Part shown: positions 1 to 64,000 of the stretch, in pieces
Position numbering within the stretch: position 1 is the stretch's first letter
Layout of the letters: each line of letters begins with the position of its first letter
DNA from: a virus
Virus record (IMG/VR): IMGVR_UViG_3300025065_000001
Span: 1 to 64,000 of that record
Reading direction: 5' to 3' (one strand)
DNA length: 64,000 nt
Notes under the pieces: model-generated
Database searches by the model: none
What the model was told of the DNA's origin: nothing
The model's input: only the letters and a program-made list of their open reading frames with translations
Program-made: the position numbers and the translations under genes

Positions 1-646
1 AAGTCGGCGCTATATCTCCTTTGCGGGGGTCGCTGATTATTGGGAGGTCACGGTACTTACCCGACATTCGCGCTTTAATAGCGCTGGGCAAGGTTACTTC
101 TGGGTCATGCTCGACAATTTCAGCCAGCGTCACTGGACGACAGTTCTTAGGGGGGCGAACTTCAAAAGGTCGGCGGGTACCAAAAATAATCAGACGATCT
201 CTTCTCTGGGGTAACCAATGCTGAGATTGGACCGGACAAAAAACGTGAACGTAGTAATCCGGCAACTTTGTCATAGCCTCCATTACCAGAGGGAACGCTC
301 TCATTCCTGGCACATTTTCAACCACGTAAGCATCGGGCTTGCGAATGGCCAAGTGACGCAAAGCATGAAGGAATAAATCGTCACCCGTTCTTACACCGTG
401 AATATCACCTATCGTGGAATACTTGGTGCAAGGGTAGGTAAAAACCATCGCATCGCATTCTTCTTGATTTAACACGAGCTCTTCAGTCAAGTCGCACTGT
501 TGAACATGGTGGCCAATATTCTCGCGATACGTCTTAACCGCGTCGGTATCAATTTCAAAAGACTGGTTAATAGTTAATCCCGCATTTATCAGCCCAATAT
601 CCATCAGGCCAGCACCACAAAAATAACTGTTTACGTTTATTTGCAT
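1..646 (-). CDS. C5-cytosine DNA methyltransferase (Dcm family), 3' part beyond window
   Basis: The 5' 215 codons of a DNA (cytosine-5) methyltransferase; the C-terminus, with the target-recognition region, lies left of base 1. Family motifs are visible in order: motif I FCGAG at residues 9-13 (SAM binding), motif IV YPC at about 94-96 (catalytic Cys; the usual Pro-Cys pair), motif VI ENV at about 132-134, and motif VIII QRRDR at about 170-174. The start is the ATG within GGAAATTGACGATG, the repeated start signal of this genome. Members methylate cytosine within a short recognition site; in phages they usually protect DNA from host restriction. No cognate endonuclease is visible in the window, so it looks like an orphan enzyme. 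Family call is firm; specificity cannot be told. Confidence 0.93.
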   Translation of the reverse strand, partial: MQINVNSYFCGAGLMDIGLINAGLTINQSFEIDTDAVKTYRENIGHHVQQCDLTEELVLNQEECDAMVFTYPCTKYSTIGDIHGVRTGDDLFLHALRHLAIRKPDAYVVENVPGMRAFPLVMEAMTKLPDYYVHVFCPVQSQHWLPQRRDRLIIFGTRRPFEVRPPKNCRPVTLAEIVEHDPEVTLPSAIKARMSGKYRDLPIISDPRKGDIAPT

Positions 647-652
647 CGTCAA
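645..652 (-). repeat. Family entry: TTGACGAT start-site motif, about 35 copies
   Basis: This octamer, usually within GGAAATTGACGATG, marks gene starts throughout the window. Exact minus-strand copies begin (left edge) at 645, 1598, 2040, 2709, 3408, 3701, 3849, 5724, 6220, 7118, 8947, 9388, 12720, 29763, 47482, 51003, 51800, 55930, 56589, 61051 and 61950. One-base variants lie at 4863, 7627 and 52340. Exact plus-strand copies begin at 12814, 14628, 16164, 17777, 22377, 23271, 23949, 29877, 31948, 44010 and 45443. In most, the motif's final AT is the start of the ATG and an AGGA/GGA ribosome binding site precedes it. At 2040, 12814, 31948, 44010, 45443 and 52340 it lies upstream of a separate ribosome binding site or start. 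Copies at 9388 and 29763 precede no gene. Confidence 0.95.
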
Positions 653-672
653 TTTCCAAATTTAAAAGTTAA

Positions 673-1599
673 TTACTCTTGTCTAAATAAATCAGAACCC
701 GACTTAACCGATCCCTTATGGCTGGCACTGTGCTCAAGACTTGGGGCCGGTTCAATCGGATCAAGTGACATTACCTCGGCCAGCGTATCGCTATTTTCTC
801 GAAGCCAATCCAAAAGAACCTCGCGTTTTCGAGCATCCGTTTGGGCTTTTGTCACACTCGGCGCCATTAAGATAGGTAAATCATCTACGTTAAGCTTTTC
901 TAATACGCTATTCGCTCTCGCTATACTCATAACGTGTCCCAGTGAGTTAGCAATAGCGCTACTACCGTCTTCTTCTAAAGAGCCGACCTTGAATTGCGGG
1001 GTAACACGGTATTCACCATCAGGAAGTAACCAACTGAACTCATCCCAAATTTCGAGGAACTGCTTATCTAGCAGAGCTACACGCTCATCGGTAGTTAACG
1101 CTCTGGCAGGTTGAGGCCCCGCTTCCTGAGGGTATTGCTTTGGTTCAGGACGACGTTTGTGAAAACTAATACCCTTACCGTTAATCACAAATATCTCACT
1201 ACGGACCATTGAAAGAATATCTGAATAAGGTTCGGCAAAATCATATCCGCTAAAGGCTACAGGTATCGCGTCCTTGTGTGCTTGGTGTGCATGGTAAACA
1301 TAGTAGCCCAGCTCAACATCCGCCTCGTTGGTGAATGCCGTAATGATTGCATTCGCGGTCTTAGGACAGGTGAGGGGGATTTTCGTAGAGAAACTATTTT
1401 GTGTTATTTCTTCCACGGCAATCAGTGTTTCGTAATTTTTAGTTGAAGCCGGTGTCTTCTTTTCGACTAACTTAAGGTGAACTTGCCTTTCCTCGTAATC
1501 CGTTAAGTTACTCATGGCGTCACCAAGTTTATCTTTATTCCATACAATCATTTGGGCCTGTACTACGGCACCGTTACCTAATTTCAAACCTTTTTTCAT
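673..1599 (-). CDS. Hypothetical phage protein, 308 aa
   Basis: Not recognised. The start is the ATG in the TTGACGATG signal, giving a protein beginning MKKGLKLGNG. It looks soluble: no membrane segment or signal peptide is evident, and the C-terminal 40 residues are polar and low complexity. The first 150 residues alternate short hydrophobic strands, suggesting an alpha/beta or beta-rich domain; a Pro-rich stretch around residues 160-175 separates it from a more helical second half. It follows a zinc-ribbon gene across a GGGGG/CCCCC hairpin and precedes the methyltransferase by about 26 bases, so it is probably co-transcribed with both. Its size and place in the early train suggest a DNA-metabolism or host-takeover role, but nothing in the sequence proves this. 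Confidence 0.75.
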   Translation of the reverse strand: MKKGLKLGNGAVVQAQMIVWNKDKLGDAMSNLTDYEERQVHLKLVEKKTPASTKNYETLIAVEEITQNSFSTKIPLTCPKTANAIITAFTNEADVELGYYVYHAHQAHKDAIPVAFSGYDFAEPYSDILSMVRSEIFVINGKGISFHKRRPEPKQYPQEAGPQPARALTTDERVALLDKQFLEIWDEFSWLLPDGEYRVTPQFKVGSLEEDGSSAIANSLGHVMSIARANSVLEKLNVDDLPILMAPSVTKAQTDARKREVLLDWLRENSDTLAEVMSLDPIEPAPSLEHSASHKGSVKSGSDLFRQE

Positions 1600-1625
1600 C
1601 GTCAATTTCCTAAGTTAATTTCAAA

Positions 1626-1645
1626 GGGGGAGAACATTCCCCCCT
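1626..1645 (-). repeat. GGGGG/CCCCC hairpin, copy 1
   Basis: Near-palindrome of G5-6 and C6 arms around a central AACATT, overlapping the stop codon of the upstream 62-aa gene and preceding the next start signal. One of eight copies confined to the first 9 kb. It could act as a transcription attenuator, an mRNA 3'-end stabiliser or a protein/RNA-binding site; no U-run follows it. Confidence 0.85.
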
Positions 1646-1832
1646 AAATCACGCTAATTATTACTGGTTCACGGTTAAAACATTCCGAGCAGATATTCTT
1701 GCTCGAACCCATCAACTCAAGTTCCATTTCTATCGCACGGCGTCTCGAGTCACTTATCTTTGACTGGCAATTTGAACAATGCGAGTCAGCCTTTGCCGGA
1801 ACAAGGCCCTTTAATCCGTGTAAACTACTCAC
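1644..1832 (-). CDS. Small zinc-ribbon-like protein
   Basis: 62-aa protein not assigned to a named family. Two Cys pairs, CSNC at about residues 19-22 and CSEC at about 48-51, are spaced as in a zinc ribbon, with a charged helix between them. Its start overlaps the end of the preceding gene by 8 bases, so translation is probably coupled. Such small treble-clef or ribbon proteins are common in phage early regions, where they bind nucleic acid or host proteins; the role here is unknown. Confidence 0.7.
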   Translation of the reverse strand: MSSLHGLKGLVPAKADSHCSNCQSKISDSRRRAIEMELELMGSSKNICSECFNREPVIISVI

Positions 1833-2022
1833 CGTGTAAATCTCTATGTGTGCTTAACCGGCCAAGACGAACTTCAACTTCAACCGTTACCGAAAACTTC
1901 TCCGCGATAGAGGTACCAAAGTTATCCGCTTGGTGAACGTTAGAGGCCAAGCACTCAGCGGCACAGTGATTCACACGCTTACCGCGTCGGTGGTCAAATA
2001 GCACTACTGTGAAATATTGCAT
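1825..2022 (-). CDS. Hypothetical protein, 65 aa
   Basis: Not recognised. Starts at an ATG preceded by a clear AAGGAG ribosome binding site; the TTGACGAT motif lies a further step upstream (2040-2047), so here motif and start codon are separated. The protein has a hydrophobic N-terminal strand (QYFTVVLF), Cys/His residues around 19-24, and a beta-rich C-terminal half. It overlaps the following zinc-ribbon gene by 8 bases. Confidence 0.65.
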   Translation of the reverse strand: MQYFTVVLFDHRRGKRVNHCAAECLASNVHQADNFGTSIAEKFSVTVEVEVRLGRLSTHRDLHGE

Positions 2023-2049
2023 GTGATATTTTTCTCCTTATCGTCAATT

Positions 2050-2310
2050 TTAATCGTTAGGTTCTAGGTCTAAATACAACTGCCAGCGAAAACCGGCTGC
2101 AGTTTCGAAAAACAATAACTGGCCTGTTTGGTCGCAGTATTCTTTTCTAAGCGTTTCCTCAAAGGAATCACACTTAATAAAAGTCTTGTCGAACTCCGTA
2201 ATAGCTTCAACGCGGCCATGAAATATCTTCGGTGGCCAGAAACTAAATTCCTCCGAACTTGGCTTACGACACACAATCATGTGGACGTTTTTATTCTTCT
2301 TCTTTGGCAT
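2050..2310 (-). CDS. Hypothetical protein, 86 aa
   Basis: Not recognised. I chose the ATG at 2310 (MPKKKNKN) because a strong GGAGG lies nine bases upstream; a longer open frame exists but reads back through the preceding gene without a ribosome binding site. The N-terminus is Lys-rich, followed by an alternating hydrophobic/aromatic pattern (FSFWPP, FRWQLYLDL) suggesting a small beta-rich domain. It overlaps the upstream gene by 20 bases in another frame, as in a tightly packed operon. Confidence 0.65.
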   Translation of the reverse strand: MPKKKNKNVHMIVCRKPSSEEFSFWPPKIFHGRVEAITEFDKTFIKCDSFEETLRKEYCDQTGQLLFFETAAGFRWQLYLDLEPND

Positions 2311-2710
2311 CTTCAAAGTCCTCCAAACGTTCGTTCCAGTCTTCTTGATACAGTGAGAAGAAAATAGCCTGTAGTGCGGTATCATCCGATAAGCACGCGG
2401 CTTTACCCGCACCACCACAATCGGCATCGAGCGCTCGACTTAATTCATCGGCACAATTGATAGTGAGAACCGCAACTTGAAATTCGGCCTCGGGATCATC
2501 AGGGTCCACCCAAGTTAGATTTTCCATGATGTAGTCGTGAATGGTGTATTTACCTTCAACGAACTCCATCCAGCCCCATTCTTCATCCGCTATGATGTAA
2601 TGAATAGGCATACCCGAACTGACTCTTTCGGGGATGTTGTAGAACGCTATATCCTTATCCGACAAAATCTCTTCGGAGGTGTAACGGTGTGGGTGTGGTT
2701 GGTTACTCAT
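2291..2710 (-). CDS. Hypothetical acidic protein, 139 aa
   Basis: Not recognised. Begins at the ATG of the TTGACGATG signal. The protein is strongly acidic, ending in a run of Asp/Glu, with several Trp residues in the first half and a Cys-containing segment (CGGAGKAAC) near residue 100. There is no membrane segment. It overlaps the preceding gene by 8 bases. Highly acidic early phage proteins are sometimes DNA mimics that inhibit host nucleases or restriction enzymes; the charge is seen, the role is only a possibility. Confidence 0.65.
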   Translation of the reverse strand: MSNQPHPHRYTSEEILSDKDIAFYNIPERVSSGMPIHYIIADEEWGWMEFVEGKYTIHDYIMENLTWVDPDDPEAEFQVAVLTINCADELSRALDADCGGAGKAACLSDDTALQAIFFSLYQEDWNERLEDFEDAKEEE

Positions 2711-2924
2711 CGTCAATTTCCTCTCCAATTTTTCCCGCTTCTAGTAACTTGCGGTACTGCACTACGTTCTCAGGGTTATAGTCCATCAAACCAAAGGACT
2801 TCTCCCCCGTTTCTAAACAAAGGGCAGAGCCATAAACATTTAGGTTTATCGACTCAAGGTAAGTGATAACTTCAATAAGCGTCTTGTTTCTGGGACGCTT
2901 TATCTTCGGCGTGTCTTCACTCAT
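2703..2924 (-). CDS. Hypothetical protein, 73 aa
   Basis: Not recognised. Start chosen at the ATG forming an ATGA overlap with the stop of the upstream gene, so translation is coupled. The N-terminal 15 residues are basic (PKIKRPRNK); the rest is predicted helical and acidic, ending EEIDDE. It belongs to the continuous leftward train. Confidence 0.6.
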   Translation of the reverse strand: MSEDTPKIKRPRNKTLIEVITYLESINLNVYGSALCLETGEKSFGLMDYNPENVVQYRKLLEAGKIGEEIDDE

Positions 2925-3409
2925 ACGTCTACGGCCTCCGCCCAGGCTTTTTCGAACACCATAGAAGGGCAAGTATCATTACACCCTTGGTCATAGCGCC
3001 GAATAATCGCGTCTTCCTGAAAAATACAGTCTACAATTTCATACTGAAGATGCCTTGTTATATCGTGTATCAAAACACTCGGAACCATCTCACCATAAAA
3101 TTCACGTCTACACTCTACAGCCCGTATAATCTGACCCGAAGGACCATAATGCCGACCCGTGTTCCACTCCATACGGCGCATTTTTCTAGACTCATCCTTA
3201 GTCACTTCTTCAGGGTAACAAGACCACGACGTTTCACTCAGGCCAAAGCCTTGTTGTCGGTCAATTTCAGAAACCGGTAGGTCCGCCGCAACATGGTTAC
3301 CATACGCTTCAGCAACGTCATAATCGCTAGCCATCACATTAGGTAAAACAAGCTGTCGGCCCGTATCGCTCTCTTCGAGCACTATTTTGAATTCTTTTAA
3401 GTCGCTCAT
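2921..3409 (-). CDS. Hypothetical protein, 162 aa
   Basis: Not recognised. Begins at the ATG of the start signal (MSDLKEFKIV). It is soluble and acidic, with mixed alpha/beta character and several Cys residues in the second half (CRREF, CIFQ, CNDTC) but no regular Cys-x-x-Cys pair. Stop and next start overlap as ATGA, placing it upstream in a coupled pair with the 73-aa gene. Confidence 0.65.
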   Translation of the reverse strand: MSDLKEFKIVLEESDTGRQLVLPNVMASDYDVAEAYGNHVAADLPVSEIDRQQGFGLSETSWSCYPEEVTKDESRKMRRMEWNTGRHYGPSGQIIRAVECRREFYGEMVPSVLIHDITRHLQYEIVDCIFQEDAIIRRYDQGCNDTCPSMVFEKAWAEAVDV

Positions 3410-3444
3410 CGTCAATTTCCTTCTAGTTAATTACCGGACGTTTT

Positions 3445-3702
3445 TTAAAGATACTTTTGTAAAACCAGAGCGTCTTCGGGTGTTAATACTTGGCAACTAA
3501 TCACCGAATAATAAAATTCCCAGTTCATATCTGAAATTCCCCCCTCCACCCACTCAGCGGTACCATCTTCTAAACTACCGTGACACTCACCGAGAAGCGC
3601 CAAAGCACAGGCTTCATTCTCTGATTCAGCGTGTCGTAAAGTAGTCGCACTTTTTTCGTACTCACCCGACCTAATTTTTAATTTCACCGCATAAAATTTC
3701 AT
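3445..3702 (-). CDS. Hypothetical protein, 85 aa
   Basis: Not recognised. The true start is the ATG in the repeated signal (MKFYAVKLKI), not the longer upstream frame. The protein begins with a beta strand and then a KSATTLRHAES segment and a helix with Ala/Leu. The layout recalls small phage proteins of the type in which a strand-rich N-terminus packs on one helix. It overlaps the upstream zinc-ribbon gene by 32 bases. Confidence 0.6.
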   Translation of the reverse strand: MKFYAVKLKIRSGEYEKSATTLRHAESENEACALALLGECHGSLEDGTAEWVEGGISDMNWEFYYSVISCQVLTPEDALVLQKYL

Positions 3703-3850
3703 CGTCAATTTCCTTAAAGTTACAATAAACTGGCCCTTCATCAGGGGCCATAAAGTCAATTTCTGGGTAGGTAGCAAACTCGCAGTGCTCAACCGTTTTG
3801 TACCCCTCACCTAGCATGGTGCCACCACACTTTTTGCACACTTGGCGCAT
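3671..3850 (-). CDS. Small Cys-pair (zinc-ribbon-like) protein
   Basis: 59-aa protein starting at an ATG in the variant signal GGTTGACGATG. It opens MRQVCKKCGGTM, a Cys-x-x-Cys-Gly-Gly knuckle typical of zinc ribbons, with further Cys at about 23, 43 and 54, so a second metal ligand pair is possible. A GGGGG/CCCCC hairpin lies just upstream, between it and the preceding gene. Function unknown. Confidence 0.65.
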   Translation of the reverse strand: MRQVCKKCGGTMLGEGYKTVEHCEFATYPEIDFMAPDEGPVYCNFKEIDDEILCGEIKN

Positions 3851-3867
3851 CGTCAACCTCCAAAAGA

Positions 3868-3887
3868 GGGGGGGAATGTTCCCACCC
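3868..3887 (-). repeat. GGGGG/CCCCC hairpin, copy 2
   Basis: Inverted repeat with G7 and CCCACCC arms around AATGTT, lying directly after the stop codon of the upstream gene (stop at 3888-3890). Same family as copies at 1626, 4904, 5758, 7152, 7968, 8199 and 8978. Confidence 0.85.
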
Positions 3888-4376
3888 TTATTCTTCTTCC
3901 TGTTCCGCTTCCTCACGCTCCCAGCGTTTTAGTTCACGCTCTTTGAAGGCCAGCACATACTTCATGTACTTCAAGGTTTCCTTAGCCTCGGGCTCATCTT
4001 TGTGTAAGTGCTCAAACTCAAGGTCGGTTTCTGGTAGATAATCAGCGGCATGTTGATATCTTTCGTAAGCTTTACTTGCAAAAACCGAATAACCCAAATC
4101 CCCGATTTCGTGCAACAAGTCGTCGGCAATATCCTCAGCGGTTTCCGCCGCTCGGAAATAAGGCATATCCACATTCAAGTGTTTCTGAATTTTAGGGCTC
4201 ACCGCACCATAACCAACAACACAGGCCGGAGTGCCGCAAGTGTGAATGTCCACAGCTTGGTCTGCGGTATCCCTATCCAAATAGTAATCATCCATCCGAA
4301 AATCTAGGTCAGACGCAACCACTTGTTCCATGGTCTCGATTAATAGTCTTAGCAGGGGAAAATTATTAGTACTCAT
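3888..4376 (-). CDS. Hypothetical phage protein with CGTPAC motif, 162 aa
   Basis: Unnamed family. The start overlaps the stop of the RadC-like gene as ATGA, with GAGGTGA as ribosome binding site. The N-terminal half contains HTCGTPACVVGYGA (about residues 45-58), a Cys-rich motif I associate with a recurrent group of uncharacterised phage proteins; the middle has an acidic helix (AETAEDIADDLL), and the C-terminus is a long charged helix ending in Glu repeats, probably a coiled coil. Translational coupling to the JAB protein suggests the two are made together. Function unknown. Confidence 0.7.
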   Translation of the reverse strand: MSTNNFPLLRLLIETMEQVVASDLDFRMDDYYLDRDTADQAVDIHTCGTPACVVGYGAVSPKIQKHLNVDMPYFRAAETAEDIADDLLHEIGDLGYSVFASKAYERYQHAADYLPETDLEFEHLHKDEPEAKETLKYMKYVLAFKERELKRWEREEAEQEEE

Positions 4377-4861
4377 AAGTCACCTCGTTGAGCAAGAGAA
4401 ATAGTGGGACAGCCTTGGCCGTTGCCTACGATGATGTGATCGAGTAACGGCACATCGATAGCCGACAACGCCTGTTTAATATCTTGTGTCAAACGAATAT
4501 CGGCTTGGCTTGGCTCGGGATAACCCGAAGGATGGTTATGTGCAATTATCAACGCCGCAGCATTCAGCTCTAAAACACGACGAATAATCTCACGAGGGTA
4601 AACCGAGGCTGAGTTTATCGTGCCCTCAAACAGGATTTCACCGCTAATCAAACCATGCTGGGAATCTAGAAATAAGCAAAGAAAACGTTCGCGAGAACCC
4701 TCGCACAGCTGCAATGCACAATAGTCTTTACATGAGCCAGCGTCGGATATCTTAGAGCGGCCATAGAAGTCAGGCTGCTTCTCACGAATGATGTTTAGCG
4801 CTCGAGTGATAGCGCGTTTCTCGGTAGGGGTGTAAGGACCACAATCCGTTAATTTAGTCAT
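4373..4861 (-). CDS. RadC-family JAB/MPN domain protein
   Basis: 162-aa protein of the RadC (JAB, JAMM-fold) family. The metal-binding signature is complete: a Glu near residue 79, His-x-His in AHNHPSG at about 107-113, and Ser118/Asp121 in PSQAD. RadC proteins carry a zinc JAMM centre like eukaryotic deubiquitinases; despite the name no repair role is established, and they are frequent in phages, plasmids and islands, often near anti-restriction genes. The N-terminal helix-hairpin-helix part of full-length RadC is absent; only a short helical leader precedes the JAB domain. The start codon is the ATG three bases after a one-base variant of the start motif. Family call firm; substrate unknown. 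Confidence 0.92.
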   Translation of the reverse strand: MTKLTDCGPYTPTEKRAITRALNIIREKQPDFYGRSKISDAGSCKDYCALQLCEGSRERFLCLFLDSQHGLISGEILFEGTINSASVYPREIIRRVLELNAAALIIAHNHPSGYPEPSQADIRLTQDIKQALSAIDVPLLDHIIVGNGQGCPTISLAQRGDL

Positions 4862-4903
4862 AGTCGTCAATTTCCAATTTTTAAAAGTTAATTACCAAAT
4901 CAA

Positions 4904-4921
4904 GGGGGGAACATTCTCCCC
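4904..4921 (-). repeat. GGGGG/CCCCC hairpin, copy 3
   Basis: G6 and CTCCCC arms around AACATT, 8 bases past the stop codon of the gene ending at 4930 and about 40 bases before the next start signal. Confidence 0.85.
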
Positions 4922-4929
4922 TTCACACC

Positions 4930-5424
4930 TTAAGCGGCGTCTTTCGCTCTTACCTCGAGCATGGCCAGGAGATAATCGGCGTAGCTGATAAAATCGTCTA
5001 GGTATTCACTACCCAGATACAACCACGCAAAGCTTTTGATTTTATCGCGGTCAAGTCCTATACCTTCAGCCGAATACCGGCGAATGTGGATATTGACACC
5101 CAACAGCGAATCAATCATCAACGAGCCCATTTCAAAATCATCCAGCACAAGGCTCACTTCTTCCACCAAGGCACAGATAAACGCAGACTCAATCAACATC
5201 CAGTGCGAATACTCCCAGCCCATTAGGGTTCGAATCTTCGCGTCACGGACACAGTAACCCTCGATTGTGGTGTGTGGCGTGTCTTTGGTTATCGGCTGGA
5301 GGTTATCAATCGAGGCGCGAGAGCCTTCATCTTCACCCTCGATTGTCATAGCCAAACGACCACAGTTTCTCGCCGTATGTGCAACCGCAATCATACGCCG
5401 GAAAATAGGCAGATTTTTACTCAT
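4930..5424 (-). CDS. Hypothetical protein, 164 aa
   Basis: Not recognised. Start chosen at the ATG at 5424 (MSKNLPIF), which overlaps the end of the upstream gene by 8 bases and has GAGGA upstream; the longer open frame runs antisense-free through the neighbour without a ribosome binding site. The protein is soluble, acidic and mostly helical in its C-terminal half, with a conserved-looking WYLGSEY-like aromatic patch near residue 140. It ends in a short Lys/Asp/Ala tail. No domain can be named. Confidence 0.65.
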   Translation of the reverse strand: MSKNLPIFRRMIAVAHTARNCGRLAMTIEGEDEGSRASIDNLQPITKDTPHTTIEGYCVRDAKIRTLMGWEYSHWMLIESAFICALVEEVSLVLDDFEMGSLMIDSLLGVNIHIRRYSAEGIGLDRDKIKSFAWLYLGSEYLDDFISYADYLLAMLEVRAKDAA

Positions 5425-5722
5425 CGTCCGCTTCCTCAGGCTCTTCGAAAGCCGTGAGGTCATACCCCATATCGTAGAGCTCGTCGATAATTTCACCTTT
5501 CCGACGGGCGATAATCTCCTGAAACCAGCCGCCACTCACATTGAAAGGGCCAACACAAATTTTATCAGTCCTGTGAATAGCCAACGGATAATCTCGGTCA
5601 AGATGAACCGTGCCTTGTAAATCACACAACTTTTTCAATTCATCCAAAAGAGAAATAACCCGCACACAATGTTTCATAAGTCTCGAATTTAACATCGTAC
5701 TATTAGTCACTTTTTTACTCAT
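5417..5722 (-). CDS. Hypothetical protein, 101 aa
   Basis: Not recognised. Start is the ATG two bases beyond the TTGACGAT motif (TTGACGATTATG), with a weaker ribosome binding site than its neighbours. Helical N-terminus (residues 10-35), a central strand region, and a strongly acidic C-terminus (EEPEEADDE). Stop and the next start overlap by 8 bases. Confidence 0.65.
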   Translation of the reverse strand: MSKKVTNSTMLNSRLMKHCVRVISLLDELKKLCDLQGTVHLDRDYPLAIHRTDKICVGPFNVSGGWFQEIIARRKGEIIDELYDMGYDLTAFEEPEEADDE

Positions 5723-5757
5723 AATCGTCAAAATCCAAATTTTAAAAGTTAATTCTA

Positions 5758-5779
5758 GGGGGGGGGAACATTCCCACCC
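5758..5779 (-). repeat. GGGGG/CCCCC hairpin, copy 4
   Basis: G8 and CCCACCC arms around AACATT in the 112-base spacer between two leftward genes, about 55 bases after the stop at 5835. The remainder of the spacer holds the AT-rich leader and the start motif of the next gene. Confidence 0.85.
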
Positions 5780-5834
5780 TTCAAATTGCGGTTTTTACCC
5801 CGTTTTGGGTTTTTACATCCAAAGTGCGGGTCAA

Positions 5835-6221
5835 CTATGCCGATTCTCGCGCCGCAGCGCCACCACGAGAAGACTTCTCGGTGAATTCGTCCTTACCTAG
5901 CACCTTCTCCATTGCACCCGCTGAGGATGCGATAGAGGCCGCGCATTCAACACCGCAGTTAAAGCCAAAATCGACCAGTTTTTCAACCACTGAAAAGTCC
6001 AGTTCGAGTTCGCGAGACAATGCTTGAGTACGACGGTACACTTCGCCAAGGTCGTCAGTACCCTTGAGTGCATCCGATTTTCGGTAGAGGCCAATGAGAC
6101 ATTCGATTTGCTTGGCTTTCATCTGCATGACGTATTCAGCAATCTCTCGCTGAGTTTGGCGCATGAGTTCGTGAGGGGAGGGAGCAGTCTGGTTCACAGG
6201 CTGGGGAATGGAATTAGTCAT
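5835..6221 (-). CDS. Hypothetical helical protein, 128 aa
   Basis: Not recognised. First gene of the leftward train after a strong promoter. Start is an ATG two bases past the motif (GGAAATTGACGATATG), so motif and start are in slightly different register from most copies. The N-terminal 20 residues are Pro/Gln rich; the remainder is predicted to be almost all helix, with heptad-like spacing from about 22 to 75 and a Gly/Ala-rich C-terminus. It may form a coiled-coil oligomer. Role unknown. Confidence 0.7.
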   Translation of the reverse strand: MTNSIPQPVNQTAPSPHELMRQTQREIAEYVMQMKAKQIECLIGLYRKSDALKGTDDLGEVYRRTQALSRELELDFSVVEKLVDFGFNCGVECAASIASSAGAMEKVLGKDEFTEKSSRGGAAARESA

Positions 6222-6810
6222 ATCGTCAATTTCCTAAGTTAATTAATCGGCTCACGCCGTAACACCCCGTAGGGCGGATTTCAGTTATACAAGGGCAAAA
6301 TACCCGAGTCAATTGCAATGGTCTAATTTCGACCAAAAACACAATTTGGGTGTGATTCACTCCCACGGTGGTTTGTTGCACGTTGCGACAGTGAGCACCA
6401 CAAGCGAATTCAAATTCCAAGACGCGCAAAGGTTACAGCTCGTCACGCAAAGGTCGTTGGGTAGATCACTGCGACTTGCAGCAAGTCACAAGGAGTAACG
6501 AGGACATTGTGTGTAAATAAACCTCAGGTACGAATTAAATCGAAAGCGAAGTTTTTAAAAGTATACTTCTTAAAAAATGTTCCCAGTAAAATATATAAAT
6601 GTACATTTAATAACGAAAGTTTGTGGGAACATTTTTGTCACCGGCTCTGTAGGCCTTATTCTACACGGCATTGCGAGTAATAATTACCCTCACCGAAGTT
6701 ACGCGTAACTGGTCAAAATTCGCACAGCTACAGGCCGCATTCTACCGTTTTGAGAAATCGCAAAAATGGCTGAGAAAGTTTATGGGAACACAAAACCTAA
6801 GTTATTGTAT
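6222..6810. other. 589-base non-coding region with promoter and 16-bp repeats
   Basis: No convincing gene: short open frames on both strands lack ribosome binding sites and read as low-quality sequence. It holds a leftward promoter (6284-6312) and two of three direct copies of the repeat AAAGTTTRTGGGAACA (6616-6631 and 6775-6790; the third, 6870-6885, is inside the next gene), plus an inverted half-site TGTTCCC at 6578-6584. An AT-rich stretch spans about 6530-6640. This looks like the control region of the left-arm early operon. Confidence 0.6.
6284..6312 (-). promoter_or_regulatory. Sigma70-type leftward promoter
   Basis: On the minus strand: -35 TTGACT (6312-6307), a 17-base spacer, and -10 TATAAC (6289-6284). 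Both boxes match five of six consensus bases and the spacing is ideal. Transcription would begin near 6277 and run into the gene starting at 6221 and the train of small genes beyond it. Confidence 0.7.
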
Positions 6811-6885
6811 CTAGGCACTTAAGTTGGGCTTGTGTGTGACTTTTGAGGGTTCTACACCAGTTTCGCCAAAAAGTTTATGGGAACA
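6616..6885 (+). repeat. Three direct repeats AAAGTTTRTGGGAACA
   Basis: Copies at 6616-6631, 6775-6790 and 6870-6885 agree at 15 or 16 of 16 bases, spaced 159 and 95 bases. The GGGAACA end is the same heptamer found in the arms of the GGGGG/CCCCC hairpins. The pattern suggests operator sites for a repressor or activator of the leftward promoter; no binding protein is known. Confidence 0.7.
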
Positions 6886-7119
6886 GGTGTTAACTGGCTC
6901 TGGAATGTCCGTTTGCGCCAGTCTAATTGCTGTGCTCATTTCGCAAATCAACAACATTTGGTGATGCTTTGCTACGTGTTCTGGGTCTAAATTGCCCAGC
7001 TCCATGACTCTCACACCCTTCAATTCTAGCGTGCCAATCTCGTATTGTAGCTTGCCATATTGGAGGACAACCACTGGCTTAGGCCAGCCAAAACCTATCG
7101 AAACGTTCTTAAATTTCAT
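6811..7119 (-). CDS. Hypothetical protein, 102 aa
   Basis: Not recognised. Starts at the ATG of the repeated signal (MKFKNVSIGF). The first half is beta-rich; a DPEHVAKHHQM segment and a helix follow, and the C-terminal 25 residues are polar. One of the AAAGTTTRTGGGAACA repeats lies within its 3' part, so the gene overlaps control sequence. Confidence 0.6.
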   Translation of the reverse strand: MKFKNVSIGFGWPKPVVVLQYGKLQYEIGTLELKGVRVMELGNLDPEHVAKHHQMLLICEMSTAIRLAQTDIPEPVNTCSHKLFGETGVEPSKVTHKPNLSA

Positions 7120-7151
7120 CGTCAATTTCCTGTAAAAATGTGCTCAAAAGA

Positions 7152-7170
7152 GGGGGAGAATGTTCCCCCC
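7152..7170 (-). repeat. GGGGG/CCCCC hairpin, copy 5
   Basis: GGGGGAGAATGTTCCCCCC, between the membrane-protein gene ending at 7395 and the start signal at 7118. The 275-base spacer also contains a CTAG-type tract near 7383-7397; no gene is seen in it. Confidence 0.85.
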
Positions 7171-7394
7171 TGAAGCCCTTAAATTAGGCTCGGTTTTGAG
7201 GTTAAGGCGAATACCTGTAGCCTTAAAATACTTTACACGACCCTTGTAGAGGTCCTATATTCTCATGCGAGAAGCTTGGATAGAGGCTTGAGGGTTGGAA
7301 TCGGCGCTGCTCCTATTTCCGCGCTGTCAACCCTCGATTCGAATTTTTTGTCCTTTTTTCTCGAACCAAAAACCACCAGCCTCGATTCTAGATT

Positions 7395-7628
7395 CTATTT
7401 TTTAGAATGAAAGCGCACTTCCACCAGCCGAAAATTACTTCTTCTGTCTAGAGTCTCTGCTTTGAGGGTCGCTACGGAGATCAAAAACAACGGCACACTG
7501 GCGTAACTTGATACCTCAATTAAGCCCAGGCCATCGGCACTCGTAATGAGTACCGTGAACCCAGCCACCAGCAACATAAAATGCACCATAAACGCAATAA
7601 ATAAAGCTATATCTGTACGTGTAATCAT
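7395..7628 (-). CDS. Small membrane protein, 77 aa
   Basis: Two predicted transmembrane helices: about residues 6-30 (IALFIAFMVHFMLLVAGF) and about 41-54 (SVPLFLISVATL), then a basic, polar tail (RRSNFRLVEVRFHSKK) that should face the cytoplasm, giving an N-in/C-in hairpin. The start sits in a one-base variant of the signal, TTGATGATG; I take the second ATG by analogy, though the first (7631) is equally possible. It overlaps the stop of the upstream gene. It could be a superinfection-exclusion or host-membrane protein, but this is only a guess from topology and early position. Confidence 0.65.
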   Translation of the reverse strand: MITRTDIALFIAFMVHFMLLVAGFTVLITSADGLGLIEVSSYASVPLFLISVATLKAETLDRRSNFRLVEVRFHSKK

Positions 7629-7630
7629 CA

Positions 7631-7948
7631 TCAATTTCCTAAAACGTGTGGGGGATACTTCCCGTTGGGGTTGAGGTTAGTATCATGGTAAATTTCCATA
7701 AACCTACGAACTTCTTCACACTCAGCAACACCTTCTTTATCGAGGTTATAAATCACAACTGTTCCTAGAACCTCAGCTATATCACTACCATAACGATTGG
7801 TATTTCTAATTAGACGACGCCAGAGAGAGATAATCTGGCGGGTAGTCCCTACAATGGTGGTTGTCTCTTGTTTAGTGCGTGCTTCATAGTCATTAATACG
7901 TATCTTCAACCAAGCCGCGTTTTTCTGCTTTGTCGTATCTATTTTCAT
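7631..7948 (-). CDS. Hypothetical protein, 105 aa
   Basis: Not recognised. Start ATG at 7948 with AAGGAT upstream; this is one of the few left-arm genes lacking the TTGACGAT motif. N-terminal 50 residues are Lys/Arg/Thr-rich and helical with an aromatic patch (SLWRRLIR); the remainder is mixed. It lies just downstream of hairpin copy 6 and is coupled to the membrane protein by overlap. Confidence 0.6.
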   Translation of the reverse strand: MKIDTTKQKNAAWLKIRINDYEARTKQETTTIVGTTRQIISLWRRLIRNTNRYGSDIAEVLGTVVIYNLDKEGVAECEEVRRFMEIYHDTNLNPNGKYPPHVLGN

Positions 7949-7967
7949 AATTTTAATCCTTCAAATC

Positions 7968-7986
7968 GGGGGAGAATGTTCCCCCC
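7968..7986 (-). repeat. GGGGG/CCCCC hairpin, copy 6
   Basis: GGGGGAGAATGTTCCCCCC in the 280-base spacer between the genes at 7948 and 8229. The same spacer contains a CTAG-rich tract (about 8062-8090) and an intrinsic terminator. Confidence 0.85.
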
Positions 7987-8146
7987 TAAAAATCGCCGCG
8001 ACAGTCACGGCCCTGTAGTTGCCCAAATTCCCTTCACGCGAATTGCTATCACAATCCACCAGCCTAGACCCTAGACACAAGAGCCTAGGCACTGGCACAC
8101 ACCACCAGCATAGGTAGGCACGCGCTTAATAGCCTCGTGAAAAATA

Positions 8147-8183
8147 AAAAACCGATTAGCACTAGCCGTGCTAATCGGTTTTT
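8147..8183 (-). terminator. Bidirectional intrinsic terminator
   Basis: A perfect 12-bp stem ACCGATTAGCAC / GTGCTAATCGGT with a 5-base loop, flanked by an A-run on the left and a T-run on the right, so it can terminate in both directions. It lies about 45 bases after the stop of the 238-aa gene and should end that leftward transcript. Confidence 0.85.
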
Positions 8184-8198
8184 CGTTTCTCGAATTGA

Positions 8199-8216
8199 GG
8201 GGGGAATGTTCCCCCC
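8199..8216 (-). repeat. GGGGG/CCCCC hairpin, copy 7
   Basis: GGGGGGAATGTTCCCCCC, 12 bases past the stop at 8229. A canonical terminator follows at 8147-8183, so this hairpin is probably not itself the terminator. Confidence 0.88.
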
Positions 8217-8228
8217 GTCCCGCTGGGC

Positions 8229-8945
8229 TTACTTGTTAAGTTGCTTTTCAAGATCCTTTTGAATCTCAAGCGATAGGGCAAGCATTGCTTTGCTAACCTT
8301 GGCGCGGTGTGCCTTAGGTAAACCGGCCGCGTCTAGCGCTTCAAGTTGGTTATTGATTAGCGCTTGAGTGTGATCCTCAAGCTTAGAAACAAGAGCCATT
8401 ACCGCGCTAGATACATTATCATCAGCAGCACGCTTTGCCGCGCCGCCTTCTTTATCCTTGCCCTTTACAGGCGTGCTTTTCGCGTCTTTGCTTGGCTTTT
8501 CTTCTTTCGCTTCTTTAGGCAAGTATTCACCTAAAAAGTTAAGCCATTCAACGCGCCCTTGAGGAGCACCGTTTTCGCCGTAAATATCCGCGTTTAATAC
8601 CTTGTCACCGATTTGCGCAAAGGTGCCATTTAACTCGATCGTTTTGATTGAGTCGAAAAACTTGGTTAGATATTGACGGTTATCATTTACGAATTTCACG
8701 TATGTTTTCCAGTAACCTTTTGCTTGGTTGTATAGGCGTGAGCTGTCGCGGTTGGCTTTTGTACGTTGGTTAGCTGGCACGCCGTACAAGTCACAACAAA
8801 GCGCGATGTTTGCACCTTGTTCCATGTTGTGTGCTACGGCATAGCACGCAATAGCCATTTTAACGGCTGGCACACGTAGATCATTCTTATCAGCAGTAAC
8901 AAGAGCAGAAGCAAAAACAGAAGCGTTAAAAGTGGTAGTAGTCAT
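8229..8945 (-). CDS. Hypothetical DNA-metabolism-like protein, 238 aa
   Basis: Not recognised. It stands alone as its own transcription unit, with a good promoter (9034-9063), the start motif and a strong terminator, suggesting high early expression. The N-terminal domain (about residues 1-135) is Ala-rich and mixed, with CYAVAHN and CCDLYGV segments; a Lys/Glu/Gly-rich linker (about 145-175) follows; the C-terminal 60 residues are helical and amphipathic, probably an oligomerisation helix pair. Domain-linker-helix layout recalls phage single-strand-binding or anti-host proteins, but no motif supports either. Confidence 0.7.
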   Translation of the reverse strand: MTTTTFNASVFASALVTADKNDLRVPAVKMAIACYAVAHNMEQGANIALCCDLYGVPANQRTKANRDSSRLYNQAKGYWKTYVKFVNDNRQYLTKFFDSIKTIELNGTFAQIGDKVLNADIYGENGAPQGRVEWLNFLGEYLPKEAKEEKPSKDAKSTPVKGKDKEGGAAKRAADDNVSSAVMALVSKLEDHTQALINNQLEALDAAGLPKAHRAKVSKAMLALSLEIQKDLEKQLNK

Positions 8946-8977
8946 AATCGTCAATCCTTAAAAGTTAATTTGTTGGT

Positions 8978-8994
8978 GGGGGAATGTTCCCCCC
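8978..8994 (-). repeat. GGGGG/CCCCC hairpin, copy 8
   Basis: GGGGGAATGTTCCCCCC near the promoter and start motif of the 238-aa gene; the rightmost member of the family and the only one not following a recognised gene. Confidence 0.85.
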
Positions 8995-9033
8995 TCGAAG
9001 TAAGTAATGCGCTACTTGCCTCGAGTTGCATTC

Positions 9034-9063
9034 ACTATATAAGGGGGGGTGGATTTTATGCAA
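9034..9063 (-). promoter_or_regulatory. Leftward promoter of the 238-aa gene
   Basis: Minus strand -35 TTGCAT (9063-9058), an 18-base spacer containing a C-run, and -10 TATAGT (9039-9034). Transcription would start near 9027, giving an 80-base leader that contains hairpin copy 8 and the start motif. Confidence 0.55.
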
Positions 9064-9268
9064 GAAAACGGGGTGATATAGTGGGGTGGCCCTCTCACTC
9101 CACCTGAAAAATTTTTGGAATTTTGGAAGGTTATAGATACTACCCTCGACCCTAAACCCGAGACCCAAGACCCAAGAACCTCAACCCCTTCACCCAAGAA
9201 ACTAGAAACTTTACCCAAGAACCTAGACCCAAAAGTAAACCTTAGGAACAAAAAGCGAGTAGTAAAAG

Positions 9269-9299
9269 AAAACCCCGAGGGTTGGGCCACTCGGGGTTT
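9269..9299 (-). terminator. GC-rich hairpin, probable terminator
   Basis: Stem AAACCCCGAG / CTCGGGGTTT around a 10-base loop, with a short run of A/T on both sides. It may end a transcript crossing the orphan TTGACGAT motif at 9388. The U-tract is short, so it could be a regulatory hairpin instead. Confidence 0.5.
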
Positions 9300-9387
9300 G
9301 AGACGTTCAACGTAATCAGAGGTCGTTGTTCGTAGGATAAGCTTGAAACTAGGTAGGCGGACGAGCACTAAAATTAGAACAGGCTTT

Positions 9388-9395
9388 ATCGTCAA
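9388..9395 (-). promoter_or_regulatory. Orphan TTGACGAT motif 1
   Basis: A full-length copy (AATTTGGAAATTGACGAT) with no plausible coding sequence after it; the next 90 bases leftward lead into the hairpin at 9269-9299. It shows that the motif can exist without a gene, as relic or as part of a small RNA. Confidence 0.7.
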
Positions 9396-9633
9396 TTTCC
9401 AAATTGTAGGGAGCGCTTGGGCTCCTGCGGTTGAAGCATTTAAGTTGTTTGCTGTCAACGCCAACTAAAGTATAAAAATCTCTACAGTTGGTCAAGTGAT
9501 GAAACCGGTGGCAAGCTTGATATTCTGTTACATAAGTGTTAAATGCGGACGGTTTTTAGTGTCGTATTTCTGAAATAAAAGACACAATAAAATTGTGTTT
9601 TTGTAGCTGGAAAAGTGAGTGACTTGAAAGCAC

Positions 9634-9658
9634 TTACACACATTGTCAATGTGTGTAA
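9634..9658. repeat. Palindrome TTACACACATT-GTC-AATGTGTGTAA
   Basis: Perfect 11-bp inverted repeat with a 3-base centre, about 60 bases beyond the 3' end of the primase/helicase gene. Its dyad form suits a dimeric DNA-binding protein or an origin-associated site. Confidence 0.7.
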
Positions 9659-9664
9659 ATTGAC

Positions 9665-9702
9665 GTAAAAAAGTCGAAAAAATTTTTAAAATTTTTTCGA
9701 CT
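9665..9702 (-). terminator. AT-rich terminator after the primase/helicase gene
   Basis: AGTCGAAAAAATTTT and AAATTTTTTCGACT arms form a 15-bp near-perfect stem; on the minus strand a T6 run follows. It should end the leftward primase transcript. Confidence 0.7.
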
Positions 9703-9720
9703 AAAGTTATGGCTGTTTGT

Positions 9721-12228
9721 TTATTGAACGTTTAATTGAATATCAAGTCCATAATACTGAATAACTAATCGGTTTTTTGAATCGCGTCCTACGACTTGGA
9801 GAAACTGATAAAGTGTACTTAGCTCTTTTGTCCGGCGATAGAATTCCCCTTCATCAACTACCGCGCCGTTTTTAAATTCCCTTACTGATGCGGCATAGAG
9901 CGTATATAAGTCTCTTCCTGATATTGAGGGTAGTGACTTTAGTTCTTCAATCAGTTCATCTTTTGGCAGGGATTTAAGCACCGCTATCATAGAATCATCA
10001 GATAATTCAATATACCCAGAGGCTTCAAAGAAGTAGCGAACGTTGTTGTTCATCTGCCCGAGCTGGCGCACGAGCTCATGGTGTGAGTCGGGTAGTGTGT
10101 AGTCGCGATTGTTTACCAGTCTCGGGTAAGCGCGTAAGGCCCACGAGATAATTTTGTCTTTTTCTTCGGCCACGATTTTATTACCGATATCCAGTTCTCG
10201 CTTTTCTGGCGGAATAGGTCTTTCGGTATTTAGTATCAACCAACGGCGGGTAAACCCTTCTGAGAAATCTTTAGTCTTCGGTAGATGGTTTGATGCAAAC
10301 CAGTGTGTGGCCATCGGCTGCAGGGTGTTATGTTGATTGATGTTTCGCTTAAGCGTTACTTCGTTCCCGTCAACAATATCCTTGAAGCGCTGGCTATTGA
10401 TAGCGTCGTTTTCCGATAGTTCGCCACACAGGTTTAGCAGTTTGTTTGAGAGTGCGGCCAGCGCGTCGTTATCTCCCCACTTGTTAGGTGGTAGGGAGAC
10501 GCGCTTTTGAGGTGGTACCAGACCGCGAATGATATTGAGTATCTGGCTTTTACCTGATTTTGGCGTGCCGTGAAGTAGGATGGCCCGTTGGAAAAGCGTG
10601 CCGGTATTGAAGAACGTTGCGGCCATCGCTTCTTGCAATGCCAGAATGTTATCGCTCTCTTCTTCGGTGGTCCAAATCTCCGTGATGAAGTTATAGAGCT
10701 TTTCTGGCGGGTAAACTTGGTGTGGGTTGAACGTGAATGGCAACGTATATGTTAACCCCATATCGGGGTCGTGCGGTAGCAACTGAAGTTGTGAGTTCAC
10801 GAACCCGTTATTGAAATTCACACCGACAGCATTGACGCGTCGAAGGGGCAGGGCCAGTTTGTTTTTGATAGCCGTAATAATCGTATTGGTGTTACGCGTA
10901 CCCTTGTCTGTGAAGTTCGACGGAAAGTAGGTGTTGATGATATGGCTTATCTCATGATCTTCTACCGGTTCCCAATGCGTGCCTACCCAGCGGCATAATC
11001 TCTGGGCGTCGATGGCCGAATCATAGCGATGCTCAGTTTGACTCGAGAGAAACTGTGTGACGATAGTAACGATGGCCGGAAGGTCTATCACGCCCCGCGC
11101 TTGCTTCCGTAGGTTTGCTATCTGACTATCCATCTTCGTCATGTTTAGCTTCATCCCAGACTGGCGCGAGATATATCGCTTGAGTTGGTCTACTTCAAGT
11201 TTGGTTACCGTGAATGAGCGTGCGATTTCTTCCATGGCCGACTGGCATGCACTCAACATTTGGGTTTCGTTACCAATAGCCTCTGACATTTTATCGTAAA
11301 CGTACTTTTGAAGGCCTTGATAGGTGTATTGCGCGTCCTTTGAGGTGAAGGGAATAGCGTATCTGTCCCTTAGATTAGAGCCAATATTGACGTCCCAGTG
11401 CGGAGGAAGGCGAAGGTTGTAGTACATCCGCACTTGGTGGATGAGTGAGTAGAAGGTCTGGAAATAGGCGTCTTTTTGATGATTTGGTGGTATTTCGACA
11501 AAATTTTGCGAAAAACTGTTATAAAGCGCGTCAATTTCTTGCAAAACGGGCAAAAGATACGTGTTTTGGTCGCAATTTAGTAAAAAATCGTAGCAAAAAT
11601 GCGTCAGATAAGAACGCATAGTTACGTCTAATTGACCTAAAGTGTGTAATTTTGTCCTTGCTTCATGCTGGTATTTCTCTTTCTGAAGCTCAACATCCGG
11701 CAAAATTTCCTGTAAGACGTCCATGATGTGGTGGGGTTCGAATACCGGTAGGTTATCTATGACGTCTTTGGTAGGTACCTGAGTCGGTGAGCTCAGTACC
11801 ACAAACGCGTCTTCCGCCAAGAATGAAAGTAACCGTCCCTCGAGGCCAGAGCCAAGAACCGCGAATGATTTTAATGATTCACTACAAGGCGAAGGTGCCG
11901 GTGCTTTAAAAATCATGTAGTGACTATTTGATTCAGAGACGAGCCAAAAGCTTGAAGGAAGCTTATGCGAAAGTGAAAGCTTTAAATCGGATTGTTTATG
12001 ATCGAGCCTTACCGCAACAAGACAATACTCACTCTCGTCTTTGAGGGCCTGACCTAAAGCCACGCCACAAAGCTTATCCGCATGTGTCGCTTGCCAATTC
12101 TTTTGGTGTAACTCCTGGGTGGCTTGCTGGATTTTGTCACTTGGGATAGCGGGGAGCTTTGAAGTTTTAAACAGCGGAATCGTTGGCACACCCACAGCAA
12201 ATAAGGCTTTCGATAATAAACTATACAT
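9721..12228 (-). CDS. Primase/SF3 helicase, P4-like (replication initiator)
   Basis: 835 aa. The C-terminal half is a superfamily 3 helicase of the phage P4/D5 type: Walker A HGTPKSGKS at about 550, Walker B-like LLNLCGELSE about 45 residues later, motif C HWFASNHLP, and an FTRRWLIL arginine-finger segment. The N-terminal 170 residues (VALGQAL, VAVRLD, FWLVSESNSHYMIF) resemble a prim-pol/AEP domain, more weakly. Such proteins form a hexameric ring that melts the origin and unwinds DNA. Start ATG at 12228 with AGGAG. It lies downstream of the 162-aa gene with 4 bases between them, so the two form an operon from the 12.75-kb divergent promoter. A second primase-helicase is at 52.4 kb. Confidence 0.9.
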   Translation of the reverse strand: MYSLLSKALFAVGVPTIPLFKTSKLPAIPSDKIQQATQELHQKNWQATHADKLCGVALGQALKDESEYCLVAVRLDHKQSDLKLSLSHKLPSSFWLVSESNSHYMIFKAPAPSPCSESLKSFAVLGSGLEGRLLSFLAEDAFVVLSSPTQVPTKDVIDNLPVFEPHHIMDVLQEILPDVELQKEKYQHEARTKLHTLGQLDVTMRSYLTHFCYDFLLNCDQNTYLLPVLQEIDALYNSFSQNFVEIPPNHQKDAYFQTFYSLIHQVRMYYNLRLPPHWDVNIGSNLRDRYAIPFTSKDAQYTYQGLQKYVYDKMSEAIGNETQMLSACQSAMEEIARSFTVTKLEVDQLKRYISRQSGMKLNMTKMDSQIANLRKQARGVIDLPAIVTIVTQFLSSQTEHRYDSAIDAQRLCRWVGTHWEPVEDHEISHIINTYFPSNFTDKGTRNTNTIITAIKNKLALPLRRVNAVGVNFNNGFVNSQLQLLPHDPDMGLTYTLPFTFNPHQVYPPEKLYNFITEIWTTEEESDNILALQEAMAATFFNTGTLFQRAILLHGTPKSGKSQILNIIRGLVPPQKRVSLPPNKWGDNDALAALSNKLLNLCGELSENDAINSQRFKDIVDGNEVTLKRNINQHNTLQPMATHWFASNHLPKTKDFSEGFTRRWLILNTERPIPPEKRELDIGNKIVAEEKDKIISWALRAYPRLVNNRDYTLPDSHHELVRQLGQMNNNVRYFFEASGYIELSDDSMIAVLKSLPKDELIEELKSLPSISGRDLYTLYAASVREFKNGAVVDEGEFYRRTKELSTLYQFLQVVGRDSKNRLVIQYYGLDIQLNVQ

Positions 12229-12232
12229 GCGG

Positions 12233-12721
12233 TTACTCCTGATTAAGTACGAGTTTCATTTCGTCGATAAACTCAGTTTTTTGCTGCGGTGTTAGATAGC
12301 GCTCCATGCTATCGAGGATAAACGTTTTGAATACACCAAATTGTTTTATACCTGAGGCCCGTTCTTGAACATCGAGGATTTTTTCCATCAGTGACACCAT
12401 GGTACGAAACGTACTGGTCATTTCGCTTGTGTCTCCGTGGTTGAGCGAGTTCTTGAAGGTTTTCATATCTCGATACAGTTGCAACGCTTCCGTCTCGAAA
12501 TCTGGAATAGAATCTAAATCCTCTAGTTCTGAGTCTGCAACGGTTATGCCAGCGTCGGTTTGAATGCTAAAAAGCGCAGTAAGGAATTCTATCTCGTTGG
12601 GCTCGTAAGGGCAGTCTTCATCGTCGAGGTAGGTTGGGTCATCTTGAATTAGTTTTTTCCACGTATTCAGCGTTGTGAAAAGGTTCGGGGTGAATTCAGG
12701 ATAGAACTTGGGTGTTTTCAT
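12233..12721 (-). CDS. Hypothetical protein, 162 aa (terminase small subunit possible)
   Basis: Not recognised with confidence. Acidic and almost all helix, with no obvious DNA-binding helix-turn-helix; the C-terminal 70 residues form amphipathic helices (VSLMEKILDVQER, DSMERYLTPQQK). It is transcribed divergently from the large terminase across a shared promoter region, and no other small terminase candidate is seen in the head block. By position it might be the small terminase subunit, or a replication accessory protein for the primase downstream. Starts at the ATG of the repeated signal. Confidence 0.6.
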   Translation of the reverse strand: MKTPKFYPEFTPNLFTTLNTWKKLIQDDPTYLDDEDCPYEPNEIEFLTALFSIQTDAGITVADSELEDLDSIPDFETEALQLYRDMKTFKNSLNHGDTSEMTSTFRTMVSLMEKILDVQERASGIKQFGVFKTFILDSMERYLTPQQKTEFIDEMKLVLNQE

Positions 12722-12833
12722 CGTCAATCTCCGCTTTATTATAGGTTAAATATCATACCGCAAGATTGCCTGTATAGTCAGTAAAGCGTAATCTATTCGG
12801 AAAATAGACTAATTGACGATAATTGAGGTAGCT
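12722..12833. promoter_or_regulatory. Divergent promoter region between replication and head genes
   Basis: Rightward: -35 TTGCCT (12766-12771), 17-base spacer, -10 TAATCT (12789-12794), with a TTGACGAT motif in the leader at 12814. Leftward: -10 TATGAT or TATAAT candidates around 12740-12760 with weak -35 boxes, and the motif at 12720. This is where transcription splits. Confidence 0.55.
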
Positions 12834-14615
12834 GTGGCTAATCAGTTTTTAATGGATTTGTACTCGACTGCAGAAGGCCGGTACAACAAAGATTCGAAAG
12901 ATATGACGCATGGGGATTGGATGTGTGCGAACACTTCACTTAACAAGCGACCTTTTAGTTTCGAGCGCTATCCCTTCCAAAAACAGATTGCCGATGATAT
13001 GCACCCCAGCCTCGATTGTATAAAGCCCTCTCAGGTTGGTCTTACCGAAATACAGATTCGTAAAGCGCTGGCGATATTAAGCCGAATCCCTAACACCTCT
13101 TTGATTTACACCATGCCGAATGAGCGGATGTTTAAGCGTATTTCAAAAGCGCGTATCCAACCGTTAATTAATTTTGATAAAGCTTTTAGGCAAGAGAGTG
13201 GGGACAAGACCAAACAGTCTATGGACCTAATGCGGATTGGTACCAGTTTCCTTTACGTTACCGGCTCTGCAGAGGCCGACGCCACGAGTATCAACGCGGA
13301 CTTTGTTTTTAACGATGAGATTGACTTAACAGACCCGTCAATGTTGTCACTCTTTAACTCTCGTCTACAAGGTTCCGATCACCGTGTTAACCAGCGTTTC
13401 AGTACCCCAACTTATGAAGGGGTAGGCGTAGACAGAGGATACCGAAGAAGTGACCAGCATGAGTACGTGATTAAGTGCCGTTGCTGCAACCATTACCAAA
13501 TACCAGTATTTAGCCGAGCGTTCGTAGAGGTAGATGGCCTACCAGATGATTTGGAAAAATTTGAAGATATCTCAGATAACCTTATCGACTCTGGCCAGCT
13601 CGATATTCAATCAGCACGCGTGGTTTGTGAAAAATGCCGGAAGCCCCTGAACCTTGCTGACTATGAAAACCGTGAATGGGTGGCAAAATACCCAAGTCGG
13701 GTGCTCAACCGAGGCTACCGTATCCGCACATTCTCTACCCACAGGCTAGACCCTCAGTATTGTTTCGCTCAGTTATTTGATTACAAATCGAATGATAACC
13801 TGAAGGGCTTTTACAACACGGTTAAGGGTGAGCCCTACAACAACGAAGACCAGAAGCTTTCGTTAAGCCAGATAAAACTAGCCATGGGGAGCCCAGCTAT
13901 CCCAGAGCCAAGACAAGGTGAACCACACTTCATTGGTATCGATATGGGGGTAACGTGCTACATCGTTGTAGGTTGTGGTACCGACCCTAGAAAGATGCGT
14001 ATTATCTTAGCTACATACTGTCATATAGACCAATTACGAGGGCTGGTTAATAAGCTAGATGAGCAATATCACTTTGTTGGGGGAGGCTTAGATAGGTACC
14101 CTTATACGCCGACCAGTAATGATATTCGTAACGGTAGCCTCGGGCGAATTATGCCAGTGCACTACACGAAAAGTAAGGAAGTCGCTGAAGAGAAGAATGC
14201 ACTTGGGGAAGTGGACTATATCAAGGTTAACCGTACCGATATGCTAGACCATGTGGCCACAGGTGTAAGAAACTTAACGTGGTCTATTGAAGGTTACACC
14301 AGCAACCAAGACAAAATAGAGTCTCATCTTCAGGATATGATCAGAGAAGAAGTCGAAGAGGAACAAGCCGTTTGGGTTAAGCTTTCGGGTAAAGACCACT
14401 TCTTCCACGCGATGGCCTACCTCGCCGCAGGGGTCTCTTATAAAATTATAAAAGACGGTCTTGAAGGCTGGGTGAATGTGAATACCGATTTCTCTAACGC
14501 TGGCCACGGCGGAGGTATCCTTCTAGGCCAACAAGATAATGATATCTTTGGCACAACCGACTTAATCGGTTATTCTTCCAGCAATAACCCGACAAAAATA
14601 ATTCGTCGGTACTAA
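12834..14615 (+). CDS. Terminase large subunit (GpA-like family)
   Basis: 593 aa; ATP-driven DNA packaging motor and headful/cos nuclease. A degenerate Walker A is at about 64-71 (KPSQVGLT), Walker B FVFNDE at about 157-162, a Cys4 zinc-knuckle region (CRCCNH...CEKC) at about 220-270, and the RNase H-like nuclease strand FIGIDMGVT at about 369-377. This order matches the lambda GpA-type terminases. The start is a GTG at 12834 with GAGG five bases upstream; a TTGACGAT motif lies 14 bases before the start, showing the motif is separable from the start codon. It is the first gene of the rightward late block. Confidence 0.93.
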   Translation: MANQFLMDLYSTAEGRYNKDSKDMTHGDWMCANTSLNKRPFSFERYPFQKQIADDMHPSLDCIKPSQVGLTEIQIRKALAILSRIPNTSLIYTMPNERMFKRISKARIQPLINFDKAFRQESGDKTKQSMDLMRIGTSFLYVTGSAEADATSINADFVFNDEIDLTDPSMLSLFNSRLQGSDHRVNQRFSTPTYEGVGVDRGYRRSDQHEYVIKCRCCNHYQIPVFSRAFVEVDGLPDDLEKFEDISDNLIDSGQLDIQSARVVCEKCRKPLNLADYENREWVAKYPSRVLNRGYRIRTFSTHRLDPQYCFAQLFDYKSNDNLKGFYNTVKGEPYNNEDQKLSLSQIKLAMGSPAIPEPRQGEPHFIGIDMGVTCYIVVGCGTDPRKMRIILATYCHIDQLRGLVNKLDEQYHFVGGGLDRYPYTPTSNDIRNGSLGRIMPVHYTKSKEVAEEKNALGEVDYIKVNRTDMLDHVATGVRNLTWSIEGYTSNQDKIESHLQDMIREEVEEEQAVWVKLSGKDHFFHAMAYLAAGVSYKIIKDGLEGWVNVNTDFSNAGHGGGILLGQQDNDIFGTTDLIGYSSSNNPTKIIRRY

Positions 14616-14633
14616 CAATTTGGGAAATTGACG

Positions 14634-16094
14634 ATGGCCGTAACAATACTTAGCAAGCTCAAGGTAATTGTGCCTAATCGGTTTAAGCCGAAAGGGAGTA
14701 CACAAACTGCGACCTATAACGCAGAGAACAACACAGAAGTCCTATCGCTCCCAGACTATCGGGAACACCTAGAAGATATCTATTCAAGTCGAGTTTCGGA
14801 TAATTCACAAACACTCATTATGAAGCTTGTTAAGTCAGACCCTGATGCTTCTGCGGCATTAGGCGCATATCTGACTACGGCGGGGAGCTCTATCCCTTAT
14901 ATCGTTGTAAAAGACCCTGATGGGGCGATTGACCGCGATGGCGCCAAGATAGTTAATGAACTGATTGAAGCATTAGAGACCCGCCGCGACTACTCTAAAG
15001 GTTATTTAAGACCTAAGACTCTGCGAGAACTGTCAGAAGAATTCCGTTACATGCTATTAGCCCGAGGTGGTATAGGCTGCGAAACGGTATTTGGGGATCA
15101 ACTTCAATTAACCGAGCTTCGCAATATCGATATGGCGAGTATTCGATGGCAAGAAAAAGAGCCTGGGAAAATGGTGCCATGGCAAGACCAAGGTGGCGGG
15201 GACCCAATTAAAATGGATATCCCTTCTTTCTTCGTGGCTTGGTACCGAAAATCACCTATTGAAGCTTACGGCCATAGCCCCTTCGTTAGTGCAATTAATA
15301 CCATGGCAGCAAGGCAACAGGTGATTAATGACCTGTATCGAATCATGCAAGTTACAGGGTTCCCGCGAATCGCTATCAAGGTACTTGAAGAAGTCTTGGT
15401 GAAAAATGCCCCCGCGGATGTTAAGGCCGACGCACAAAAACTAAGAACCTATATTTCTCAACGCCGCCAAGAGATTGGAAGCGCGTTTGCTTCGCTGCGT
15501 CCAGACCAAGCGATGGTTCACACCGACAGTGCTGAAGTTTCAATGCTTAATGAAAAGAACCCCGCAACAGGTATTAAAATTCAGGAAGTGATTGATACGC
15601 TTAACGCCCAAAACCAAGCAGGGTTAAAGACGATGGCCACGGTACTTGGTCGGGGTGAATCTGGTGTAAATACCGCTACCGTTGAAGCGAACTTGTTTGC
15701 CAAAGCTGCCGATAGCTTGAATGAGCCTATCGGAGAAATCCTAGGCAGCATGCTTACGATGGCCCTACGTATGCAAGGCTCTGAGAGTCGAGTTATTGTC
15801 AGATTCCCCAATATTGATTTGCGTTCTGAGCTTGAGCTAGAGGCCCAATTGAACTTGAAGTCAAACCGCTTGCGAACCGACCTAAGTGACGGGTTGATAA
15901 CAGACGATGATTACCATATTGCCATGTACCGTCGTATTAGACCGGACTCGGTAGCCGAGCTAAGTGGTACGGGTTTTATCGGGGGCGCTATGGAAGTAGA
16001 CGCAGAAAAAGTGAGCCCAAATTCTGACCCTCAAGGACGTTCCGTTAGTCGCGCTTCAGACAAAAGTGCGAAGTCTAACGCTAACCAGTCTTAA
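14634..16094 (+). CDS. Portal protein
   Basis: 486 aa, the dodecameric ring at the DNA-packaging vertex and docking site for terminase and neck. The sequence has the portal pattern of the DUF935/SPP1-like group: early LIMKLVKSDPDASAAL, a wing region with FRYMLLARGGIGCETVF, a stem-like region, and a long amphipathic helix before a charged, disordered C-terminus. It directly follows the terminase (18-base gap carrying the start motif) and precedes the protease, the canonical order. The assignment rests on position plus sequence pattern. Confidence 0.88.
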   Translation: MAVTILSKLKVIVPNRFKPKGSTQTATYNAENNTEVLSLPDYREHLEDIYSSRVSDNSQTLIMKLVKSDPDASAALGAYLTTAGSSIPYIVVKDPDGAIDRDGAKIVNELIEALETRRDYSKGYLRPKTLRELSEEFRYMLLARGGIGCETVFGDQLQLTELRNIDMASIRWQEKEPGKMVPWQDQGGGDPIKMDIPSFFVAWYRKSPIEAYGHSPFVSAINTMAARQQVINDLYRIMQVTGFPRIAIKVLEEVLVKNAPADVKADAQKLRTYISQRRQEIGSAFASLRPDQAMVHTDSAEVSMLNEKNPATGIKIQEVIDTLNAQNQAGLKTMATVLGRGESGVNTATVEANLFAKAADSLNEPIGEILGSMLTMALRMQGSESRVIVRFPNIDLRSELELEAQLNLKSNRLRTDLSDGLITDDDYHIAMYRRIRPDSVAELSGTGFIGGAMEVDAEKVSPNSDPQGRSVSRASDKSAKSNANQS

Positions 16095-16169
16095 GGTTAA
16101 TTTTTAATCGGGCTTGGCAACGCGATTGAAAAGCCCTAAGATAATCGAAAATTTGGATGGAAATTGACG

Positions 16170-17336
16170 ATGGCTAAACGGCTAACCCTCACTGAGCGTA
16201 TCAAATCGCTTATCACCGCAGCCGCGGGTGATGAAATAGACTTTTCGCAGATTGCAGCGTATGAGAGCGTTGCGGCATCTACTCGTCCAATCAATCAACC
16301 AAGCACAGCCTACCATGGCGCACAAATGACAGAAGGCTTTCTGTCACAGATGGCGGCGTATTACAAAGAAGAAAGTGTCCCTATTCAGGTCATGCACAAT
16401 GGCCAGATGCTCCCTGTAGGTAAGGTGTTTGCCGCAGATACTTATAGCGCCGATGAAGGGCACACGGACTTAAACGTTCTTTTCTATGTCGATGCTGAAG
16501 GCCCTTACGCCAGAGATATTGACCTTTCTATTCTAGATGAGGTTTCTGTCGGGGCAGCTCCCAATCACGCGTACTGTTCTGAATGTGGTTTCGACTACAT
16601 GGCCGAAGGCAACGAAATTAGTTTCTGGTTTCGTGAATGTGATAACGGCCATCGAATCGGTGAGAACGGAACCCACCTTCGCTTAACCGACCTCCGTGCT
16701 TGGAAAGAATTATCACTCGTGAACAAAGGCGCGAGTAATAAACCGAAGATACTTGGCTCTGCCAAGCAACGTCTGGGCAAAGACGCATATAACCAGCTTG
16801 CCGCTTCAAGTTCTCCTGAAGCCGTACAGTTCAGTTATATGACTTGCTCCCCCACTCAAAGTGAAACAACAGGTGAAACTATGGATTTATCAGCATTAAC
16901 AAACCAAGTTTCTACGTTGTCCGCAGCTAACGGCAAGCTAGAAGTTAAACTCGAATCGGCAGAGGCAGCGCTTACCGCTTCTCAGTCGGAAGTTGCCGCG
17001 CTGAAAGGACAAGTAGAAGAACTAAATACGAAGATTGAAAACGGTTCTGAAACCAAACTTCAATCTGATCTTTCAGCCGCTCAAGCGCAACTTGAAACGG
17101 CGAATAAAATTGTCGGCGTGTTCGATGAACAAGTTAAGCTTGCCGCAAAAATGGCGGGTTTGACGTTGGCTGAAGACGCCAGCGCGGACGACAAAATTGA
17201 GCTGTTAAAACAAGCTCAAATTAAACTGGCAGCAATCCCAAGGGATGGTGTTGGCAAAGGTGCGGATACACCGGTAGCTGACGACGTTCTGGTGCTTACT
17301 GCCGCGCATAACAGTGCGTTTGTTTCTAATCGATAA
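16170..17336 (+). CDS. Prohead protease fused to scaffold
   Basis: 388 aa. The N-terminal domain (about 1-200) is an HK97-like (U35 family) serine protease: His76 in QVMHNGQMLPVGKV and Ser126 in DEVSVGAAPN, with a third conserved LSLVNKGAS segment near 188-196. A Cys-rich insertion (CSEC, CDNGH) near 136-160 is unusual. The C-terminal part (about 235-335) is a coiled coil, as in scaffolding proteins. During capsid maturation the protease cleaves the scaffold and possibly the capsid protein. An internal in-frame start is present at 16881. Confidence 0.87.
   Translation: MAKRLTLTERIKSLITAAAGDEIDFSQIAAYESVAASTRPINQPSTAYHGAQMTEGFLSQMAAYYKEESVPIQVMHNGQMLPVGKVFAADTYSADEGHTDLNVLFYVDAEGPYARDIDLSILDEVSVGAAPNHAYCSECGFDYMAEGNEISFWFRECDNGHRIGENGTHLRLTDLRAWKELSLVNKGASNKPKILGSAKQRLGKDAYNQLAASSSPEAVQFSYMTCSPTQSETTGETMDLSALTNQVSTLSAANGKLEVKLESAEAALTASQSEVAALKGQVEELNTKIENGSETKLQSDLSAAQAQLETANKIVGVFDEQVKLAAKMAGLTLAEDASADDKIELLKQAQIKLAAIPRDGVGKGADTPVADDVLVLTAAHNSAFVSNR
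16881..17336 (+). CDS. Possible nested scaffold protein (internal start)
   Basis: An in-frame ATG at 16881 inside the protease gene has AGGTG five bases upstream and would give a 151-aa protein (MDLSALTNQV) made of the coiled-coil part only. This is the arrangement of lambda C/Nu3, where a separate scaffold is translated from inside the protease gene. The internal ribosome binding site is visible; use in vivo is inference. Confidence 0.5.
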   Translation: MDLSALTNQVSTLSAANGKLEVKLESAEAALTASQSEVAALKGQVEELNTKIENGSETKLQSDLSAAQAQLETANKIVGVFDEQVKLAAKMAGLTLAEDASADDKIELLKQAQIKLAAIPRDGVGKGADTPVADDVLVLTAAHNSAFVSNR

Positions 17337-17347
17337 GGGGAAGAGTC

Positions 17348-17740
17348 ATGCAAATTGGCGATTTACAACATCAGGGTATCCGCACTGAATCCGCGGCAGC
17401 GTCATTCTATTTGGATACCTCTATTACAGGCTTCGACGCCATTGGTAAGCCTGTTTCTATTACCGGTAATTTTACGGTGGGTTTCGGATCAGCAGACGAT
17501 GAGATTCTAGGTTATCTCGAGTCTTATGAAGACCGTGATGTAGAAAAAGTAAAAATGGGTGCGGTTTCTTGGCATATGTGTGCGGTTTTTGAATACGCCG
17601 GTACAGCGCCAACCGTAGGTGGCAATGTAGTATCAAATGGTGATGGTAAGGTAAAGGTTGCCGGAGCTGGGGCGGGTCGCAACGTAGTTGTTACCGCTGT
17701 TGATACCACCAACAAAACGGTATCGGTAATCTTCCGTTAA
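17348..17740 (+). CDS. Capsid decoration protein
   Basis: 130 aa, starting ATG with AAGGGG nearby. Gly/Ala/Val-rich, strand-rich sequence with a GAGAGRNVVV segment and no Lys/Arg clusters, typical of lambda gpD-like or head-stabilising trimers. It sits between protease/scaffold and major capsid, where such proteins are normally encoded. A hairpin (17728-17751) spans its stop codon and separates it from the capsid gene, possibly to tune relative expression. Family inferred from position and composition. Confidence 0.72.
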   Translation: MQIGDLQHQGIRTESAAASFYLDTSITGFDAIGKPVSITGNFTVGFGSADDEILGYLESYEDRDVEKVKMGAVSWHMCAVFEYAGTAPTVGGNVVSNGDGKVKVAGAGAGRNVVVTAVDTTNKTVSVIFR

Positions 17741-17751
17741 TTCGGAAGATT
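17728..17751 (+). terminator. Hairpin between decoration and capsid genes
   Basis: AATCTTCCG and CGGAAGATT form a 9-bp stem with a TTAATT loop that contains the decoration-protein stop codon. No U-run follows, so it is more likely an mRNA-stabilising or attenuating element than a full terminator. Confidence 0.5.
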
Positions 17752-17782
17752 CAAACCGCAAATAAAAATTTGGAGATTGACG

Positions 17783-18988
17783 ATGCAAGCAGCAAATCTT
17801 AGTCAGATTAAACGCGCCCCACTTAACGTGGTTTTAGCGGGTATTAATAGTGAGCACAGCGACGAATCTATTCGCGCTGGCGTAAAGCTGGTACAAGCAG
17901 CAAAACAATACGGTATTAACGTTCGTGATTACCTAAACCTAGCAGTTGACGTTCGTGCGTCGAATGATGAAAAGGCTGGTAAAAACTTCCGTTTGGATAA
18001 CGGTAACTTTATGACCGGCTACCAAGCCGCTATCGTAGAGTTGAACCTTCCGTTCAAAAACGCTTTTGAGCAAGGCATTACCCTTCAAGCTGCAGCGGAT
18101 ACTTTCAGTGCACGCCCAGGCTCTCGCGCACTTTTCCCAGAAGTTATCGATGATATGCTTCAGTGGAATACGCGCCAAGATATGTTCGAATCAACGGCCC
18201 CTATGGTGGCGCAAACCCGAACTATCACTGGTAATGAACTTATTACCACCGCAATTTTTGACGACCAAGGCCAGCTAAATACTTCGCCTATCGCGGAACT
18301 TGCGAACATTCCGATGCAGACTATCAAAAGCTCTGATAAGTCGGTTAAGTTCTTCAAACATGGTTCTGGTATCCGTACCTCATACGAATTCGAACGTCGT
18401 GTGAGCTTAGATATTCTTACCCCATATGCTGCCCGTATAGCGCGTAACAAAGAAATCAGCAAAGTGAAGATGGCTACCTCGCTATTGATCAATGGTGATG
18501 GTGTTCACGAAGCTGCAGAAGTGGTTCCAGCTTCTAATTATAAAGATTGGGATGCGGCTAAAGGCCTTAAAGGTAACTATGTTGCCTTAGCGGACTTCTT
18601 GGCGCAACGTGCGCGTAAAGGCGTACCGGTTGATACTATCGTAGGTAACTACGATATGTGGCTAGAACTGTTCCTAATGTTCTTACCAACTCAACCTAAC
18701 GGTAAGTCTACCTCTGAAATTCTTCAGGAGAACGGTGGTCCTCGCGTGGCTCTGGCCATGGACTTCTTAAGCGGTGTCAACTTCCATATTTCAAGCTCAG
18801 CCCCTACGGGTAAGCTGATTTGTTATTCGAAGGCTGACACGCTGGAAGAACTTATCGAAGCCGGTTCTGTACTGTCTGAGTCTGAGACAGCAATCAAGAA
18901 CCAGTCGATTACTTACGTGAAAACTGAGAACTCAGGCTATCGCCTAGTTTACGGTGATACTCGCGTAATCTTCGATACCACGGCCTAA
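17783..18988 (+). CDS. Major capsid protein
   Basis: 401 aa, forming the icosahedral shell. The sequence shows an N-terminal segment, a long central region rich in strands (NELITTAIFDDQGQLN, FFKHGSGIRTSYEF) and a DKSVKF/DILTPYAARIARNKE helix resembling the HK97-fold spine helix, then a C-terminal strand-rich A domain. Evenly distributed charges and good codon use fit a highly expressed gene. It lies after decoration and before connector genes. Preceded by the start motif with GGAG and followed by an 18-bp GC/AT palindrome. Confidence 0.88.
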   Translation: MQAANLSQIKRAPLNVVLAGINSEHSDESIRAGVKLVQAAKQYGINVRDYLNLAVDVRASNDEKAGKNFRLDNGNFMTGYQAAIVELNLPFKNAFEQGITLQAAADTFSARPGSRALFPEVIDDMLQWNTRQDMFESTAPMVAQTRTITGNELITTAIFDDQGQLNTSPIAELANIPMQTIKSSDKSVKFFKHGSGIRTSYEFERRVSLDILTPYAARIARNKEISKVKMATSLLINGDGVHEAAEVVPASNYKDWDAAKGLKGNYVALADFLAQRARKGVPVDTIVGNYDMWLELFLMFLPTQPNGKSTSEILQENGGPRVALAMDFLSGVNFHISSSAPTGKLICYSKADTLEELIEAGSVLSESETAIKNQSITYVKTENSGYRLVYGDTRVIFDTTA

Positions 18989-18998
18989 CCAACAATAA

Positions 18999-19016
18999 CC
19001 CCCTTAATTAAGGGGG
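18999..19016 (+). repeat. Palindrome after the capsid gene
   Basis: CCCCCTTAATTAAGGGGG, a perfect 18-bp inverted repeat 10 bases past the capsid stop codon. It resembles the left-arm hairpins in G/C arm design but with a different centre. It may stabilise the abundant capsid mRNA 3' end or attenuate downstream transcription. Confidence 0.7.
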
Positions 19017-19035
19017 CTACTTGGAGAATCAACTA

Positions 19036-19473
19036 ATGAAAATGATCTTAGCTAAAACCACTAAAAATTTTATGCTAATGACGCGTTTCGGAATTATTGA
19101 AGCGTTCCGCCCTTCGGTAATTGGCCATTGCACGGAAGTGGACCAGTTTGTTTCACAGCAGCAAATAAAGGTGCTGGATAACGACTTGCCAGATAACGCC
19201 ACGGATGAAGAGTTCAAAAAGTTCTTTGACGATCACGATGGTGACTGGGAAACCGCACTGGAAAATTTCAAGCTGAGTCTTGAAGGCATTGAAGAGAGTA
19301 AGGAAGACTCTGGCGAAGGTGATAAGGAAGACTCTGATAAAGAGACTGGCGAAGGTGATAAGGAAGACTCTGATAAAGAGACTGGTGAAGGTGATACGGA
19401 CAACTCACCAGAACCGGCACCGGCACCAGCCCCTAAGAAAACCACGACTCGCACGACTAAAGCGAAGTCTTAA
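19036..19473 (+). CDS. Head-region protein with acidic tandem repeats, 145 aa
   Basis: Not assigned to a family. Residues 1-85 are a small mixed domain (FGIIEAFRPSVIGH, NATDEEFKKFFDDHDGDWETALENF). The C-terminal 60 residues are low complexity: a 12-residue unit DKEDSDKETGEG repeated twice (36-base repeats at 19321-19356 and 19357-19392) with partial copies around it, then a Pro/Ala run and a basic Thr/Lys tail. It lies between capsid and connector genes, suggesting a head-completion or head-fibre role. ATG 19036 follows TTGGAG. Confidence 0.68.
   Translation: MKMILAKTTKNFMLMTRFGIIEAFRPSVIGHCTEVDQFVSQQQIKVLDNDLPDNATDEEFKKFFDDHDGDWETALENFKLSLEGIEESKEDSGEGDKEDSDKETGEGDKEDSDKETGEGDTDNSPEPAPAPAPKKTTTRTTKAKS
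19321..19392 (+). repeat. 36-base tandem repeat inside coding sequence
   Basis: Two consecutive 36-base units, nearly identical, encoding DKEDSDKETGEG; partial copies flank them. Being a multiple of three, length changes by slippage would keep the frame, so the tail of this protein can vary between isolates. Confidence 0.8.
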
Positions 19474-19482
19474 GGAACAACC

Positions 19483-20169
19483 ATGTTAAGTGTCCCAAAT
19501 AACGAAATGTTAATGCTGACCGAGTTTCAAATAGGTGACTACACCTATTTGCCGGACTTTGGGACCGTAAGTGTCTCCCTCAAGGACCAAGAGGGCGTTG
19601 AGGTACATTCGGTGGATGTACCTTTTGATGCTGATTACAGCATCCCTCAAGATATCCTGAAAGTCAGCAGCAGTGATATCTTGAGCTTTTTTAAGTTGAC
19701 GGTTAAGTTCACTAGCGAAAATCGCCAACGTATTTATACGGATATTGTTCGGGTTCATATGGATTTTATGTTTACATCCACACCTTCGAATCTAAGAAGC
19801 CTTATCGGGCTATACGAAGAAGAACTTCCTGATAGTGATATTGATTTTATTTACTCGTTCAATGAGCTGGTAAATGAACTTGGCCAAGGCCTACTTGAAG
19901 ATACAAACGCTCGTATCAACAAGTTAATTTTGCTACATGAAGCTGTGCGCCACCTCCCTGCGTTAGGACTGAAAACTCTAAAGTCTAATGAAATTGACGA
20001 CACTAAGAAGTCTCGACTATCAAATATTGATATAAAAGCCGTGCAGGACTCTATTACCTCTCAGTATTGGGCTCACAAATTAACGTTTGAGTCCGTGGCT
20101 GAATTCCCTCAACCTCCACTACTTGAGTTTGTGAGCCGAACCGACCCATTCACAGGTGAGGACGCATGA
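19483..20169 (+). CDS. Head-tail connector protein (adaptor), 228 aa
   Basis: Assigned by position: in siphoviruses the adaptor follows the capsid. The N-terminal part is strand-rich (FQIGDYTYLPDFGTVSVSL); the C-terminal half is helical and contains an N-E-I-D-D-T segment that carries the motif TTGACGA by chance in the coding frame. Start ATG 19483 with AAGGAA. The stop overlaps the next start as ATGA. Likely part of the neck ring below the portal; a particular family cannot be named. Confidence 0.62.
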   Translation: MLSVPNNEMLMLTEFQIGDYTYLPDFGTVSVSLKDQEGVEVHSVDVPFDADYSIPQDILKVSSSDILSFFKLTVKFTSENRQRIYTDIVRVHMDFMFTSTPSNLRSLIGLYEEELPDSDIDFIYSFNELVNELGQGLLEDTNARINKLILLHEAVRHLPALGLKTLKSNEIDDTKKSRLSNIDIKAVQDSITSQYWAHKLTFESVAEFPQPPLLEFVSRTDPFTGEDA

Positions 20170-20648
20170 ATATCTTCACCAGATATACTTCAGGGAATCT
20201 TAATTTGGTTGCACGTACTACGCAGCCGAATGAGAGTTTCAGAAGTCTGGTACCTGTTAGGTCCATGGTGCATATACCAAAGCGATTCAGGGTTAAAGCA
20301 GGGGACATTATTCGTAAGAATGAACACACAGCGTTCCTACTGGCCGAACACCATGCTTACGGCTTAAATAACGTTTTCCTTGGATTGGCTATTAACGCTG
20401 AGGTTGATGTTACCTATTCTATTCGCGTCCGCCATCCTGTAACTGGGTTGGAGACCAATGGCTTTAGTACTGAAAGTGAAACCCTTTCTTGTGTACAGGA
20501 AATTGAAACCCCCGCTGAGGTAAAAGGTCTTACGGTCTCACAGGAGGTCTTTTACTTTGGTTCTGAAATCCCCAGGGATGCCAAGATAAATGGCCGAACC
20601 GTAACTAAGGTTATGCCTGTTTCAGGAATTTACCGCGTAGAGGTGTAG
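20166..20648 (+). CDS. Head-closure/neck protein, 160 aa
   Basis: Not recognised directly. Strand-rich sequence (VHIPKRFRVKAGDII, EVDVTYSIRVRHPV) with few helices, as in small barrel-like head-closure proteins. ATGA overlap with the preceding gene indicates translational coupling and stoichiometric production. Role assigned by gene order. Confidence 0.58.
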   Translation: MNIFTRYTSGNLNLVARTTQPNESFRSLVPVRSMVHIPKRFRVKAGDIIRKNEHTAFLLAEHHAYGLNNVFLGLAINAEVDVTYSIRVRHPVTGLETNGFSTESETLSCVQEIETPAEVKGLTVSQEVFYFGSEIPRDAKINGRTVTKVMPVSGIYRVEV

Positions 20649-20651
20649 GCC

Positions 20652-21560
20652 GTGTCGGTTACCGCTGATTTTCAAGCCCAGTTCGAAGCTCTAGTTACAG
20701 GTTTAACAGAAGGGGAAACCGCTTTTGTTCGAAGTGAAATAGAGTCGGCCACCGTTGCTTTTCTGAATAATGTTTTCACTTCGCTAGCTGCAATGATAAG
20801 CGCTATGTCGAAGGAGGCGGAGGTAATTGGTTACGCGCCGAATGCTTTTGGCTATGAGGGAACGAGTAAACGAATAACCTCACGATGGCAAATTCGCAAA
20901 AATATAGGCTTAGGTAAAAAGCCTTTAACTCAAGAGCCGATGTTGTTCAGGGGGCTCAGTGAGAAAAAAGGCAAGACTTCTCTAGTTCAGTTGCTAAGAC
21001 GATTAGGCAGCAATAATGATGTTGGTGCAAAGCTTTATACGGGACTTGGGGGGCTTTCGTTGTCTCCGGTTGCTACGGGTTCCTCAGCTTTAAAGCCTGG
21101 GCTCAAGTTTTCAAAATGGGCGGGTAAAGCTTATAACCCTAGAACCCGAGAATATGTGGCGTGGAAAGATGCCGTGATCCCTGCGGTAAATCATTACTTG
21201 AGACAAGGTGCGGTTAGAACCAATACAGGTGCAAGATTAGGTCCCAACTCTAGAGTATCGGTTGAAGGAAGACGAGGCCAGATATCGGTACAACGTGCCT
21301 TAGTTGAGGGGTTGGCCAGTGCCGGTATCAACGTGAGCTTCCTATCCAAACTCAACAGCTTTTTAGGTGCTAAATCGGACTTTGATGAACTGGCCGACAT
21401 ACTTGAAACGTTAGGCTTAATAGACCAAAAGGAGCGAAACAAGATAGGTCATTTGCATAAGTACAAGCACGCTATTTTGTTACCTTACTTTGGCGCCTTA
21501 CTTTCTAGCACAGGAAAAAATTCTTTAACCGCTTACCTACAACGAGAGGGTGTCCTTTAA
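20652..21560 (+). CDS. Neck/tail-connector protein, 302 aa
   Basis: Not recognised. Starts at a GTG with AGAGGTG just upstream. The N-terminal 60 residues are helical, the centre is Lys/Arg/Gly-rich (basic), and the C-terminus again helical. By order between head-closure and tail-terminator genes it may be a neck protein like HK97 gp10, although larger than usual (typical 110-170 aa). Its basic centre could contact DNA or the portal. Confidence 0.5.
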   Translation: MSVTADFQAQFEALVTGLTEGETAFVRSEIESATVAFLNNVFTSLAAMISAMSKEAEVIGYAPNAFGYEGTSKRITSRWQIRKNIGLGKKPLTQEPMLFRGLSEKKGKTSLVQLLRRLGSNNDVGAKLYTGLGGLSLSPVATGSSALKPGLKFSKWAGKAYNPRTREYVAWKDAVIPAVNHYLRQGAVRTNTGARLGPNSRVSVEGRRGQISVQRALVEGLASAGINVSFLSKLNSFLGAKSDFDELADILETLGLIDQKERNKIGHLHKYKHAILLPYFGALLSSTGKNSLTAYLQREGVL

Positions 21561-22019
21561 ATGGCCCAGTATATAAATATCCAAGCCTCTCTACTTCGGT
21601 TCTGTAGTGATAATGCAAAACTATTGCGTGCGCTTGTCGGAACTGAATTTAAGAGCCTCAACCTCGATGCCTTTTCCAATGAAGATGAGTTACCGGAAGG
21701 GGACTTTATTGGTATTGAGGATTTAGCCGTACAGTCGGCCACGGACGATATTCCGCTAGACACACTTTCTGCGGCAGTAACGATTAGTACGGTATCCGAC
21801 ACTAACAATATGCGACTAACAAAAGTCGTAGATCATATTTTTGAGTGTTTAAGGCCAACGAAAGCCTTTACGCTTTTTGATGAAACTACAGGGGCTAGAA
21901 GGGGAAATATTACGTGTATGAATATGACCCAAATTCTTCCTGTTCAGGACGGAAAAAACTCTCGGGTTATTCAGTCGATAATTTTTCAGGCCTCAGCTTT
22001 AGATGAATCGACAAAATGA
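21561..22019 (+). CDS. Tail terminator-like protein, 152 aa
   Basis: Starts at the base after the previous stop, a tight junction. The length, alpha/beta pattern and place directly before the tail tube gene match tail terminator (lambda gpU-type) proteins that cap the tail and join it to the neck. The 3' end overlaps by 34 bases, tail-to-tail, with a gene on the other strand. Confidence 0.58.
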   Translation: MAQYINIQASLLRFCSDNAKLLRALVGTEFKSLNLDAFSNEDELPEGDFIGIEDLAVQSATDDIPLDTLSAAVTISTVSDTNNMRLTKVVDHIFECLRPTKAFTLFDETTGARRGNITCMNMTQILPVQDGKNSRVIQSIIFQASALDESTK

Positions 22020-22327
22020 GTAAGTCCTAAGTCCTTCAAGCTGGCGCAAACAGCGATTTGAAAAGCTTGTTGACGGGTGTATAGTGTTCGTTGGCAGTAC
22101 TGATCAAGACGATTCAAAACTTTTTTGGGTAGTCTTAAGGTAAAGCTTTTTGATGATGCCGACTTAGGAACAACACGCATATCGATTGGACTTAAGTTAT
22201 TGTGTAAAAAGTGGTCTAATAAGACGCGCAACTTGTCCGCATCAGATTCACCCTCAATAGGTGCTCTGGCTGCGGTCTCAAAAATGTTCGTGGGTGTGAT
22301 GATTGAAATTGGTGTAAGTTTTGCCAT
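21986..22327 (-). CDS. Ribbon-helix-helix DNA-binding protein, antisense in the tail operon
   Basis: 113 aa with a strong GGAGGA ribosome binding site before its ATG. Residues about 60-95 (SFTLRLPKKV, LNRLDQYCQR, TLYTRQQAFQ) have the strand-helix-helix pattern of MetJ/Arc/CopG repressors: a short basic strand for major-groove contact, then two helices for dimerisation. The N-terminal 50 residues are less ordered. It is the only minus-strand gene between 12.8 and 45.8 kb and converges on the tail-terminator gene. Such placement is typical of a separately regulated regulator or moron; it may repress phage or host promoters, and could be the lysogenic repressor. Confidence 0.82.
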   Translation of the reverse strand: MAKLTPISIITPTNIFETAARAPIEGESDADKLRVLLDHFLHNNLSPIDMRVVPKSASSKSFTLRLPKKVLNRLDQYCQRTLYTRQQAFQIAVCASLKDLGLTHFVDSSKAEA

Positions 22328-22382
22328 GTTTCATCCTCCTTCAGCAAGGTATCAATAATAACCTAAAATTTGGAGATTGACG

Positions 22383-23213
22383 ATGGCTGGTGAAGCTAAA
22401 ACAACTGATTTTATGTTGGGTACTGCCACTGTAATGATTGGTAACCCAGAAGACCTCTACAAACTAAACCCAGAACAACATTCTGTGGGCCTAGTTAAGA
22501 ATTTCACAATCGAAGCAACCAAGGAACGTTCTGACCTTACCCAAGGCCGAACTAACGATGTTGTTTTCACACTAACAACCGGTGCCACGACTCGAGGCAC
22601 ATTCGAAATGTATGAATACACCGAAAAGAACCTTGCTTACGCGTTAGGTCTAGACGGTGGGGAGTTGGTATCTCCTGAAGGTGATGCTCACGTAGTTAAG
22701 ACTTCTGCTTCTTTCTCAGCCGGTTCGGTTACTCTAGCTCTCAATGATGGTACAGGACAGGATATTGAGGTAGGTAGTTGGGTTAGTGTTCGCGACCCTA
22801 TTTCAGAAAATATTGTTTTAGGTACCGTAAAAACTACTTCAGGACTAACGGATGGTACAGCAGCAACCGCTACTATCGAAGTAGAAGTCCCTGACAGCAC
22901 TATGGCTTGGGAAGTTCCGGCTGGCGCATATGTATCCCTAGTAACGGTACTTGATGTGGGCTCAACGGATGTTGACCGAGACTTTGCCGCTAAGGTTCAA
23001 GGCCAGCTAGCTAACGGTAAGTGGATCACACTTCTTATTCCTAAGATGCGTGTTTCTTCAGGTCTTACTATGGCATTTGGTACCGACAACTTCGGTAATA
23101 CACCGTTTGAGTTTACGCCACTTAAAGTTACACCTTCCGATACTTACTATGCACCTTTCAAAGGTACCTCTGGTAAGTTAGTTCATGACTCAGTACAAAG
23201 CGCATTGTCGTAA
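22383..23213 (+). CDS. Major tail tube protein
   Basis: 276 aa, forming the hexameric rings of the long tail tube. Strand-rich, with a GATVMIGN-like opening and an Ig-like C-terminal portion. It is preceded by the start motif and followed by a strong intrinsic terminator (23240-23263), which would keep tail tube expression high relative to the downstream chaperones. Position immediately before the frameshifted chaperone pair fits the conserved siphovirus order. Confidence 0.82.
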   Translation: MAGEAKTTDFMLGTATVMIGNPEDLYKLNPEQHSVGLVKNFTIEATKERSDLTQGRTNDVVFTLTTGATTRGTFEMYEYTEKNLAYALGLDGGELVSPEGDAHVVKTSASFSAGSVTLALNDGTGQDIEVGSWVSVRDPISENIVLGTVKTTSGLTDGTAATATIEVEVPDSTMAWEVPAGAYVSLVTVLDVGSTDVDRDFAAKVQGQLANGKWITLLIPKMRVSSGLTMAFGTDNFGNTPFEFTPLKVTPSDTYYAPFKGTSGKLVHDSVQSALS

Positions 23214-23239
23214 AAACCCTGGGTCTAAAAACTGTTTAG

Positions 23240-23263
23240 AAGGCCTCTTCGGAGGCCTTTTTT
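23240..23263 (+). terminator. Intrinsic terminator after tail tube gene
   Basis: AAGGCCTC-TTCG-GAGGCCTT followed by T6. The UUCG loop and U-run make a strong but probably leaky terminator within the late operon, lowering expression of chaperones and tape measure relative to the tube. Confidence 0.88.
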
Positions 23264-23276
23264 AAGGAAATTGACG

Positions 23277-23624
23277 ATGAGTGATAACCCTCCTGTAACC
23301 TTTACTATCAGCGTTAACGACGAAGATAAAGAAGTTTTCATGAGTTTTGCGCTACTCAATACCATCACAGGGTATTTTAGAACTGCGGATGAACTCGAAC
23401 AAATCTTACTAAATCCAGACGTTCGGGCGAGTGTCATTACTGAACTCCTATCTGAAAGAAATGAGACGGGCCGAATAACCCAGAATTTCGATATTAATAC
23501 AATGAAGGCAGACCCAGACCAAATACTGGACTTGCTGGAATGGGTATCGGAGCACGTTGAGACTTTTTTTATGAAGGCTCTACAAAGAGCCAAGCAACGA
23601 ATGAAGAAGAAGCAGACCACTTAG
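23277..23624 (+). CDS. Tail assembly chaperone (G-like)
   Basis: 115 aa, the short product of the G/GT pair between tail tube and tape measure genes. Helical and acidic in the middle, ending Lys-rich. Near its 3' end the sequence T TTT TTT (23564-23570) is placed in the X XXY YYZ phase of the zero frame (ACT TTT TTT), a standard -1 slippery site, and the -1 frame is open from there to 23935. The chaperone binds and spools the tape measure during tail assembly and is absent from virions. Confidence 0.85.
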   Translation: MSDNPPVTFTISVNDEDKEVFMSFALLNTITGYFRTADELEQILLNPDVRASVITELLSERNETGRITQNFDINTMKADPDQILDLLEWVSEHVETFFMKALQRAKQRMKKKQTT

Positions 23625-23935
23625 AAGTCTTCAATTCTTGGTACCTAAAACTGTCGTTTGAAGAGCAGTTGTGTTTTGTTTTCGAAACGGTACCCAGCCA
23701 GCTACAGAAGATATTTTGGTCACATAGTAACCAAGATATCAAAGTTAAAACCAAGCTAACACTTGGCTTAAAGACTGTCACAATGACCCAAGAGTATGTG
23801 ACGTTATTGAATGCCGCAGGGACTATCTTCGGTAAAAAAGAAAGTGGTTCAGGCAAGCCCAGACGTAAAACTACGAGCACGGTACCAAAAGATGAAATAG
23901 AAGCTGAGGCCCGAGCAAGAGCCGTTTTTGGGTAA
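23570..23935 (+). CDS. Tail assembly chaperone T part, reached by -1 frameshift (GT)
   Basis: About 121 codons read in the -1 frame after the slippery site, joined to the first 98 codons of the gene at 23277 to make a fusion of about 219 aa. The T part starts YEGSTKSQ, contains a helical, aromatic segment (NSWYLKLSFEEQLCFVFE), and ends with a basic, then Glu/Ala-rich tail. No ribosome binding site or good start codon supports independent translation, which supports frameshift expression. The fusion recruits tail tube subunits to the tape measure. Confidence 0.82.
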   Translation, partial: YEGSTKSQATNEEEADHLEVFNSWYLKLSFEEQLCFVFETVPSQLQKIFWSHSNQDIKVKTKLTLGLKTVTMTQEYVTLLNAAGTIFGKKESGSGKPRRKTTSTVPKDEIEAEARARAVFG

Positions 23936-23954
23936 CAATTAGGGGAAATTGACG

Positions 23955-26900
23955 ATGGCCGGCAGCACTGCATCCAATACAATTAGAAATACCTTACTTA
24001 ATTTTACCGTCGATCCTAAATCCAAAAAGGTAATCGAGGAACTAACTCGCGAGTTTGAAAAGCTAGAGCGGGTCACACAAGCCGCGAGTCAACAACTTCA
24101 AGCCAACATTAAGGCCATTAAGGACACCCCACAGGGGCGCTCTGAACTCGCCCAGAACGCTAAGAATGAAGTTAACACCCAACGCAAAATCTTAAGTGAG
24201 AACCAAAAGAATGCGCGTGCGTTACTAGATCAAATTGCCTTAACCCTTGGGAAGGGACTTAACCCTCAACAGCAACAGCAGTTAGTGAAAGGTTTGAATC
24301 AAGCCTTTGGGGAAATTACAGGTCGCTTCACTAAACAGGCGCAAGCGCAAGCCAAGAAACAAGCAAAGGACCTTGCTGATTATTACGATCTTCAATTTCG
24401 TAAAAACCCCACCGTCCCAAAAGGTAGCCAGCTCTATAAATCTAGAGTAAACGCGTTAAACGAAAGTGAATTGCGCACAGGTATTCAAAGGCAAAAGCTT
24501 TTACGTAGTGGAGCCCAAAGTGCGCTTAACGATGCTATTCGTCTGGGGGATGTTAGCCTTGAGAAGAAAGCTCAAAGTGCACTTAAGAAACTTGAATCGG
24601 GTTTAGTCGCTGCAGAAGCACGACTAAAGAAGTTTACCGAGGCTTCTAAAAAAGCAGAAGTAGCACAAGACACCCAAGCTAGAACCGTAAGACGAACCCT
24701 TAAATCCTACAATGATGATGAGTTTCGATTAAACCCTACCGTAGCTAAAGGGCAAAAGGTTAAAGCGTCTCAAATCTCTACGTTGAACAGAACTCAACTA
24801 GAGGACGCTATTGCTCGGAATAAAGTTTACGAGAATGCTGCCCGTAAAGCGTTGAAGTCCAGTCTGGCGCCGGAGACGAGAAATAAAACGCTAGAGAATA
24901 ACGCGGGTAAAGCGCTAAGAGAGCTTGAAGAATCAACCAAGCTTGCCAAAGCACGTTTAAAAGAATTCGCTGATGCTGCGGCCGAGGCCAAACGCGCTGA
25001 AAAAGCCGCACAGAAAGCCCAGCGACCTTCGACACAAGTGACCGAACAACAGCGTGTAGCTCGTCGTATTGAACAGATTAGACAATCTCAAACCAATCAG
25101 CGCTTAGATGGCGGAGCCCAGCTATTCAGAAACCAAGGGCAATTACTTCGTAACTACGCTGTGATGGGCGCCGGTGTTGGTGGCCTTGCAACGTCCGCGA
25201 CTTTCTCAACAGAGTTAGATAGACAGTTCAAACAACTACAATCCATTGTGAACCTCACCAATGAGGAAATGGAAGAGCTATCTAAAAACCTTATTGATGT
25301 TTCGGAGAAAACTAAGTTTACAGCCACGGACGTAGCGGATGCGGCCATAACGCTTGGTCAGGCTGGCTTAGGTCAAAATGATATCCAAAATGCGATAGAG
25401 GGCGTTACGCTCTTTGCTACAGCGGTAGGTTCGGACTTAAAAAGTGCCGTTGACCTAGCCACATCAACATTAGGGGTATTTAATAAAGACAGTTCGCAGA
25501 TGACCAACATCGTAGACAAAATGACTACGGCTGTGAACAGCTCCAAATTGAACCTAGATAAACTCGCCTTAGGTCTTCAGTACTCGGGTAACTTAGCGGC
25601 CCAGTCGAATGTGACTTTTGAAGAAACGGTCTCCGCACTTGGCGCAATGGCTAACTCGGGTATCCGAGCGGGTTCGACACTTGGTACCGGCCTTCGACAA
25701 ATTATTATATCCCTGCAGAAACCGTCAGAGTCTTTTACCGAGATTGTACACAACCTCGGGCTCTCAATGTCTGACCTAGATATTACGACTCACGGTTTAA
25801 TACCGGTAATGAAAACACTGGCCGAGAGTGGCTTTACTGTCCGTGATGCTATGGAAAGTATGGAAGTACGTGCAGCATCCGCATACGGAGCGTTTGCAAA
25901 CAACATTAGCGTAGCGGAAGACTTAAGCGAACAAATGCGTATTGGGGGTTCTGCGGCCCGTGCGAACGACACGCAGATGGAAGCCTTAGCTAACCAGCTA
26001 GACCGTTTAGGCTCTATCAGTAAATCGATTGTATATGAGTCAATGGAGCCACTACTAGACACTATTACCAAGCTTACTGAAAAGACCGCTGACTTTCTTT
26101 CAGTGGTAAGAGACCTCGGGCCAATTTTAAGCGCTTTAGCAGTACCAGCTTCCATACTAGGGGGCGTACTGGCCACAAGAAGCGTTCTTCGTCTGGGAGC
26201 GGGGTTACTTGGCGGCGTCGATATGCTAACCGGAGGAAAAGGTAAAGGTAGCACAATCTCTAGGCTTGCTAAGGTTGCCACTGGTAGAGGATTAGGTACG
26301 GCTGCGGGGTTCGCCGCTCGTGCAATACCTGGGGTTGGGCTTGCTACTGCCGTAGGTACCGCAGGGGTTTATGGGTACCAGTACCTCGATGGCCGAGCCC
26401 GAGCTAATGATCGTGTTGATAGTACGCAAGCGGCCTTAAACCGTGGTACCTCTGAAACTAAGGTTTATGAAGACCAGCTTAAGAAAGTTGGGTCGGCTAT
26501 CGATACGCTTATCTTAAAGCAAAATGACCTTACAAATAACGAGTCCCTTCAGCGCGAGATACGTCGTCTTAACGATGAGTTTCGTCAGCAAGGGTTGTAC
26601 ATCGATGATTCGATAGACAGCTACGACAAGCTTATTACCAAGATGAAGGAGTTTGAGGACGCTACTCGTGATGGGGTGGGGTACCTTCAAACCCAAAACC
26701 GAAATAACTTTGTTGATAACTCTGAGGCTAAATTAAATGAGCTGTTTTCAATCGGCTTTTTCGATTCATCTGAGCGCAGACTATTAGCCCAAGAGAAGGG
26801 AACGGATGTTAGCGTTGGTAGCGGTAAAACCGCGACCCAACGAGGCCGCTTTGCCAGCCGAGGAAATGTTTATAGAAGTCTGATAGATACCGCGCTGCCG

Positions 26901-29276
26901 AATTTCGGGGATGATCTTGCGAGTATCAACGAGCTTATCCGCAACATTAACCCCCAAGAGGCCGGTGCTTATGGTCGTGCACAAGAGGCACGCACGCAAA
27001 CACAAGCATTGCAAAGCCAGTTATTCAATATCCTAAACCAATCCCCGCAAGAACTAGATTCTCTCATGGCGCAATTTGGCTTATCGGGTGATGCACGGGA
27101 TAAAGCCGAAGAGTATATAAACAACCTTGCTCAAGAAATGCTTAACCGAGCGAACACGTTACTGGAAGTGGAGAACAACCAGAAACAATACGATTCGTTA
27201 GACCCGAGTATCAAAGAGGAAGAGCGAAAGATTGCCCAAGTGGTAATTAAAAACCGTCGCGAACTGTTGAATGATATCGCTGAGACCAGCGAGGAAATCA
27301 ATGCGTTAACAGAGAAAAACAAAGACTACGAGACCAGTGACTACTTAGGCACATTCAAGGACATAAACACACTGGTTCGTGATCAGATAAAAGCCTTGCT
27401 CGAAGATGAGAAAGAGGCCATTGCGGAATTGGAAGCGCAAGGGGTTTCTAACCCTAGACTTGTGCTTCAAGAGCAAGGTTATTACCAAGCTGCAGGGGAA
27501 GCGAGAGGTAAGCTTGAGCGCTCTCTACAATCGGCTGCGAAAGATGCAAGGCCGGATGCTAATTTATATTACCCCGCACGACTGGCTGAGTTAGATAAAG
27601 AGCTGGATGTACTGCGTGATCAACTTCGCCAAGTTACAGACCGAGAAACTTCAGATGAAATAAAAACTAAGCTCAAAGAGCTTAATCTCGAGCGAGAACG
27701 TGTGGCCAATGAGCAAGATACGCTTTTCGCGGCCATTGATGGTAACTCTCCTGTTTCTGTTGCCCAGCGAGACAGAGAGCTCAATGCTCGGGTTACCTTG
27801 GGCAACCAAGAATTCGATACGATACAAGCCAAGACTTTTGCCCGTAGTCGTTTAGAACGTTCCATTGGTCAACAACAAGACCTAGACGTCCGCGATTTTA
27901 AATTGCTTGGGGATGATGATGAGTTATCGCGCCTCTTAACGGATGTTATCGGAACCGAGCGCGGTGAGATAAACAATGCCTTGGCCAAAGCACGACAAGA
28001 AGCTGAAAAACTTCGAACCCAAGCGGAAGATACCCGCTATGAGGCCCAGCGCTATATTGATATCTCAAACAACGAAGGTTACACCGACGAAACCCGAGAG
28101 CGTGCTGCGGGTATTGCTAATGATATTGAGAGCCAAGCAGTACAACTTGAGAAAGAGGCTATCGCTTTAGAAGAACAAGCCGTTCGACAAGCGAAAGAAG
28201 CCTTAACTGAGTTTGCTAATTATCTGCAAGAAACCATTATTGATAACCCCGCGCTAACGGATGGCCGCTCAAAAGCTAAAACAAGGAAGTCAGTTGAAGA
28301 TCTTGAGACACAAAATATTGGGTTGGACGCTAATCTCGAAGACCTGTCACAAGCCTCTAAGGAAGCGGATAGAGGCCTACGTGAATTTAGAGACCAGATG
28401 GGAGACACGATACGCAAGATAAATCAGAGTATTTATGAAAGCGACCAATTCCGTAGAACCCAAGCCGCGATTTATGGCACTAAATATTCACCTCTAGGGG
28501 AGCAAGGTGTTGATGAAACCTACGGTGGGCAGGGAGGCAAAGGTGTAGCTTCTCAGTTCGCAAACGCTGGCTCTTATATCGTTGATGAAGTCAATAATAG
28601 TTACGAAAACTTTGACGTCTTGACCCAAATGACCTTAGAAGCTACGGACGCGGCCAAAGGTTTAGGGGATGCGTTTGGTGCAACGTTCGCGGATATTATA
28701 ACGGGTGCGGCGGAGGGAGAGGACGCCTTTAGAGCCTTAGGTGCGACTGTACTGACGGAAATGGCCAATATCGCGACCCGCGCTCTCGCCAACCAAATGA
28801 TCTCGTCAATATTCTCTGGTCTAGGCCTAATGGGTGGCGGCGGAGGTTTAGGTAGTTTATTCGGTGGAGCCGGAGCGATGTTTACCGGCGGCCCAGTAAT
28901 AGCCGGTAGCTATAAGACTGGGGGATTAATTACCAGTGGAATGTCTACTCGAGATTCAACCTACGCCAAAGTAAGCAGAGGGGAATTTGTATTACGTAAA
29001 GCTGCGGTAGATGCCCTGGGTTTAGAGACAGTTAAGGCTTTAAATTCTGCCGACCCCAGCAGCGTTTCAGATAAAGAAATGATGACAAGTAGCGCAGCCC
29101 AGTCTATGTCTACAACAAACAGTAAAGATTCAGGAACCGTAAACGTTTATGTAGTAAGCGAGAAACAGTTACCTCCGATGGGGCCAAATGACGTAAAAGC
29201 AGTAATTGGAGACGATATCGCCCGAGACGGTGAACTTGCTTCACTAATCGCATCTGTAGCAATGAGGACTAAGTAA
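23955..29276 (+). CDS. Tape measure protein
   Basis: 1,773 aa, the longest gene here. It sets tail length; at about 1.5 angstrom per residue this predicts a tail near 260 nm. Residues about 1-400 are Lys/Gln/Ala-rich coiled coil; about 410-700 is a TP901-1-like tape measure core (VSEKTKFTATDVADAAITLGQAG and GSTLGTGLRQIIISLQ); hydrophobic segments at about 715-740 and 770-800 may insert in membrane during DNA entry; further coiled coil to about 1,530; and a Gly-rich hydrophobic C-terminal part (about 1,580-1,670). It starts at the motif and ends with a TAATG junction. Confidence 0.93.
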   Translation: MAGSTASNTIRNTLLNFTVDPKSKKVIEELTREFEKLERVTQAASQQLQANIKAIKDTPQGRSELAQNAKNEVNTQRKILSENQKNARALLDQIALTLGKGLNPQQQQQLVKGLNQAFGEITGRFTKQAQAQAKKQAKDLADYYDLQFRKNPTVPKGSQLYKSRVNALNESELRTGIQRQKLLRSGAQSALNDAIRLGDVSLEKKAQSALKKLESGLVAAEARLKKFTEASKKAEVAQDTQARTVRRTLKSYNDDEFRLNPTVAKGQKVKASQISTLNRTQLEDAIARNKVYENAARKALKSSLAPETRNKTLENNAGKALRELEESTKLAKARLKEFADAAAEAKRAEKAAQKAQRPSTQVTEQQRVARRIEQIRQSQTNQRLDGGAQLFRNQGQLLRNYAVMGAGVGGLATSATFSTELDRQFKQLQSIVNLTNEEMEELSKNLIDVSEKTKFTATDVADAAITLGQAGLGQNDIQNAIEGVTLFATAVGSDLKSAVDLATSTLGVFNKDSSQMTNIVDKMTTAVNSSKLNLDKLALGLQYSGNLAAQSNVTFEETVSALGAMANSGIRAGSTLGTGLRQIIISLQKPSESFTEIVHNLGLSMSDLDITTHGLIPVMKTLAESGFTVRDAMESMEVRAASAYGAFANNISVAEDLSEQMRIGGSAARANDTQMEALANQLDRLGSISKSIVYESMEPLLDTITKLTEKTADFLSVVRDLGPILSALAVPASILGGVLATRSVLRLGAGLLGGVDMLTGGKGKGSTISRLAKVATGRGLGTAAGFAARAIPGVGLATAVGTAGVYGYQYLDGRARANDRVDSTQAALNRGTSETKVYEDQLKKVGSAIDTLILKQNDLTNNESLQREIRRLNDEFRQQGLYIDDSIDSYDKLITKMKEFEDATRDGVGYLQTQNRNNFVDNSEAKLNELFSIGFFDSSERRLLAQEKGTDVSVGSGKTATQRGRFASRGNVYRSLIDTALPNFGDDLASINELIRNINPQEAGAYGRAQEARTQTQALQSQLFNILNQSPQELDSLMAQFGLSGDARDKAEEYINNLAQEMLNRANTLLEVENNQKQYDSLDPSIKEEERKIAQVVIKNRRELLNDIAETSEEINALTEKNKDYETSDYLGTFKDINTLVRDQIKALLEDEKEAIAELEAQGVSNPRLVLQEQGYYQAAGEARGKLERSLQSAAKDARPDANLYYPARLAELDKELDVLRDQLRQVTDRETSDEIKTKLKELNLERERVANEQDTLFAAIDGNSPVSVAQRDRELNARVTLGNQEFDTIQAKTFARSRLERSIGQQQDLDVRDFKLLGDDDELSRLLTDVIGTERGEINNALAKARQEAEKLRTQAEDTRYEAQRYIDISNNEGYTDETRERAAGIANDIESQAVQLEKEAIALEEQAVRQAKEALTEFANYLQETIIDNPALTDGRSKAKTRKSVEDLETQNIGLDANLEDLSQASKEADRGLREFRDQMGDTIRKINQSIYESDQFRRTQAAIYGTKYSPLGEQGVDETYGGQGGKGVASQFANAGSYIVDEVNNSYENFDVLTQMTLEATDAAKGLGDAFGATFADIITGAAEGEDAFRALGATVLTEMANIATRALANQMISSIFSGLGLMGGGGGLGSLFGGAGAMFTGGPVIAGSYKTGGLITSGMSTRDSTYAKVSRGEFVLRKAAVDALGLETVKALNSADPSSVSDKEMMTSSAAQSMSTTNSKDSGTVNVYVVSEKQLPPMGPNDVKAVIGDDIARDGELASLIASVAMRTK

Positions 29277-29662
29277 TGTCGTTGGAACAATTTAATTTTA
29301 TTTACCATAAGGTCTCTCACCGCTATAGGGACCGGTCAACTAAACTCTCATTAGGTAATCAATGGGATTATGTAACTAAACCTACAGCGCCCGTTAGTCG
29401 GATATTCACACTTAAATATTCAGTAATGAAATATTTTGAAAATCCCCAGCTTCTAGGGCCAAAGGAAAGACGTTATAGTGCAGATCATTTGGATGAGTTT
29501 TACCAACGTCACGAAACATGGAAAGAATTCCTTTTCCAACATCATAAGTTTGGTAATGTTGTTGTTCGATTTGACCAAGCGCTAGAGTTACCAGAAGGGA
29601 TTACTGGCGGAGACGGGGCGATAGAACCCTTTACGGTAGTGTTGCGTGAGGTAGCACTTTAA
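29276..29662 (+). CDS. Minor tail protein (M-like)
   Basis: 128 aa, start codon overlapping the tape measure stop by one base. Strand-rich with aromatic residues (WDYVTKP, WKEFLFQHHKFGNV). In lambda order the protein after the tape measure is M, a tip protein; position and size fit that family. It ends the first tail transcript: the following 220 bases contain hairpins and a terminator. Confidence 0.68.
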   Translation: MSLEQFNFIYHKVSHRYRDRSTKLSLGNQWDYVTKPTAPVSRIFTLKYSVMKYFENPQLLGPKERRYSADHLDEFYQRHETWKEFLFQHHKFGNVVVRFDQALELPEGITGGDGAIEPFTVVLREVAL

Positions 29663-29762
29663 TTAATAAAATATTTATTAATTAATTTAAACAATATTAT
29701 TGACAATAAAATTGTGTGTCCGTAATATTGACCTCGGTTAGTAGTCCAAGTGGCTCCTAATT

Positions 29763-29770
29763 ATCGTCAA
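29763..29770 (-). promoter_or_regulatory. Orphan TTGACGAT motif 2, antisense
   Basis: Full motif (TTTGGAAATTGACGAT) on the minus strand inside a plus-strand operon, followed by AGGAG but then only a three-codon frame. It may be the start of a gene since deleted, or an active regulatory element. Confidence 0.65.
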
Positions 29771-29780
29771 TTTCCAAATC

Positions 29781-29813
29781 AACGCCTCAGCCTTGCTGGG
29801 GTGTTCTGTTTTT
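29781..29813 (+). terminator. Terminator of the head/tube transcript
   Basis: AACGCCTCAGC and GCTGGGGTGTT pair over 11 bp (two G-U) around CTT, followed by CTGTTTTT. It should end transcription downstream of the M-like gene. Confidence 0.7.
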
Positions 29814-29829
29814 GGGCGTTTGAAAAATA

Positions 29830-29857
29830 TTCAATCTATTCCTCTTTTCGGTATACT
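29830..29857 (+). promoter_or_regulatory. Promoter for the tail-tip operon
   Basis: -35 TTCAAT (29830-29835), 16-base spacer, -10 TATACT (29852-29857); transcription would begin near 29864, just before the start motif of the L-like gene at 29883. Confidence 0.55.
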
Positions 29858-29882
29858 AAGCGAAAATTGAGGGAAATTGACG

Positions 29883-30371
29883 ATGAAAGAACTTTCACAA
29901 GAAATTCAGTCTCAACGGCATTCGCTGACCCCTGAAGACTTAACCACCTATCTAGAACTCATTATCGAAGACCCTGATGGTCAGCCGGTTATCATTCGTC
30001 TTACGGATAGAGAAACCCGTGAGTGGAAAGGTACCACATGGGTGCATTCTCCTTTTAAAGTGACTGGGGTTGGAAACAAATCCAGCGGTGAGAAAAATCG
30101 TCCTAGTTTATCCCTCCCCAATGAAGGGGGGCTTTATAGTTACTACTTGAACCAAGGTCTTTTAGAGGACTCCGTGGTAACCCGTTATAAAGCTCTCCCG
30201 CATGAGAAGGGGGGAACCCTCACTTCCAAACACGTATTTTATGTTTCACATGCCAGTAATATCAGTGCCTCTATCCTAACTCTTCAGTTGCGAAGGCTTT
30301 CTGACGGTAACAAAACAAAATTCCCACCCCGCAGATATGTGCAGCCAGAGTTTAGAACGGTAATCGTATGA
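29883..30371 (+). CDS. Minor tail protein L-like
   Basis: 162 aa. Strand-rich N-terminus (YLELIIEDPDG, PVIIRLTDRE) and a C-terminal FPPRRYVQPEFR, resembling the end of lambda gpL-type proteins, although the Cys residues that bind a metal cluster in gpL are lacking. It directly precedes the K-like peptidase, matching L-K-I-J order, and overlaps it as ATGA. It is a tail tip hub component. Confidence 0.72.
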   Translation: MKELSQEIQSQRHSLTPEDLTTYLELIIEDPDGQPVIIRLTDRETREWKGTTWVHSPFKVTGVGNKSSGEKNRPSLSLPNEGGLYSYYLNQGLLEDSVVTRYKALPHEKGGTLTSKHVFYVSHASNISASILTLQLRRLSDGNKTKFPPRRYVQPEFRTVIV

Positions 30372-30865
30372 TCAAAGAATTAAATACCTTTTGCGGCCAT
30401 GTGTATGAACAAGGCATTCAGGATTGTTATACCTTGGTTCGCGATTTCTACAAGGTCCGTTACCAGATGGACCTTACTAATTACGCTAGACCTAACAACT
30501 GGATTCTCGACCCTAATTTAGATTTCTTTACCAACCTATTCCAGCGTGAAGGTTTTGAAGATACCAATAATTGCCCTCACAAAGTTAGGTTCGGCGATGT
30601 ATTGATGATGCGAATTGTTGGAAGTGAAGTCGTAAACCACGTAGCAATTTATGTTGGCCGACAGAAAATACTTCACCACTTACAAGGCCGCGTAAGCGAA
30701 ATCGTTGACTATGACGATAAATGGCGTTTCCGTGTGGTTCGTGTTGTAAGACACCCAGAAATTGAGAAAACGACGGATGCTGTAGCCCTTCACAATCTGC
30801 ATAAAGGTTTACCCATTCACCTACGTGCAAAATTACGGAGTGCGAATAGTGAAAAAGTTGAGTAA
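30368..30865 (+). CDS. NlpC/P60 cysteine peptidase of the tail tip (K-like, C-terminal part)
   Basis: 165 aa. Catalytic Cys in QDCYTLVRDFY (about Cys19) and His in VNHVAIYVG (about residue 95) form the NlpC/P60 dyad; the third polar residue is probably in the ILHHLQG segment. These peptidases cut cell-wall peptides as the tail penetrates. In lambda the MPN and NlpC domains share one chain (gpK); here MPN is encoded by the next gene. Overlaps the L-like gene by 4 bases. Confidence 0.86.
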   Translation: MIKELNTFCGHVYEQGIQDCYTLVRDFYKVRYQMDLTNYARPNNWILDPNLDFFTNLFQREGFEDTNNCPHKVRFGDVLMMRIVGSEVVNHVAIYVGRQKILHHLQGRVSEIVDYDDKWRFRVVRVVRHPEIEKTTDAVALHNLHKGLPIHLRAKLRSANSEKVE

Positions 30866-31184
30866 TTTGTGGAATGACACGGCTGAGCGCTGTGGCTTTA
30901 TTCTTAAGTCCGGTGAAATTGTTGAGGTAGATAATATTGCCGAGGACCCTAAGAATGAATTTGAGGTCTCCGAGGCAGACTTTGAAAAGTATTATGCCAA
31001 TGCCGTAGCGTCTTGGCATTCTCATACGGATGATTTCTCCAATCTAAGTTTATCTGATTATTATACATTCCTGTCTCTACCGGAGTGGGATCATTGGATA
31101 GTGTCTAAATACAAATCGGTAAAATTCTCCGTGAAATCCGAATGTGTAATTTTAGAAGAGGTAGTACCCCATGGTGACGATTAA
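30849..31184 (+). CDS. MPN/JAB-domain tail protein (K-like, N-terminal part)
   Basis: 111 aa. Start GTG 30849 with GGAG eight bases upstream, overlapping the peptidase gene by 17 bases. JAMM-type signature: ASWHSHTDDFSNLSLSDYY (about 64-80), with His-x-His, Ser and Asp ligands as in metal-dependent isopeptidases. It corresponds to the N-terminal half of lambda gpK, here a separate gene placed after the NlpC part. It probably works with that peptidase in the tail tip. Confidence 0.82.
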   Translation: MKKLSNLWNDTAERCGFILKSGEIVEVDNIAEDPKNEFEVSEADFEKYYANAVASWHSHTDDFSNLSLSDYYTFLSLPEWDHWIVSKYKSVKFSVKSECVILEEVVPHGDD

Positions 31185-31935
31185 GTTGGTTGGGTTTAGC
31201 AATGCTATCCCTAAAGTTATTAAGACCGTTGCGGCAAATTATAGAGAGGCCCTTGAAGCACTGAAGCTACAAGAGGCTTTTAACCCTCGCAAGGCTAAAG
31301 TTAGATATGTCTGTGAAGTCGAAGGGCTTAATTCCACCTTGGACTTAGACGAGCCGGTTATGGATGGGGTTATGACGTTACGCCGCAAGCAAACACTTAA
31401 GACACTTAAGGGCTTTCAGGGTAGTGGTGGTAACAACGGCTGGGTAAAAATAGTTGTTGGTATAATCTTGATCACCGTGGCGATATTAGCACCGCCGGTA
31501 GCCGCAGGGTTCGCGGCCTTAGGTTCGGCGGGTATGGTAAGCATAAACCTTCTCGTGGCTAACTTAGGTTTAGCGCTTATTGTAGGCGGGTTAGCCCAAG
31601 AGCTGATGCCCACACCAGAGAATAATACTTCGGATGAAACGAGTAATACCGCTACCTCATACCCCAACACCATACGTTCAGGTACCCCCGTGGCGATGAT
31701 TTTTGGGCGCCATAGATTCGGTGGCCATCTATTTCAGTTCAATATTGAAAGTGTTGGTAGGTCGTCAGCAGATATTCGAAATTTTACTAACGTTGTTTGG
31801 GATGAAGTTAGTGACAACAGACGAGATTCTTGGTCTACTCTATACTTCAATAGTGAGTCTCAAGAAGTAGGCCAAACTACTTCGACCCCCCGAGGGCGCG
31901 AGACTGATGGTATAAGAGCAACACAAGTTTTTTAA
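31171..31935 (+). CDS. Tail assembly protein I-like
   Basis: 254 aa. The N-terminal 75 residues form a ubiquitin/beta-grasp-like region as in lambda gpI; residues about 85-145 are hydrophobic and Gly/Ala-rich (IVVGIILITVAILAPPVAAG and a second segment), probably membrane-active; the C-terminus (PVAMIFGRHRFGG) resembles the opening of J proteins. The family acts in tail assembly between K and J. Overlaps the MPN gene by 14 bases with GAGGT upstream. Confidence 0.8.
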   Translation: MVTIKLVGFSNAIPKVIKTVAANYREALEALKLQEAFNPRKAKVRYVCEVEGLNSTLDLDEPVMDGVMTLRRKQTLKTLKGFQGSGGNNGWVKIVVGIILITVAILAPPVAAGFAALGSAGMVSINLLVANLGLALIVGGLAQELMPTPENNTSDETSNTATSYPNTIRSGTPVAMIFGRHRFGGHLFQFNIESVGRSSADIRNFTNVVWDEVSDNRRDSWSTLYFNSESQEVGQTTSTPRGRETDGIRATQVF

Positions 31936-31967
31936 AATCTGGCTAAATTGACGATATTGGGGCTTCC

Positions 31968-34900
31968 GTGACGCATAACACGTTCAAGGGCCGCGGAGGG
32001 GGTAGTGGACCCTCGAATGACGCGGACAACCTATTTTCTACAGACGCATTTGAGTTTGTCCTTGGGATATCCGAAGGGCCGATAGGCGGCGTTGTGGGAG
32101 ATACCCCCGAAGAAAAGCTTCGCAATATCTTTATCGACGACACCCCAGTCTTTAACAGCCTCAATCAAACAAACTTTGATAACGCCAGCTTAATGCTGCG
32201 TTTCGAGCAAGGTACCTTAATTTCAGCTAAGGACGACCCCGAAGAAGGGCAGACCCCTATTTGGTTTGGTCTGGGTGGCCAGAACGTCATTCAGCAAGTG
32301 TCGGCAAACCTAGCATATCAGGCTCCAATAACTAGAGTTACTGTACCCACTGTAGCGGGATTTGACGAAATTGAATTGCGGTTCACCGTGTCTCAGTTAG
32401 TCAAATATACGGATGATGGCTCTAAAAGGCATAGTGCGAATTTCAGAATCCAATACAAGAACCTATTGGATGATAACTGGAATACAAAAACTATGACCAT
32501 TTCAGGTAAAACCACGGTTAGTCCTTTTGTGAAAGTTCACAATATACGGATGGCCAGAACCAAGCCTGAAGACCAGTTTGAAATTAAAGTTACTCGTCTT
32601 ACTGAAGATTCTAATGAGGAAGAAGTAGCGGCGATATCTTGGACCAGTTATGAACTACTTACCAAATCTGGGGATGCCTACACCGACAATGGGGTTGAAT
32701 ATAGCGACCCCGATTTAGAGTACCACCCTGGACTTGCGATGATGCACGTTGTGGGTGTTCTCGGCCAGCAGCTCACCAGTATCCCTAACGTAAGCGCGAA
32801 TTACGATGGTATTAAGTGTTCAGTTCCTTCGAACTATGACCCAAAGACTAAAACCTATGAAGAAAGCTCAGCATGGGATGGGCAATTTAAAGCTGAAAAG
32901 TCTACTACGGATAATCCTTTTTGGATTGCACACGAGCTGGTTACTAATCCAGTGTGGGGTATTGTCAAAGCCAATCCACGGGTAAAGATAAATCGCTATA
33001 ACGTCTATCGAATGGCGAAATATGCGGACGGTTATGACCTTCAAACCAACGAAAAGAACTTAACTAATCCGATTACAGGTCAGGAGAAAGCCCCGCGCTA
33101 CGCCTTCAATGCCGTATTAACTGAGCCTCAAAATGGTTGGGACGTTCTTCGTTATGTTTTAGGTAGTGCTTTCGCTAGGCCTATTGAAGAAGACTCGGGC
33201 GAAATAAAGTTTATCGCGGATTTGCCGGATCTTCCTGTTGCGTGGGTTACTCCTGAAATGTGCGTGGCCGAGACCGATGGCTCCCCGTTTTCTTATAATT
33301 TCTCTGCCTTATCTGAGCGTCACAATGCGGTGACTTCCAGTTATATCGACGCATCTTTGGACTACCAACAACAGTACGTTGCTGAGATACGTGATGAAGA
33401 CTCCATTCTAAAATACGGGCTAAACACACATGAGTTTGATGCTAAAGGCGCGACTGATGTGTGGGAAGTGAAACGACGAATGACGTTTTACATATCATCC
33501 GTAACGACTGAAGTTAGAACGGTTTCGTTCTCTGCCCCTCAACTGGGGATGGAGTTTGAACCGATGGATATTATTAACATCGTAGATCCTGAAACAGGCC
33601 ATGCCTATTCTGGTAGGGCTGTGAAGTTAGAGAGCAAGGCTGTCACACTTCGAGACCCTGTGTATTTTGATGAAGGCGGCACCTATAACGTAAAAGTTAT
33701 GGGTAAGTACGAGAATTTTGACTTCACTATCGATGTGCTGTCTTCGGATGTTGGCCGACCTATTTACCGGCTAAAACTAAAACAGCCAATGCCAGAGCTT
33801 ACACTTTTTAATAAGTATGCACCGGTTGTTGTTTCGGCATCTAAGAATGGTCAGCTTATAGGTCTACCTAAGCCTTGGCGCATCATAAGTGTTACTGAAA
33901 ACGACAGCGTACCCGAGCTCTACGATTTCTTTTGTCAGGAAGTAAACCTAAACAAGCATGGTGACGCTGACAACCTAATTATTTCTGAAGCTCCTAAATA
34001 CTCGTTTCTTCTGAGACCACAAGTTCGCAAGGTTAAGAACCTTCGCGTTTTGGATGAAGAGCATATTCAGGTTCGTGGAGTAGAGCAGATAAACCTTTGG
34101 ATTGGTTGGGAGCTAGAGGCCCCTTTACCGCCAGGGGGTTATTTTGAAGTTCGTATTACAGAACAATCGGTTAATGGCCGAGAGTACACCACGAAAACCA
34201 ACAACCTTTATTTCGAGATTCAGAACGTAAAATTAGGCGATATCCAAATTGAGGTACGTAGTGCCCAAGGGGACAACGCTAGTCCATGGACCGTTCTGCA
34301 ATGGTCTACAACTATGGTATCCGCTGAAGATTTGAGAGACGCGGGTATCACCCCAGAAATCACTATTCGCTATGAGAACTATGCCCTAACTATTGATAGT
34401 AAAGTAATGTTTGACTTTGGCTCTACAGAAGTTAACCGCGTTAACTTACTTGAGACAAATGGTGTGTTGGGTATTCAGTTTAAGATATACGACGATGTGG
34501 ACCCAGATAACCGCGTACACCTTTTGACCAAGACCGCAAAGTCTTCGCTAATTATCCCTAAAAGCGAGTTCGAGGTTGCTGTTGAAGGTAAGGAACTGCC
34601 TTCTGATTTATATATTACAGCACGCGTTGTGGATCTTGTCGGAGGCTTTTACCCCGACCTATTCCAAAGCCCTCTAGCATTCCAAGTAAGTAACCCCGCG
34701 CAAGAGATAACGAACTTAAGCTATCAATACGTTTTCTCTGATGAAGACCCGCATTTGGTAACGTGGGATGATAACAACTATGGGTATGAAATCACGCTTT
34801 ATAAGCCGGATGGCCAGAGCGAGATTTCTAGTTACAAGATATATGACAGTAGCCAAGTATTCGGGTTCTTACGAGCAGCCGAAGGTTATGTCGTAAAAGT

Positions 34901-36530
34901 TAAGGGTTTTACTAATACACTTAGCTACGGCAAGCCTAAGACGATAACGTTCACGGTTACCGCACCACCAACCCCACCAGAAGAACCTACTATCACTAAC
35001 GAAGGCGGCATTATCACGCTTACGCCTCCGAAAGTTGATAAGACTTCTAGTTACTATGAGTTCAAATACCATAGCGAGAATGTGATCACGGAAGCGACGG
35101 ACTACTCGAACGGAAGTACGATCACTCTTTATTCCTCTGCAGAAGGTCAAGTCTTCCATATTTGGTACCGCTTAGCCTCTAAAGAAGGTTTTGGCGCATG
35201 GGTACGTAAAGAGATTACGGCAACAGAAGCCTTCCAAGTAGACCTTGGGAGTGTTGTAAATGAGGTGCTTAACTACGAGGGCCCAGATTGGGGTAAATCC
35301 CTAAGCGACAGCATCACACAGATGCTTGCGGATATGACTATCTGGGATGAGAGAACCACAGCGTTAGGTGATACCTATGAGAACCTAATCCTAACTCAGT
35401 CAAGTCTTGACGATGCCAATAAGATTAACTCCCTCGATATTATGGCGCTAAGGGGTAAGGTCGGAGATAAAACCGTTCAGACCCAAATTGTCGAAAATAA
35501 TATCGTCCAGATTGGCTATGAAGATGATGAAGGTAATTGGGTCATGGGTGCACCATTGGCCCGTGCTTTCACTGAGCTAAAAATCAAAAATCTAGATGGT
35601 GATTCCGTCTCGGTAGTCAGCTACATGCAAGCGTTAGAAAACGCTATGGGTAACCTAGAAGCAACCTTTACCCTCGGTGTAGTTGATGAAGAACAAACGT
35701 TTACAGGTTTAGAGATTACAGGGGGCAGCGGGGTCAGCGCGATTAAGCTTTATATGGATAACCTAACGTTCGCCAATAAAGCCGGAAAAGACTTTTTTAC
35801 CTACGACTCTGCTTCTCAGAAGCTCGTAATGACTGCGGATGTTGAGGTTAGAGGAACGTTAGTTTCAACCCGAAAAATTACGGTTACACCAAATGTTATG
35901 GAGATTGAAGACCCTAATGGCTTTGGTCCAGATAATCTTTGGATATGGAAAGGTACCCCAATTCTCAACGGTTCTGACCCTAATTACAGTGCCCTTACAA
36001 AACAGAACGCATCCCTAGGCTGGCGAGACCTTAACGGTAACGAATATTTCGGTGGTTCTGTGACTACCGGCCAGTTGATAAATGGGGGGGATAGTACCTT
36101 ATTGTCTCTCAACCCTTCGGTTGAAGTCGGTCCATTTACTACTAATGGTAACCCTAAATTGGTGAGCTGTAGCTTAAACTGGCGCGGGACTTACTCATGG
36201 GACGAAGCGTGCCCAACTAATCAAGGGTTTGTTCCTGAAGCAACGATCATTTTAGAGCGTAGTTTAGGGGGTGGGGGGTGGTCAGAGCTTCAACGCCAAG
36301 TCTTGACAGGGACAGTCACATACCGCGAGTTTGATGATCCTGAACACGGCGTTACAACCTGTACCATGGCTGAAGTTTCTGGGGGCTCATTTACCTTCAC
36401 AGATACTAGCACCTCCCTTGCAACATTCACTTATAGGCTACGAGTGACAAACCAGCAGCGTGCATTACTACAACAATTTATAGACTTACAGCGTTTGAGT
36501 CTCGTTAGTGTAGAAGAGAGACCCGCCTAA
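31968..36530 (+). CDS. Tail tip attachment / host specificity protein J
   Basis: 1,520 aa. The N-terminal segment GRGGGSGPSNDADNLFSTD and GISEGPIGG are hallmarks of gpJ-type proteins. The order of hub domains (about 1-700), fibronectin type III-like repeats (about 700-1,050), a helical stalk (about 1,090-1,180) and a C-terminal receptor-binding part follows the family; the C-terminal 350 residues are likely host-specific. GTG start with GGGG upstream; a motif copy precedes it by 13 bases. It forms the central tip fibre. Confidence 0.92.
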   Translation: MTHNTFKGRGGGSGPSNDADNLFSTDAFEFVLGISEGPIGGVVGDTPEEKLRNIFIDDTPVFNSLNQTNFDNASLMLRFEQGTLISAKDDPEEGQTPIWFGLGGQNVIQQVSANLAYQAPITRVTVPTVAGFDEIELRFTVSQLVKYTDDGSKRHSANFRIQYKNLLDDNWNTKTMTISGKTTVSPFVKVHNIRMARTKPEDQFEIKVTRLTEDSNEEEVAAISWTSYELLTKSGDAYTDNGVEYSDPDLEYHPGLAMMHVVGVLGQQLTSIPNVSANYDGIKCSVPSNYDPKTKTYEESSAWDGQFKAEKSTTDNPFWIAHELVTNPVWGIVKANPRVKINRYNVYRMAKYADGYDLQTNEKNLTNPITGQEKAPRYAFNAVLTEPQNGWDVLRYVLGSAFARPIEEDSGEIKFIADLPDLPVAWVTPEMCVAETDGSPFSYNFSALSERHNAVTSSYIDASLDYQQQYVAEIRDEDSILKYGLNTHEFDAKGATDVWEVKRRMTFYISSVTTEVRTVSFSAPQLGMEFEPMDIINIVDPETGHAYSGRAVKLESKAVTLRDPVYFDEGGTYNVKVMGKYENFDFTIDVLSSDVGRPIYRLKLKQPMPELTLFNKYAPVVVSASKNGQLIGLPKPWRIISVTENDSVPELYDFFCQEVNLNKHGDADNLIISEAPKYSFLLRPQVRKVKNLRVLDEEHIQVRGVEQINLWIGWELEAPLPPGGYFEVRITEQSVNGREYTTKTNNLYFEIQNVKLGDIQIEVRSAQGDNASPWTVLQWSTTMVSAEDLRDAGITPEITIRYENYALTIDSKVMFDFGSTEVNRVNLLETNGVLGIQFKIYDDVDPDNRVHLLTKTAKSSLIIPKSEFEVAVEGKELPSDLYITARVVDLVGGFYPDLFQSPLAFQVSNPAQEITNLSYQYVFSDEDPHLVTWDDNNYGYEITLYKPDGQSEISSYKIYDSSQVFGFLRAAEGYVVKVKGFTNTLSYGKPKTITFTVTAPPTPPEEPTITNEGGIITLTPPKVDKTSSYYEFKYHSENVITEATDYSNGSTITLYSSAEGQVFHIWYRLASKEGFGAWVRKEITATEAFQVDLGSVVNEVLNYEGPDWGKSLSDSITQMLADMTIWDERTTALGDTYENLILTQSSLDDANKINSLDIMALRGKVGDKTVQTQIVENNIVQIGYEDDEGNWVMGAPLARAFTELKIKNLDGDSVSVVSYMQALENAMGNLEATFTLGVVDEEQTFTGLEITGGSGVSAIKLYMDNLTFANKAGKDFFTYDSASQKLVMTADVEVRGTLVSTRKITVTPNVMEIEDPNGFGPDNLWIWKGTPILNGSDPNYSALTKQNASLGWRDLNGNEYFGGSVTTGQLINGGDSTLLSLNPSVEVGPFTTNGNPKLVSCSLNWRGTYSWDEACPTNQGFVPEATIILERSLGGGGWSELQRQVLTGTVTYREFDDPEHGVTTCTMAEVSGGSFTFTDTSTSLATFTYRLRVTNQQRALLQQFIDLQRLSLVSVEERPA

Positions 36531-37813
36531 TGAACTATCTCCGAAATTTTACCTCCGTCTCTATAAATACGAATGAAAACGTTGTTCAAATTAATGACAA
36601 CGTTTCAAACTTTGCGATTAAAACAAATAGTCAGTTATTTATAGAAGGATATTCCATACCCGTTACGGTGGAGAGCTCTAACACTCAGGATAGAACGCTA
36701 ACACTTACAGCGCCTTGGCCAAACGCTAACGTTGTAGAAAAAACCGCAAAGATAATCCCGTTAGGGGACGCCGACGTTTATTTAAGTGCCGTTGAAGCTA
36801 ACAGAGCTGCTTACGACGCATTAATTGAGGCTATAAATAATCCTGCGGGGGATTTGCAACCCGCGGTGGAGGCAGCGCTTAATTATTTATACACGCAAGT
36901 GGCCCAGAGCGCTCCGGTTGAGAAAGAAGAAAATCTATCTCATCGATTGATTGATTACCCAACATATAAACCTACAGAAGAGTTGCCAACCGAATCCCCC
37001 AACGATAAACGGCTTATGCTGTTTGATAATGTGCGAGGTTTATTCCATGTGGCTTTTACAGACCGTTGGTTCACGGTACCAACTAATCTAGAAAGTCGAA
37101 GGTTCGCGGTATTTTACAGGGGACTAATTCTTCGATTTAAAAATAACAGTTCCTACACTGGCACTATAAAGATGCGTGTATATCCGATGGGGGTTGGTGG
37201 CTTAGGCTTACCAAATAACCCGACTTTGGCGAACCATCAATGGCATGTATATGAAACTACCGTTACTGAGCTTTATAAAATCGGTGAGTTTGGGAGCCAG
37301 TATTTCGAGGGGATCATTGACTATGTTCAGCTCGAGACAGGGTGGCAAACCTTCGACACAGATATGTCTGACTGCAGCTCATTAAATGCTAGCTTTGATA
37401 CCGCGTTCGGTACGCTCAAAAGCCCCTTTAAACAATTTCACCGTCGAGCGGATGGCTTTTGGTATAGCGAAGATATGATGCCAACTACACCGAATGCTAT
37501 GGGCGCAAGCTGGGCTCAAGACCCGAATAACCCTCGCGTGTTTACGGTAACGGGTGCTACGAGTGGAACTGACGCTTTACGTTTCTTCGGAGACGCATTC
37601 GATGAATTCCAATTTGAACTTATCTTAGACGTATCTTACGTCAGTGGCACCCTCGCACTAACAGTCTCCAACAGTGACCCGAACAAGGTTTATTACCCTG
37701 GACCTGCAAGATTTATAACCGATGAAAGAATTTACTTTAAAAGAGCCGGTTCAGAAGTTACCGCAGCTCTGACCGTAGAGTCCATTAAAATGAGAATACC
37801 CCATTATGAATAG
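36530..37813 (+). CDS. Tail fibre/adsorption protein, 427 aa
   Basis: Not assigned to a named family. Its start overlaps the J stop (TAATG). The N-terminal 70 residues are strand-rich, then a helical segment (about 84-125), then a strand-rich C-terminal body with many aromatic residues (WHVYETTV, FWYSEDMM). It is probably an accessory of the tail tip. Its end overlaps the spike gene by 8 bases, suggesting they assemble together. Confidence 0.66.
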   Translation: MNYLRNFTSVSINTNENVVQINDNVSNFAIKTNSQLFIEGYSIPVTVESSNTQDRTLTLTAPWPNANVVEKTAKIIPLGDADVYLSAVEANRAAYDALIEAINNPAGDLQPAVEAALNYLYTQVAQSAPVEKEENLSHRLIDYPTYKPTEELPTESPNDKRLMLFDNVRGLFHVAFTDRWFTVPTNLESRRFAVFYRGLILRFKNNSSYTGTIKMRVYPMGVGGLGLPNNPTLANHQWHVYETTVTELYKIGEFGSQYFEGIIDYVQLETGWQTFDTDMSDCSSLNASFDTAFGTLKSPFKQFHRRADGFWYSEDMMPTTPNAMGASWAQDPNNPRVFTVTGATSGTDALRFFGDAFDEFQFELILDVSYVSGTLALTVSNSDPNKVYYPGPARFITDERIYFKRAGSEVTAALTVESIKMRIPHYE

Positions 37814-40718
37814 ATTGTTCGACGTTAACTTAAACAAAGCTGCAGAATGGACCGATGGTGAAGAATGGGATAACTGTAACCCTGCTCAAGACCTAGAGGA
37901 AATTTATAAACGTATCTATTCAACCAGCGACTACAACGACCCAGACTATCGTGTAGACCCTGGGGATAATTTTTATATTGGCGCTAAAGCTGAACAGGTA
38001 CGTAACTGGACGCCAAGAACTCTCCCCTGGAACCTTAACCTAACCAAAGGCCAGAATGGTAACCCCTTATCATTCTACTTTGGGTTACAGGTTGGCGAGA
38101 GAGAAATAGATACCAACCTCAATTCTCATAGCCCATGGATTCAGTTCGTGAGTGGGGAGTTAATTGTCCTAGGTGGTAATTATCATCGTTTCTTTGGGAT
38201 AAAACTAAAGGACTCTGATCCTTTCATCACCCTTGAAAAAGATAATAAAGGTAGCGAGATTCACGGCGCGGTACTTAAAAATGCTGGGTTAATTGCCACC
38301 AATGGCTTTTCTATGACCGACTGGATATTGAGGGATTTGACCTTTATCGAGACCCCTTTTAAAGCTTTAGATATCCCTATCGGTTCATCAAATGTAAGTA
38401 TTCAGGACTTCAATGTCTCTGGTTTTGGGGATTGTGGGGTAGCTATTCGTTCCGGCCATACAGGGATTGAGGTGATTGGTGGAAAAATAAAAAACGAAAA
38501 CCACTACTTCAGCCAGAACGAGACCTTACTACATGGACTGGTTTTAGAGTCTGGGTCAAAGGCTCTCGTAAGATATGTGAAAACGATGGGCTTCAGCGGC
38601 AACGGGTTTAGGTTCGATTGCCCTGTAGACGTTAGGAATTTGACTTCCGAATACGATGGCGCGGGTATTGAATTTGAAGAAGAATCCAGTGCTAGAAATT
38701 GTATGGTCTCGTGGACGCGTCAGAAAGCGGGGGATAGTTTTGCTTATTATCTTCACAAAGGCGGGGAGCTAAACAACTGTGGTTGTAATTTGGAGGAAAC
38801 GAGCGGTTTAGGTGTAGTCGTCGTTGGCCCTAATGCCACGCTAACGATTAATGGGGGAGATTACCGAGCTCACGCGCCGTTACCTTTTGCCTCGGCTCAA
38901 GGCCCATGCACGATTGTCTTGAACAACGTAATGATGAATGGAGTTCTATATAACGAAACCTTAGAGCTTCTAGAAGGGGAATCTTGGCGTGGGGAAAAAG
39001 CTGAGGTAACGATAGACACCTTAGAGGTTTATGCCAATAAGACACTAAACCTACCATACATGCACATCCCGAATCTCAATGATGCAATATCAATACAAGG
39101 TACTGAAAGACCCTTCCAGAGTGTAGTAACCCTGCCAAGTGGGGCAAGGATTTTGGCAACCGAAGAAGGTTCACTTCGCTATATGCCTGCCGAGGCTTGG
39201 CTTCATTTAGACCCTGGGGAAACAGCAATTGATTACTTTAGGTATTCCACCGAAAGCATCATTTATATGCACAAGTTTATTATCAATCCTTCACCGGAGG
39301 TGGGGCCTAAGGTTGTTCAGCCTAATAGTTTTTCGGGCTCTGGGTGGTCTAGGAATGGTAATACTTATAGCACGCTAGGTACCAGTAACTCTCTAACAGC
39401 TTCATATAATTTTGAAGAAGGTGAGATATACCAAATCTACTTAAAGCTAAGGGAAAAGCAAAGTGGTTGGGTTAAGCCCAAGCTGGGCAGTGTTTTAGGC
39501 CAATATAGCCATAGCTTAGAAGGTAGCGAGGTTTGGTTAATCCGTGCACCGGCAAATGCCACACAGATTGAAATAACGGCTAGTGGCTATAAAGGTCTTC
39601 TTGAAAATATTTACGTTCGTAAATTGCTTAGAACGGAAACCCCTGCAGTTCCTACACTCACAGGCGAAGTCTCAGGGGCCACCGTGAATCTTTCGTGGAA
39701 ACTGCCGCCAATCGATAGATTAAAAAATAGATACACAGCGGACGTTCATATTCAAAACCAAGAGTTGGCACAGAACTCTGCGGATGGATACCGCAGTAGT
39801 AATTCAGATCGTCACTACTTATTTGAGAACGTATGGGTACAGAACCGAAGAAACGGTGTAAACCTACGTGGATGTGAGTCGGTTGAAATTGACGGTATGG
39901 ATTTTGTTGGGGGATACACAGGGCAGTACGATACTTGGCAAACCGCGATGGTTTCAGAGTACCGCAATCCTTACACCAAAATCCAGCAGATTGGTAACGT
40001 AACTGCTGACTTGTTACTTGAATCGAATAGAGGTAACTACAACGCTCAGTTTGGTAACAGTGACATATTTGTCATTAACGCTCCGTACTGGGGAGCAGGT
40101 AGTTGGGGTACACCAACAGAAATTTACACAGCCCACATCTATAACTTTGAGGGTAGAAACTCTTCAGACGCAATCATTGACTGTAAGCGTATTACTGAGG
40201 TCAATAACGGTAGATTCGAAGGCTCATGTAAAGTCGTCCGTACTCACAGACGCGGTGCAGCAATGCTTAACAACAGCGAGTTTATTTCGACATTTGGTAC
40301 CCGCGAAACTTTCGCACCCAATCACTCACCGGCATACCAAGAAATTTGGAACTGTGTTGCAGACGGCGTGCGATGCGTTACCAAAGAGCAAATGCGCAAC
40401 CAGAAGAAAAACGGAGACTATTACTTCTCTGGTAGAAGTCTTCTGGCGGGATTCCAAGCCTCAGTCGAAATTCTAAAAACCTACCCGACTATCGACGACC
40501 TCAATCGTTTCGCTATGACAGATATGCAGTTTGAAGTGTCTAGTAACGGTGGTTCTAGCTGGTCACCTTTAACCGTTCCGAACGTTGAACTTCCTGGGGT
40601 TATAGGCTGTTTCAAACGTTCACTTTCTTTTACTTCAGGCACATACAAGATCAGATGCCGATGCCTCAACGGTGCGTTAGTTGGTACTTGGTCTAACACA
40701 ATTTCAATTACAGTATAG
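37806..40718 (+). CDS. Beta-helix tail spike, possible polysaccharide depolymerase
   Basis: 970 aa. Two regions with short repeating strand-turn units, about 130-330 (DWILRDLTFIE, NVSIQDFNVSG, GIEVIGGKIKN) and about 635-850 (FENVWVQNRRNGVNLRGC, VEIDGMDFVGG), are typical of right-handed parallel beta-helices, the fold of phage spikes that bind or cleave surface polysaccharide. A carbohydrate-binding-like or Ig-like segment lies between them. Acidic residues on the helix could be catalytic, but no certain active site can be given. It likely recognises the host's capsule or lipopolysaccharide. Confidence 0.78.
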   Translation: MNRLFDVNLNKAAEWTDGEEWDNCNPAQDLEEIYKRIYSTSDYNDPDYRVDPGDNFYIGAKAEQVRNWTPRTLPWNLNLTKGQNGNPLSFYFGLQVGEREIDTNLNSHSPWIQFVSGELIVLGGNYHRFFGIKLKDSDPFITLEKDNKGSEIHGAVLKNAGLIATNGFSMTDWILRDLTFIETPFKALDIPIGSSNVSIQDFNVSGFGDCGVAIRSGHTGIEVIGGKIKNENHYFSQNETLLHGLVLESGSKALVRYVKTMGFSGNGFRFDCPVDVRNLTSEYDGAGIEFEEESSARNCMVSWTRQKAGDSFAYYLHKGGELNNCGCNLEETSGLGVVVVGPNATLTINGGDYRAHAPLPFASAQGPCTIVLNNVMMNGVLYNETLELLEGESWRGEKAEVTIDTLEVYANKTLNLPYMHIPNLNDAISIQGTERPFQSVVTLPSGARILATEEGSLRYMPAEAWLHLDPGETAIDYFRYSTESIIYMHKFIINPSPEVGPKVVQPNSFSGSGWSRNGNTYSTLGTSNSLTASYNFEEGEIYQIYLKLREKQSGWVKPKLGSVLGQYSHSLEGSEVWLIRAPANATQIEITASGYKGLLENIYVRKLLRTETPAVPTLTGEVSGATVNLSWKLPPIDRLKNRYTADVHIQNQELAQNSADGYRSSNSDRHYLFENVWVQNRRNGVNLRGCESVEIDGMDFVGGYTGQYDTWQTAMVSEYRNPYTKIQQIGNVTADLLLESNRGNYNAQFGNSDIFVINAPYWGAGSWGTPTEIYTAHIYNFEGRNSSDAIIDCKRITEVNNGRFEGSCKVVRTHRRGAAMLNNSEFISTFGTRETFAPNHSPAYQEIWNCVADGVRCVTKEQMRNQKKNGDYYFSGRSLLAGFQASVEILKTYPTIDDLNRFAMTDMQFEVSSNGGSSWSPLTVPNVELPGVIGCFKRSLSFTSGTYKIRCRCLNGALVGTWSNTISITV

Positions 40719-40729
40719 AGAGAATAAAA

Positions 40730-41548
40730 ATGGCTTTACAGTTTAAAGGTTCAAGTTCTTTAGTGTTACCAGATATAGTTATATCTGGGGATTTTACAAT
40801 TAACCTTCCAACCATTCACTACACACCTTCACCTACGGGCGACCCTCAAGTAATTATATCAACTGTTGCTTCTAATAGTGTCGTAGTAGGTATTTATGAT
40901 GGGGGGAATGCCTACATAAACGCGGGAGGAAGCTCAGCAACAATTCCTACAGGTTTTCAGGATGGTGATTTAATTGAAGGGGTTAAAGTACAAAGAGTCG
41001 GTGACACTATAACAATCACCTACAATAACGGTACAGAAACACTTTCTAATTCTGTTACAGCCAACTTAGGGTTTACACTTTTAAGGATTGGTAACGATAA
41101 AAATAACGGCAGACCTTTACACTCTACTGTGTCAGGGGTGCTAGAAATAATTCGTAGTAACGATACCAATGTTACTTATGACTTCGATACTGAAGTAACC
41201 CCTAATGTATTAACCGATACTACATCAGGATTAGACGGTACTTACGGAGACTCAGTGGCAGAATTTGTGGAACTAGGTGTAGTAATTAAGCAAATTACAT
41301 TTGACTTACCCTCGCAAATGCAAGGCGTAAGCGGGTTATACTACCTTGTTACTTCCGTACCGTTAGGGGCTTCTATTTTAAACGGTGAAAATTTAGATAC
41401 CTCCGAATCCACCCTTAACATGAGTCTAACTAGCGTAGAAGGTATAGCTGTAGGAATGCCTCTAATGCTAGTAGCTACTGATAAATTAGAAGCTACGGAT
41501 GCTAGCGACATTATAGGCTGGTCAGTAGCCACAGTCACAGGGGAATAA
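40730..41548 (+). CDS. Strand-rich tail protein (lectin-like), 272 aa
   Basis: Not assigned; almost entirely beta strand, with a Gly/Asn/Thr-rich composition, a segment GVYDGGNAYINAGG-like and IRSNDTNVTYDF suggesting a concanavalin/laminin-G-like jelly roll of about 175 residues, then a C-terminal strand-rich domain. AGAGAGAATAA lies before the ATG. Base use here shifts to T/A-rich, unlike the adjoining J gene, which fits module exchange. Probable receptor-binding or spike-accessory role. Confidence 0.6.
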   Translation: MALQFKGSSSLVLPDIVISGDFTINLPTIHYTPSPTGDPQVIISTVASNSVVVGIYDGGNAYINAGGSSATIPTGFQDGDLIEGVKVQRVGDTITITYNNGTETLSNSVTANLGFTLLRIGNDKNNGRPLHSTVSGVLEIIRSNDTNVTYDFDTEVTPNVLTDTTSGLDGTYGDSVAEFVELGVVIKQITFDLPSQMQGVSGLYYLVTSVPLGASILNGENLDTSESTLNMSLTSVEGIAVGMPLMLVATDKLEATDASDIIGWSVATVTGE

Positions 41549-41550
41549 CC

Positions 41551-43932
41551 ATGGCGAATTCAGCGTTATTTAGTGAAGGTTCTTCTTATTTTGAAGAGTC
41601 AGCAGGACTTTACACTGTGAATGAGGGGCTTACCCACAACAAATGCTACGCTCGAACTACGGAATTTGGTGGCTTATTTGGTAAAGGTCAAGCTACGGTT
41701 TCTGTGGCAATTACCACTGGTGCAGCGTCAGCGTCCTATCGTTTAGTTGATGAAGACGGAACAACGCCTGTAGGTGATGGCTCTTATACCACTTTTAGTA
41801 GCGGGGAAGCCTTCAACCTGGTCATTCCTGCAAATGCTCAGTGGTATAAGCTTCAACTGCTATTAGATGGTGAAACAGTCACACACTCTAGTCGATTTGG
41901 TTGTGGTGGTGTGACAATGATGAACGGTCAATCTCTTATTCAAAGAGTAATTACCGTGCCAGAAAGCAACACGATTACTGCAACGAGTTTAGGTATAGTT
42001 GCCACGCCATTTCACACAACCTTTCTTAGTACAAACACATTAGACGCTCAATGGCTGCAACAAGCTGATGATGGTGTTATTCAGTCGGCATTTATTGCTG
42101 AGTATGTAAACAGAAAAGTTGAAGAAACTGGCGTCATGTGGGCTATCTGTGGTCACGCAAAAGGTGGCGAGGTTATAGGAAACTTTATTCCTAACGGCTC
42201 AGAATGGCCCAAAATGGAAATCGTATATGCTGAGACTGACTGGCATGAATGGATATGGTTTCAAGGTCACTCTGATGTAAATACAACATCGTCTACCTAC
42301 ACAAGTCGTTTAGAGCTTCTTAACAACGAAGTGGACCAAAGAAATAATCTACAAGCCGTTAAGCTTATTGGTTCTATACCCAACATAAACAATACTGGGG
42401 CCAATAGCGGTTATGATGAAAGACTGAACAAGATCAGGCTTGCGCAAAAAGCTTACTGTGATGCAAACGGTATTGCTTACACGCAACCTAATGATTTAAA
42501 AACAGTAGATGATGGTGTTCATCCTACTGAAGCTGCTAACGTAGTTATGGCTCACCATTTTCTACGTGGACTTAAAGGAACTGATTTAGGGCCATTGCTC
42601 ACTGGTTTTACACGTAATGGGGCAGAGTTAACACTTTATTTTAATTTTGCGGATGGTAGTGACCAATTTGAAATATCTGGTGACATAAGTGATGTGATAA
42701 AAGTAGCTCGTTCCACCACTAGGTTTTCATACTTACCAATACAGTCAACATCGGTAAGTGGAAATACTATAGTTATTACATTGGTTGATGACCCTGCAAC
42801 CGATGACCTAGTTATTTGGACGGGCTCTACAAACACCAATGACGGTAGTTCGTATATTCGCGATAACTACACGTATGATGGTTATGGTACGGGTCGCTCC
42901 ATGGTTAGCACCATAGATATCGTTGACGGTGAAATGGTCTACTCTGAGACTGAGGCTCGCGTCATAGACACTACGTCCCCAGTTGTTATAAATAACGGTC
43001 CGAGCACGGTAACTATTTATGTTGGAGACAGTTATACCCCAAACTTCAGTACCAACGAAGGGACGCTTTCAATTGATAACCCTGTAGATACTAGTACTGC
43101 CGGAACCTACACCGTAACTGCAACGGCAACAGACGCGGCAGGGAACACAGGTTCTGCGACTCAAACCGTTATTGTCGAGGAAGTCCCTGTGATTACACCA
43201 CCAACCGTGGTTCTAGGACCAAACCAGTCCGTCGAGTCTGGGCAAACTGTGTATTTAGATGCCACACAAAGTACGGCGGGTTCTCATCCGATTGCCAGCT
43301 ATGAATGGACGCAGACCGCGGGGGATACTGTAACTTTAGTCAACGGTAATACTGCCAGCCCGAGCTTCATCGCGCCAAGCGAGAATGACGCACAAACAAT
43401 TACGTTTAGTGTCGTGGGCATCGACACAGAGGGAACCCGAAGCACTGCTAAAACGGTTTCAATTGCCGTGGCCGCGTTCAACTTCGACGGTAGTATCTTG
43501 GAGTTAATCGACTCGGTAGCCTTTGAGTTGATCACAGATGGTAACTTAATGATTTACCCTGGCAGAGCGAACCGTGAGATTATCAAACTTCGTCCGAGTA
43601 GCGAGTTAGGTTTGGTAGTTGATGATGATGGTTGTATAGACTTCGAAGCCACCGCTAACACAATTAGCAAGCTAGAAGTAATCATATATAACACTTCTGA
43701 AAAAGCGCGAATCGACTCAGACACCACCGCTATTGTTTTCGAAGGCACAGAAGCCCATTGCCGCTTTGGAGACTTCCAACCTAAGAGCGCGAGAGAACCT
43801 TTTGATGTTGCAGTAGTTCTCTACATTGAGGGTGATGGAAGAGGCGTTGTTGTCTACTCAACCAGTGAAGCGTTATCGACGCAGGGAGCCTCACCAATAA
43901 GCGCTTATGTGCAAGCTAACTTAGGTGCATAA
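41551..43932 (+). CDS. Tail-associated SGNH-type esterase with Ig-like and PKD domains
   Basis: 793 aa. Residues about 1-115 are a strand-rich tail domain. About 120-350 is an SGNH-hydrolase-like domain: MNGQS (about 125-129) supplies the Ser region and DGVHPT (about 321-326) the Asp-x-x-His of sialate/acetyl-xylan esterases. A strand-rich linker follows, then a bacterial Ig-like domain (about 490-550, DAAGNTGSATQTV), a PKD-like domain (about 553-645, SYEWTQTAGDTVTLVNG) and a last domain of about 145 residues. It probably removes acetyl groups from surface polysaccharide, paired with the spike. No signal peptide, as expected for a virion protein. Confidence 0.82.
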   Translation: MANSALFSEGSSYFEESAGLYTVNEGLTHNKCYARTTEFGGLFGKGQATVSVAITTGAASASYRLVDEDGTTPVGDGSYTTFSSGEAFNLVIPANAQWYKLQLLLDGETVTHSSRFGCGGVTMMNGQSLIQRVITVPESNTITATSLGIVATPFHTTFLSTNTLDAQWLQQADDGVIQSAFIAEYVNRKVEETGVMWAICGHAKGGEVIGNFIPNGSEWPKMEIVYAETDWHEWIWFQGHSDVNTTSSTYTSRLELLNNEVDQRNNLQAVKLIGSIPNINNTGANSGYDERLNKIRLAQKAYCDANGIAYTQPNDLKTVDDGVHPTEAANVVMAHHFLRGLKGTDLGPLLTGFTRNGAELTLYFNFADGSDQFEISGDISDVIKVARSTTRFSYLPIQSTSVSGNTIVITLVDDPATDDLVIWTGSTNTNDGSSYIRDNYTYDGYGTGRSMVSTIDIVDGEMVYSETEARVIDTTSPVVINNGPSTVTIYVGDSYTPNFSTNEGTLSIDNPVDTSTAGTYTVTATATDAAGNTGSATQTVIVEEVPVITPPTVVLGPNQSVESGQTVYLDATQSTAGSHPIASYEWTQTAGDTVTLVNGNTASPSFIAPSENDAQTITFSVVGIDTEGTRSTAKTVSIAVAAFNFDGSILELIDSVAFELITDGNLMIYPGRANREIIKLRPSSELGLVVDDDGCIDFEATANTISKLEVIIYNTSEKARIDSDTTAIVFEGTEAHCRFGDFQPKSAREPFDVAVVLYIEGDGRGVVVYSTSEALSTQGASPISAYVQANLGA

Positions 43933-43937
43933 TTACA

Positions 43938-43956
43938 ATGGCCAAGGATGGCCATT
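43938..43956 (+). terminator. Weak hairpin at the end of the tail operon
   Basis: AATGGCCA and TGGCCATT arms around AGGA, followed by only a short T-rich run. A weak terminator separating tail and lysis genes is possible. Confidence 0.4.
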
Positions 43957-43961
43957 GTTCA

Positions 43962-43990
43962 TTTACAGTCTTGCTTAAGGGTAGTATGCT
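43962..43990 (+). promoter_or_regulatory. Promoter of the lysis cassette
   Basis: -35 TTTACA (43962-43967), 17-base spacer, -10 TATGCT (43985-43990); a TTGACGAT motif sits in the leader at 44010-44017. Placed just before the lysis genes. Confidence 0.6.
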
Positions 43991-44031
43991 TGATTGAAAA
44001 TTAGGCTAATTGACGATACTTAGGCGGCAAG

Positions 44032-44424
44032 ATGGGCATACTCGATCCCTCTAAGCTCAATATAAAAGTTGAGCAAATCCCTACCGAAAGTGAAGTTATT
44101 AAAATCTTCAATGAACGACATAAACTTGTCGCTCTATTTATCTGTTCGCCTATGGCCGTTAAGAAAGGCCGATACACTTTTACTTCAGTGCTTCTAGACG
44201 TTAGTTATGAGGATAGTGTCTGCCAGATACTCAACTCATTTCTAGCTGCGGAAAAGAGTGGAGATTATCGCAAGTTCTTAAACTTCAAAACGCGGTCCTC
44301 CGATGTATCTTATTTTTCTATAAATACCCTTCGCTTAAAGCTCTCATACTTTGGCGTCTGGGTGCTAATTATCTTGAGTTCACTTGGTATTAATCTCGGT
44401 TTAATGAAGTATTTGGGGCACTAA
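44032..44424 (+). CDS. Lysis-region membrane protein, holin-like candidate
   Basis: 130 aa. The first 105 residues are soluble and mixed; a single transmembrane helix follows near the C-terminus (about 108-127, VWVLIILSSLGINLGLM). A tail-anchored layout is unusual for a classical holin, but the gene opens the lysis cassette. It could be a holin, antiholin or a membrane-bound regulator. Start ATG with AGGCGG. Confidence 0.5.
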   Translation: MGILDPSKLNIKVEQIPTESEVIKIFNERHKLVALFICSPMAVKKGRYTFTSVLLDVSYEDSVCQILNSFLAAEKSGDYRKFLNFKTRSSDVSYFSINTLRLKLSYFGVWVLIILSSLGINLGLMKYLGH

Positions 44425-44425
44425 G

Positions 44426-44884
44426 ATGGACTCAACAACCTTGCTAGCACTCTTAGGGGTGATGGCCACTATTAGTGGTGTAGCGGTAACAATCGCGCTA
44501 TTTATCATATCGGGAATAAAATCTGATATGAAAAGCGCACATGAAAGTTTTTCACAAAGTAATAAAAACCTGTGGGAAACCGTAAATAAAAATCACGCCA
44601 CGGCAAACTCCTTAGCCACAAAAATCGCGGGAGAACTCGCAGCATTCAAAGAGCACGTTGCATTAGCTCACCCGAGGGAAGAACGCGTTAATGAAAAGCT
44701 TGAATTCAACAAGCAGCATATCGACCAAGCCCTCTCAGGTATAAACCACCGTCTTTCGAAACTGGAATCTGACCAAAGTATCGTCATTCAGCATATGACC
44801 CAGATCAGTAACCAGCAATCACAAACAATGTCCTATTTAAAAGAACTGGTTAAAAACAAAAATTCTGAGGCTAAAAATGGCTAA
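44426..44884 (+). CDS. Single-pass membrane coiled-coil protein (spanin- or holin-like)
   Basis: 152 aa. One N-terminal transmembrane helix (about 5-31, LLALLGVMATISGVAVTIALFII) followed by a long charged helix with coiled-coil character to the end. This is the layout of an inner-membrane spanin, which bridges the periplasm to a lipoprotein partner, or of some phage-encoded holin accessories. It overlaps the endolysin gene by 8 bases, typical of lysis cassettes. No o-spanin lipoprotein is recognised nearby. Confidence 0.55.
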   Translation: MDSTTLLALLGVMATISGVAVTIALFIISGIKSDMKSAHESFSQSNKNLWETVNKNHATANSLATKIAGELAAFKEHVALAHPREERVNEKLEFNKQHIDQALSGINHRLSKLESDQSIVIQHMTQISNQQSQTMSYLKELVKNKNSEAKNG

Positions 44885-45446
44885 CTACTCCGCAGACCCA
44901 AGAGTTCAGGCTTATATCGCGCAAATTGTGAAACTAGAAGCGGGGTACGTAGATAATCCTCGCGATAAAGGTGGGCCTACGAACTGGGGAATTACTGAAA
45001 AGGTTGCACGCGCTCACGGTTACACTGGCGCTATGAAAGATATGCCGCAATCCAAAGCCCGAGAAATCTACTTACAGACCTATTGGTTTGGCCCTCGTAT
45101 CTCGGAGCTGGCTTCGGTAAGCCCTGAGATAGCGTGGGAGGTGTTTGAAGCTGGGGTGAATCTTGGTACCGGTACAGGGATTAAGTTTCTGCAGCGTGCG
45201 TTGAATGCCTTTAATAAGATGCAAACCATCTACATCGATATAAAGGTGGATGGGATATTTGGTAGCAAAACTCTAAAGGCCCTGCAGCTTTACTTTGCTT
45301 ATCGTAAAGGCTTGGCCGAACCGGTTCTATTGAAAGCGCTCAATTGTTTACAAGGGGCCTATTATTTAGAACTGGCCGAATCCCGAGAGACAGATGAAAC
45401 GTTTGTCTTTGGTTGGATAAATAAGCGCATAGCGCTAAGAGATTGA
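44877..45446 (+). CDS. Endolysin, GH108-type N-acetylmuramidase
   Basis: 189 aa. The N-terminal EAGYVDNPRDKGGPTNWG (about 21-38) is the GH108 signature (usually EGGYVNDPxDPGGxT), with Glu21 as catalytic acid. A peptidoglycan-binding-type 3 region covers about 95-185 (VDGIFGSKTLKAL). No signal peptide or SAR domain is seen, so release should need a holin. It cuts the glycan between MurNAc and GlcNAc. A motif copy overlaps its stop codon. Confidence 0.93.
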   Translation: MANYSADPRVQAYIAQIVKLEAGYVDNPRDKGGPTNWGITEKVARAHGYTGAMKDMPQSKAREIYLQTYWFGPRISELASVSPEIAWEVFEAGVNLGTGTGIKFLQRALNAFNKMQTIYIDIKVDGIFGSKTLKALQLYFAYRKGLAEPVLLKALNCLQGAYYLELAESRETDETFVFGWINKRIALRD

Positions 45447-45465
45447 CGATAATTGGAGCTACAAC

Positions 45466-45810
45466 ATGAAAGCCGCATTAATACTTCTTTTTAGAAACTT
45501 TGGTGCCGCATTGCTGACACGACATATGGTTTTGTTGTTGTTAAGGCTAGCGGCAAAATTCACTGAAAACAAAATCGACGACAATGTTGTTGGTTTGATC
45601 GACGCAGGGTTTAAAAACGATATCAACTCAATGCAGTGGTATATTGAAGCGATATCTGACCAAATAGAAATCGAGCTGAGGAAAAGGCGAGAGGCTGAAG
45701 AAGCTGAGGCCGAGGCCAAGAGGAAGAAAGCTGAAGCTGAGAAACCTGTACCTAGACCTGATAACCCTGTCCCCGAACCTGAACCTCGAGAACCAACTAA
45801 ACAAAAGTAA
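45466..45810 (+). CDS. Lysis-region amphipathic membrane protein, 114 aa
   Basis: The N-terminal 35 residues are hydrophobic with interspersed Arg/Lys (LILLFRNFGAALL, MVLLLLRLAAKF), probably a peripheral membrane helix or weak transmembrane helix; a central helical region (FTENKIDDNVVGLIDAGF) follows; the last 50 residues are Glu/Lys and then Pro repeats. It comes after the endolysin with GGAG upstream and before a strong terminator. It may be a holin or spanin-like partner; I do not recognise a family. Confidence 0.55.
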   Translation: MKAALILLFRNFGAALLTRHMVLLLLRLAAKFTENKIDDNVVGLIDAGFKNDINSMQWYIEAISDQIEIELRKRREAEEAEAEAKRKKAEAEKPVPRPDNPVPEPEPREPTKQK

Positions 45811-45825
45811 CTAAACCCTAGAAAC

Positions 45826-45854
45826 AAAAAAGCCACTCTAAGAGTGGCTTTTTT
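45826..45854. terminator. Bidirectional terminator between lysis genes and integrase
   Basis: GCCACTCT and AGAGTGGC arms, flanked by A6 on the left and T6 on the right. It can end both the rightward lysis transcript and the leftward integrase transcript. Confidence 0.9.
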
Positions 45855-45870
45855 ATGGGTTTCACTTAAT

Positions 45871-46093
45871 TTGTGTCACGAAACTAAACTCGTGTCGTAC
45901 TCGTGTCATTTCGTGTCCCTTTCGTGTCACCTTTCGGTACTGGTAAAAGAGGTAAGTTGTTGATTTGTACCCTCTTTGTACCTTCTTGTTTGGTGGAGCT
46001 GGCGGGATTTGAACCCGCGTCGATTATTTCCTAAATAGCTGATAAGCTTGGTTTTTTATTCGTGCCATTGGTATCTCGTGCCGCACTCGTGTC
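45871..46093. other. attP region with arm-type repeats
   Basis: Left arm: GTGTC in a (T)CGTGTC context at 45892, 45903, 45913 and 45924 (first base), about 10.5 bp apart and so on one helical face, with an outlier at 45873. Right arm: CGTGCC at 46061 and 46077 and CGTGTC at 46088, inside the integrase 3' end. They flank the core at 45991-46020. This matches the arm-site/core architecture of lambda-type integrases. Confidence 0.75.
45991..46020 (-). other. attP core = 3' end of host ssrA (tmRNA)
   Basis: On the minus strand it reads as a T-arm (GCGGGTTCAAATCCCGC), then CAGCTCC, A and CCA. This is the 3' end of gammaproteobacterial tmRNA, whose acceptor 5' strand GGGGCTG pairs with CAGCTCC. 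Integration here would restore ssrA. The 5' part of tmRNA is absent, so it is not a gene. Confidence 0.8.
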
Positions 46094-47269
46094 ATTTTGG
46101 ATTTTTTTCTCGTAATCCTCGATGAATTTACCGTAGTGTCGAAATAGCATTTCTGGCGAAGAGTGGCCCATCCAATTTGCCAACTGCCACAAGTTAATTC
46201 CCTCACTAATATGTCGAGTCGCGAAAGTGTGACGCATTTGATACGGGTACCGGTATCTTACTTTTGCAGCGGTAAGAATTCGACTCCATTTGTGTTTACG
46301 AAATGAGTCTGGGTTTATCCGGTTCAACTCCCCCTCTGGCAGTTCCATTCCAAACTTTAAGTTTTTAGGGAACACAAAACCGCGACCCAGATAGGAAAGT
46401 TCTCTTTGCCGGTTAAGGGCATTCATCGCGCTTTCATTTAAAGGTATGGCACGTTTACCGGCTTTTGATTTTGGACCCTTGATCTCGTTATGCACAATGG
46501 CCGCTTTTACGACTAAGGTGTTGTGAATGAAATCGACTTCGTTCCACTTAAGCGCCGACCATTCACTAGGCCGCATCCCCGTATTGAAAACCAGCTCAAC
46601 AATATTTAGCTCTTCCGGTCTGCAATGCTCATAGATTGCTTCGACTTCTTGTGGTGTGAACGGGTCGATATCATCGTGGCCACCGTCTAAATCTACCTTG
46701 TTATCTTTTTCTACGTAGTTAGAAAGCTTCACACCATCAATCGGATTGGTTGGTACCAGTCCGTCAGTCACAGCTTCGGCCAGTGCAGTACGTAAAAAGC
46801 TGAACTTGTTTCGCAGTGTTTTAGGTGAGTTCCCAGACTTGAGAACAAAGCTTTTCAAAACTTGCGGCGAGAGCTCGGTCACAGGGATAGGGTGGAGTTC
46901 CTTAACCGAGGTCTTCAGTTTTTCGTAGCCTTTAATAGTAGAAGGTGAGAGCCCCCGTTTCTTGACGCTCTCAATATATTCCTCCAAGTACGCTTCAACA
47001 GTCTTGCCCCACGCTACAGCGCCACCGAATATTTTTAGCTTTGGTGAGCTGGGGAAGTAGTCCGCGTATCGGAAAGTTTCACGCTCAATTTTATTTAATA
47101 TCTCACCGCGTAAGTTACCCGCGTATTTGATATTTGATTTGTTGACTGGAACCTTAAGGAGTTCGCGGCAGCGAACCCCTTTATATTCGAAGTTAATTTG
47201 AATACGGTCTTCTTTGGCCCCAGGCCTAATAGTTACCCCGCGAGGGAGTTGCCCCCATTTCTTATCCAT
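46031..47269 (-). CDS. int: Site-specific tyrosine recombinase (integrase)
   Basis: 412 aa. N-terminal arm-binding domain (about 1-85) of the Min27/DUF3596 type, a core-binding SAM-like domain (about 90-180), and a catalytic domain with Arg in NTGMRPSEW (about 229), Lys in the beta-hairpin, MRHT (about 346), GH in WMGHSS, and Tyr nucleophile in FRHYGKF (about 376). It catalyses insertion into and excision from the host ssrA. Its 3' end extends to 10 bases from the attP core, with arm sites inside the gene. It overlaps the excisionase gene. Confidence 0.95.
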   Translation of the reverse strand: MDKKWGQLPRGVTIRPGAKEDRIQINFEYKGVRCRELLKVPVNKSNIKYAGNLRGEILNKIERETFRYADYFPSSPKLKIFGGAVAWGKTVEAYLEEYIESVKKRGLSPSTIKGYEKLKTSVKELHPIPVTELSPQVLKSFVLKSGNSPKTLRNKFSFLRTALAEAVTDGLVPTNPIDGVKLSNYVEKDNKVDLDGGHDDIDPFTPQEVEAIYEHCRPEELNIVELVFNTGMRPSEWSALKWNEVDFIHNTLVVKAAIVHNEIKGPKSKAGKRAIPLNESAMNALNRQRELSYLGRGFVFPKNLKFGMELPEGELNRINPDSFRKHKWSRILTAAKVRYRYPYQMRHTFATRHISEGINLWQLANWMGHSSPEMLFRHYGKFIEDYEKKIQNDTSAARDTNGTNKKPSLSAI

Positions 47270-47481
47270 TGTTCTACCGCTTCTAAGTCAATCCAAAGTT
47301 CGCGAATATGGGGTGGCTTAATAGCATGTACGCCTTTTACCCAGTGTCCGCGTTTAATTCTCTGTCGTACCGTTTCTATGTCTTCACCAGACAGTTCACA
47401 ATATTTAGTGAGTGGTACGGTTCTTAGGCTAGTAGTCACATTAATAGCAACAGGGTAGTTATCATTAGCTGAGTTCGTCAT
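47233..47481 (-). CDS. Excisionase-like protein
   Basis: 82 aa, overlapping the integrase start by 37 bases, as is normal for xis-int pairs. A winged-helix/MerR-like segment (VPLTKYCELSGEDIETVRQRIKRG) and a C-terminal LWIDLEAVEQWIRNG match small phage excisionases, which bend DNA at attachment sites and set direction of recombination. Starts at an ATG two bases past the motif. Confidence 0.83.
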   Translation of the reverse strand: MTNSANDNYPVAINVTTSLRTVPLTKYCELSGEDIETVRQRIKRGHWVKGVHAIKPPHIRELWIDLEAVEQWIRNGGNSLAG

Positions 47482-47506
47482 ATCGTCAATTTCCAAATTT
47501 TAAAAG

Positions 47507-47689
47507 TTAGATTCCAAAGGGTTTAGGGTCTCTTGCGTGATATTTACAAAGAAACTCGTATTTTACTTCAGGACCAAACATTGTAAGGGGTTCGTCACTC
47601 ACAACATCCGGAGGAAGAAATTTTTTCACCGTCGCATACTCATTACAGTATTTACAGTAGCGGACTTTGAAGTGAGGTTTATCTTTCAT
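47507..47689 (-). CDS. Zinc-finger paralogue B, 60 aa
   Basis: Contains KPHFKVRYCKYCNEYATV, with a Cys-x-x-Cys pair and further Cys/His near 51-54, suggesting a metal-binding finger. The first 20 residues nearly repeat those of the preceding gene, so the two arose by duplication. Start overlaps the upstream stop as ATGA. Likely a small regulatory or host-targeting protein; function unknown. Confidence 0.68.
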   Translation of the reverse strand: MKDKPHFKVRYCKYCNEYATVKKFLPPDVVSDEPLTMFGPEVKYEFLCKYHARDPKPFGI

Positions 47690-47907
47690 AACCACAAATC
47701 CCTAGAACATGCGAGGTTATCGAATCTGAAGGTTAAAGCATCGTGAGCGTTTCTAACGTGGTCAAAACAAACGCTCTCAAAAACAACAGCATCGTCGTTT
47801 TTAGTTATCTTTTCGAAAGGCCCTCGGATTGGTGCTTGCTGAGTTACCGTCGCATACTCATGGCAGTATTTACAGTAAGGGACTTTAAATCGTGGTTTCT
47901 CTATCAT
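47686..47907 (-). CDS. Zinc-finger paralogue A, 73 aa
   Basis: Contains KPRFKVPYCKYCHEYATV, matching paralogue B at most positions, then diverges, with a later CFDH. The start lies in a decayed version of the start signal (GGGAATTGATTTTATG). Upstream of paralogue B and coupled to it. No known family can be named. Confidence 0.68.
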   Translation of the reverse strand: MIEKPRFKVPYCKYCHEYATVTQQAPIRGPFEKITKNDDAVVFESVCFDHVRNAHDALTFRFDNLACSRDLWL

Positions 47908-47954
47908 AAAATCAATTCCCAAATCAAAGGCTGGCTTTCACCAGCCTATAAAAG

Positions 47955-49979
47955 TTAAACAGCTACGCGGTTCTCGGCATCTAGTTCTTTATGTGATGCC
48001 TGTAAAACCTGTCCGATATGAGGCGTGATACGTTGGATACATTGCCATGTGAAGCTGGCTCGTGTGTCGTCCATCGCGCTATCAATCTCGTCTAACATCA
48101 TTAAAGGTAATACACGGTGAGTCAAAATACGACCTAAACCTATGCGTAGCGTTAAATTAGCAAGGTCTTTACCCGAACCTGATAGCGTTCTTAGCGGCTG
48201 GCCATCAACAACAACCTCGAAATCCTGTCCCACTTCAACGGACTGGAATTCGCCACCGGTCATTTCACTCATAAGCATCGAGGCCACTTTATTAAGCGAA
48301 GGCAATAGGTGACTCTGAACCTTAGCTTTCACCACTTTAAGTGCTTCACGGGCCCGAGACAGTTCCGATAAACGCTCTTCCTCGGCAGCTACACCATCAA
48401 TACTTTTATTATAGGTGGCCAAAGCCTGTTCGTACTGCCCCGAAAGGTGCTCGTAGTTCGCCCATTCTTGACGGGCCGACTCTAGTTGGCTAATAACATT
48501 ACGTAAGGTCGCTTCAGTATTCTCAGGGAATTGCTGTGTAATACTGTTAAGCGTTTCTTGCGCTTGGTCATACCTAGCTGTAGCCTCAGCATAAGCTTGC
48601 ATTAAACCTTCAAAATGCGTTGCTTGACTGTCATACATCCGCATCTGGTTATCATACTGGTCTTTTATCCGCTTACAGGTACCTTCCCAGTTCTTAATTT
48701 GCTGGTCATTCATCTGAGAAATATTCGATACATGGCTCTTATAGTCCTTGTTCTCTTTCTCAAACTGCAGTATTGCAGACTTAGCCGTGCGAACTTCATG
48801 AAGCGCGGTTCTCAAATCATCAATATTTAAGCTCTGCAGCTCTTCTAATACCGTGTCATGCCTCTTGTTTATTTCAATTTGGGCAGCGATATCATTCCAT
48901 TGCTTAATGGTTAAGCTCGGTGCCTTTTCCCTTAAACGTAATTTTTCCAGTTCTGCAATCTCTGCCGACAAATGGAAGTGATGGTTACATTTAGGACACT
49001 CAATCGTGTGTGAAGCCTTGAGCTCTTGGATACGAGTATAACGCTCGTGTTCGGCCCAAGCTTCATAAAGCTCTCCTATTTCGGGCCACTCGGCGTTAGG
49101 TTCACAAGGCTTGTACTGTGCCTCGAGACGCAAGAACTCAGCTTCAACCTTCACCGCTTTATCAAGGTTATTCTGAAGGTTCAGTTCCACGGTGGTTAAC
49201 TGGGATACTGTGCTTGGCATACCGTTAGTTAACGTCGGGAACTCAGGGGCTTTCATCGTAGGCGATAGAAGCTGTGGTTTTTCTGGGTAAATCGGCTCTT
49301 CGGGTTGTACAGGTTTTGTTGGCTCCGTTGGTACCGAGACCGCTTTTGCCGTTAACCAGTTCTCAAGACTTGTTTTATACGTTGCTAGCGCATTCTCGAT
49401 ATCGGCCTTAGGAGTTTGAGGTTGAGTCGGCGCCACAGGTTCTACCAAGTTCTTTTTGTGAGTGTCGATAACCGCACGCAGTTCTCTAATCTCTCCGGCC
49501 ATATTATTAGCAAGCCCATCCATCTGTGTAAGGCCAGCTACCGAATCAATCATTTGTTTACGTTCAGTTGGGCGCATATCCGCAAGCGCTTGGATATCAC
49601 CTTGAGCGCACCAGTGAGCAATACGGAATACATCAAAGCCATAACCCAGGGTTCTAACTACCCACTGATTTACAGGCTTGGTACCACTTACGATAGGCTC
49701 ATTTTTATGGAAGACTTCAGACTTAGATTTGGTACGGTTGATAGTGTACGTCTCGCCATTGATAGCAATAACAACCTCTACCTTCATTCGCTTGTAATCG
49801 CCAGCAATGCCGCGTAGTGCTTTGTTACCGAAGAGGGCAAAGCCTACCATTTCAAAGTTAAGTGATTTACCTTTGCCGTTCGCTCCGGTGATCAAGGTCG
49901 AACCCGCATTTAGTTCCAACTCGTTTTTAATTGTTTTGCCGTTCGAGAACGTTAAGTCATATTTAATTAAAGAAAGCAT
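47955..49979 (-). CDS. SbcC/Rad50-like recombination ATPase (gp46-type)
   Basis: 674 aa. Walker A GANGKGKS at 32-39, long coiled coils on both sides of a zinc-hook Cys-x-x-Cys (CPKC, about 326-329), an ABC signature LSGSGKDLANL (about 595-605) and Walker B LMMLDEIDSAMDD (about 624-634). It pairs with the Mre11-like protein next door, to resect ends for recombination-dependent replication, as T4 gp46/gp47. Start ATG overlaps the upstream stop (TAATG). Confidence 0.93.
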   Translation of the reverse strand: MLSLIKYDLTFSNGKTIKNELELNAGSTLITGANGKGKSLNFEMVGFALFGNKALRGIAGDYKRMKVEVVIAINGETYTINRTKSKSEVFHKNEPIVSGTKPVNQWVVRTLGYGFDVFRIAHWCAQGDIQALADMRPTERKQMIDSVAGLTQMDGLANNMAGEIRELRAVIDTHKKNLVEPVAPTQPQTPKADIENALATYKTSLENWLTAKAVSVPTEPTKPVQPEEPIYPEKPQLLSPTMKAPEFPTLTNGMPSTVSQLTTVELNLQNNLDKAVKVEAEFLRLEAQYKPCEPNAEWPEIGELYEAWAEHERYTRIQELKASHTIECPKCNHHFHLSAEIAELEKLRLREKAPSLTIKQWNDIAAQIEINKRHDTVLEELQSLNIDDLRTALHEVRTAKSAILQFEKENKDYKSHVSNISQMNDQQIKNWEGTCKRIKDQYDNQMRMYDSQATHFEGLMQAYAEATARYDQAQETLNSITQQFPENTEATLRNVISQLESARQEWANYEHLSGQYEQALATYNKSIDGVAAEEERLSELSRAREALKVVKAKVQSHLLPSLNKVASMLMSEMTGGEFQSVEVGQDFEVVVDGQPLRTLSGSGKDLANLTLRIGLGRILTHRVLPLMMLDEIDSAMDDTRASFTWQCIQRITPHIGQVLQASHKELDAENRVAV

Positions 49980-51004
49980 TATTCCGCCTCCGCGCTTAGG
50001 TCCATAAACTGGCCCCAAAGTTGATTCGTAGTTTCAGTTGAAACGTCGTGTTCCGCCATTGTCGATTTGAAGATGCCTTCTAAGTCGAAGCTATCGAGGT
50101 TAACTTCCAGTTCGTCGTCTTTATTTTCCGACACGCGTTTGAAAGTCAGGCTCAAACAATCCACTTCGGCAATCGGGGCCTCCGTTGGTAGAAGCGTGAT
50201 TCGAAGGTTCATGTTTTTGAACTTATCAGGGTCAGCTTCTAAGGCCGTGGTTGCTTCTTGAAGAGAGAGCGTTATGTAGAGCTGGTTATTTGGGTCCTCG
50301 GCATGCGAGTAGGGTTGCATAGAGCCGGTAACCCAGACTGGCGTATCACCTTCCATAAAAATACGGGGTGTATGATAGTGGCCAGTGATAACCGCAAGTG
50401 CGGTTTGCATTTCTTCAAACGGGATCAAGTTATCTGTCGCTGAGCTATCTTCACTAAAAGCAAGAATGTCCCAATGGCCAAAGGCGAAGAACCCTACCGG
50501 TGGCTTAATCTCGGCAGCAATTTCTTTCGCAGTTTTAAAGGGGTGCCACGGGTAGAAAACAAAATGCTCTTTCTCAATGGTTAGGTAAAGGGCCTTTTCT
50601 GCAACTACGTGAATATTTGGCACATGAGCCACAAGCTGTGTAAATACATCAAACGAGCTCTTGAACTGGGTGTCCCTCGAGGCATCATGGTTGCCGCGAA
50701 TTATCACGAACTGACGGTCACGGTAAGTGCTGGCCGCGAGACGATAAACGTCGGCCGCAAATAAAATATCTTCTTCAGGAACGCGAAACTTATCAAACAA
50801 GTCTCCCATACAAACGTGAAGCTTATACCCTGGCGCATTTACAATGCCGGCAAAGGTATCTTTCACCATTTCTTCGCGCTCACCTTTGCGGTGTGTAGGC
50901 ACGCCAGTATTGAATTTACGTGCTAGGTGAGGGTCACCTAACGTCTGAACAAAAGAGGGGAGTTTAATTAAATCGTTTAGCGATTCGATTGGTAACATTT
51001 GCAT
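49979..51004 (-). CDS. SbcD/Mre11-like nuclease (gp47-type)
   Basis: 341 aa calcineurin-like phosphoesterase. Motifs GDLFDK (about 66-71), GNHDASRD (about 100-107), GHWDI and GHYHTPR (metal-binding His pair) are visible. It is the nuclease partner of the SbcC-like ATPase and is translationally coupled to it. It starts at the motif. Together they process double-strand ends during replication and repair of phage DNA. Confidence 0.93.
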   Translation of the reverse strand: MQMLPIESLNDLIKLPSFVQTLGDPHLARKFNTGVPTHRKGEREEMVKDTFAGIVNAPGYKLHVCMGDLFDKFRVPEEDILFAADVYRLAASTYRDRQFVIIRGNHDASRDTQFKSSFDVFTQLVAHVPNIHVVAEKALYLTIEKEHFVFYPWHPFKTAKEIAAEIKPPVGFFAFGHWDILAFSEDSSATDNLIPFEEMQTALAVITGHYHTPRIFMEGDTPVWVTGSMQPYSHAEDPNNQLYITLSLQEATTALEADPDKFKNMNLRITLLPTEAPIAEVDCLSLTFKRVSENKDDELEVNLDSFDLEGIFKSTMAEHDVSTETTNQLWGQFMDLSAEAE

Positions 51005-51014
51005 CGTCAATTTC

Positions 51015-51389
51015 CTAAATAATAATTGAGGGGACTTGGCCCTCAGTAAAGTTAACTCTAATTTTCCAGTTTAAATCTGGGCTAAAATACGGCCAGTATT
51101 CGAGTACAAATCTTTTAATATCTGGATAGACACTAACAGCGTGTCCCAGCACAGCAAAGCATAAAACTCGGTAAGCCGCATTAGGGTTCCTAAGTTCATT
51201 GAAGTCCTCAAACTCTTCGGATTCTTCATCTGGTTCCCAAGGTTGAACAATTCGGGGTAAAAAGTTCTGGTCTGTTATATGTCCTCTTCGCCACAACAAA
51301 ACCAGCTTTGCCAGCCTAGCATTCCTCCAAATTAAAGTATTAATTTCAGTTTCAGCGTGTAAGGCCCATCCACAAGTAACCTCAAGCAT
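51015..51389 (-). CDS. Hypothetical protein, 124 aa
   Basis: Not recognised. I chose the ATG at 51389 (MLEVTCGWAL), preceded by GTGGAG, over a longer TTG frame. Trp-rich, with a hydrophobic centre (AYRVLCFAVLGHAVSVY) and a strand-rich end. It follows the RecU-like gene with a 4-base gap and precedes gp47, so it probably belongs to the recombination operon. Confidence 0.6.
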   Translation of the reverse strand: MLEVTCGWALHAETEINTLIWRNARLAKLVLLWRRGHITDQNFLPRIVQPWEPDEESEEFEDFNELRNPNAAYRVLCFAVLGHAVSVYPDIKRFVLEYWPYFSPDLNWKIRVNFTEGQVPSIII

Positions 51390-51393
51390 AGGT

Positions 51394-51801
51394 TTATCTC
51401 CACGTAAATTGAAACTGCGTGAGTTCTTCAAAACGCATAGACTTCTTAGGCCAGCTTAGAATTAGGGATGCTGGTACTTTAAACCAGCCATCAATACTTA
51501 TGAAATGGAGGTAGAAATAGTAGAGGCCCCCAGCTTTGGTTACCTTGGTTGCTTCGCGCCATTGACGTTTCTCAATTCGAGAGAAATCAAAGCGTGAACT
51601 TTCAGCAATACTTTTTACTTCCGCGTAGGCCGTTAAACCTTTTTCGGTAACAAGATAGTCTGAGGGTTTTGATGAAACGATACGTTTGCGAACGCGAGAC
51701 TTGTTTACATCAGCATGGTCTTCGAAGCGATATACATGAGCGCCCAGCGCTTTCATATTCTCTTCGAAGATATCTTCGGAGGGTTTACCAGTGTTTTGCA
51801 T
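51394..51801 (-). CDS. RecU-like PD-(D/E)xK nuclease (Holliday-junction resolvase candidate)
   Basis: 135 aa of the size of RecU-type resolvases. SDYLVTEKGLTAYAEVK (about 48-64) holds the D-x(n)-E-x-K core, with a further Arg/Gln-containing helix (IEKRQWREATKV) and YYFYLHF strand typical of the family. A resolvase beside a gp46/gp47 pair fits recombination-dependent replication. Other small restriction-like nucleases of the same fold cannot be excluded. Start at the motif. Confidence 0.75.
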   Translation of the reverse strand: MQNTGKPSEDIFEENMKALGAHVYRFEDHADVNKSRVRKRIVSSKPSDYLVTEKGLTAYAEVKSIAESSRFDFSRIEKRQWREATKVTKAGGLYYFYLHFISIDGWFKVPASLILSWPKKSMRFEELTQFQFTWR

Positions 51802-51826
51802 CGTCAATTTCCTAATTGTATAAAAC

Positions 51827-52333
51827 TTATTTTGTTTTATTTAGAGTTAATACTCTTTTAGGTTTATCACCTTTATCATCTGATGTTGACTGGCGTGTGC
51901 CGCGTCCCACTTTCTGATTTATGATAATCCCTTGCTTCTTGTTCTTACGTCGAGAGCGTAAGTACATAGAATGTAGTTCAACCATTCTCTTACGAGCATG
52001 GTCTGCTTCGGATTCGGTTACTCTACCGTCAGGCTTTCCCCAGAGGTTAAAGCGCTGGGCACCAGTACGAATACGATTGAGGTATTTTATAGAATTAACG
52101 TGAAAGCCTATCGCATCGTATAGTTCTCTTGAGCTGACTTTCTTAGGAGAAATAACCGCACGAAGTTGCTCATAAATATCCCTACTTAACGGTTTGTTAG
52201 TTAAGATTCGGAATTTATTTTTACGACAATAGGTGACCACCCAAAGCCAGCAATGGATAGGTTTTTCAAATTGTAATTTTTTAGAATTATATTTAAGGCT
52301 TACACCTTCAATTCCAAAAGTGGCGTTATCCAT
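51827..52333 (-). CDS. ProQ/FinO-family RNA-binding protein
   Basis: 168 aa. Residues about 25-120 carry the ProQ/FinO domain pattern: helix PLSRDIYEQLRAV, then SSRELYDAIGFHVNSIKYLNRI, then GAQRFNLWGKPDGRVTESEA and DHARKRM. These match E. coli ProQ's [22 protein letters not shown] order. A basic C-terminal tail (RSRRKNKK) could extend RNA contact. Such proteins bind RNA hairpins, mostly 3' terminator stems, and promote sRNA-mRNA pairing. The motif variant at 52340 lies just before its start, followed by TTGAGC and ATG. Confidence 0.84.
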   Translation of the reverse strand: MDNATFGIEGVSLKYNSKKLQFEKPIHCWLWVVTYCRKNKFRILTNKPLSRDIYEQLRAVISPKKVSSRELYDAIGFHVNSIKYLNRIRTGAQRFNLWGKPDGRVTESEADHARKRMVELHSMYLRSRRKNKKQGIIINQKVGRGTRQSTSDDKGDKPKRVLTLNKTK

Positions 52334-52359
52334 GCTCAACTCGTCAATTCATATTTTAA

Positions 52360-52381
52360 AAAGGCTCCTAGTGGAGCCTTT
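52360..52381 (-). terminator. Terminator after the primase-helicase gene
   Basis: AAAGGCTCC and GGAGCCTTT arms with a TAGT loop; the minus strand continues into TTTTAAAA. Ends the long leftward replication transcript before the ProQ gene, or reads partly through. Confidence 0.8.
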
Positions 52382-52427
52382 ATAATTATTATATTAATTA
52401 ATAGGTATTATGCTTAATAATACAGCG

Positions 52428-55400
52428 TTATGCAACGTTAGTAGTAACGACAAACAATTTATTATTAAGTAAGTTGATAAGTCGGTTTTGAATTTCTGGA
52501 TGTAATTTAGAAATATATGGATGTAATTCAGAAACTTGCGGAGACCCAGCCAAAGCTTGAAATACATAGGCTTTCAAATTTCCTGGCACTTCTTCAAGAC
52601 CTGTGAACATCGTACTGTGGGAGAGCTCTTTAGCCCTTCTCACATCCTCAACCCAGCGATTAAAACGTTCATCATCTAAATAATATTTATAAACTGAACG
52701 GACACCTACACGTTTCTTTTCTCTACGATATTTCATACCAAACGAAGTAAGAACGCGGCGAACGAACTCATGACGCTTCTTGTCGGTATCACATAAAGGC
52801 ATGCGGATACCTTGAAGGATTTCTAAATCCCTTGCATGGGCTAATAGAAAATCAAAAGCGCGGTCTTTTTCTAAATCCGTTATTTCACGGCCATCGTAGG
52901 TGGGGATATCATTTAGAAATATCACACCTAAATGGTAGAAGAAGCCACGGCCCAAGCCTTGGTGATCTGCAAACGCCGTTTTATCTTTATCGTGTCGCTT
53001 AGTATCAAAGCGGTTAATCATATCGATAAGGAACAGGTCGTCATTGTTAGCACCCAGCATCAAACCCTTGCGTCTACCATTGAGAGCCTGTGTTGACATA
53101 GTAACTACATCGTTCAGTTCATCCCCAGCCTCGAGGCCAAAGAGTCGCGCTTGGCGTTTCTTAAGTAGCTGGCGTTGTTCCTCTGCGTTTTTCAAAGTCT
53201 GGTTATCTAAAATTTCAAATTCTTCGTCCGTTAACAGCTCAGTATCCCTAAGCTTTTGTTTTTCAACTTCTCGAATCTGATCTGTTAGTTCATCCATCAA
53301 CATTTTCAAATTGTAGCCCTCATCCGAGGCCAGCGTATAAAGCGTGTTAATGTTGTAACCTTCATTTTCTAAAGCGTTTATCAAATTTTTAGAAAAGTGA
53401 TTGAGTTTATTATTTTCAAAACTCTTAAGTTGGCCATACCAGTCTGACCAACCATGGTCGTTTATTTTCAAACGTTCTGTTGCATAATCATATTCAGAAA
53501 TAAACTGCACGCAGAGTTTGTTATCTATAGTGTTACGGTTCCCGTATATCTCTTTTTGAACGATTTCTAAAGGCGCGGTTGGATAACGTCTCGCGTTATC
53601 GAGGTACATAACATGGTAGTCGGTACATTCACGAACGCGGCTCATATGCTGCAAACAATCCGAAGGTAAATTACCCGCCATCTTTGTGAAAAACGCGAAC
53701 GTCTTTTTAAAACGCGCTCCGGCTGCGGTAGCATCGATGGAGTGACCGGTACCCATAGAAGGTGAAGACATAAAAATATCATCGTCTCTCAGATTGCCAT
53801 TCAAGTCTCGAATAAAGGCTTGTACTTCTGGGGTCTGGGAATTGTTACTCGTTATTGTGATAACGCGACGACCATTAATCTCCGTCATGAAGTGTTCGTG
53901 CTCTAGCTGGCTATCTCCACCCATTTCCTCAATAATTGTGGCCGCTTTCTTAAGTACGTCCACTTTAGAATTTGAAGCATAGAATAGGCCTGTAGTCTTG
54001 GCCTCACACATCAAAGCTTCTACGAACGCTGAAGTATCCCCTTTACCATCGGTATCTTGGTACAGCGTCACTTGGCGCTGTTGCTCCTTTGCGGGACGGT
54101 ACTTATTAACGATAACGTTAATCGTGCGGTCTTCAGGAAGGATACCAAATTGCGGGTCTCTCATTAGGTCCACGAACTCTTTGTTTAAGTCAGCATCCAT
54201 ACAGATTACGAACTTGGCCCCAGCGATAATCTCACGTAAGACTTTTAAACATGCGGCCGGTTTATCAACGGTTGTTGCTTTAATCGCACGCACAAGCTGA
54301 CAAACCTCATCCATGATCACAATGTCGTAGTTCTGACCTTGCAGCTTGTATATCGAGTTAAGACAAATACCTAAGCGCTTCTGCATACGTAACGAGTGCA
54401 GCCGTTCGCTTTCGATTTCGTTATAGTCTGCAAGATTGAACTGCTTAGAGAGTGAGTTAACCAACGAGATTAGCTGGCTGATAGCGATAACTCGACCATC
54501 AAAGTCTTGTACTTGTTGCTTCAACATATAAGTCTTACCGGTACCTTTCTCACTTTTTACCAGTGTAATACCTGGTCGTAGTCGTAGCTCCGGTAGATAG
54601 CGTTGGTCTATTACCATAGCTTTATTATCAAATTCTTCCAGTCTAGATTCGGTGGCCTCGGTCTTACTCATAAAGGTTTCAATAGACTCACGCAGCTCAA
54701 AGTTTCGCTCCCCCTCCACAAACGAGTGAATCGTAGGATTGTAGTCACCGTAGCGGCCAGCGTTAGCGTAGAACTTGGCTTTTGAATAACCTTTCTCAGG
54801 GCGTAGTGGGTCTTGTAACTGAGCGCCATCATAAAGCGTTGGATTTAAGAACGCTTCAAGCACACTGGTAATACGACCATCTTCAAACTCAAGAATATCG
54901 GCAGGGTGAAGTATTTTGTTCTCATGTGCCTTAACAATCTTCATGGCCTCGTCACGAGAAAGCGGCATCTGAGTATAATGTGTCGTGTTCACCATTCGCT
55001 GAACTTTGATTTCTCTGAATTCAGAGACACGGTTTATAACATCCTCAGATTGCTTTTCCAGCTCAACCACACGACGGAATTCTTTATCTTGGGTTGGGGT
55101 GTAGTCTTTGAGTAGTGTGGTTTTTAACGAGCGCTTACCTCTTCGGTTAATCTCACCTTTTGGTAACTTCTGGTAGAACGATTCTTTTAGTTTGATGAAG
55201 GCACCGGCTTCGAAACATAGACGTTCAGGCTGGAAAACCGAGGTATCAAAAATCGTTCTTGGTAGTCGTCCACCGCTAGCACTTACTTTAATGTGGCCTA
55301 ACCCAGCCATCCAGCAGCGCTTCTCAAGCATTTTACCAAACCGAGCAATATCTTCCCCTTTATCAACGAGCATATAAATGTGGAAGCCATCCGCAGGGCG

Positions 55401-55931
55401 AATTACTTTATTGGTTTCTTTGTCAAACAATGACGTTGAAGTACTGTAAGTTCTGATATAGTCCGTGTTGTTTAGTTCTAATTCTGGAACCGCACTATTC
55501 AGATGAGTTAGGAAATCTTCAGGATTGGTGATTTTTAGCTTAGCGTGCTCGTCTTTATCATAATCGAATAGGATTAGACTTGGACCTTTTGTGATCATAG
55601 ATTTCGAAGAACGTGTGCCATACACACCGGTTTCATCTACGTGCACTGGGTATTCATAGCCACGGCGCTCAAACTCGTTACTGGTTAGGACCTCTACAAA
55701 CTCGTGGTCCGTATCCATAACGCCAGGGGTAAAACACTGGTTAGGCTCTAAGCTTTTTATAAAATCGGGTAACTGTGAGAGTGTTAGCTGCACTCGTTTT
55801 GCTGTACCTGTCACCATCTTAGGTGCATCACTTACAATTTTACCATGCTCCATTCGTAGCTCTTTGGTGAGCACTCCGGTGGAGTTCGTAAAAAGTGTCA
55901 GGTAAAACGGTTGTTCTACTTGGTTAGCCAT
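52428..55931 (-). CDS. Primase-helicase (CyRepA1/herpes origin-binding-like)
   Basis: 1,167 aa. The N-terminal part (about 100-260) has AEP primase marks: LFDYDKDE (about 122, Asp-x-Asp), DGFHIYMLVD and ERLCFEAG. The central part (about 450-780) is a helicase: Walker A SEKGTGKT (about 460), Walker B IMDEVCQL, and motifs FMSSPSMGTGHS and QHMSRVRE. This matches the origin-binding, CyRepA1-type replication proteins of plasmids and phages. It probably primes and unwinds at the origin. With the P4-like protein at 9.7 kb the phage has two primase-helicase proteins. Confidence 0.85.
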   Translation of the reverse strand: MANQVEQPFYLTLFTNSTGVLTKELRMEHGKIVSDAPKMVTGTAKRVQLTLSQLPDFIKSLEPNQCFTPGVMDTDHEFVEVLTSNEFERRGYEYPVHVDETGVYGTRSSKSMITKGPSLILFDYDKDEHAKLKITNPEDFLTHLNSAVPELELNNTDYIRTYSTSTSLFDKETNKVIRPADGFHIYMLVDKGEDIARFGKMLEKRCWMAGLGHIKVSASGGRLPRTIFDTSVFQPERLCFEAGAFIKLKESFYQKLPKGEINRRGKRSLKTTLLKDYTPTQDKEFRRVVELEKQSEDVINRVSEFREIKVQRMVNTTHYTQMPLSRDEAMKIVKAHENKILHPADILEFEDGRITSVLEAFLNPTLYDGAQLQDPLRPEKGYSKAKFYANAGRYGDYNPTIHSFVEGERNFELRESIETFMSKTEATESRLEEFDNKAMVIDQRYLPELRLRPGITLVKSEKGTGKTYMLKQQVQDFDGRVIAISQLISLVNSLSKQFNLADYNEIESERLHSLRMQKRLGICLNSIYKLQGQNYDIVIMDEVCQLVRAIKATTVDKPAACLKVLREIIAGAKFVICMDADLNKEFVDLMRDPQFGILPEDRTINVIVNKYRPAKEQQRQVTLYQDTDGKGDTSAFVEALMCEAKTTGLFYASNSKVDVLKKAATIIEEMGGDSQLEHEHFMTEINGRRVITITSNNSQTPEVQAFIRDLNGNLRDDDIFMSSPSMGTGHSIDATAAGARFKKTFAFFTKMAGNLPSDCLQHMSRVRECTDYHVMYLDNARRYPTAPLEIVQKEIYGNRNTIDNKLCVQFISEYDYATERLKINDHGWSDWYGQLKSFENNKLNHFSKNLINALENEGYNINTLYTLASDEGYNLKMLMDELTDQIREVEKQKLRDTELLTDEEFEILDNQTLKNAEEQRQLLKKRQARLFGLEAGDELNDVVTMSTQALNGRRKGLMLGANNDDLFLIDMINRFDTKRHDKDKTAFADHQGLGRGFFYHLGVIFLNDIPTYDGREITDLEKDRAFDFLLAHARDLEILQGIRMPLCDTDKKRHEFVRRVLTSFGMKYRREKKRVGVRSVYKYYLDDERFNRWVEDVRRAKELSHSTMFTGLEEVPGNLKAYVFQALAGSPQVSELHPYISKLHPEIQNRLINLLNNKLFVVTTNVA

Positions 55932-55981
55932 CGTCAATTCAATCCAAATTGTAGCGGCCCTCTAAGTGAGGGCCGACTTCA

Positions 55982-56590
55982 TCAAAGTTTACTTAGGTCT
56001 GCAGGGGTGTAATCAACAGACTTAAGCACTTTGCCAGCAGCATAGCTTTTACCATCTTTATCGGTACTCTCTTTTTTGACCTTAACGGCCCAGAGCGCGG
56101 TACCTTCATTTTTATTTTTATTGGTAAGTTTTACAGGTTTTGCTTCAACACTAACACCCAAGGTGGTGTAGTGGTCGAGTGTCGCTTGCACGTTATCATC
56201 GTTACATAGCTTACTCATATTCGAGTGATGGACAATATCCCAAGCTTTTAGGATATCGAAGTTTATTTCTTCGGAAGCCGATAGAAGTGTTTCTATGATG
56301 TTTAGTTCCCAAGCAGGCATGTGATTTAGGGTATGGTAGGACTGAACATACTTACCAAACAACACATATAGACTATCTACAATAGCATCTATTTTATCTA
56401 CTCGGGTTTCTGCGCTGAAAAGCTCACGCATTTCCTCGCGGTAGAGGTCGAAGTGTAAGTTTAAAGATTCCGTGGTGAATCCAACATCAATAGGTAAGTC
56501 AAAAGCGGTTCTAAAATCTACAATATTCGCAAAGAACTTCTCGAAAATTTCAGCCGTTAAAAAGTTATATTTAATACCATGAAGTAGCAT
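55982..56590 (-). CDS. MazG-like NTP pyrophosphohydrolase
   Basis: 202 aa. Helices FHLDLYREEMRELFSA-type (about 48-62: HFDLYREEMRELFSA) and DKIDAIVDSLYVLFGKY carry the Glu-Glu and Glu/Asp pairs of the all-alpha MazG/phosphoribosyl-ATP pyrophosphohydrolase fold. The C-terminal GKVLKSVDYTPADLSKL resembles the same end in T7-like phage homologues. MazG enzymes hydrolyse NTPs or (p)ppGpp and can modulate host physiology. Start at the motif. Confidence 0.8.
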   Translation of the reverse strand: MLLHGIKYNFLTAEIFEKFFANIVDFRTAFDLPIDVGFTTESLNLHFDLYREEMRELFSAETRVDKIDAIVDSLYVLFGKYVQSYHTLNHMPAWELNIIETLLSASEEINFDILKAWDIVHHSNMSKLCNDDNVQATLDHYTTLGVSVEAKPVKLTNKNKNEGTALWAVKVKKESTDKDGKSYAAGKVLKSVDYTPADLSKL

Positions 56591-56679
56591 CGTCAATTTC
56601 CTTTAATTTTTAAGTATGAGACCAGCATTATAAAAAGTAATCAAGTGAGTTGCTGGCAAACTAACTGGATTTTTATTAA

Positions 56680-56889
56680 TCAGATTAGTCTTCCTGAATC
56701 GTTTTTCTCAATGGTTGTAAGGTCGTTCTCCGGTTTTGGTTCTTGAAACGGTTCATAAGGTTCTGAACCTAGAGCCATTTTCTTAGATTTAGCGATTCGC
56801 TCTCGTATATAGCGGGGGATAATATAGAGCGCTGTAATTAACAGCGCTACCCATAAACCCCAAACGTAAAACTCTAGTTCGGTATTCAA
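56680..56889 (-). CDS. Small membrane protein, 69 aa
   Basis: One transmembrane helix (about 8-26, YVWGLWVALLITALYII) followed by a basic segment (RERIAKSKK) that faces the cytoplasm, and a Pro/Glu/Asp tail. Start chosen at TTG 56889 because GGAGAG precedes it and it overlaps the exonuclease stop as TTGA; a TTG at 56901 is an alternative. Function unknown. Confidence 0.6.
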   Translation of the reverse strand: MNTELEFYVWGLWVALLITALYIIPRYIRERIAKSKKMALGSEPYEPFQEPKPENDLTTIEKNDSGRLI

Positions 56890-57572
56890 AATTCTCTCCA
56901 AGGTTCTGCGTCCGGCATATCAACTTCTTCCCACTGCGGGTCGTCAAACTCCGGTCCTAGTTCCTCAAACTCGGGTTCGTTAGCGGAAACCACGAATTCA
57001 GACATTATCTTGTGCACCAAATCATAAGTTAGGTCACAATCAGCAACGGCGCGATGTAGCGTTCCTTTGGGCGTAATGCCTTCTAGTGCTGCGGCATCTA
57101 CAAGCTTAAAGCTGCGGTTGCGACCATGAAGGTGATTGTAGATACGCGCTCGTCTCGAGTACTCGGTCATAGCACAGAAGTACTCTTTAGCACCAAAGTA
57201 ACCGTTACAGTTAATATTCCACGCCGCATTGGTTTGCACTAGCATTTGGATATCGAAGTTCGCGTTATAAATGATCACGGTCTTTCCCTTTACCGCTTCC
57301 ATCAGCTTATAGCGAACCTCCGGCCAAGTAGGTGCCAAAGCACAAGACTGAAGGCTAATGCCGTGAACAGCTTGTGCTTTAGGGTCGATATCCCGAGTAG
57401 GGCGTACCAGCGTATCGAGTAATACTTTTCCGGTTAGGCCATCTTTTACCGCAATTTCTACGATTTGATGGCCATGGCCTATACCTGTCGTTTCAGTATC
57501 TAGCGTGCACCAGTGTTTTCCAAGTAGATACGAAAACGGAGCTGGTAAATTATTTCCGGTTGCTGGGGCCAT
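56886..57572 (-). CDS. DnaQ-like 3'-5' exonuclease (DEDDh)
   Basis: 228 aa. DEDDh motifs: LDTETTG (about 24-30), HGIS, NANFD (about 103-107) and HRAVADCDLT (about 173-182). It is a free-standing proofreading or repair exonuclease, next to family A polymerase. The C-terminal 40 residues are acidic and unstructured. Overlaps the 67-aa gene by 23 bases. Confidence 0.92.
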   Translation of the reverse strand: MAPATGNNLPAPFSYLLGKHWCTLDTETTGIGHGHQIVEIAVKDGLTGKVLLDTLVRPTRDIDPKAQAVHGISLQSCALAPTWPEVRYKLMEAVKGKTVIIYNANFDIQMLVQTNAAWNINCNGYFGAKEYFCAMTEYSRRARIYNHLHGRNRSFKLVDAAALEGITPKGTLHRAVADCDLTYDLVHKIMSEFVVSANEPEFEELGPEFDDPQWEEVDMPDAEPWREF

Positions 57573-57753
57573 GTGTGTCTCTCAGTAAAGGATGTTGCGG
57601 GTTTAGTTCCCGCAACGCATGTTCAAGTAATAAGGCGCGTTCTATCTGGCTACTTATTTGTGTGATAAGTCGAGACTTATCACACAAAGAACCACAACAG
57701 AATTCAGCCTCAGGGGTAAGCTGTACTATCACCCCAGGAATATGCGAACTCAT
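57550..57753 (-). CDS. Hypothetical protein, 67 aa
   Basis: Not recognised. Its start overlaps the polymerase stop as ATGA. Contains a Cys-Cys-x3-Cys cluster (FCCGSLCDK) near 19-25, then a helical part (QIERALLLEHALRE). A small adaptor or metal-binding protein; function unknown. Confidence 0.6.
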   Translation of the reverse strand: MSSHIPGVIVQLTPEAEFCCGSLCDKSRLITQISSQIERALLLEHALRELNPQHPLLRDTHGPSNRK

Positions 57754-60626
57754 GCGGCCACCTCCACAGGAACTACAGGTTCGTGTCCCATTAGATAAGC
57801 AACAACATTATGTCGGTATTCCGTGGTGAGCTTAGTATCTTTCAGTTCCTTTGGAATATACCCTTCAAGCTCCGGTGCTTCGTCTAGTTCGACTTGACCG
57901 AACGGGGCCTTCGTTGGGTGATACGGCTCGAGCGTGCGACCAACTGAAACGGTACCATCTAGTTTCAGCCAGCTCACTAAGTCAGGGTGACTACACATCA
58001 CTTCGAGTATGCGTTGACCAAAATCAACAGCTTGGTCCCATCGTACACTAAATACTAATTCGTCGTGAATAGGCATTACGATATCTGCGTCCCATTTTGT
58101 ATCTGGGGCATTAATCTCGTGCCATAGTTTGAGCATCGAGCGCTTAGCTAACGTTGCACAACCACCTTGAATTTTAGCATTTACCGCTTGGTTCCCAGCT
58201 CGGCGTTGAATCTTCTTAGCGATAAACGCCCCGAACTGTGACAATACCGGATCGTTATACGCATCCCACTTGGCCGTGAAGTGATAGAACCAATCGTTGG
58301 TACCTTCGTATTTATAACGTCTGTGACCATCGAAGATATCAACGTAACCTTGTACTTCAATCTCGCGCTGGGTGTTTATTCTCCATTGCTCTGCAACAGG
58401 GAAGGTATCTCGATAGTTGTCGGTACCCGCCCACATTTCATCCGACGTCCAACCTAGCTTATCCTGTACCGTCATTAGAGAGCCCGAGTACCAGTAACCG
58501 AAGTTAGAAGGTTTACCGGCTGAACCACGCCACCATTTAGCCACTTCATAAGGTTCAAGCGCTGCGTTTTTAACTGGGTCAATAAGCACTCGAGAGTACT
58601 GCAGTTTGAACGCTTCTAATTCTTGGCCCTCGAGGTTCTTAATACTAGCCAACATACCCGAAGTAAAATCAGGGTAGAAAACCTTGATTGCTGAGGTTGC
58701 CGCGCCTAAATGCAAATCATCATAAGGTATCTGGCCATAAGCCTTCTGGAAGTTAGGGTCTTTACTTAACTCCCCAATCAACACAAGTTCTACCTGAGAC
58801 CAATCCACAGCAACCAATAAATGGTCGTCACGATGTGGTAAGAAGAACCCCCGAATATAGGTAGATTCACCACGTTTACTTAGCTGCATCGGGTTAGGGT
58901 TCTCAGCGGCCATCCGGCGCGTGTTAAGTCGCGAACTAATAATCGGGTACATACGGTCTGTCTCAGGGTCCGTAAGTAGCAAATAGTTCGTGATATACAA
59001 CTTCATTCGCTGTTCTATCTGAGCCAGCTTATTAATTGCTGTTATTACTTGCTTAGCTGTCTCAGTCGGATACTGATCACAACACTGTTGCGCAAGAACT
59101 TGTAACGTTTCTTCCGGCAGCTCAGCTAACTGGCCATAGCGTTTCCATTCCTTAACCCAAAGCGCGGGGTCAGAGCCTAAACGTTCAGCAAACTCAATCA
59201 GCTTACCGCGTGCCTCGGCATCCGTTTTGATATCACCTTTGATATAAACGAACGGCAGATACAGTAAGTCGTGAAATAACGTGCGCTGTACCATGTAATG
59301 CGAGAAGTTACCGCGTAAGTCGAGTTCCTTCTTCTTGAGCTTGAACTTTTCTTCTTCCATCCAGGGTATTGAAACCGGTCCTGAGGTTAGCGTGGCAAAA
59401 TCGAAGTCTTCAACGGGGGCGTCGTGTACTTCGTGGGCTAACATAAAGTCCGCATAACCATCTTTTAGAAACAATATCTTGTCACGATAGCGCTGGTACG
59501 AAATACCTTCCTTTCCAACATACCATTTAGGTTGTTTCTGATAGAGACGCGGGGCAGGGGCCTCGGGGAACTCTAAGGTTTGAAGTAGTTCGCCTAGCTC
59601 TTTAATTACTTCGATGTAGTTGGAGCGTTCCGTTTCACGGCGGGAAAGAACCGCGTCTTTGTTAACCCGCCAACCTTTTACCCAGCAATCCGAGTAAACG
59701 TAACACATTGGGTTTTCTTGCTCGAAGAACGTGCGTAACACTTCAGGATTCGTGTTCTGCATGAATTGGCAAAGCCAATCGTAAAGACGTACACACCAGT
59801 AAGCATCGTCCGCACCGTAATGAAGGACTTCTTCACCGGTGAGTAACCCCATATGGGATTTACCCTGAAGCGCATCTTTAAATGACGTCTGCTTGTAGCC
59901 AAAGATACGTTCTGTGATCTGCTTTAGGTTGTACCCGTAGTTAATCGACTTCACATACCCATTGTAGCTATGGTCGGCCTTCGACTCTTTGGCCAATACC
60001 TTTTGCATAAGTTCTTGCTGAGCGGTATCTAACTTTCTAAAGTCTTGAACCCCCGCGAAGGTACGGCGTATTTGAGGGATAAGTTTCTTAATCCCTAGTA
60101 GGTCCGACTGGCGGAACACTTCAATATCATACTGGTCCGAATTATAGGCCGATACCGCCATTTGAAGCGTATCTACATAGTTCCAACCTAAGTCTATACC
60201 TAAGCTTTTAAAGCACATCGTCCGTTCAAAGGGATAGTTATGAATTATCTTCAACGGGTGATCTGCCATATATTGAACAAAGCTACGGATAATATCTGGC
60301 GGTATACGATTGTCTGCATCAGCGTGGGCGGCGTTTGCATAATAAACGGTAGTATCCCCTCGGATATACAGAGAAAAGCCCGTCACCGTTGTTCTGTTGA
60401 TATCAAAGACCAGCTTCTTAGGGTTGCGATAGTCCTCATCATCTTTGTTTAACTTCATGAATTGGTTCAGGCCTTCATGCCTGTCAGCATCATGGGTTTC
60501 AATATCGAAACCCACAGGCTGTCCCATCTGGTTAATTTTGGCTTTGATTTCCTCGAGAACATGGACATTACGAGCATCAACCAATTGCTCGACTAGTCCA
60601 GTTCTCTCGTTAATTTGCGAGTACAT
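57750..60626 (-). CDS. DNA polymerase I family A
   Basis: 958 aa. The exonuclease domain is present: FDIETH (40-45), NYPFERT and YGADDAYW (about 263-270). Polymerase motif A VAVDWSQVELV (Asp at about 607), motif B KPSNFGYWYS (about 704), and motif C VMPIHDELV (about 855) are in order. It replicates phage DNA. Oddities: motif A has DWSQVELV where most have DYSQIELR, so the conserved Arg is Val. Phe at the Pol I 762-equivalent position suggests dNTP selectivity against ddNTPs. A long insertion exists between exo and polymerase domains. Confidence 0.95.
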   Translation of the reverse strand: MYSQINERTGLVEQLVDARNVHVLEEIKAKINQMGQPVGFDIETHDADRHEGLNQFMKLNKDDEDYRNPKKLVFDINRTTVTGFSLYIRGDTTVYYANAAHADADNRIPPDIIRSFVQYMADHPLKIIHNYPFERTMCFKSLGIDLGWNYVDTLQMAVSAYNSDQYDIEVFRQSDLLGIKKLIPQIRRTFAGVQDFRKLDTAQQELMQKVLAKESKADHSYNGYVKSINYGYNLKQITERIFGYKQTSFKDALQGKSHMGLLTGEEVLHYGADDAYWCVRLYDWLCQFMQNTNPEVLRTFFEQENPMCYVYSDCWVKGWRVNKDAVLSRRETERSNYIEVIKELGELLQTLEFPEAPAPRLYQKQPKWYVGKEGISYQRYRDKILFLKDGYADFMLAHEVHDAPVEDFDFATLTSGPVSIPWMEEEKFKLKKKELDLRGNFSHYMVQRTLFHDLLYLPFVYIKGDIKTDAEARGKLIEFAERLGSDPALWVKEWKRYGQLAELPEETLQVLAQQCCDQYPTETAKQVITAINKLAQIEQRMKLYITNYLLLTDPETDRMYPIISSRLNTRRMAAENPNPMQLSKRGESTYIRGFFLPHRDDHLLVAVDWSQVELVLIGELSKDPNFQKAYGQIPYDDLHLGAATSAIKVFYPDFTSGMLASIKNLEGQELEAFKLQYSRVLIDPVKNAALEPYEVAKWWRGSAGKPSNFGYWYSGSLMTVQDKLGWTSDEMWAGTDNYRDTFPVAEQWRINTQREIEVQGYVDIFDGHRRYKYEGTNDWFYHFTAKWDAYNDPVLSQFGAFIAKKIQRRAGNQAVNAKIQGGCATLAKRSMLKLWHEINAPDTKWDADIVMPIHDELVFSVRWDQAVDFGQRILEVMCSHPDLVSWLKLDGTVSVGRTLEPYHPTKAPFGQVELDEAPELEGYIPKELKDTKLTTEYRHNVVAYLMGHEPVVPVEVAA

Positions 60627-61052
60627 TTACTGCCACTCTTGGTCTTCTTCTTCAGAAGACCTCACAGGTATAGCCGATTCATCAAACAACTTGCCTAACT
60701 CGGCCATAACGCGCTGTATGCCGCCTTCATTATGTTTTGCTGCAAAGTATGCGTCTTTAAGTGCAATAACTTGTTTGGGATTAAGATACCCTAGCTCGGC
60801 AAGAGCTATCTGCACCCCTTGGTCATGTAATTTAACGATTCGTCTTGATATCTCTTGGAATACTGAGTAGTTCTCTGAGGATATACTCGACTGCTCAATA
60901 ATATCTTTATTGAATTGGGTTTTTACCCTAACGGTATTTTCATAGTCTTTAGGTTCTACAACCAGAGGCCTACCAACTTCCGGCATTGGTGTACCTGAAC
61001 TTGCTTCTGGTAAAACTTCATCAACTTTTTGCATTGGTGGAACAAATGGCAT
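60627..61052 (-). CDS. Hypothetical protein, 141 aa
   Basis: Not recognised. N-terminal 40 residues are Pro-rich and probably disordered; then a helical region (about 55-130) with an SENYSVFQEISRRIVKLHDQG pattern; the C-terminus is acidic. It is directly upstream of the polymerase, whose ATG follows its stop at once, so it may be a polymerase accessory. Start at the motif. Confidence 0.6.
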   Translation of the reverse strand: MPFVPPMQKVDEVLPEASSGTPMPEVGRPLVVEPKDYENTVRVKTQFNKDIIEQSSISSENYSVFQEISRRIVKLHDQGVQIALAELGYLNPKQVIALKDAYFAAKHNEGGIQRVMAELGKLFDESAIPVRSSEEEDQEWQ

Positions 61053-61063
61053 CGTCAATCTCC

Positions 61064-61951
61064 TTACTCTTCGTTATTCAAATTAAACGCCGCTTTAAGG
61101 TCCAGCGCTAACGATAGAAGTGCACTGGCTCCGAGATAGATTTCTGAATCGAGACGCGCTTCCTGTTGGTCCTTAGGAATATCGTCGCTTTCTTCAATCA
61201 AGCGGTCTGAATACTTGATACGCTTAACAGAACCATCTTCACAGAGCATAGCGGTCAATTGGTCGTCATAACTGACAGCAAGTTTCTGAACGAGCTTGCC
61301 TGAGTCTAAACACAGTTGAATTTCTTCTGAGTCGAGTTCTTGATTTTTTGCACGGATAACCGCTTTGGTCTCATCTGTGGCTTGAAGCTCAGTCTCTTCG
61401 AGCAATTCAAATTTGTCAGGGTGGCCATTAACAATCCAGCTTGTTAGGTCTGAAGCGAGAGACCGTCTTGCGAATGGAACTACGGGTAAACTACCTAGCG
61501 CTTTACGAAGTACCGCAAGGAAGATTTCGGCCTCACCATCTGAAGAGGCATTCACTAACACTAGTTTATGCTCTGGGATGATTGTGCCAATAGTTGAGGT
61601 TTGGTCTGTGAACGCACGCGGCGTTAGGTGCGTAACTATTTCTTCTTTTAAGTCTTGACGCTGTTTTTTCCCAACCGGTGATCCCGTTTCCGCTTCAACA
61701 AGCTTAACTTTTTCTTCTAACTCACGGTTGATAACTCGCGCAGGGAGTATCTTGCTTTCTTTCAAAAGCTTAACCGTGTAAATACCTTGAACCTCATGAG
61801 CCAGTAAAGAACCAATGATAGGTGCAAAACCTAGAGAGGCTAGGGTATGTGAACCGCAAGGGTGGAAGGGGATTGCCTCTAGCGCTGGCACTAGGTTAGA
61901 CAAGTCTACATTTTGAGTGAGTGAATAAATCTTTGCGTTTTTAAAATACAT
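61064..61951 (-). CDS. rdgC: RdgC-like recombination-associated protein
   Basis: 295 aa, usual RdgC length. N-terminal YFKNAKIYSLTQNVDLSN, FHPCGSHTLASLGFAP, ILPARVINRELEEKV, and SLPVVPF are characteristic. RdgC forms a ring dimer around double-stranded DNA and limits RecA filament formation; chromosomal copies are found in many gammaproteobacteria. Phage copies may manage recombination during lysogeny or replication. Start at the motif. Confidence 0.88.
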   Translation of the reverse strand: MYFKNAKIYSLTQNVDLSNLVPALEAIPFHPCGSHTLASLGFAPIIGSLLAHEVQGIYTVKLLKESKILPARVINRELEEKVKLVEAETGSPVGKKQRQDLKEEIVTHLTPRAFTDQTSTIGTIIPEHKLVLVNASSDGEAEIFLAVLRKALGSLPVVPFARRSLASDLTSWIVNGHPDKFELLEETELQATDETKAVIRAKNQELDSEEIQLCLDSGKLVQKLAVSYDDQLTAMLCEDGSVKRIKYSDRLIEESDDIPKDQQEARLDSEIYLGASALLSLALDLKAAFNLNNEE

Positions 61952-61975
61952 CGTCAATTTCCTGTTTTTAGTTAG

Positions 61976-62131
61976 TTAAGCTGGTAGTTGCTGTTTCATT
62001 TCTTCAACATCGGCCATAGCATCACCACAACAATCTCTAAGGCATGGCTTCCAATGTCGTTCCGCGAATTCTTGAACAATCTCTAGGGCCTTCGCAACTT
62101 CCTCAAGAGACTCTTTAGTTTCCTTTGACAT
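61976..62131 (-). CDS. Small Cys-containing protein, 51 aa
   Basis: Found by translating the gap between the RdgC-like and 52-aa genes. It starts MSKETKESLEEVAKAL and contains KPCLRDCCGDAMADVEE, with three Cys. Ribosome binding site AAAGG precedes the ATG by nine bases; the upstream stop is two bases before it. Helical with a Cys cluster; function unknown. Confidence 0.65.
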   Translation of the reverse strand: MSKETKESLEEVAKALEIVQEFAERHWKPCLRDCCGDAMADVEEMKQQLPA

Positions 62132-62133
62132 AA

Positions 62134-62292
62134 TTAAAAGCCTTTCGAAGGATCATACACACCCCTAGGCTCTCGGCTCGGGAGGTCTTTTAAACGCATC
62201 CCTGCGGTACTATCACGCTTCGTAAAACTTGTAACTGGTAAGCGGTTCTCTTTGTTCTGAGACTCTTTAAAACGGTTGAATTCTTTACCCAT
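62134..62292 (-). CDS. Small basic protein, 52 aa
   Basis: Start at the ATG (MGKEFNRFK) with the repeated AAGGAG-containing joint sequence seven bases upstream. Basic, Pro/Arg/Ser-rich (DLPSREPRGVYDPSKGF), likely disordered. Function unknown. The upstream gene's C-terminus is encoded by the same joint sequence. Confidence 0.62.
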   Translation of the reverse strand: MGKEFNRFKESQNKENRLPVTSFTKRDSTAGMRLKDLPSREPRGVYDPSKGF

Positions 62293-62572
62293 GCTCGTGC
62301 TCCTTGCGTAGTTGTTCAAGCATAGGTTTGAGCCCTATAACCTGGTCACCTTCAACCACCAATCGATACAGCATGGCAATATTCTGAGTGATTTCTTGTT
62401 TCAAATTTGAGTAAGACTGACGCCCTTCAGCGCAATGAACGGCATCCTTAACAACCTCGCCACTTTCTTCTGCAACTTTGCAAACAACGTAATTTGGCTG
62501 TGGAAATTTTGACATTGCCTTTTCAGCCTCGGTAACCGCATCAAGAATTATTTGTTCAAACAGTTTATTCAC
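62285..62572 (-). CDS. MazG-like small protein, 95 aa
   Basis: VVCKVAEESGEVVKDAVH (about 29-45) and LKQEITQNIAMLYRLVVEGD (about 57-76) hold the Glu-Glu and later acidic pair of the MazG-like helical pyrophosphohydrolase fold. Its C-terminus ends LRKEHEHG, encoded by a joint repeat that also serves the next gene. Starts GTG with AAGGAG seven bases upstream. Confidence 0.68.
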   Translation of the reverse strand: MNKLFEQIILDAVTEAEKAMSKFPQPNYVVCKVAEESGEVVKDAVHCAEGRQSYSNLKQEITQNIAMLYRLVVEGDQVIGLKPMLEQLRKEHEHG

Positions 62573-62933
62573 TGGCTTGCTCCTTGCGTAGTTGTTCTAT
62601 TTCCCAATTGCAAGCATCGGAGACAACATCATAACTAGTCTCGTAAGCAACCTTCTTCAGCGCTTCAATCTTCTTCTCTATGGCGAATTTTTTTAAAAGC
62701 TTTTCACCTAAAGCCCAAGTTGATTCTCGCCCTGTAGCAAGTGTTAACATTGACAGCTCATCTTCGAGTTCACTGACTCGCTCCTTAGCCTTTGACAACC
62801 TATTAGGCATATCTACGAGGCTACTCCTATCGAACAAATTGGAACAAAAATGAGTTACAGCCTTTATTTGTGATGCTGTCAGGTCTTCAGGGAGAAAATT
62901 CATCATTTCCTCAATAAATTTAGCTTTGTCCAT
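62565..62933 (-). CDS. Hypothetical helical protein, 122 aa
   Basis: Not recognised. Almost all helix, coiled-coil-like (AKERVSELEDELSML, EKLLKKFAIEKKIEALKK), ending IEQLRKEQASE from a joint repeat. Start ATG with GGAG. Overlaps the upstream gene by 14 bases. Possibly a dimeric accessory protein. Confidence 0.62.
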   Translation of the reverse strand: MDKAKFIEEMMNFLPEDLTASQIKAVTHFCSNLFDRSSLVDMPNRLSKAKERVSELEDELSMLTLATGRESTWALGEKLLKKFAIEKKIEALKKVAYETSYDVVSDACNWEIEQLRKEQASE

Positions 62934-63189
62934 GCGCTTTCTCCTTACGCGTCAGTTTCTTTTGCCACACGAAGGGATGCCAGTCTCTCGAGTAAGCAAA
63001 GTGGGTTCTCATGGGGTAACTGAAGGGGTCTCGGATTGAAAACCGACCCAGCGAATAAAGCTTCCAAGTGCCGTACTGGCGCAAATTGTTTAAAAGCTGT
63101 ACGTTAAAGCGCCAAAACTTACTAGATTTATTGTCGATAATTCGAGGTCTAAACTTCATAATGTAAAATATATAAATTGCTCTAACCAT
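62920..63189 (-). CDS. Basic hypothetical protein, 89 aa
   Basis: Not recognised. Start ATG 63189 overlaps the upstream stop (TGATG), with AAGGAG upstream in a joint repeat. Very basic and aromatic (RPRIIDNKSSKFWRF, RQYGTWKLYSLGRF), ending in a TRKEKAHGQS that is a degraded form of the QLRKEQ tail. It may bind nucleic acid; function unknown. Confidence 0.62.
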   Translation of the reverse strand: MVRAIYIFYIMKFRPRIIDNKSSKFWRFNVQLLNNLRQYGTWKLYSLGRFSIRDPFSYPMRTHFAYSRDWHPFVWQKKLTRKEKAHGQS

Positions 63190-63473
63190 CACTCTTGCTC
63201 CTTGCGTAGTTGTGGAGCCCATTGGGCCTTAGGCTTATGTTCAGTTAACTTCCCACTTATATTCTGCTCATACAAAACAAAAACAGTATTATTGTGCTTT
63301 GCGCTTTGCCCCGTCTCTTTTGCTTCATCTATTGCGCCTTGACAAGTGCTGCCTGTAATATTTACGTCAATACCGTAATGAGAAAAAAGTGCGTTGCTTA
63401 TAACCTCTAAAACTTCGCTTTTTCCTGAGCCAGTTTTTCCGCTTACCGTTATTTCTATAATGTTACTTTTCAT
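63189..63473 (-). CDS. Small P-loop protein, 94 aa
   Basis: A Walker A motif SGKTGSGKS at about 12-20 follows a beta strand, as in P-loop NTPases, but no Walker B and only about 70 further residues follow, so it is either a minimal or truncated NTP-binding domain. It ends APQLRKEQE from a joint repeat. Start ATG 63473 with GGAG. Function unknown. Confidence 0.66.
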   Translation of the reverse strand: MKSNIIEITVSGKTGSGKSEVLEVISNALFSHYGIDVNITGSTCQGAIDEAKETGQSAKHNNTVFVLYEQNISGKLTEHKPKAQWAPQLRKEQE

Positions 63474-63475
63474 CA

Positions 63476-63649
63476 CTATTGCTCCAACTCTTGAACCCAT
63501 GAATCCATCACATCCGAGCGGTACTCATTAATTAAGTCCTTCTGTTCCTGCTCCGACATTGCATCCCATTGCTCTTTGGTAACGTCTAAGTCCGTACTAC
63601 ACTCAGAACCCTCGGCGTTTGTTCTTACAAAGAAGTGCATGGTTTTCAT
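63476..63649 (-). CDS. Hypothetical protein, 57 aa
   Basis: Found by translating the gap between two neighbours. MKTMHFFVRT, an acidic centre (SECSTDLDV) and a helical end (EQWDAMSEQEQKDLI). It ends in WVQELEQ; a degraded joint repeat supplies the next gene's ribosome binding site. It begins just after the 68-aa gene. Function unknown. Confidence 0.62.
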   Translation of the reverse strand: MKTMHFFVRTNAEGSECSTDLDVTKEQWDAMSEQEQKDLINEYRSDVMDSWVQELEQ

Positions 63650-63653
63650 AATC

Positions 63654-63860
63654 CTATACCCTCATCCAAGTTTGATAATCGGCTTCAGTAAGCCTTTGTT
63701 CTTGCTCTGCTTCTCGCTTCTCATGTTGAGCTAAGTCGCTCTTATGCTCAGAACAAGCGAACGTACTAGCAAAGCCATTCTCACGATAAACCGCTCTTTC
63801 AGTTTTAGGGGCGCAGAACGAGCACCACGGGCCGAGCTGATTAGCTTTTAGTTTTTTCAT
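63654..63860 (-). CDS. Zinc-finger-like protein, 68 aa
   Basis: CSFC (about 13-16) and a later Cys/His pair (ACSEH) suggest one metal-binding finger; the C-terminal half is helical and charged. Start ATG 63860, with AAGGAGCAAGACC directly upstream from a joint repeat. The upstream partial gene overlaps it by 20 bases. Function unknown. Confidence 0.64.
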   Translation of the reverse strand: MKKLKANQLGPWCSFCAPKTERAVYRENGFASTFACSEHKSDLAQHEKREAEQEQRLTEADYQTWMRV

Positions 63861-64000
63861 GGTCTTGCTCCTTTCGTAGTTGCCTAGCGGTAACCCCAAC
63901 AATATTAAAAATTTTGTCCCCTAAAACATCAGGATTTATCTTAACCTCGTTGTCTAACTCGTTAATACATGATTCATAGACCAGTGAAGCCAGAGCCTTT
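63841..64000 (-). CDS. Partial gene at right edge, C-terminal 52 residues
   Basis: An open frame enters from beyond base 64000 and stops at 63841-63843, ending QLRKEQDHEKTKS, the joint-repeat tail. Visible part includes SLVYESCINELDNEVKINPD and is helical and acidic. The start and most of the gene are outside the window. No family can be named. Confidence 0.6.
   Translation of the reverse strand, partial: KALASLVYESCINELDNEVKINPDVLGDKIFNIVGVTARQLRKEQDHEKTKS

Follow-up and report, generated by a model that had tools for sequence, protein, structure and literature searches.

A repeated word at the gene starts of a marine phage

The window, which comprises the 64,000 nt at positions 1 to 64,000 of IMG/VR virus record IMGVR_UViG_3300025065_000001, contains 34 exact copies of the 8-mer TTGACGAT, 13 on the plus and 21 on the minus strand. 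In 100 dinucleotide-preserving shuffles of the window, the expected number was 2.01 ± 1.21 and the largest was 5, confirming a first-pass annotation that had counted 32 copies against about two expected. The word is also the commonest 8-mer of the whole 80.5-kb record, with 46 copies.

Thirty-one of the 34 window copies lie at gene starts in the sense orientation. The first-pass annotation had placed all but two copies at gene starts; this holds for the 31, while three copies lie elsewhere. Two of these are within genes (19226 and 35407), and the third, at 29763 on the minus strand, has no gene start, the downstream ORFs being merely 10 and 3 codons long. The distance from word to start remains short despite intergenic gaps of 130-590 nt upstream.

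The sites adopt two layouts. In class 1 (26 of 31 sites), the ribosome binding site is followed by the word and then by the start codon (AGGAAATTGACGATG), with the ATG at +6, +8 or +9; at 9388, the TTG of the word is likely the start codon itself. In class 2 (2040, 12813, 31948, 44010, and 45443), the word lies 20-25 nt 5' of the start, and a distinct ribosome binding site stands in between. The sites are as follows.

645-652, minus: class 1, exact word copy, ATG at 646
1598-1605, minus: class 1, gene 673-1599
2040-2047, minus: class 2, gene 1825-2022
2709-2716, minus: class 1, gene 2291-2710
3408-3415, minus: class 1, gene 2921-3409
3701-3708, minus: class 1, gene 3445-3702
3849-3856, minus: class 1, gene 3671-3850, 17-bp helix
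5724-5731, minus: class 1, start ATG at 5722
6222-6229, minus: class 1, gene 5835-6221
7118-7125, minus: class 1, gene 6811-7119
8947-8954, minus: class 1, gene 8229-8945
9388-9395, minus: class 1, gene 9012-9395, start probably the TTG of the site
12720-12727, minus: class 1, gene 12233-12721
12813-12820, plus: class 2, terminase large subunit 12834-14615
14628-14635, plus: class 1, portal gene 14634-16094
16164-16171, plus: class 1, gene 16170-17336
17777-17784, plus: class 1, capsid gene 17783-18988, 18-bp helix
22377-22384, plus: class 1, gene 22383-23213, 19-bp helix
23271-23278, plus: class 1, gene 23277-23624
23949-23956, plus: class 1, tape measure gene 23955-29276
29877-29884, plus: class 1, minor tail gene 29883-30371
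31948-31955, plus: class 2, gene 31968-36530
44010-44017, plus: class 2, gene 44032-44424
45443-45450, plus: class 2, gene 45466-45810 after the endolysin, uninterrupted 18-bp helix, predicted duplex -39.8 kcal/mol
47482-47489, minus: class 1, gene 47233-47481 upstream of the integrase, 18-bp helix
51003-51010, minus: class 1, gene 49979-51004 (metallophosphatase)
51800-51807, minus: class 1, gene 51394-51801 (RecU-like)
55930-55937, minus: class 1, gene 52428-55931
56589-56596, minus: class 1, gene 55982-56590
61051-61058, minus: class 1, gene 60627-61052
61950-61957, minus: class 1, RdgC gene 61064-61951

No -10 hexamer was found 16-18 nt past TTGAC and no column 3' of the word is conserved, which speaks against a promoter, in line with the first-pass annotation. 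Two other readings of the word were rejected. A T7-epsilon-like leader or extended 16S pairing as the whole explanation conflicts with the class-2 layout and with words that change between relatives, and the TTG of TTGACG cannot be a regular start, being out of frame with the ATG in the relative G007 (TTGACGATATG).

In the outer genome, the only genes opposing the prevailing direction are those at 73084-74166 of the 80.5-kb record, which include one for an HTH protein. Wherever an ortholog was identified, these genes are without the word.

A predicted small RNA contains the misplaced copy

On the opposite strand, the copy at 29763 forms the unpaired part of a small RNA with a predicted length of 81 nt. 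The gene of this RNA occupies the space separating 29276-29662 from the minor tail gene 29883-30371, on the same strand as the latter.

29700-29728, plus: predicted sigma70 promoter, TTGACA - 17 nt - TAATAT, 10 of 12 consensus matches
29733-29813, plus: predicted trans-acting small RNA, about 81 nt, same locus in five phage lineages
29752-29779, plus: pairing region, GGCUCCUAAUUAUCGUCAAUUUCCAAAU
29781-29815, plus: predicted intrinsic terminator, 11-bp stem, CTGTTTTTGG

From its 5' end, the predicted RNA consists of a stem-loop, a single-stranded seed, a terminator hairpin, and a U tail. Its predicted fold has two stem-loops and leaves the core AUCGUCAAUUUCCAAAUC unpaired. In G014, and partly in KB12-38 and G007, much of the seed is predicted to pair with the 5' arm, so that the seed would have to open. 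The terminator stem shows no broken pairs and one double-sided change among five sequences drawn from the two close clades.

A comparable promoter occupies the same place in the other lineages, with a 17-nt spacer in each. Its -35/-10 elements are TTGACA/TAATCT in the G004 clade, TTGACT/TACTAT in KB12-38, and TTGACT/TAATAT in G014; the G007 promoter is weaker (TTGTCG/TTATCT). By prediction, the own promoter and intrinsic terminator that mark a trans-acting small RNA are present in all five lineages. A search of Rfam returned no family matching the RNA. We infer that a small RNA is made from 29733-29813.

Predicted pairing of the RNA with gene starts

The seed core AUCGUCAA is complementary to TTGACGAT. 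The 3' part of the seed, UUUCCAAAU, pairs with AUUUGGAAA of class 1, and the 5' part, CUCCUAAUU, pairs with AAUURGGAG of class 2, so that one RNA fits both geometries. At least 11 consecutive pairs with the RNA (up to 19) are possible at 36 of 94 gene starts, compared with 31 per 1000 coding stretches, and with 1.5 of 94 starts for shuffled RNA. The predicted helices span the ribosome binding site and, in most cases, include the start codon. Uninterrupted helices were used for these counts because the background of RNAduplex energies with internal loops was too high to discriminate. The mean unpaired probability is 0.53 in target start regions and 0.48 in the others; target starts are not more structured, and hence offer no inhibitory structure for the RNA to relieve.

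When all 45-nt windows were scanned as mock RNAs, other high scorers were present. Those inspected were antisense to uncalled gene starts, two further G007 copies, or low-complexity sequences pairing through G-U. Any copy of the word on the wrong strand is complementary to the rest, and complementarity by itself thus proves nothing; the argument depends on how the locus is built, on the fit to either side of the word, on the pattern of wobble pairs, and on the test in G014.

Matched changes of seed and word between lineages

Among close relatives, the word differs by lineage (TTGACGAT, TCGACGAT, TTGACAAT, and GGATTAACAAAC). In the G004/G005 clade, G replaces A in the seed, and T has changed to C at exactly the paired position in 14 of 25 orthologous target sites, while the other seven word positions together show 5 changes. 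In KB12-38, U replaces C in the seed, and the targets read TTGACA or TTGATA, some with G. G007 and KB12-38 have two bases missing from the seed and two from the words (GGATTGAC versus GGAAATTGAC). Across four lineages, single transitions in the target 8-mers retain the pair through G-U in 27 cases and break it in 2.

The fifth lineage, G014, was the single new one to emerge from further scans and served as a test case, being looked at once the predictions were on record. Its word, GGATTAACAAAC, stands at about 30 starts. The same locus reads ...AUGUUUGUUAAUCCUAAUGGUU..., the complement of the G014 word, between TTGACT-N17-TAATAT and a terminator. Under strict pairing (WC at least 9), the G014 RNA matches 30 of 103 of its own starts, versus 0-5 in other lineages.

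The RNA and all its sites appear to have co-evolved at least three times, once through a complete change of word. The independent changes are few because there are only five lineages, two of which contain several near-identical genomes. A further-lineage search by seed pattern gave unrelated coding matches only, and a host search across 84,980 species genomes yielded only a distant Mesorhizobium prophage.

The word is kept at orthologous, syntenic starts across phages whose proteins are 35-60% identical and whose flanking sequences diverge. Many sites follow each independent seed change.

A phage-encoded ProQ/FinO protein

Two further genes of the window bear on the system.

46031-47269, minus: tyrosine integrase, present in relatives
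51827-52333, minus: ProQ/FinO-domain protein, 168 aa, candidate chaperone for the small RNA (Pfam PF04352, E 7e-13)

The integrase is evidence of a temperate phage. The leader of the ProQ/FinO gene itself has a near-match to the word, TTGACGAG. A PF04352 gene is found in the window phage, G001-G004, G007, KB12-38, and G014, G005 being excepted as a 65-kb fragment. It is absent from all nine relatives without the word, a co-occurrence that comes from one clade. We consider the protein the likely chaperone of the RNA.

According to the first-pass annotation, relatives that had the same genes and lacked the motif would refute its interpretation. Very distant relatives are indeed without the word; the RNA locus (where checked) and the ProQ gene are missing from them as well, and relatives without the RNA have no common word.

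Proposed mechanism and alternative explanations

We consider it very probable that the word is a docking site on the phage mRNAs for a phage-encoded small RNA, whose pairing with the ribosome binding site would repress translation. The system is best read as FinOP-like antisense control extended to an entire phage genome, with translational repression as its most likely effect. An RNA-level translation signal was among the options of the first-pass annotation, whose interpretation is partly supported: this option gains support, and the misplaced copy as a small-RNA seed supplies a mechanism that it had not seen.

In the proposed mechanism, the seed AUCGUCAA, extended on both sides, would pair with the word, with the ribosome binding site next to it, and in most cases with the start codon. 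The ribosome landing site would thereby be covered and translation repressed, so that 30-45 genes of the head, tail, lysis, replication, and early classes would be repressed together. Genes lacking a leader would mostly follow by translational coupling, and the phage ProQ/FinO protein would act as the chaperone for pairing. The words, the RNA locus, its predicted promoter and terminator, the matched seed and word changes, and the ProQ co-occurrence can be read directly from the genomes. A covered landing site would point to repression of translation by the pairing, the purpose of which may be prophage silencing or a damping of lytic gene expression.

The RNA and its pairing could also be real with a positive or indirect effect, such as message stabilisation or activation, or the sites could act as a sponge, titrating an RNA whose target lies in the host. 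Small RNAs can activate, and many high-affinity sites would titrate a scarce RNA. We find these possibilities unlikely, as the ribosome binding site and usually the start codon would be covered at starts without extra structure, and a sponge would not need its sites confined to gene starts.

A protein recognition site, either for an RNA translational repressor of the T4 RegA type or for a DNA repressor of the L5 stoperator type, appears distinctly improbable. Such sites are typically short, non-palindromic, and found at many starts in a single orientation, stoperators likewise vary by lineage, and the single misplaced copy, which would be an additional site (such as an operator preceding a terminator), is automatically complementary to the others. 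However, the tolerated variation tracks the ability to form G-U pairs with the locus of the same lineage (27 to 2), and in five lineages, one of which has an unrelated word, the misplaced copy is flanked by a predicted sigma70 promoter and a terminator. Moreover, the complementarity runs to both sides and fits two site layouts, and the position of the word with respect to start codon and ribosome binding site varies.

It is more improbable still that the word reflects a strong but ordinary ribosome binding site and its preferred spacer, or that it extends the pairing with 16S rRNA. Class 1 does keep GGA-8 nt-ATG, a workable Shine-Dalgarno spacing, but a distinct ribosome binding site follows the class-2 words, and the word differs among close relatives and has no common counterpart in those without the RNA. 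Between such hosts, the 3' end of the rRNA is nearly invariant. A recombination joint or cassette boundary travelling with genes, which the first-pass annotation had also offered, would explain why the word recurs at many gene borders, but it can be practically dismissed, since orthologous syntenic starts keep the word with differing leaders and the words change in concert within genomes.

A role of the small RNA as an immunity factor seems plausible to us, if somewhat short of probable. Expressed in the prophage from a host-type promoter, the RNA would block the translation of almost every lytic gene, in the prophage as well as in related phages that enter the cell. Lack of the word at the 73084-74166 genes would be expected for genes that must remain on in the lysogen. 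If true, the system would be an RNA counterpart of stoperators, and distinct word/seed pairs would define immunity groups.

Comparison with known systems

FinOP of F-like plasmids and FopA/Inc of IncI plasmids (PMC9977716) likewise combine, on a mobile element, a FinO/ProQ-domain protein with a two-stem-loop RNA. In both, the RNA has a terminator tail and a seed over the element's own ribosome binding site (PMC9977716), as predicted here. The window phage shares with FinOP an element-encoded FinO/ProQ protein and a (here predicted) stem-loop/terminator/U-tail RNA complementary to a ribosome binding site of the element. FinP and Inc each act on one message (PMC9977716), whereas the RNA described here matches 30-45 starts spread over the genome. 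Unlike the FinOP RNA, it is not antisense to and overlapping a target gene, and its action, if any, would be in trans.

Antisense RNAs of phages that act on phage genes include the CI RNA of P4. Others are c4 of P1/P7, sar of P22, and OOP of lambda; c4 and sar each repress a single target by antisense pairing, with a role in lysogeny or immunity (PMC12197685). In all four, as proposed here, a phage small RNA pairs with phage messages, but each has one or a few targets. Previously known phage antisense RNAs mostly control one or a few genes. None of those reviewed shows a site repeated at the majority of independently started genes, or a cross-species co-change of seed and site (PMC12197685). 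Here, one RNA appears to address 30-45 starts of all gene classes in one virus, apparently with a chaperone of its own. If true, this would be a natural example of a single small RNA controlling a whole genome through target sites that the virus itself carries, and a model for the joint change of an RNA regulator and dozens of targets.

The stoperators of L5 and other cluster A mycobacteriophages are DNA sites for a repressor protein. They too are many one-way sites in short intergenic regions of temperate phages, with a sequence that shifts between relatives. The evidence here favours RNA pairing, and the G-U tolerance indirectly disfavours a DNA site. Stoperators have been contrasted with the Start-Associated Sequences (SAS) of cluster K mycobacteriophages (PMC3203893), a short asymmetric repeat over the ribosome binding site of 11-19 genes (PMC3203893, PMC12699233). 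The SAS consensus GGGATAGGAGCCC stands beside the start codons of non-structural genes only, whereas TTGACGAT is found at structural genes too.

For SAS and other start-associated phage repeats, our results suggest a hypothesis and a search for a single wrong-strand copy. We do not claim a small-RNA reading for SAS because Pixie and Keshu have no opposite-strand copy at the corresponding place. Such a copy does lie away from a gene start in 4 of 6 SAS genomes, and in Anaya, Angelica, SgtBeansprout, and Peanam it falls in a hairpin loop.

A repeated word at gene starts

The window carries 34 copies of the 8-mer TTGACGAT, hereafter the word (13 plus, 21 minus), where 2.01 are expected and the maximum in 100 shuffles is 5. 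In the full 80,544-bp phage record it is the top-ranked 8-mer, with 46 copies. Thirty-one of the 34 window copies lie at gene starts, two are intragenic, and one (29763, minus) is neither, bearing out the first-pass annotation of a genome-wide repeat at gene starts; starts were taken from a simple purpose-written caller, so counts of target genes are approximate. In the class 1 layout, GGA is followed by the word and then the start codon, with ATG at +6, +8 or +9. In class 2, the word stands 20-25 nt ahead of the start, and a distinct ribosome binding site lies in between.

2040, 12813, 31948, 44010, 45443: class 2 sites (window positions)

Where intergenic gaps are long, the word still adjoins the downstream gene start, and genes overlapping their upstream neighbour are mostly without it. 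No conserved column was found 3' of the word at the window sites. This rules out a -35 box and agrees with the earlier view that the word is not a promoter, no -10 box following it.

Many class 1 leaders also share AATTAACTTTTAAAATTTGG upstream of the word (for example at 655-680, 4870-4890, 8955-8975 and 47490-47510 of the window), with AATTAAACTAAAACTT as its counterpart in Pseudoalteromonas phage KB12-38 and the related phage G007. This element is similar to the T7 gene 10 translation enhancer and is partly complementary to the small RNA predicted below. Just 5' of the leader, early genes often carry a lineage-specific inverted repeat. In the window phage (3860-3885, 7950-7985, 8960-8990 and other early leaders) it resembles GGGGGGAACATTCCCCCC; the related phages G004 and G005 have TGGTGGGGA..TTCCCCACCA, and KB12-38 has GGTAACGTTACC. 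These repeats may be terminators, processing sites or operators.

Conservation of the word in related phages

The window phage, a siphovirus, shares 60% portal identity with KB12-38 and ~50% with Achromobacter phage JWF. A motif search in related phages upheld the repeat, the word being retained at orthologous starts, including those of proteins 35-60% identical, in a lineage-specific form and at a slightly shifted distance from the start codon. Genomes with portals 95-99% identical retain the word itself; in G004 and G005 (portals 86% identical) about half of the sites read TCGACGAT; sites in G007 (~60%) read GGATTGAYGAT-ATG, and those in KB12-38 GGATTGAYRAT-ATG. Two G007 copies, at 6780 (L153 6780) and 23504 (L154 ~3504), have no ATG directly behind them and may mark missed class 2 starts downstream or further RNA loci.

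The misplaced copy lies within a predicted small RNA

The copy at 29763 falls in a gap between two genes with orthologs in the relatives. G007 and KB12-38 likewise have one copy at this locus, antisense to the late genes.

29276-29662: gene on one side of the gap
29733-29813 (plus): predicted small RNA of ~81 nt
29763 (minus): the misplaced copy of the word
29883-30371: minor tail gene

On the late strand this copy reads ...ATCGTCAATTTCC..., or the form specific to the lineage. A predicted promoter, TTGACA-N17-TAATAT, stands before it in the window phage; an 11-bp hairpin and CTGTTTTTGG come after it. Comparable promoters are present in the other lineages, that of G007 being weaker. In its predicted fold, the window phage RNA has two stem-loops and leaves its seed, the complement of the word, unpaired. 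No Rfam family matched the locus, and the minus strand after the copy holds no ORF of more than 10 codons. A 61-codon frame that opens at a GTG inside the RNA and reads through the terminator has no ribosome binding site and is regarded as fortuitous.

Allowing G-U in uninterrupted helices, the RNA can pair over at least 11 bp with 36 of 94 gene starts (longest 19), compared with 31/1000 for coding sequence and 1.5/94 for shuffled RNAs. Class 1 pairing joins UUUCCAAAU of the RNA to AUUUGGAAA, and class 2 pairing joins CUCCUAAUU to AAUURGGAG. At the site before 45466 the predicted helix runs for 18 bp without interruption (predicted duplex -39.8 kcal/mol).

Seed and word change together

Since a reversed copy is trivially complementary to its siblings, the test is how the two vary, here across five independent lineages. 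The G004/G005 seed, ATCGTCGA, has a G able to pair with both C and U, and sites in these phages mix TCG and TTG. This G was expected before the seed was read, the expectation being written down alongside the reading. The window clade has A in its seed, and TCG is essentially absent from its starts. Across 25 orthologous sites of the window phage and G004, 14 differ at the seed-variant position, and the other seven positions together show 5 differences. In KB12-38, a seed U lies opposite position 6, where sites have mostly A and sometimes G. The G007 and KB12-38 seeds lack two bases between the core and UCC, and their sites are shortened by the same amount (GGATTGAC versus GGAAATTGAC). Over four lineages, 27 single transitions in the 8-mer keep pairing through G-U and 2 break it.

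We then turned to G014, an 84-kb genome not used earlier (portal 64% to KB12-38). Three predictions were put in writing before examination, the ProQ search running alongside the writing: that its starts share a word, that the RNA locus encodes an RNA matching this word, and that the genome has a ProQ gene. All three were borne out (ProQ, E 1.6e-12). The G014 word, GGATTAACAAAC, stands at ~30 starts and is unrelated to TTGACGAT. The gap before the minor tail ortholog reads TTGACT-N17-TAATAT, ...CAATGTTTGTTAATCCTAATGGTTAACCCAGTCC... and a terminator, and the longest helices that the RNA can form with G014 starts reach 23 pairs. In a strict swap of RNAs against the starts of five genomes (Watson-Crick, at least 9), the G014 RNA matched 30/103 starts in G014, with 1, 0, 5 and 0 matches in the remaining genomes. 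For the KB12-38 RNA, 21 starts matched in KB12-38 and 2, 1, 9 and 3 in the others; for the G004 RNA, 21 matched in G004 and 4 in the window phage. The exception is the G007 RNA, which has the same core as the window phage RNA and therefore fits window phage sites as well as its own.

Proposed mechanism and the ProQ protein

Repression, with the RNA covering the ribosome landing site, would be the simplest reading, since the predicted helices take in the Shine-Dalgarno sequence and, in most cases, the start codon, and target starts are, without the RNA, slightly more open than other starts. Targets include head, tail, lysis, replication and early genes. The window phage encodes a tyrosine integrase, and its full record holds a two-gene operon with an HTH protein, a candidate lysogeny regulator; the word is missing from this operon and from all orthologs located in other genomes.

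51827-52333 (window): ProQ/FinO-domain protein, candidate RNA chaperone
73084-74166 (full record; L139 11084-12166), plus, against the prevailing direction: HTH operon

This range of targets, the word-free operon, the integrase and the host-type promoter before the RNA suggest that lytic genes may be silenced in the lysogen or against superinfection.

Every phage that has both the RNA and the word also has ProQ, G005 (a truncated record) excepted; of nine relatives without the word none has it, although two of the nine have an integrase. The gap at the RNA locus is absent in the distant relatives JWF, Seuss and EAb13. FinO-domain proteins bind terminator hairpins, and FinO and FopA assist an antisense RNA in blocking a ribosome binding site or replication gene (PMC9977716).

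Comparison with known systems

By its parts the system resembles FinOP and the phage antisense RNAs c4 and sar (PMC12197685); unlike these, its RNA would act in trans and have dozens of repeated sites as targets. The nearest described pattern is the Start-Associated Sequences (SAS) of cluster K mycobacteriophages (PMC3203893), which are still unexplained (PMC12699233). In Anaya, Angelica, SgtBeansprout and Peanam, the single reversed SAS copy (complement CCUCCUAUCC) lies in the loop of a long, conserved hairpin whose stem shows paired changes across the four phages.

59845-59905 of record L199 (Mycobacterium phage Anaya); also in L200, L202 and L208: SAS hairpin

Hammy has CCCTCCTTCCC at this place. 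The hairpin may be another instance in which an RNA targets repeats at start sites; we make no claim for SAS, as the reversed copy and loop were not found at that place in Pixie and Keshu.

Two further observations concern gene content. Among the early genes of the window, 4373-4861 encodes a RadC-like JAB domain protein (Pfam E 4e-41). Record IMGVR_UViG_2895548450_000001 (G003) carries three integrase-family genes near one end, at 80.9-90.4 kb, which suggests that it includes another element or host DNA.

Follow-up and report, generated by a model that had tools for sequence, protein, structure and literature searches.

A ProQ/FinO-family protein encoded between primase and resolvase genes in a phage lineage

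The 64,000-nucleotide stretch of viral DNA analysed here (the window) carries a gene whose 168-aa product is confirmed by sequence comparison as a ProQ/FinO-family protein, and the survey of its relatives shows proQ to be a core, syntenic gene of a phage lineage. The source record, of 80,544 bases, also carries genes for an integrase, DNA polymerase A, RdgC, a replicative primase/helicase, a terminase, a portal and major head proteins, a content that points to a tailed, probably temperate phage, which is probably also of marine type. The features referred to below are collected in Table 1. As to function, we give somewhat better than even credence to a FinO-domain RNA chaperone that would serve the replication/recombination module, tuning phage transcripts via tailed hairpins.

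Table 1. Features of the proQ region and repeated elements (coordinates in the window)
Feature	Coordinates	Strand	Remarks
proQ-like gene	51827..52333	minus	168 aa, from the ATG at 52333 to the stop ending at 51827; FinO domain ~ residues 46-122; basic tails
Degenerate start element TTGACGAG (intact form TTGACGATG)	52340..52347	minus	six bases upstream of the proQ ATG
Terminator-like hairpin AAAGGCTCC-ACTA-GGAGCCTTTTTA	52356..52385	minus	inverted repeat between the primase/helicase gene and proQ
Replication protein	52428..55937	minus	1169 aa; primase N-terminal half and Herpes_ori_bp-type helicase; upstream neighbour of proQ in the relatives read
RecU-like Holliday junction resolvase	51394..51807	minus	phrog_843 (E 3e-20), PF03838; 19 bases downstream of proQ; start element intact
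SbcD-like nuclease subunit	49979..51010	minus	phrog_100 (E 2e-21), PF00149
SbcC-like ATPase	47955..50018	minus	AAA_23 and SMC_N matches
Palindrome GGGGGGAAYRTTCYCCCC, eight copies	1626..8994	minus	centres near 1635, 3877, 4912, 5769, 7161, 7977, 8207, 8985
Repeat CAACTACGCAAGGAGCA, copies	62282-62314, 62562-62594, 63180-63212, 63850-63882	minus	start-associated

The phage protein and its predicted RNA-binding face

The alternative start listed for the proQ frame, a TTG at 52339, is TCG in the corresponding position of two relatives (L005 and L006), the ATG being therefore the likelier start, and the plus-strand frame across the same coordinates is interrupted by stops throughout. The Pfam model ProQ (PF04352) recognises the protein with 48.9 bits (cut-off 27, E 7e-13), its PHROG match is the unnamed phrog_21591 (E 4e-9), and a single-sequence search of the PDB retrieved 5nb9, the N-terminal domain of E. 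coli ProQ (E 1.6e-6). With a profile built from seven sequences of the family, the PDB matches were ProQ (2e-9), Legionella ProQ (2e-6), RocC (7e-6), FinO (3e-4) and also NMB1681, and nothing outside these proteins was retrieved at E 0.01. The product is strongly basic (38 K+R against 15 D+E), and comparison of the window with L005 (dN 0.062 against dS 0.857; dN/dS ~0.07) indicates that it is under purifying selection.

The FinO domain is what the phage protein has in common with E. coli/Salmonella ProQ (PF04352; PDB 5nb9), with 29% identity over the shared domain stretch and equivalents of Pro33, Leu57, Tyr70, Gly77, Arg80 and Gly85, all of which, together with those of Ser53 and Ser67, are invariant across the aligned lineage members. 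RNA binding by E. coli ProQ depends critically on Tyr70, Arg80, Lys54 and Arg58, and for one RNA on Lys35 (PMC7192607). Tyr70 and Arg80 correspond to Tyr84 and Arg94 of the phage protein, neither of which varies in the aligned members, whereas the equivalents of Lys35, Lys54 and Arg58 are other residues in the lineage (mostly Ser or Ala; Ser; and Tyr, Asn or Phe, respectively). The binding face of the lineage proteins can therefore be regarded as related to that of E. coli ProQ but altered; these three basic residues are no requirement for membership of PF04352. AlphaFold, run on six sequences, gave two models, both with low confidence (mean pLDDT 54 for the full-length protein, 67 for the domain), in which helices and a beta-hairpin follow one another in FinO-domain order. 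Fold searches of the PDB with these models ranked RocC, FinO and NMB1681, all of them FinO-domain structures, first at values that are not significant (best E 0.06-0.15, TM-score ~0.3).

The altered basic face, and the strongly basic character of the protein and its tail, are what might be expected if the FinO domain had been recruited to replication/recombination itself, binding, for example, structured DNA, RNA primers or R-loops in the company of primase, RecU and SbcCD, and not to sRNA-type regulation; the invariant position of the gene between those for primase and resolvase fits this explanation as well. However, the two residues equivalent to ones with a key part in RNA binding, Tyr84 and Arg94, never vary in the aligned members, and no FinO-domain protein is known to us to act as a DNA-repair enzyme. 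We regard such a recruitment as quite improbable.

Gene order in the lineage and in other phages

Relatives were collected with three baits, namely ProQ, primase and SbcD. PF04352 scored above its cut-off, in single copy, in 12 of 12 lineage records (the window's own and that of Pseudoalteromonas phage KB12-38 counted), and since four of these had been collected through neighbour genes, the presence and position of proQ is not circular for them. The order primase/helicase, proQ, RecU-like resolvase was found in every stretch read, with SbcD and SbcC next in the longer ones, and this synteny holds down to ~35% protein identity among phages of roughly 76-91 kb that carry an integrase. A more distant primase record that was also checked (G011) lies outside the lineage; it has no ProQ, and its identity is 24%, extending along no more than a part of the protein. 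Scans of genome contigs with ProQ and with primase yielded no relatives, and megablast of 20 kb against phages no match. An earlier note had proposed a phage-encoded protein of the ProQ/FinO family standing between recombination and replication genes, and both parts are borne out, the first by the PF04352 score and the PDB matches to ProQ, RocC and FinO chains, the second by the primase/Herpes_ori_bp protein upstream and RecU and SbcD/SbcC downstream.

Some details of the neighbouring genes are worth recording. The SbcC-like protein probably starts at an ATG near 49980, which is conserved in L003-L006. In L003 and L004 an additional 164-aa gene with a start element (7324-7818), absent from the window, lies ahead of sbcD. 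A 75-base direct repeat, 81% identical (window 47628-47702 and 47846-47920), lies at the starts of two adjacent small frames, which look like a tandem gene duplication.

The strict linkage to replication/recombination genes in the relatives bears on a second alternative, in which host RNAs are the main targets of phage ProQ, which would compete with or replace the ligands of host ProQ/Hfq in takeover or lysogeny, while its location merely sets early expression. The phage protein is much shorter than E. coli/Salmonella ProQ, without the long linker and C-terminal domain, and a small FinO-domain protein of this kind would suit such a function; moreover, host global ProQ regulons hold many mobile-element RNAs (PMC9977716). 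The phage gene differs from that of E. coli and Salmonella also in lying within a replication block, and its linkage suggests a role in that module; a principal action on host RNAs is, in our view, unlikely.

Phage-encoded ProQ is genuine but not unprecedented. KB12-38 shares with the window the order primase, ProQ, resolvase, SbcD, SbcC, and the GenBank note of its protein (ASV44004.1) already reads PFAM-ProQ; it differs in its other palindrome family and in the protein itself, with 37% identity. FinO-domain proteins are likewise encoded by Sodalis phage phiSG1, Shewanella phage KASIA and Aeromonas phages LAh_6, LAh_8, LAh_9 and 4_4572, and for phiSG1, KASIA and the LAh phages an annotation as ProQ/FinO family or RNA chaperone already exists. 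Unlike the proQ described here, these belong to other phage lineages, and where the gene context was read (KASIA, LAh_8 and phiSG1) the gene is not beside primase and RecU. The sole plasmid match by tblastn was one of 32.5% over 80 aa on one Serratia plasmid. To the known cases our analysis adds one in which proQ belongs, in conserved gene order, to the core of a lineage.

Start elements, palindromes and hairpins

The earlier note also pointed to a standard start-site element and many standard hairpins and put forward, as a hypothesis, a phage-specific RNA regulation in which ProQ would be the binding protein; the two kinds of repeat are real. The first, TTGACGAT, has 34 copies in the window where 2.0 are expected (positions 645-61957, both strands), mostly as GGAAATTGACGATG at gene starts, and is found lineage-wide, with variants such as ATCGACGATG in L034. 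The copy attributed to proQ as its own stood only in part: it exists (52347-52340) but in the degenerate form TTGACGAG, and most relatives' proQ genes have none, no start element being found in the proQ leaders of L001, L010, L034, L044 and L048 or ahead of proQ in KB12-38. Within its block, proQ belongs to the small number of genes that have no intact element, the elements of its neighbours being mostly intact or near-intact. A second start-associated repeat, CAACTACGCAAGGAGCA, which contains a ribosome-binding site, precedes several small genes.

The palindrome GGGGGGAAYRTTCYCCCC, with its GGGGG run, is present in eight copies in the window against 0.02 expected, and in four further copies in the record (75363-79625); the window copies are mostly 21-42 bases upstream of a start element, and for the five close records the distance from the palindrome centre is usually 21-38 bases. 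This arrangement resembles the SAS/ESAS of Cluster K mycobacteriophages, where a short repeat at many translation starts is accompanied, just upstream of a subset, by inverted repeats whose consensus varies between subclusters (PMC3203893), the function of SAS/ESAS being unproven (PMC3203893; PMC12699233). The window phage likewise shows a start-codon repeat and upstream inverted repeats with a consensus varying between relatives; it differs in that sequence and host group are unrelated and in that its element precedes structural genes too, e.g. those for the portal and the major head protein. A strong terminator-like hairpin, consisting of a near-perfect 24-base inverted repeat and T-rich sequence, lies at window 8139-8191; G001-G004 retain it, on the downstream side of a G-run palindrome.

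Five of the eight ProQ-bearing records searched have the GGGGG hairpin, and the three more distant ones own other palindromes, GGTGGGGAACTCCCCACC in G006, CGGGGTAACGTTACCCCG in KB12-38 and GGTGGGTAAAGTTACCCACC in G005. The idea that proQ tracks the GGGGG hairpins was accordingly rejected because these three records are without that sequence, a rejection softened by the other palindrome families that they have. Among the imperfect pairs of the GGGGG family on the gene strand, G.U outnumbers A.C by 28 to 8 cells (~7 against 2 independent sites), an excess that is suggestive of an RNA hairpin but comes from too few independent sites (~nine). Equally, the palindromes may be DNA operators, bound by a regulator of the phage; in the rest of the record there are reading frames that, judged by eye, are helix-turn-helix-like.

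These data bear directly on the claim that ProQ is the dedicated binder of the GGGGG hairpins and start-element leaders, controlling accessory genes through both. In its favour, hairpins and start element are non-random, every ProQ-bearing relative examined in depth has repeated palindromes of its own, and the G.U bias is of the kind that an RNA hairpin would prefer. However, no GGGGG palindrome lies less than 20 kb from proQ (window copies at 1.6-9.0 kb, record copies at 75-80 kb), the palindrome sequence is fully different between relatives while proQ stays, and the motif of proQ itself is damaged or absent. Furthermore, the palindromes are found upstream of start codons, whereas FinO-domain proteins usually bind 3' ends, operators of a phage regulator account for them just as well, and the G.U bias comes from a small number of sites. 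The claim is not supported, and we consider dedicated binding of this kind very unlikely. Less probable still is a self-contained RNA control operating lineage-wide, in which the core FinO-domain protein of the phage would read the rapidly diverging leader hairpins together with the start elements and thereby time accessory and replication genes. Hairpins and proQ co-occur in the lineage, and nothing ties the two functionally.

A different structure, the hairpin at 52385-52356, would be the first candidate as a ligand for the FinO domain. For the proQ leader the fold z-score is -3.1, and the pairing of the hairpin is kept with G.U changes in L004-L006; among the other proQ leaders compared, L007 has a different hairpin, L001 has none at this place and none is obvious in L010. 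No Rfam family and no antisense RNA was found in the window. A general excess of terminator-like hairpins was considered and rejected: near proQ, in the window's replication half, they number 18 where chance gives 18.1, and at 1-20 kb they are slightly in excess (29, with 20.8 by chance, sd 5.1).

Proposed role and its precedents

Terminator hairpins with 3' tails are reported ligands of FinO/ProQ proteins, and the family is generally linked to DNA metabolism, plasmid FopA controlling the replication gene repZ through antisense RNA (PMC9977716). This precedent, together with the fixed place of proQ beside the primase gene, makes control of replication/recombination our best guess. By analogy with the family, the phage ProQ would bind terminator-type, short hairpins with a single-stranded 3' tail on phage transcripts; once bound, these would be stabilised or helped to pair with a small or antisense RNA, which would tune the dosage of proteins for replication and repair, much as FopA does for its target. 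The likeness to plasmid FinO/FopA lies in a FinO-domain protein carried by a mobile element, the difference in that no antisense RNA partner was found in the window.

In favour of this chaperone function we count PF04352 in all lineage relatives, PDB sequence matches that are confined to the FinO family, the synteny, the low dN/dS (~0.07) and, as a weak point, the fold searches placing RocC, FinO and NMB1681 first. Against it count the lack of Rfam and antisense hits in the window, terminator hairpins at chance level, other residues in place of Lys35, Lys54 and Arg58, a proQ-upstream hairpin that L001 lacks and that is not evident in L010, and the low AlphaFold confidence.

Plasmid FinO-domain proteins are well studied; by contrast, the literature searched yielded no study on the function of one encoded by a phage. 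A lineage that keeps proQ strictly beside primase and resolvase genes is a well-defined setting in which to study the purpose of a phage RNA chaperone, and KB12-38, as a named isolate, provides a starting point.
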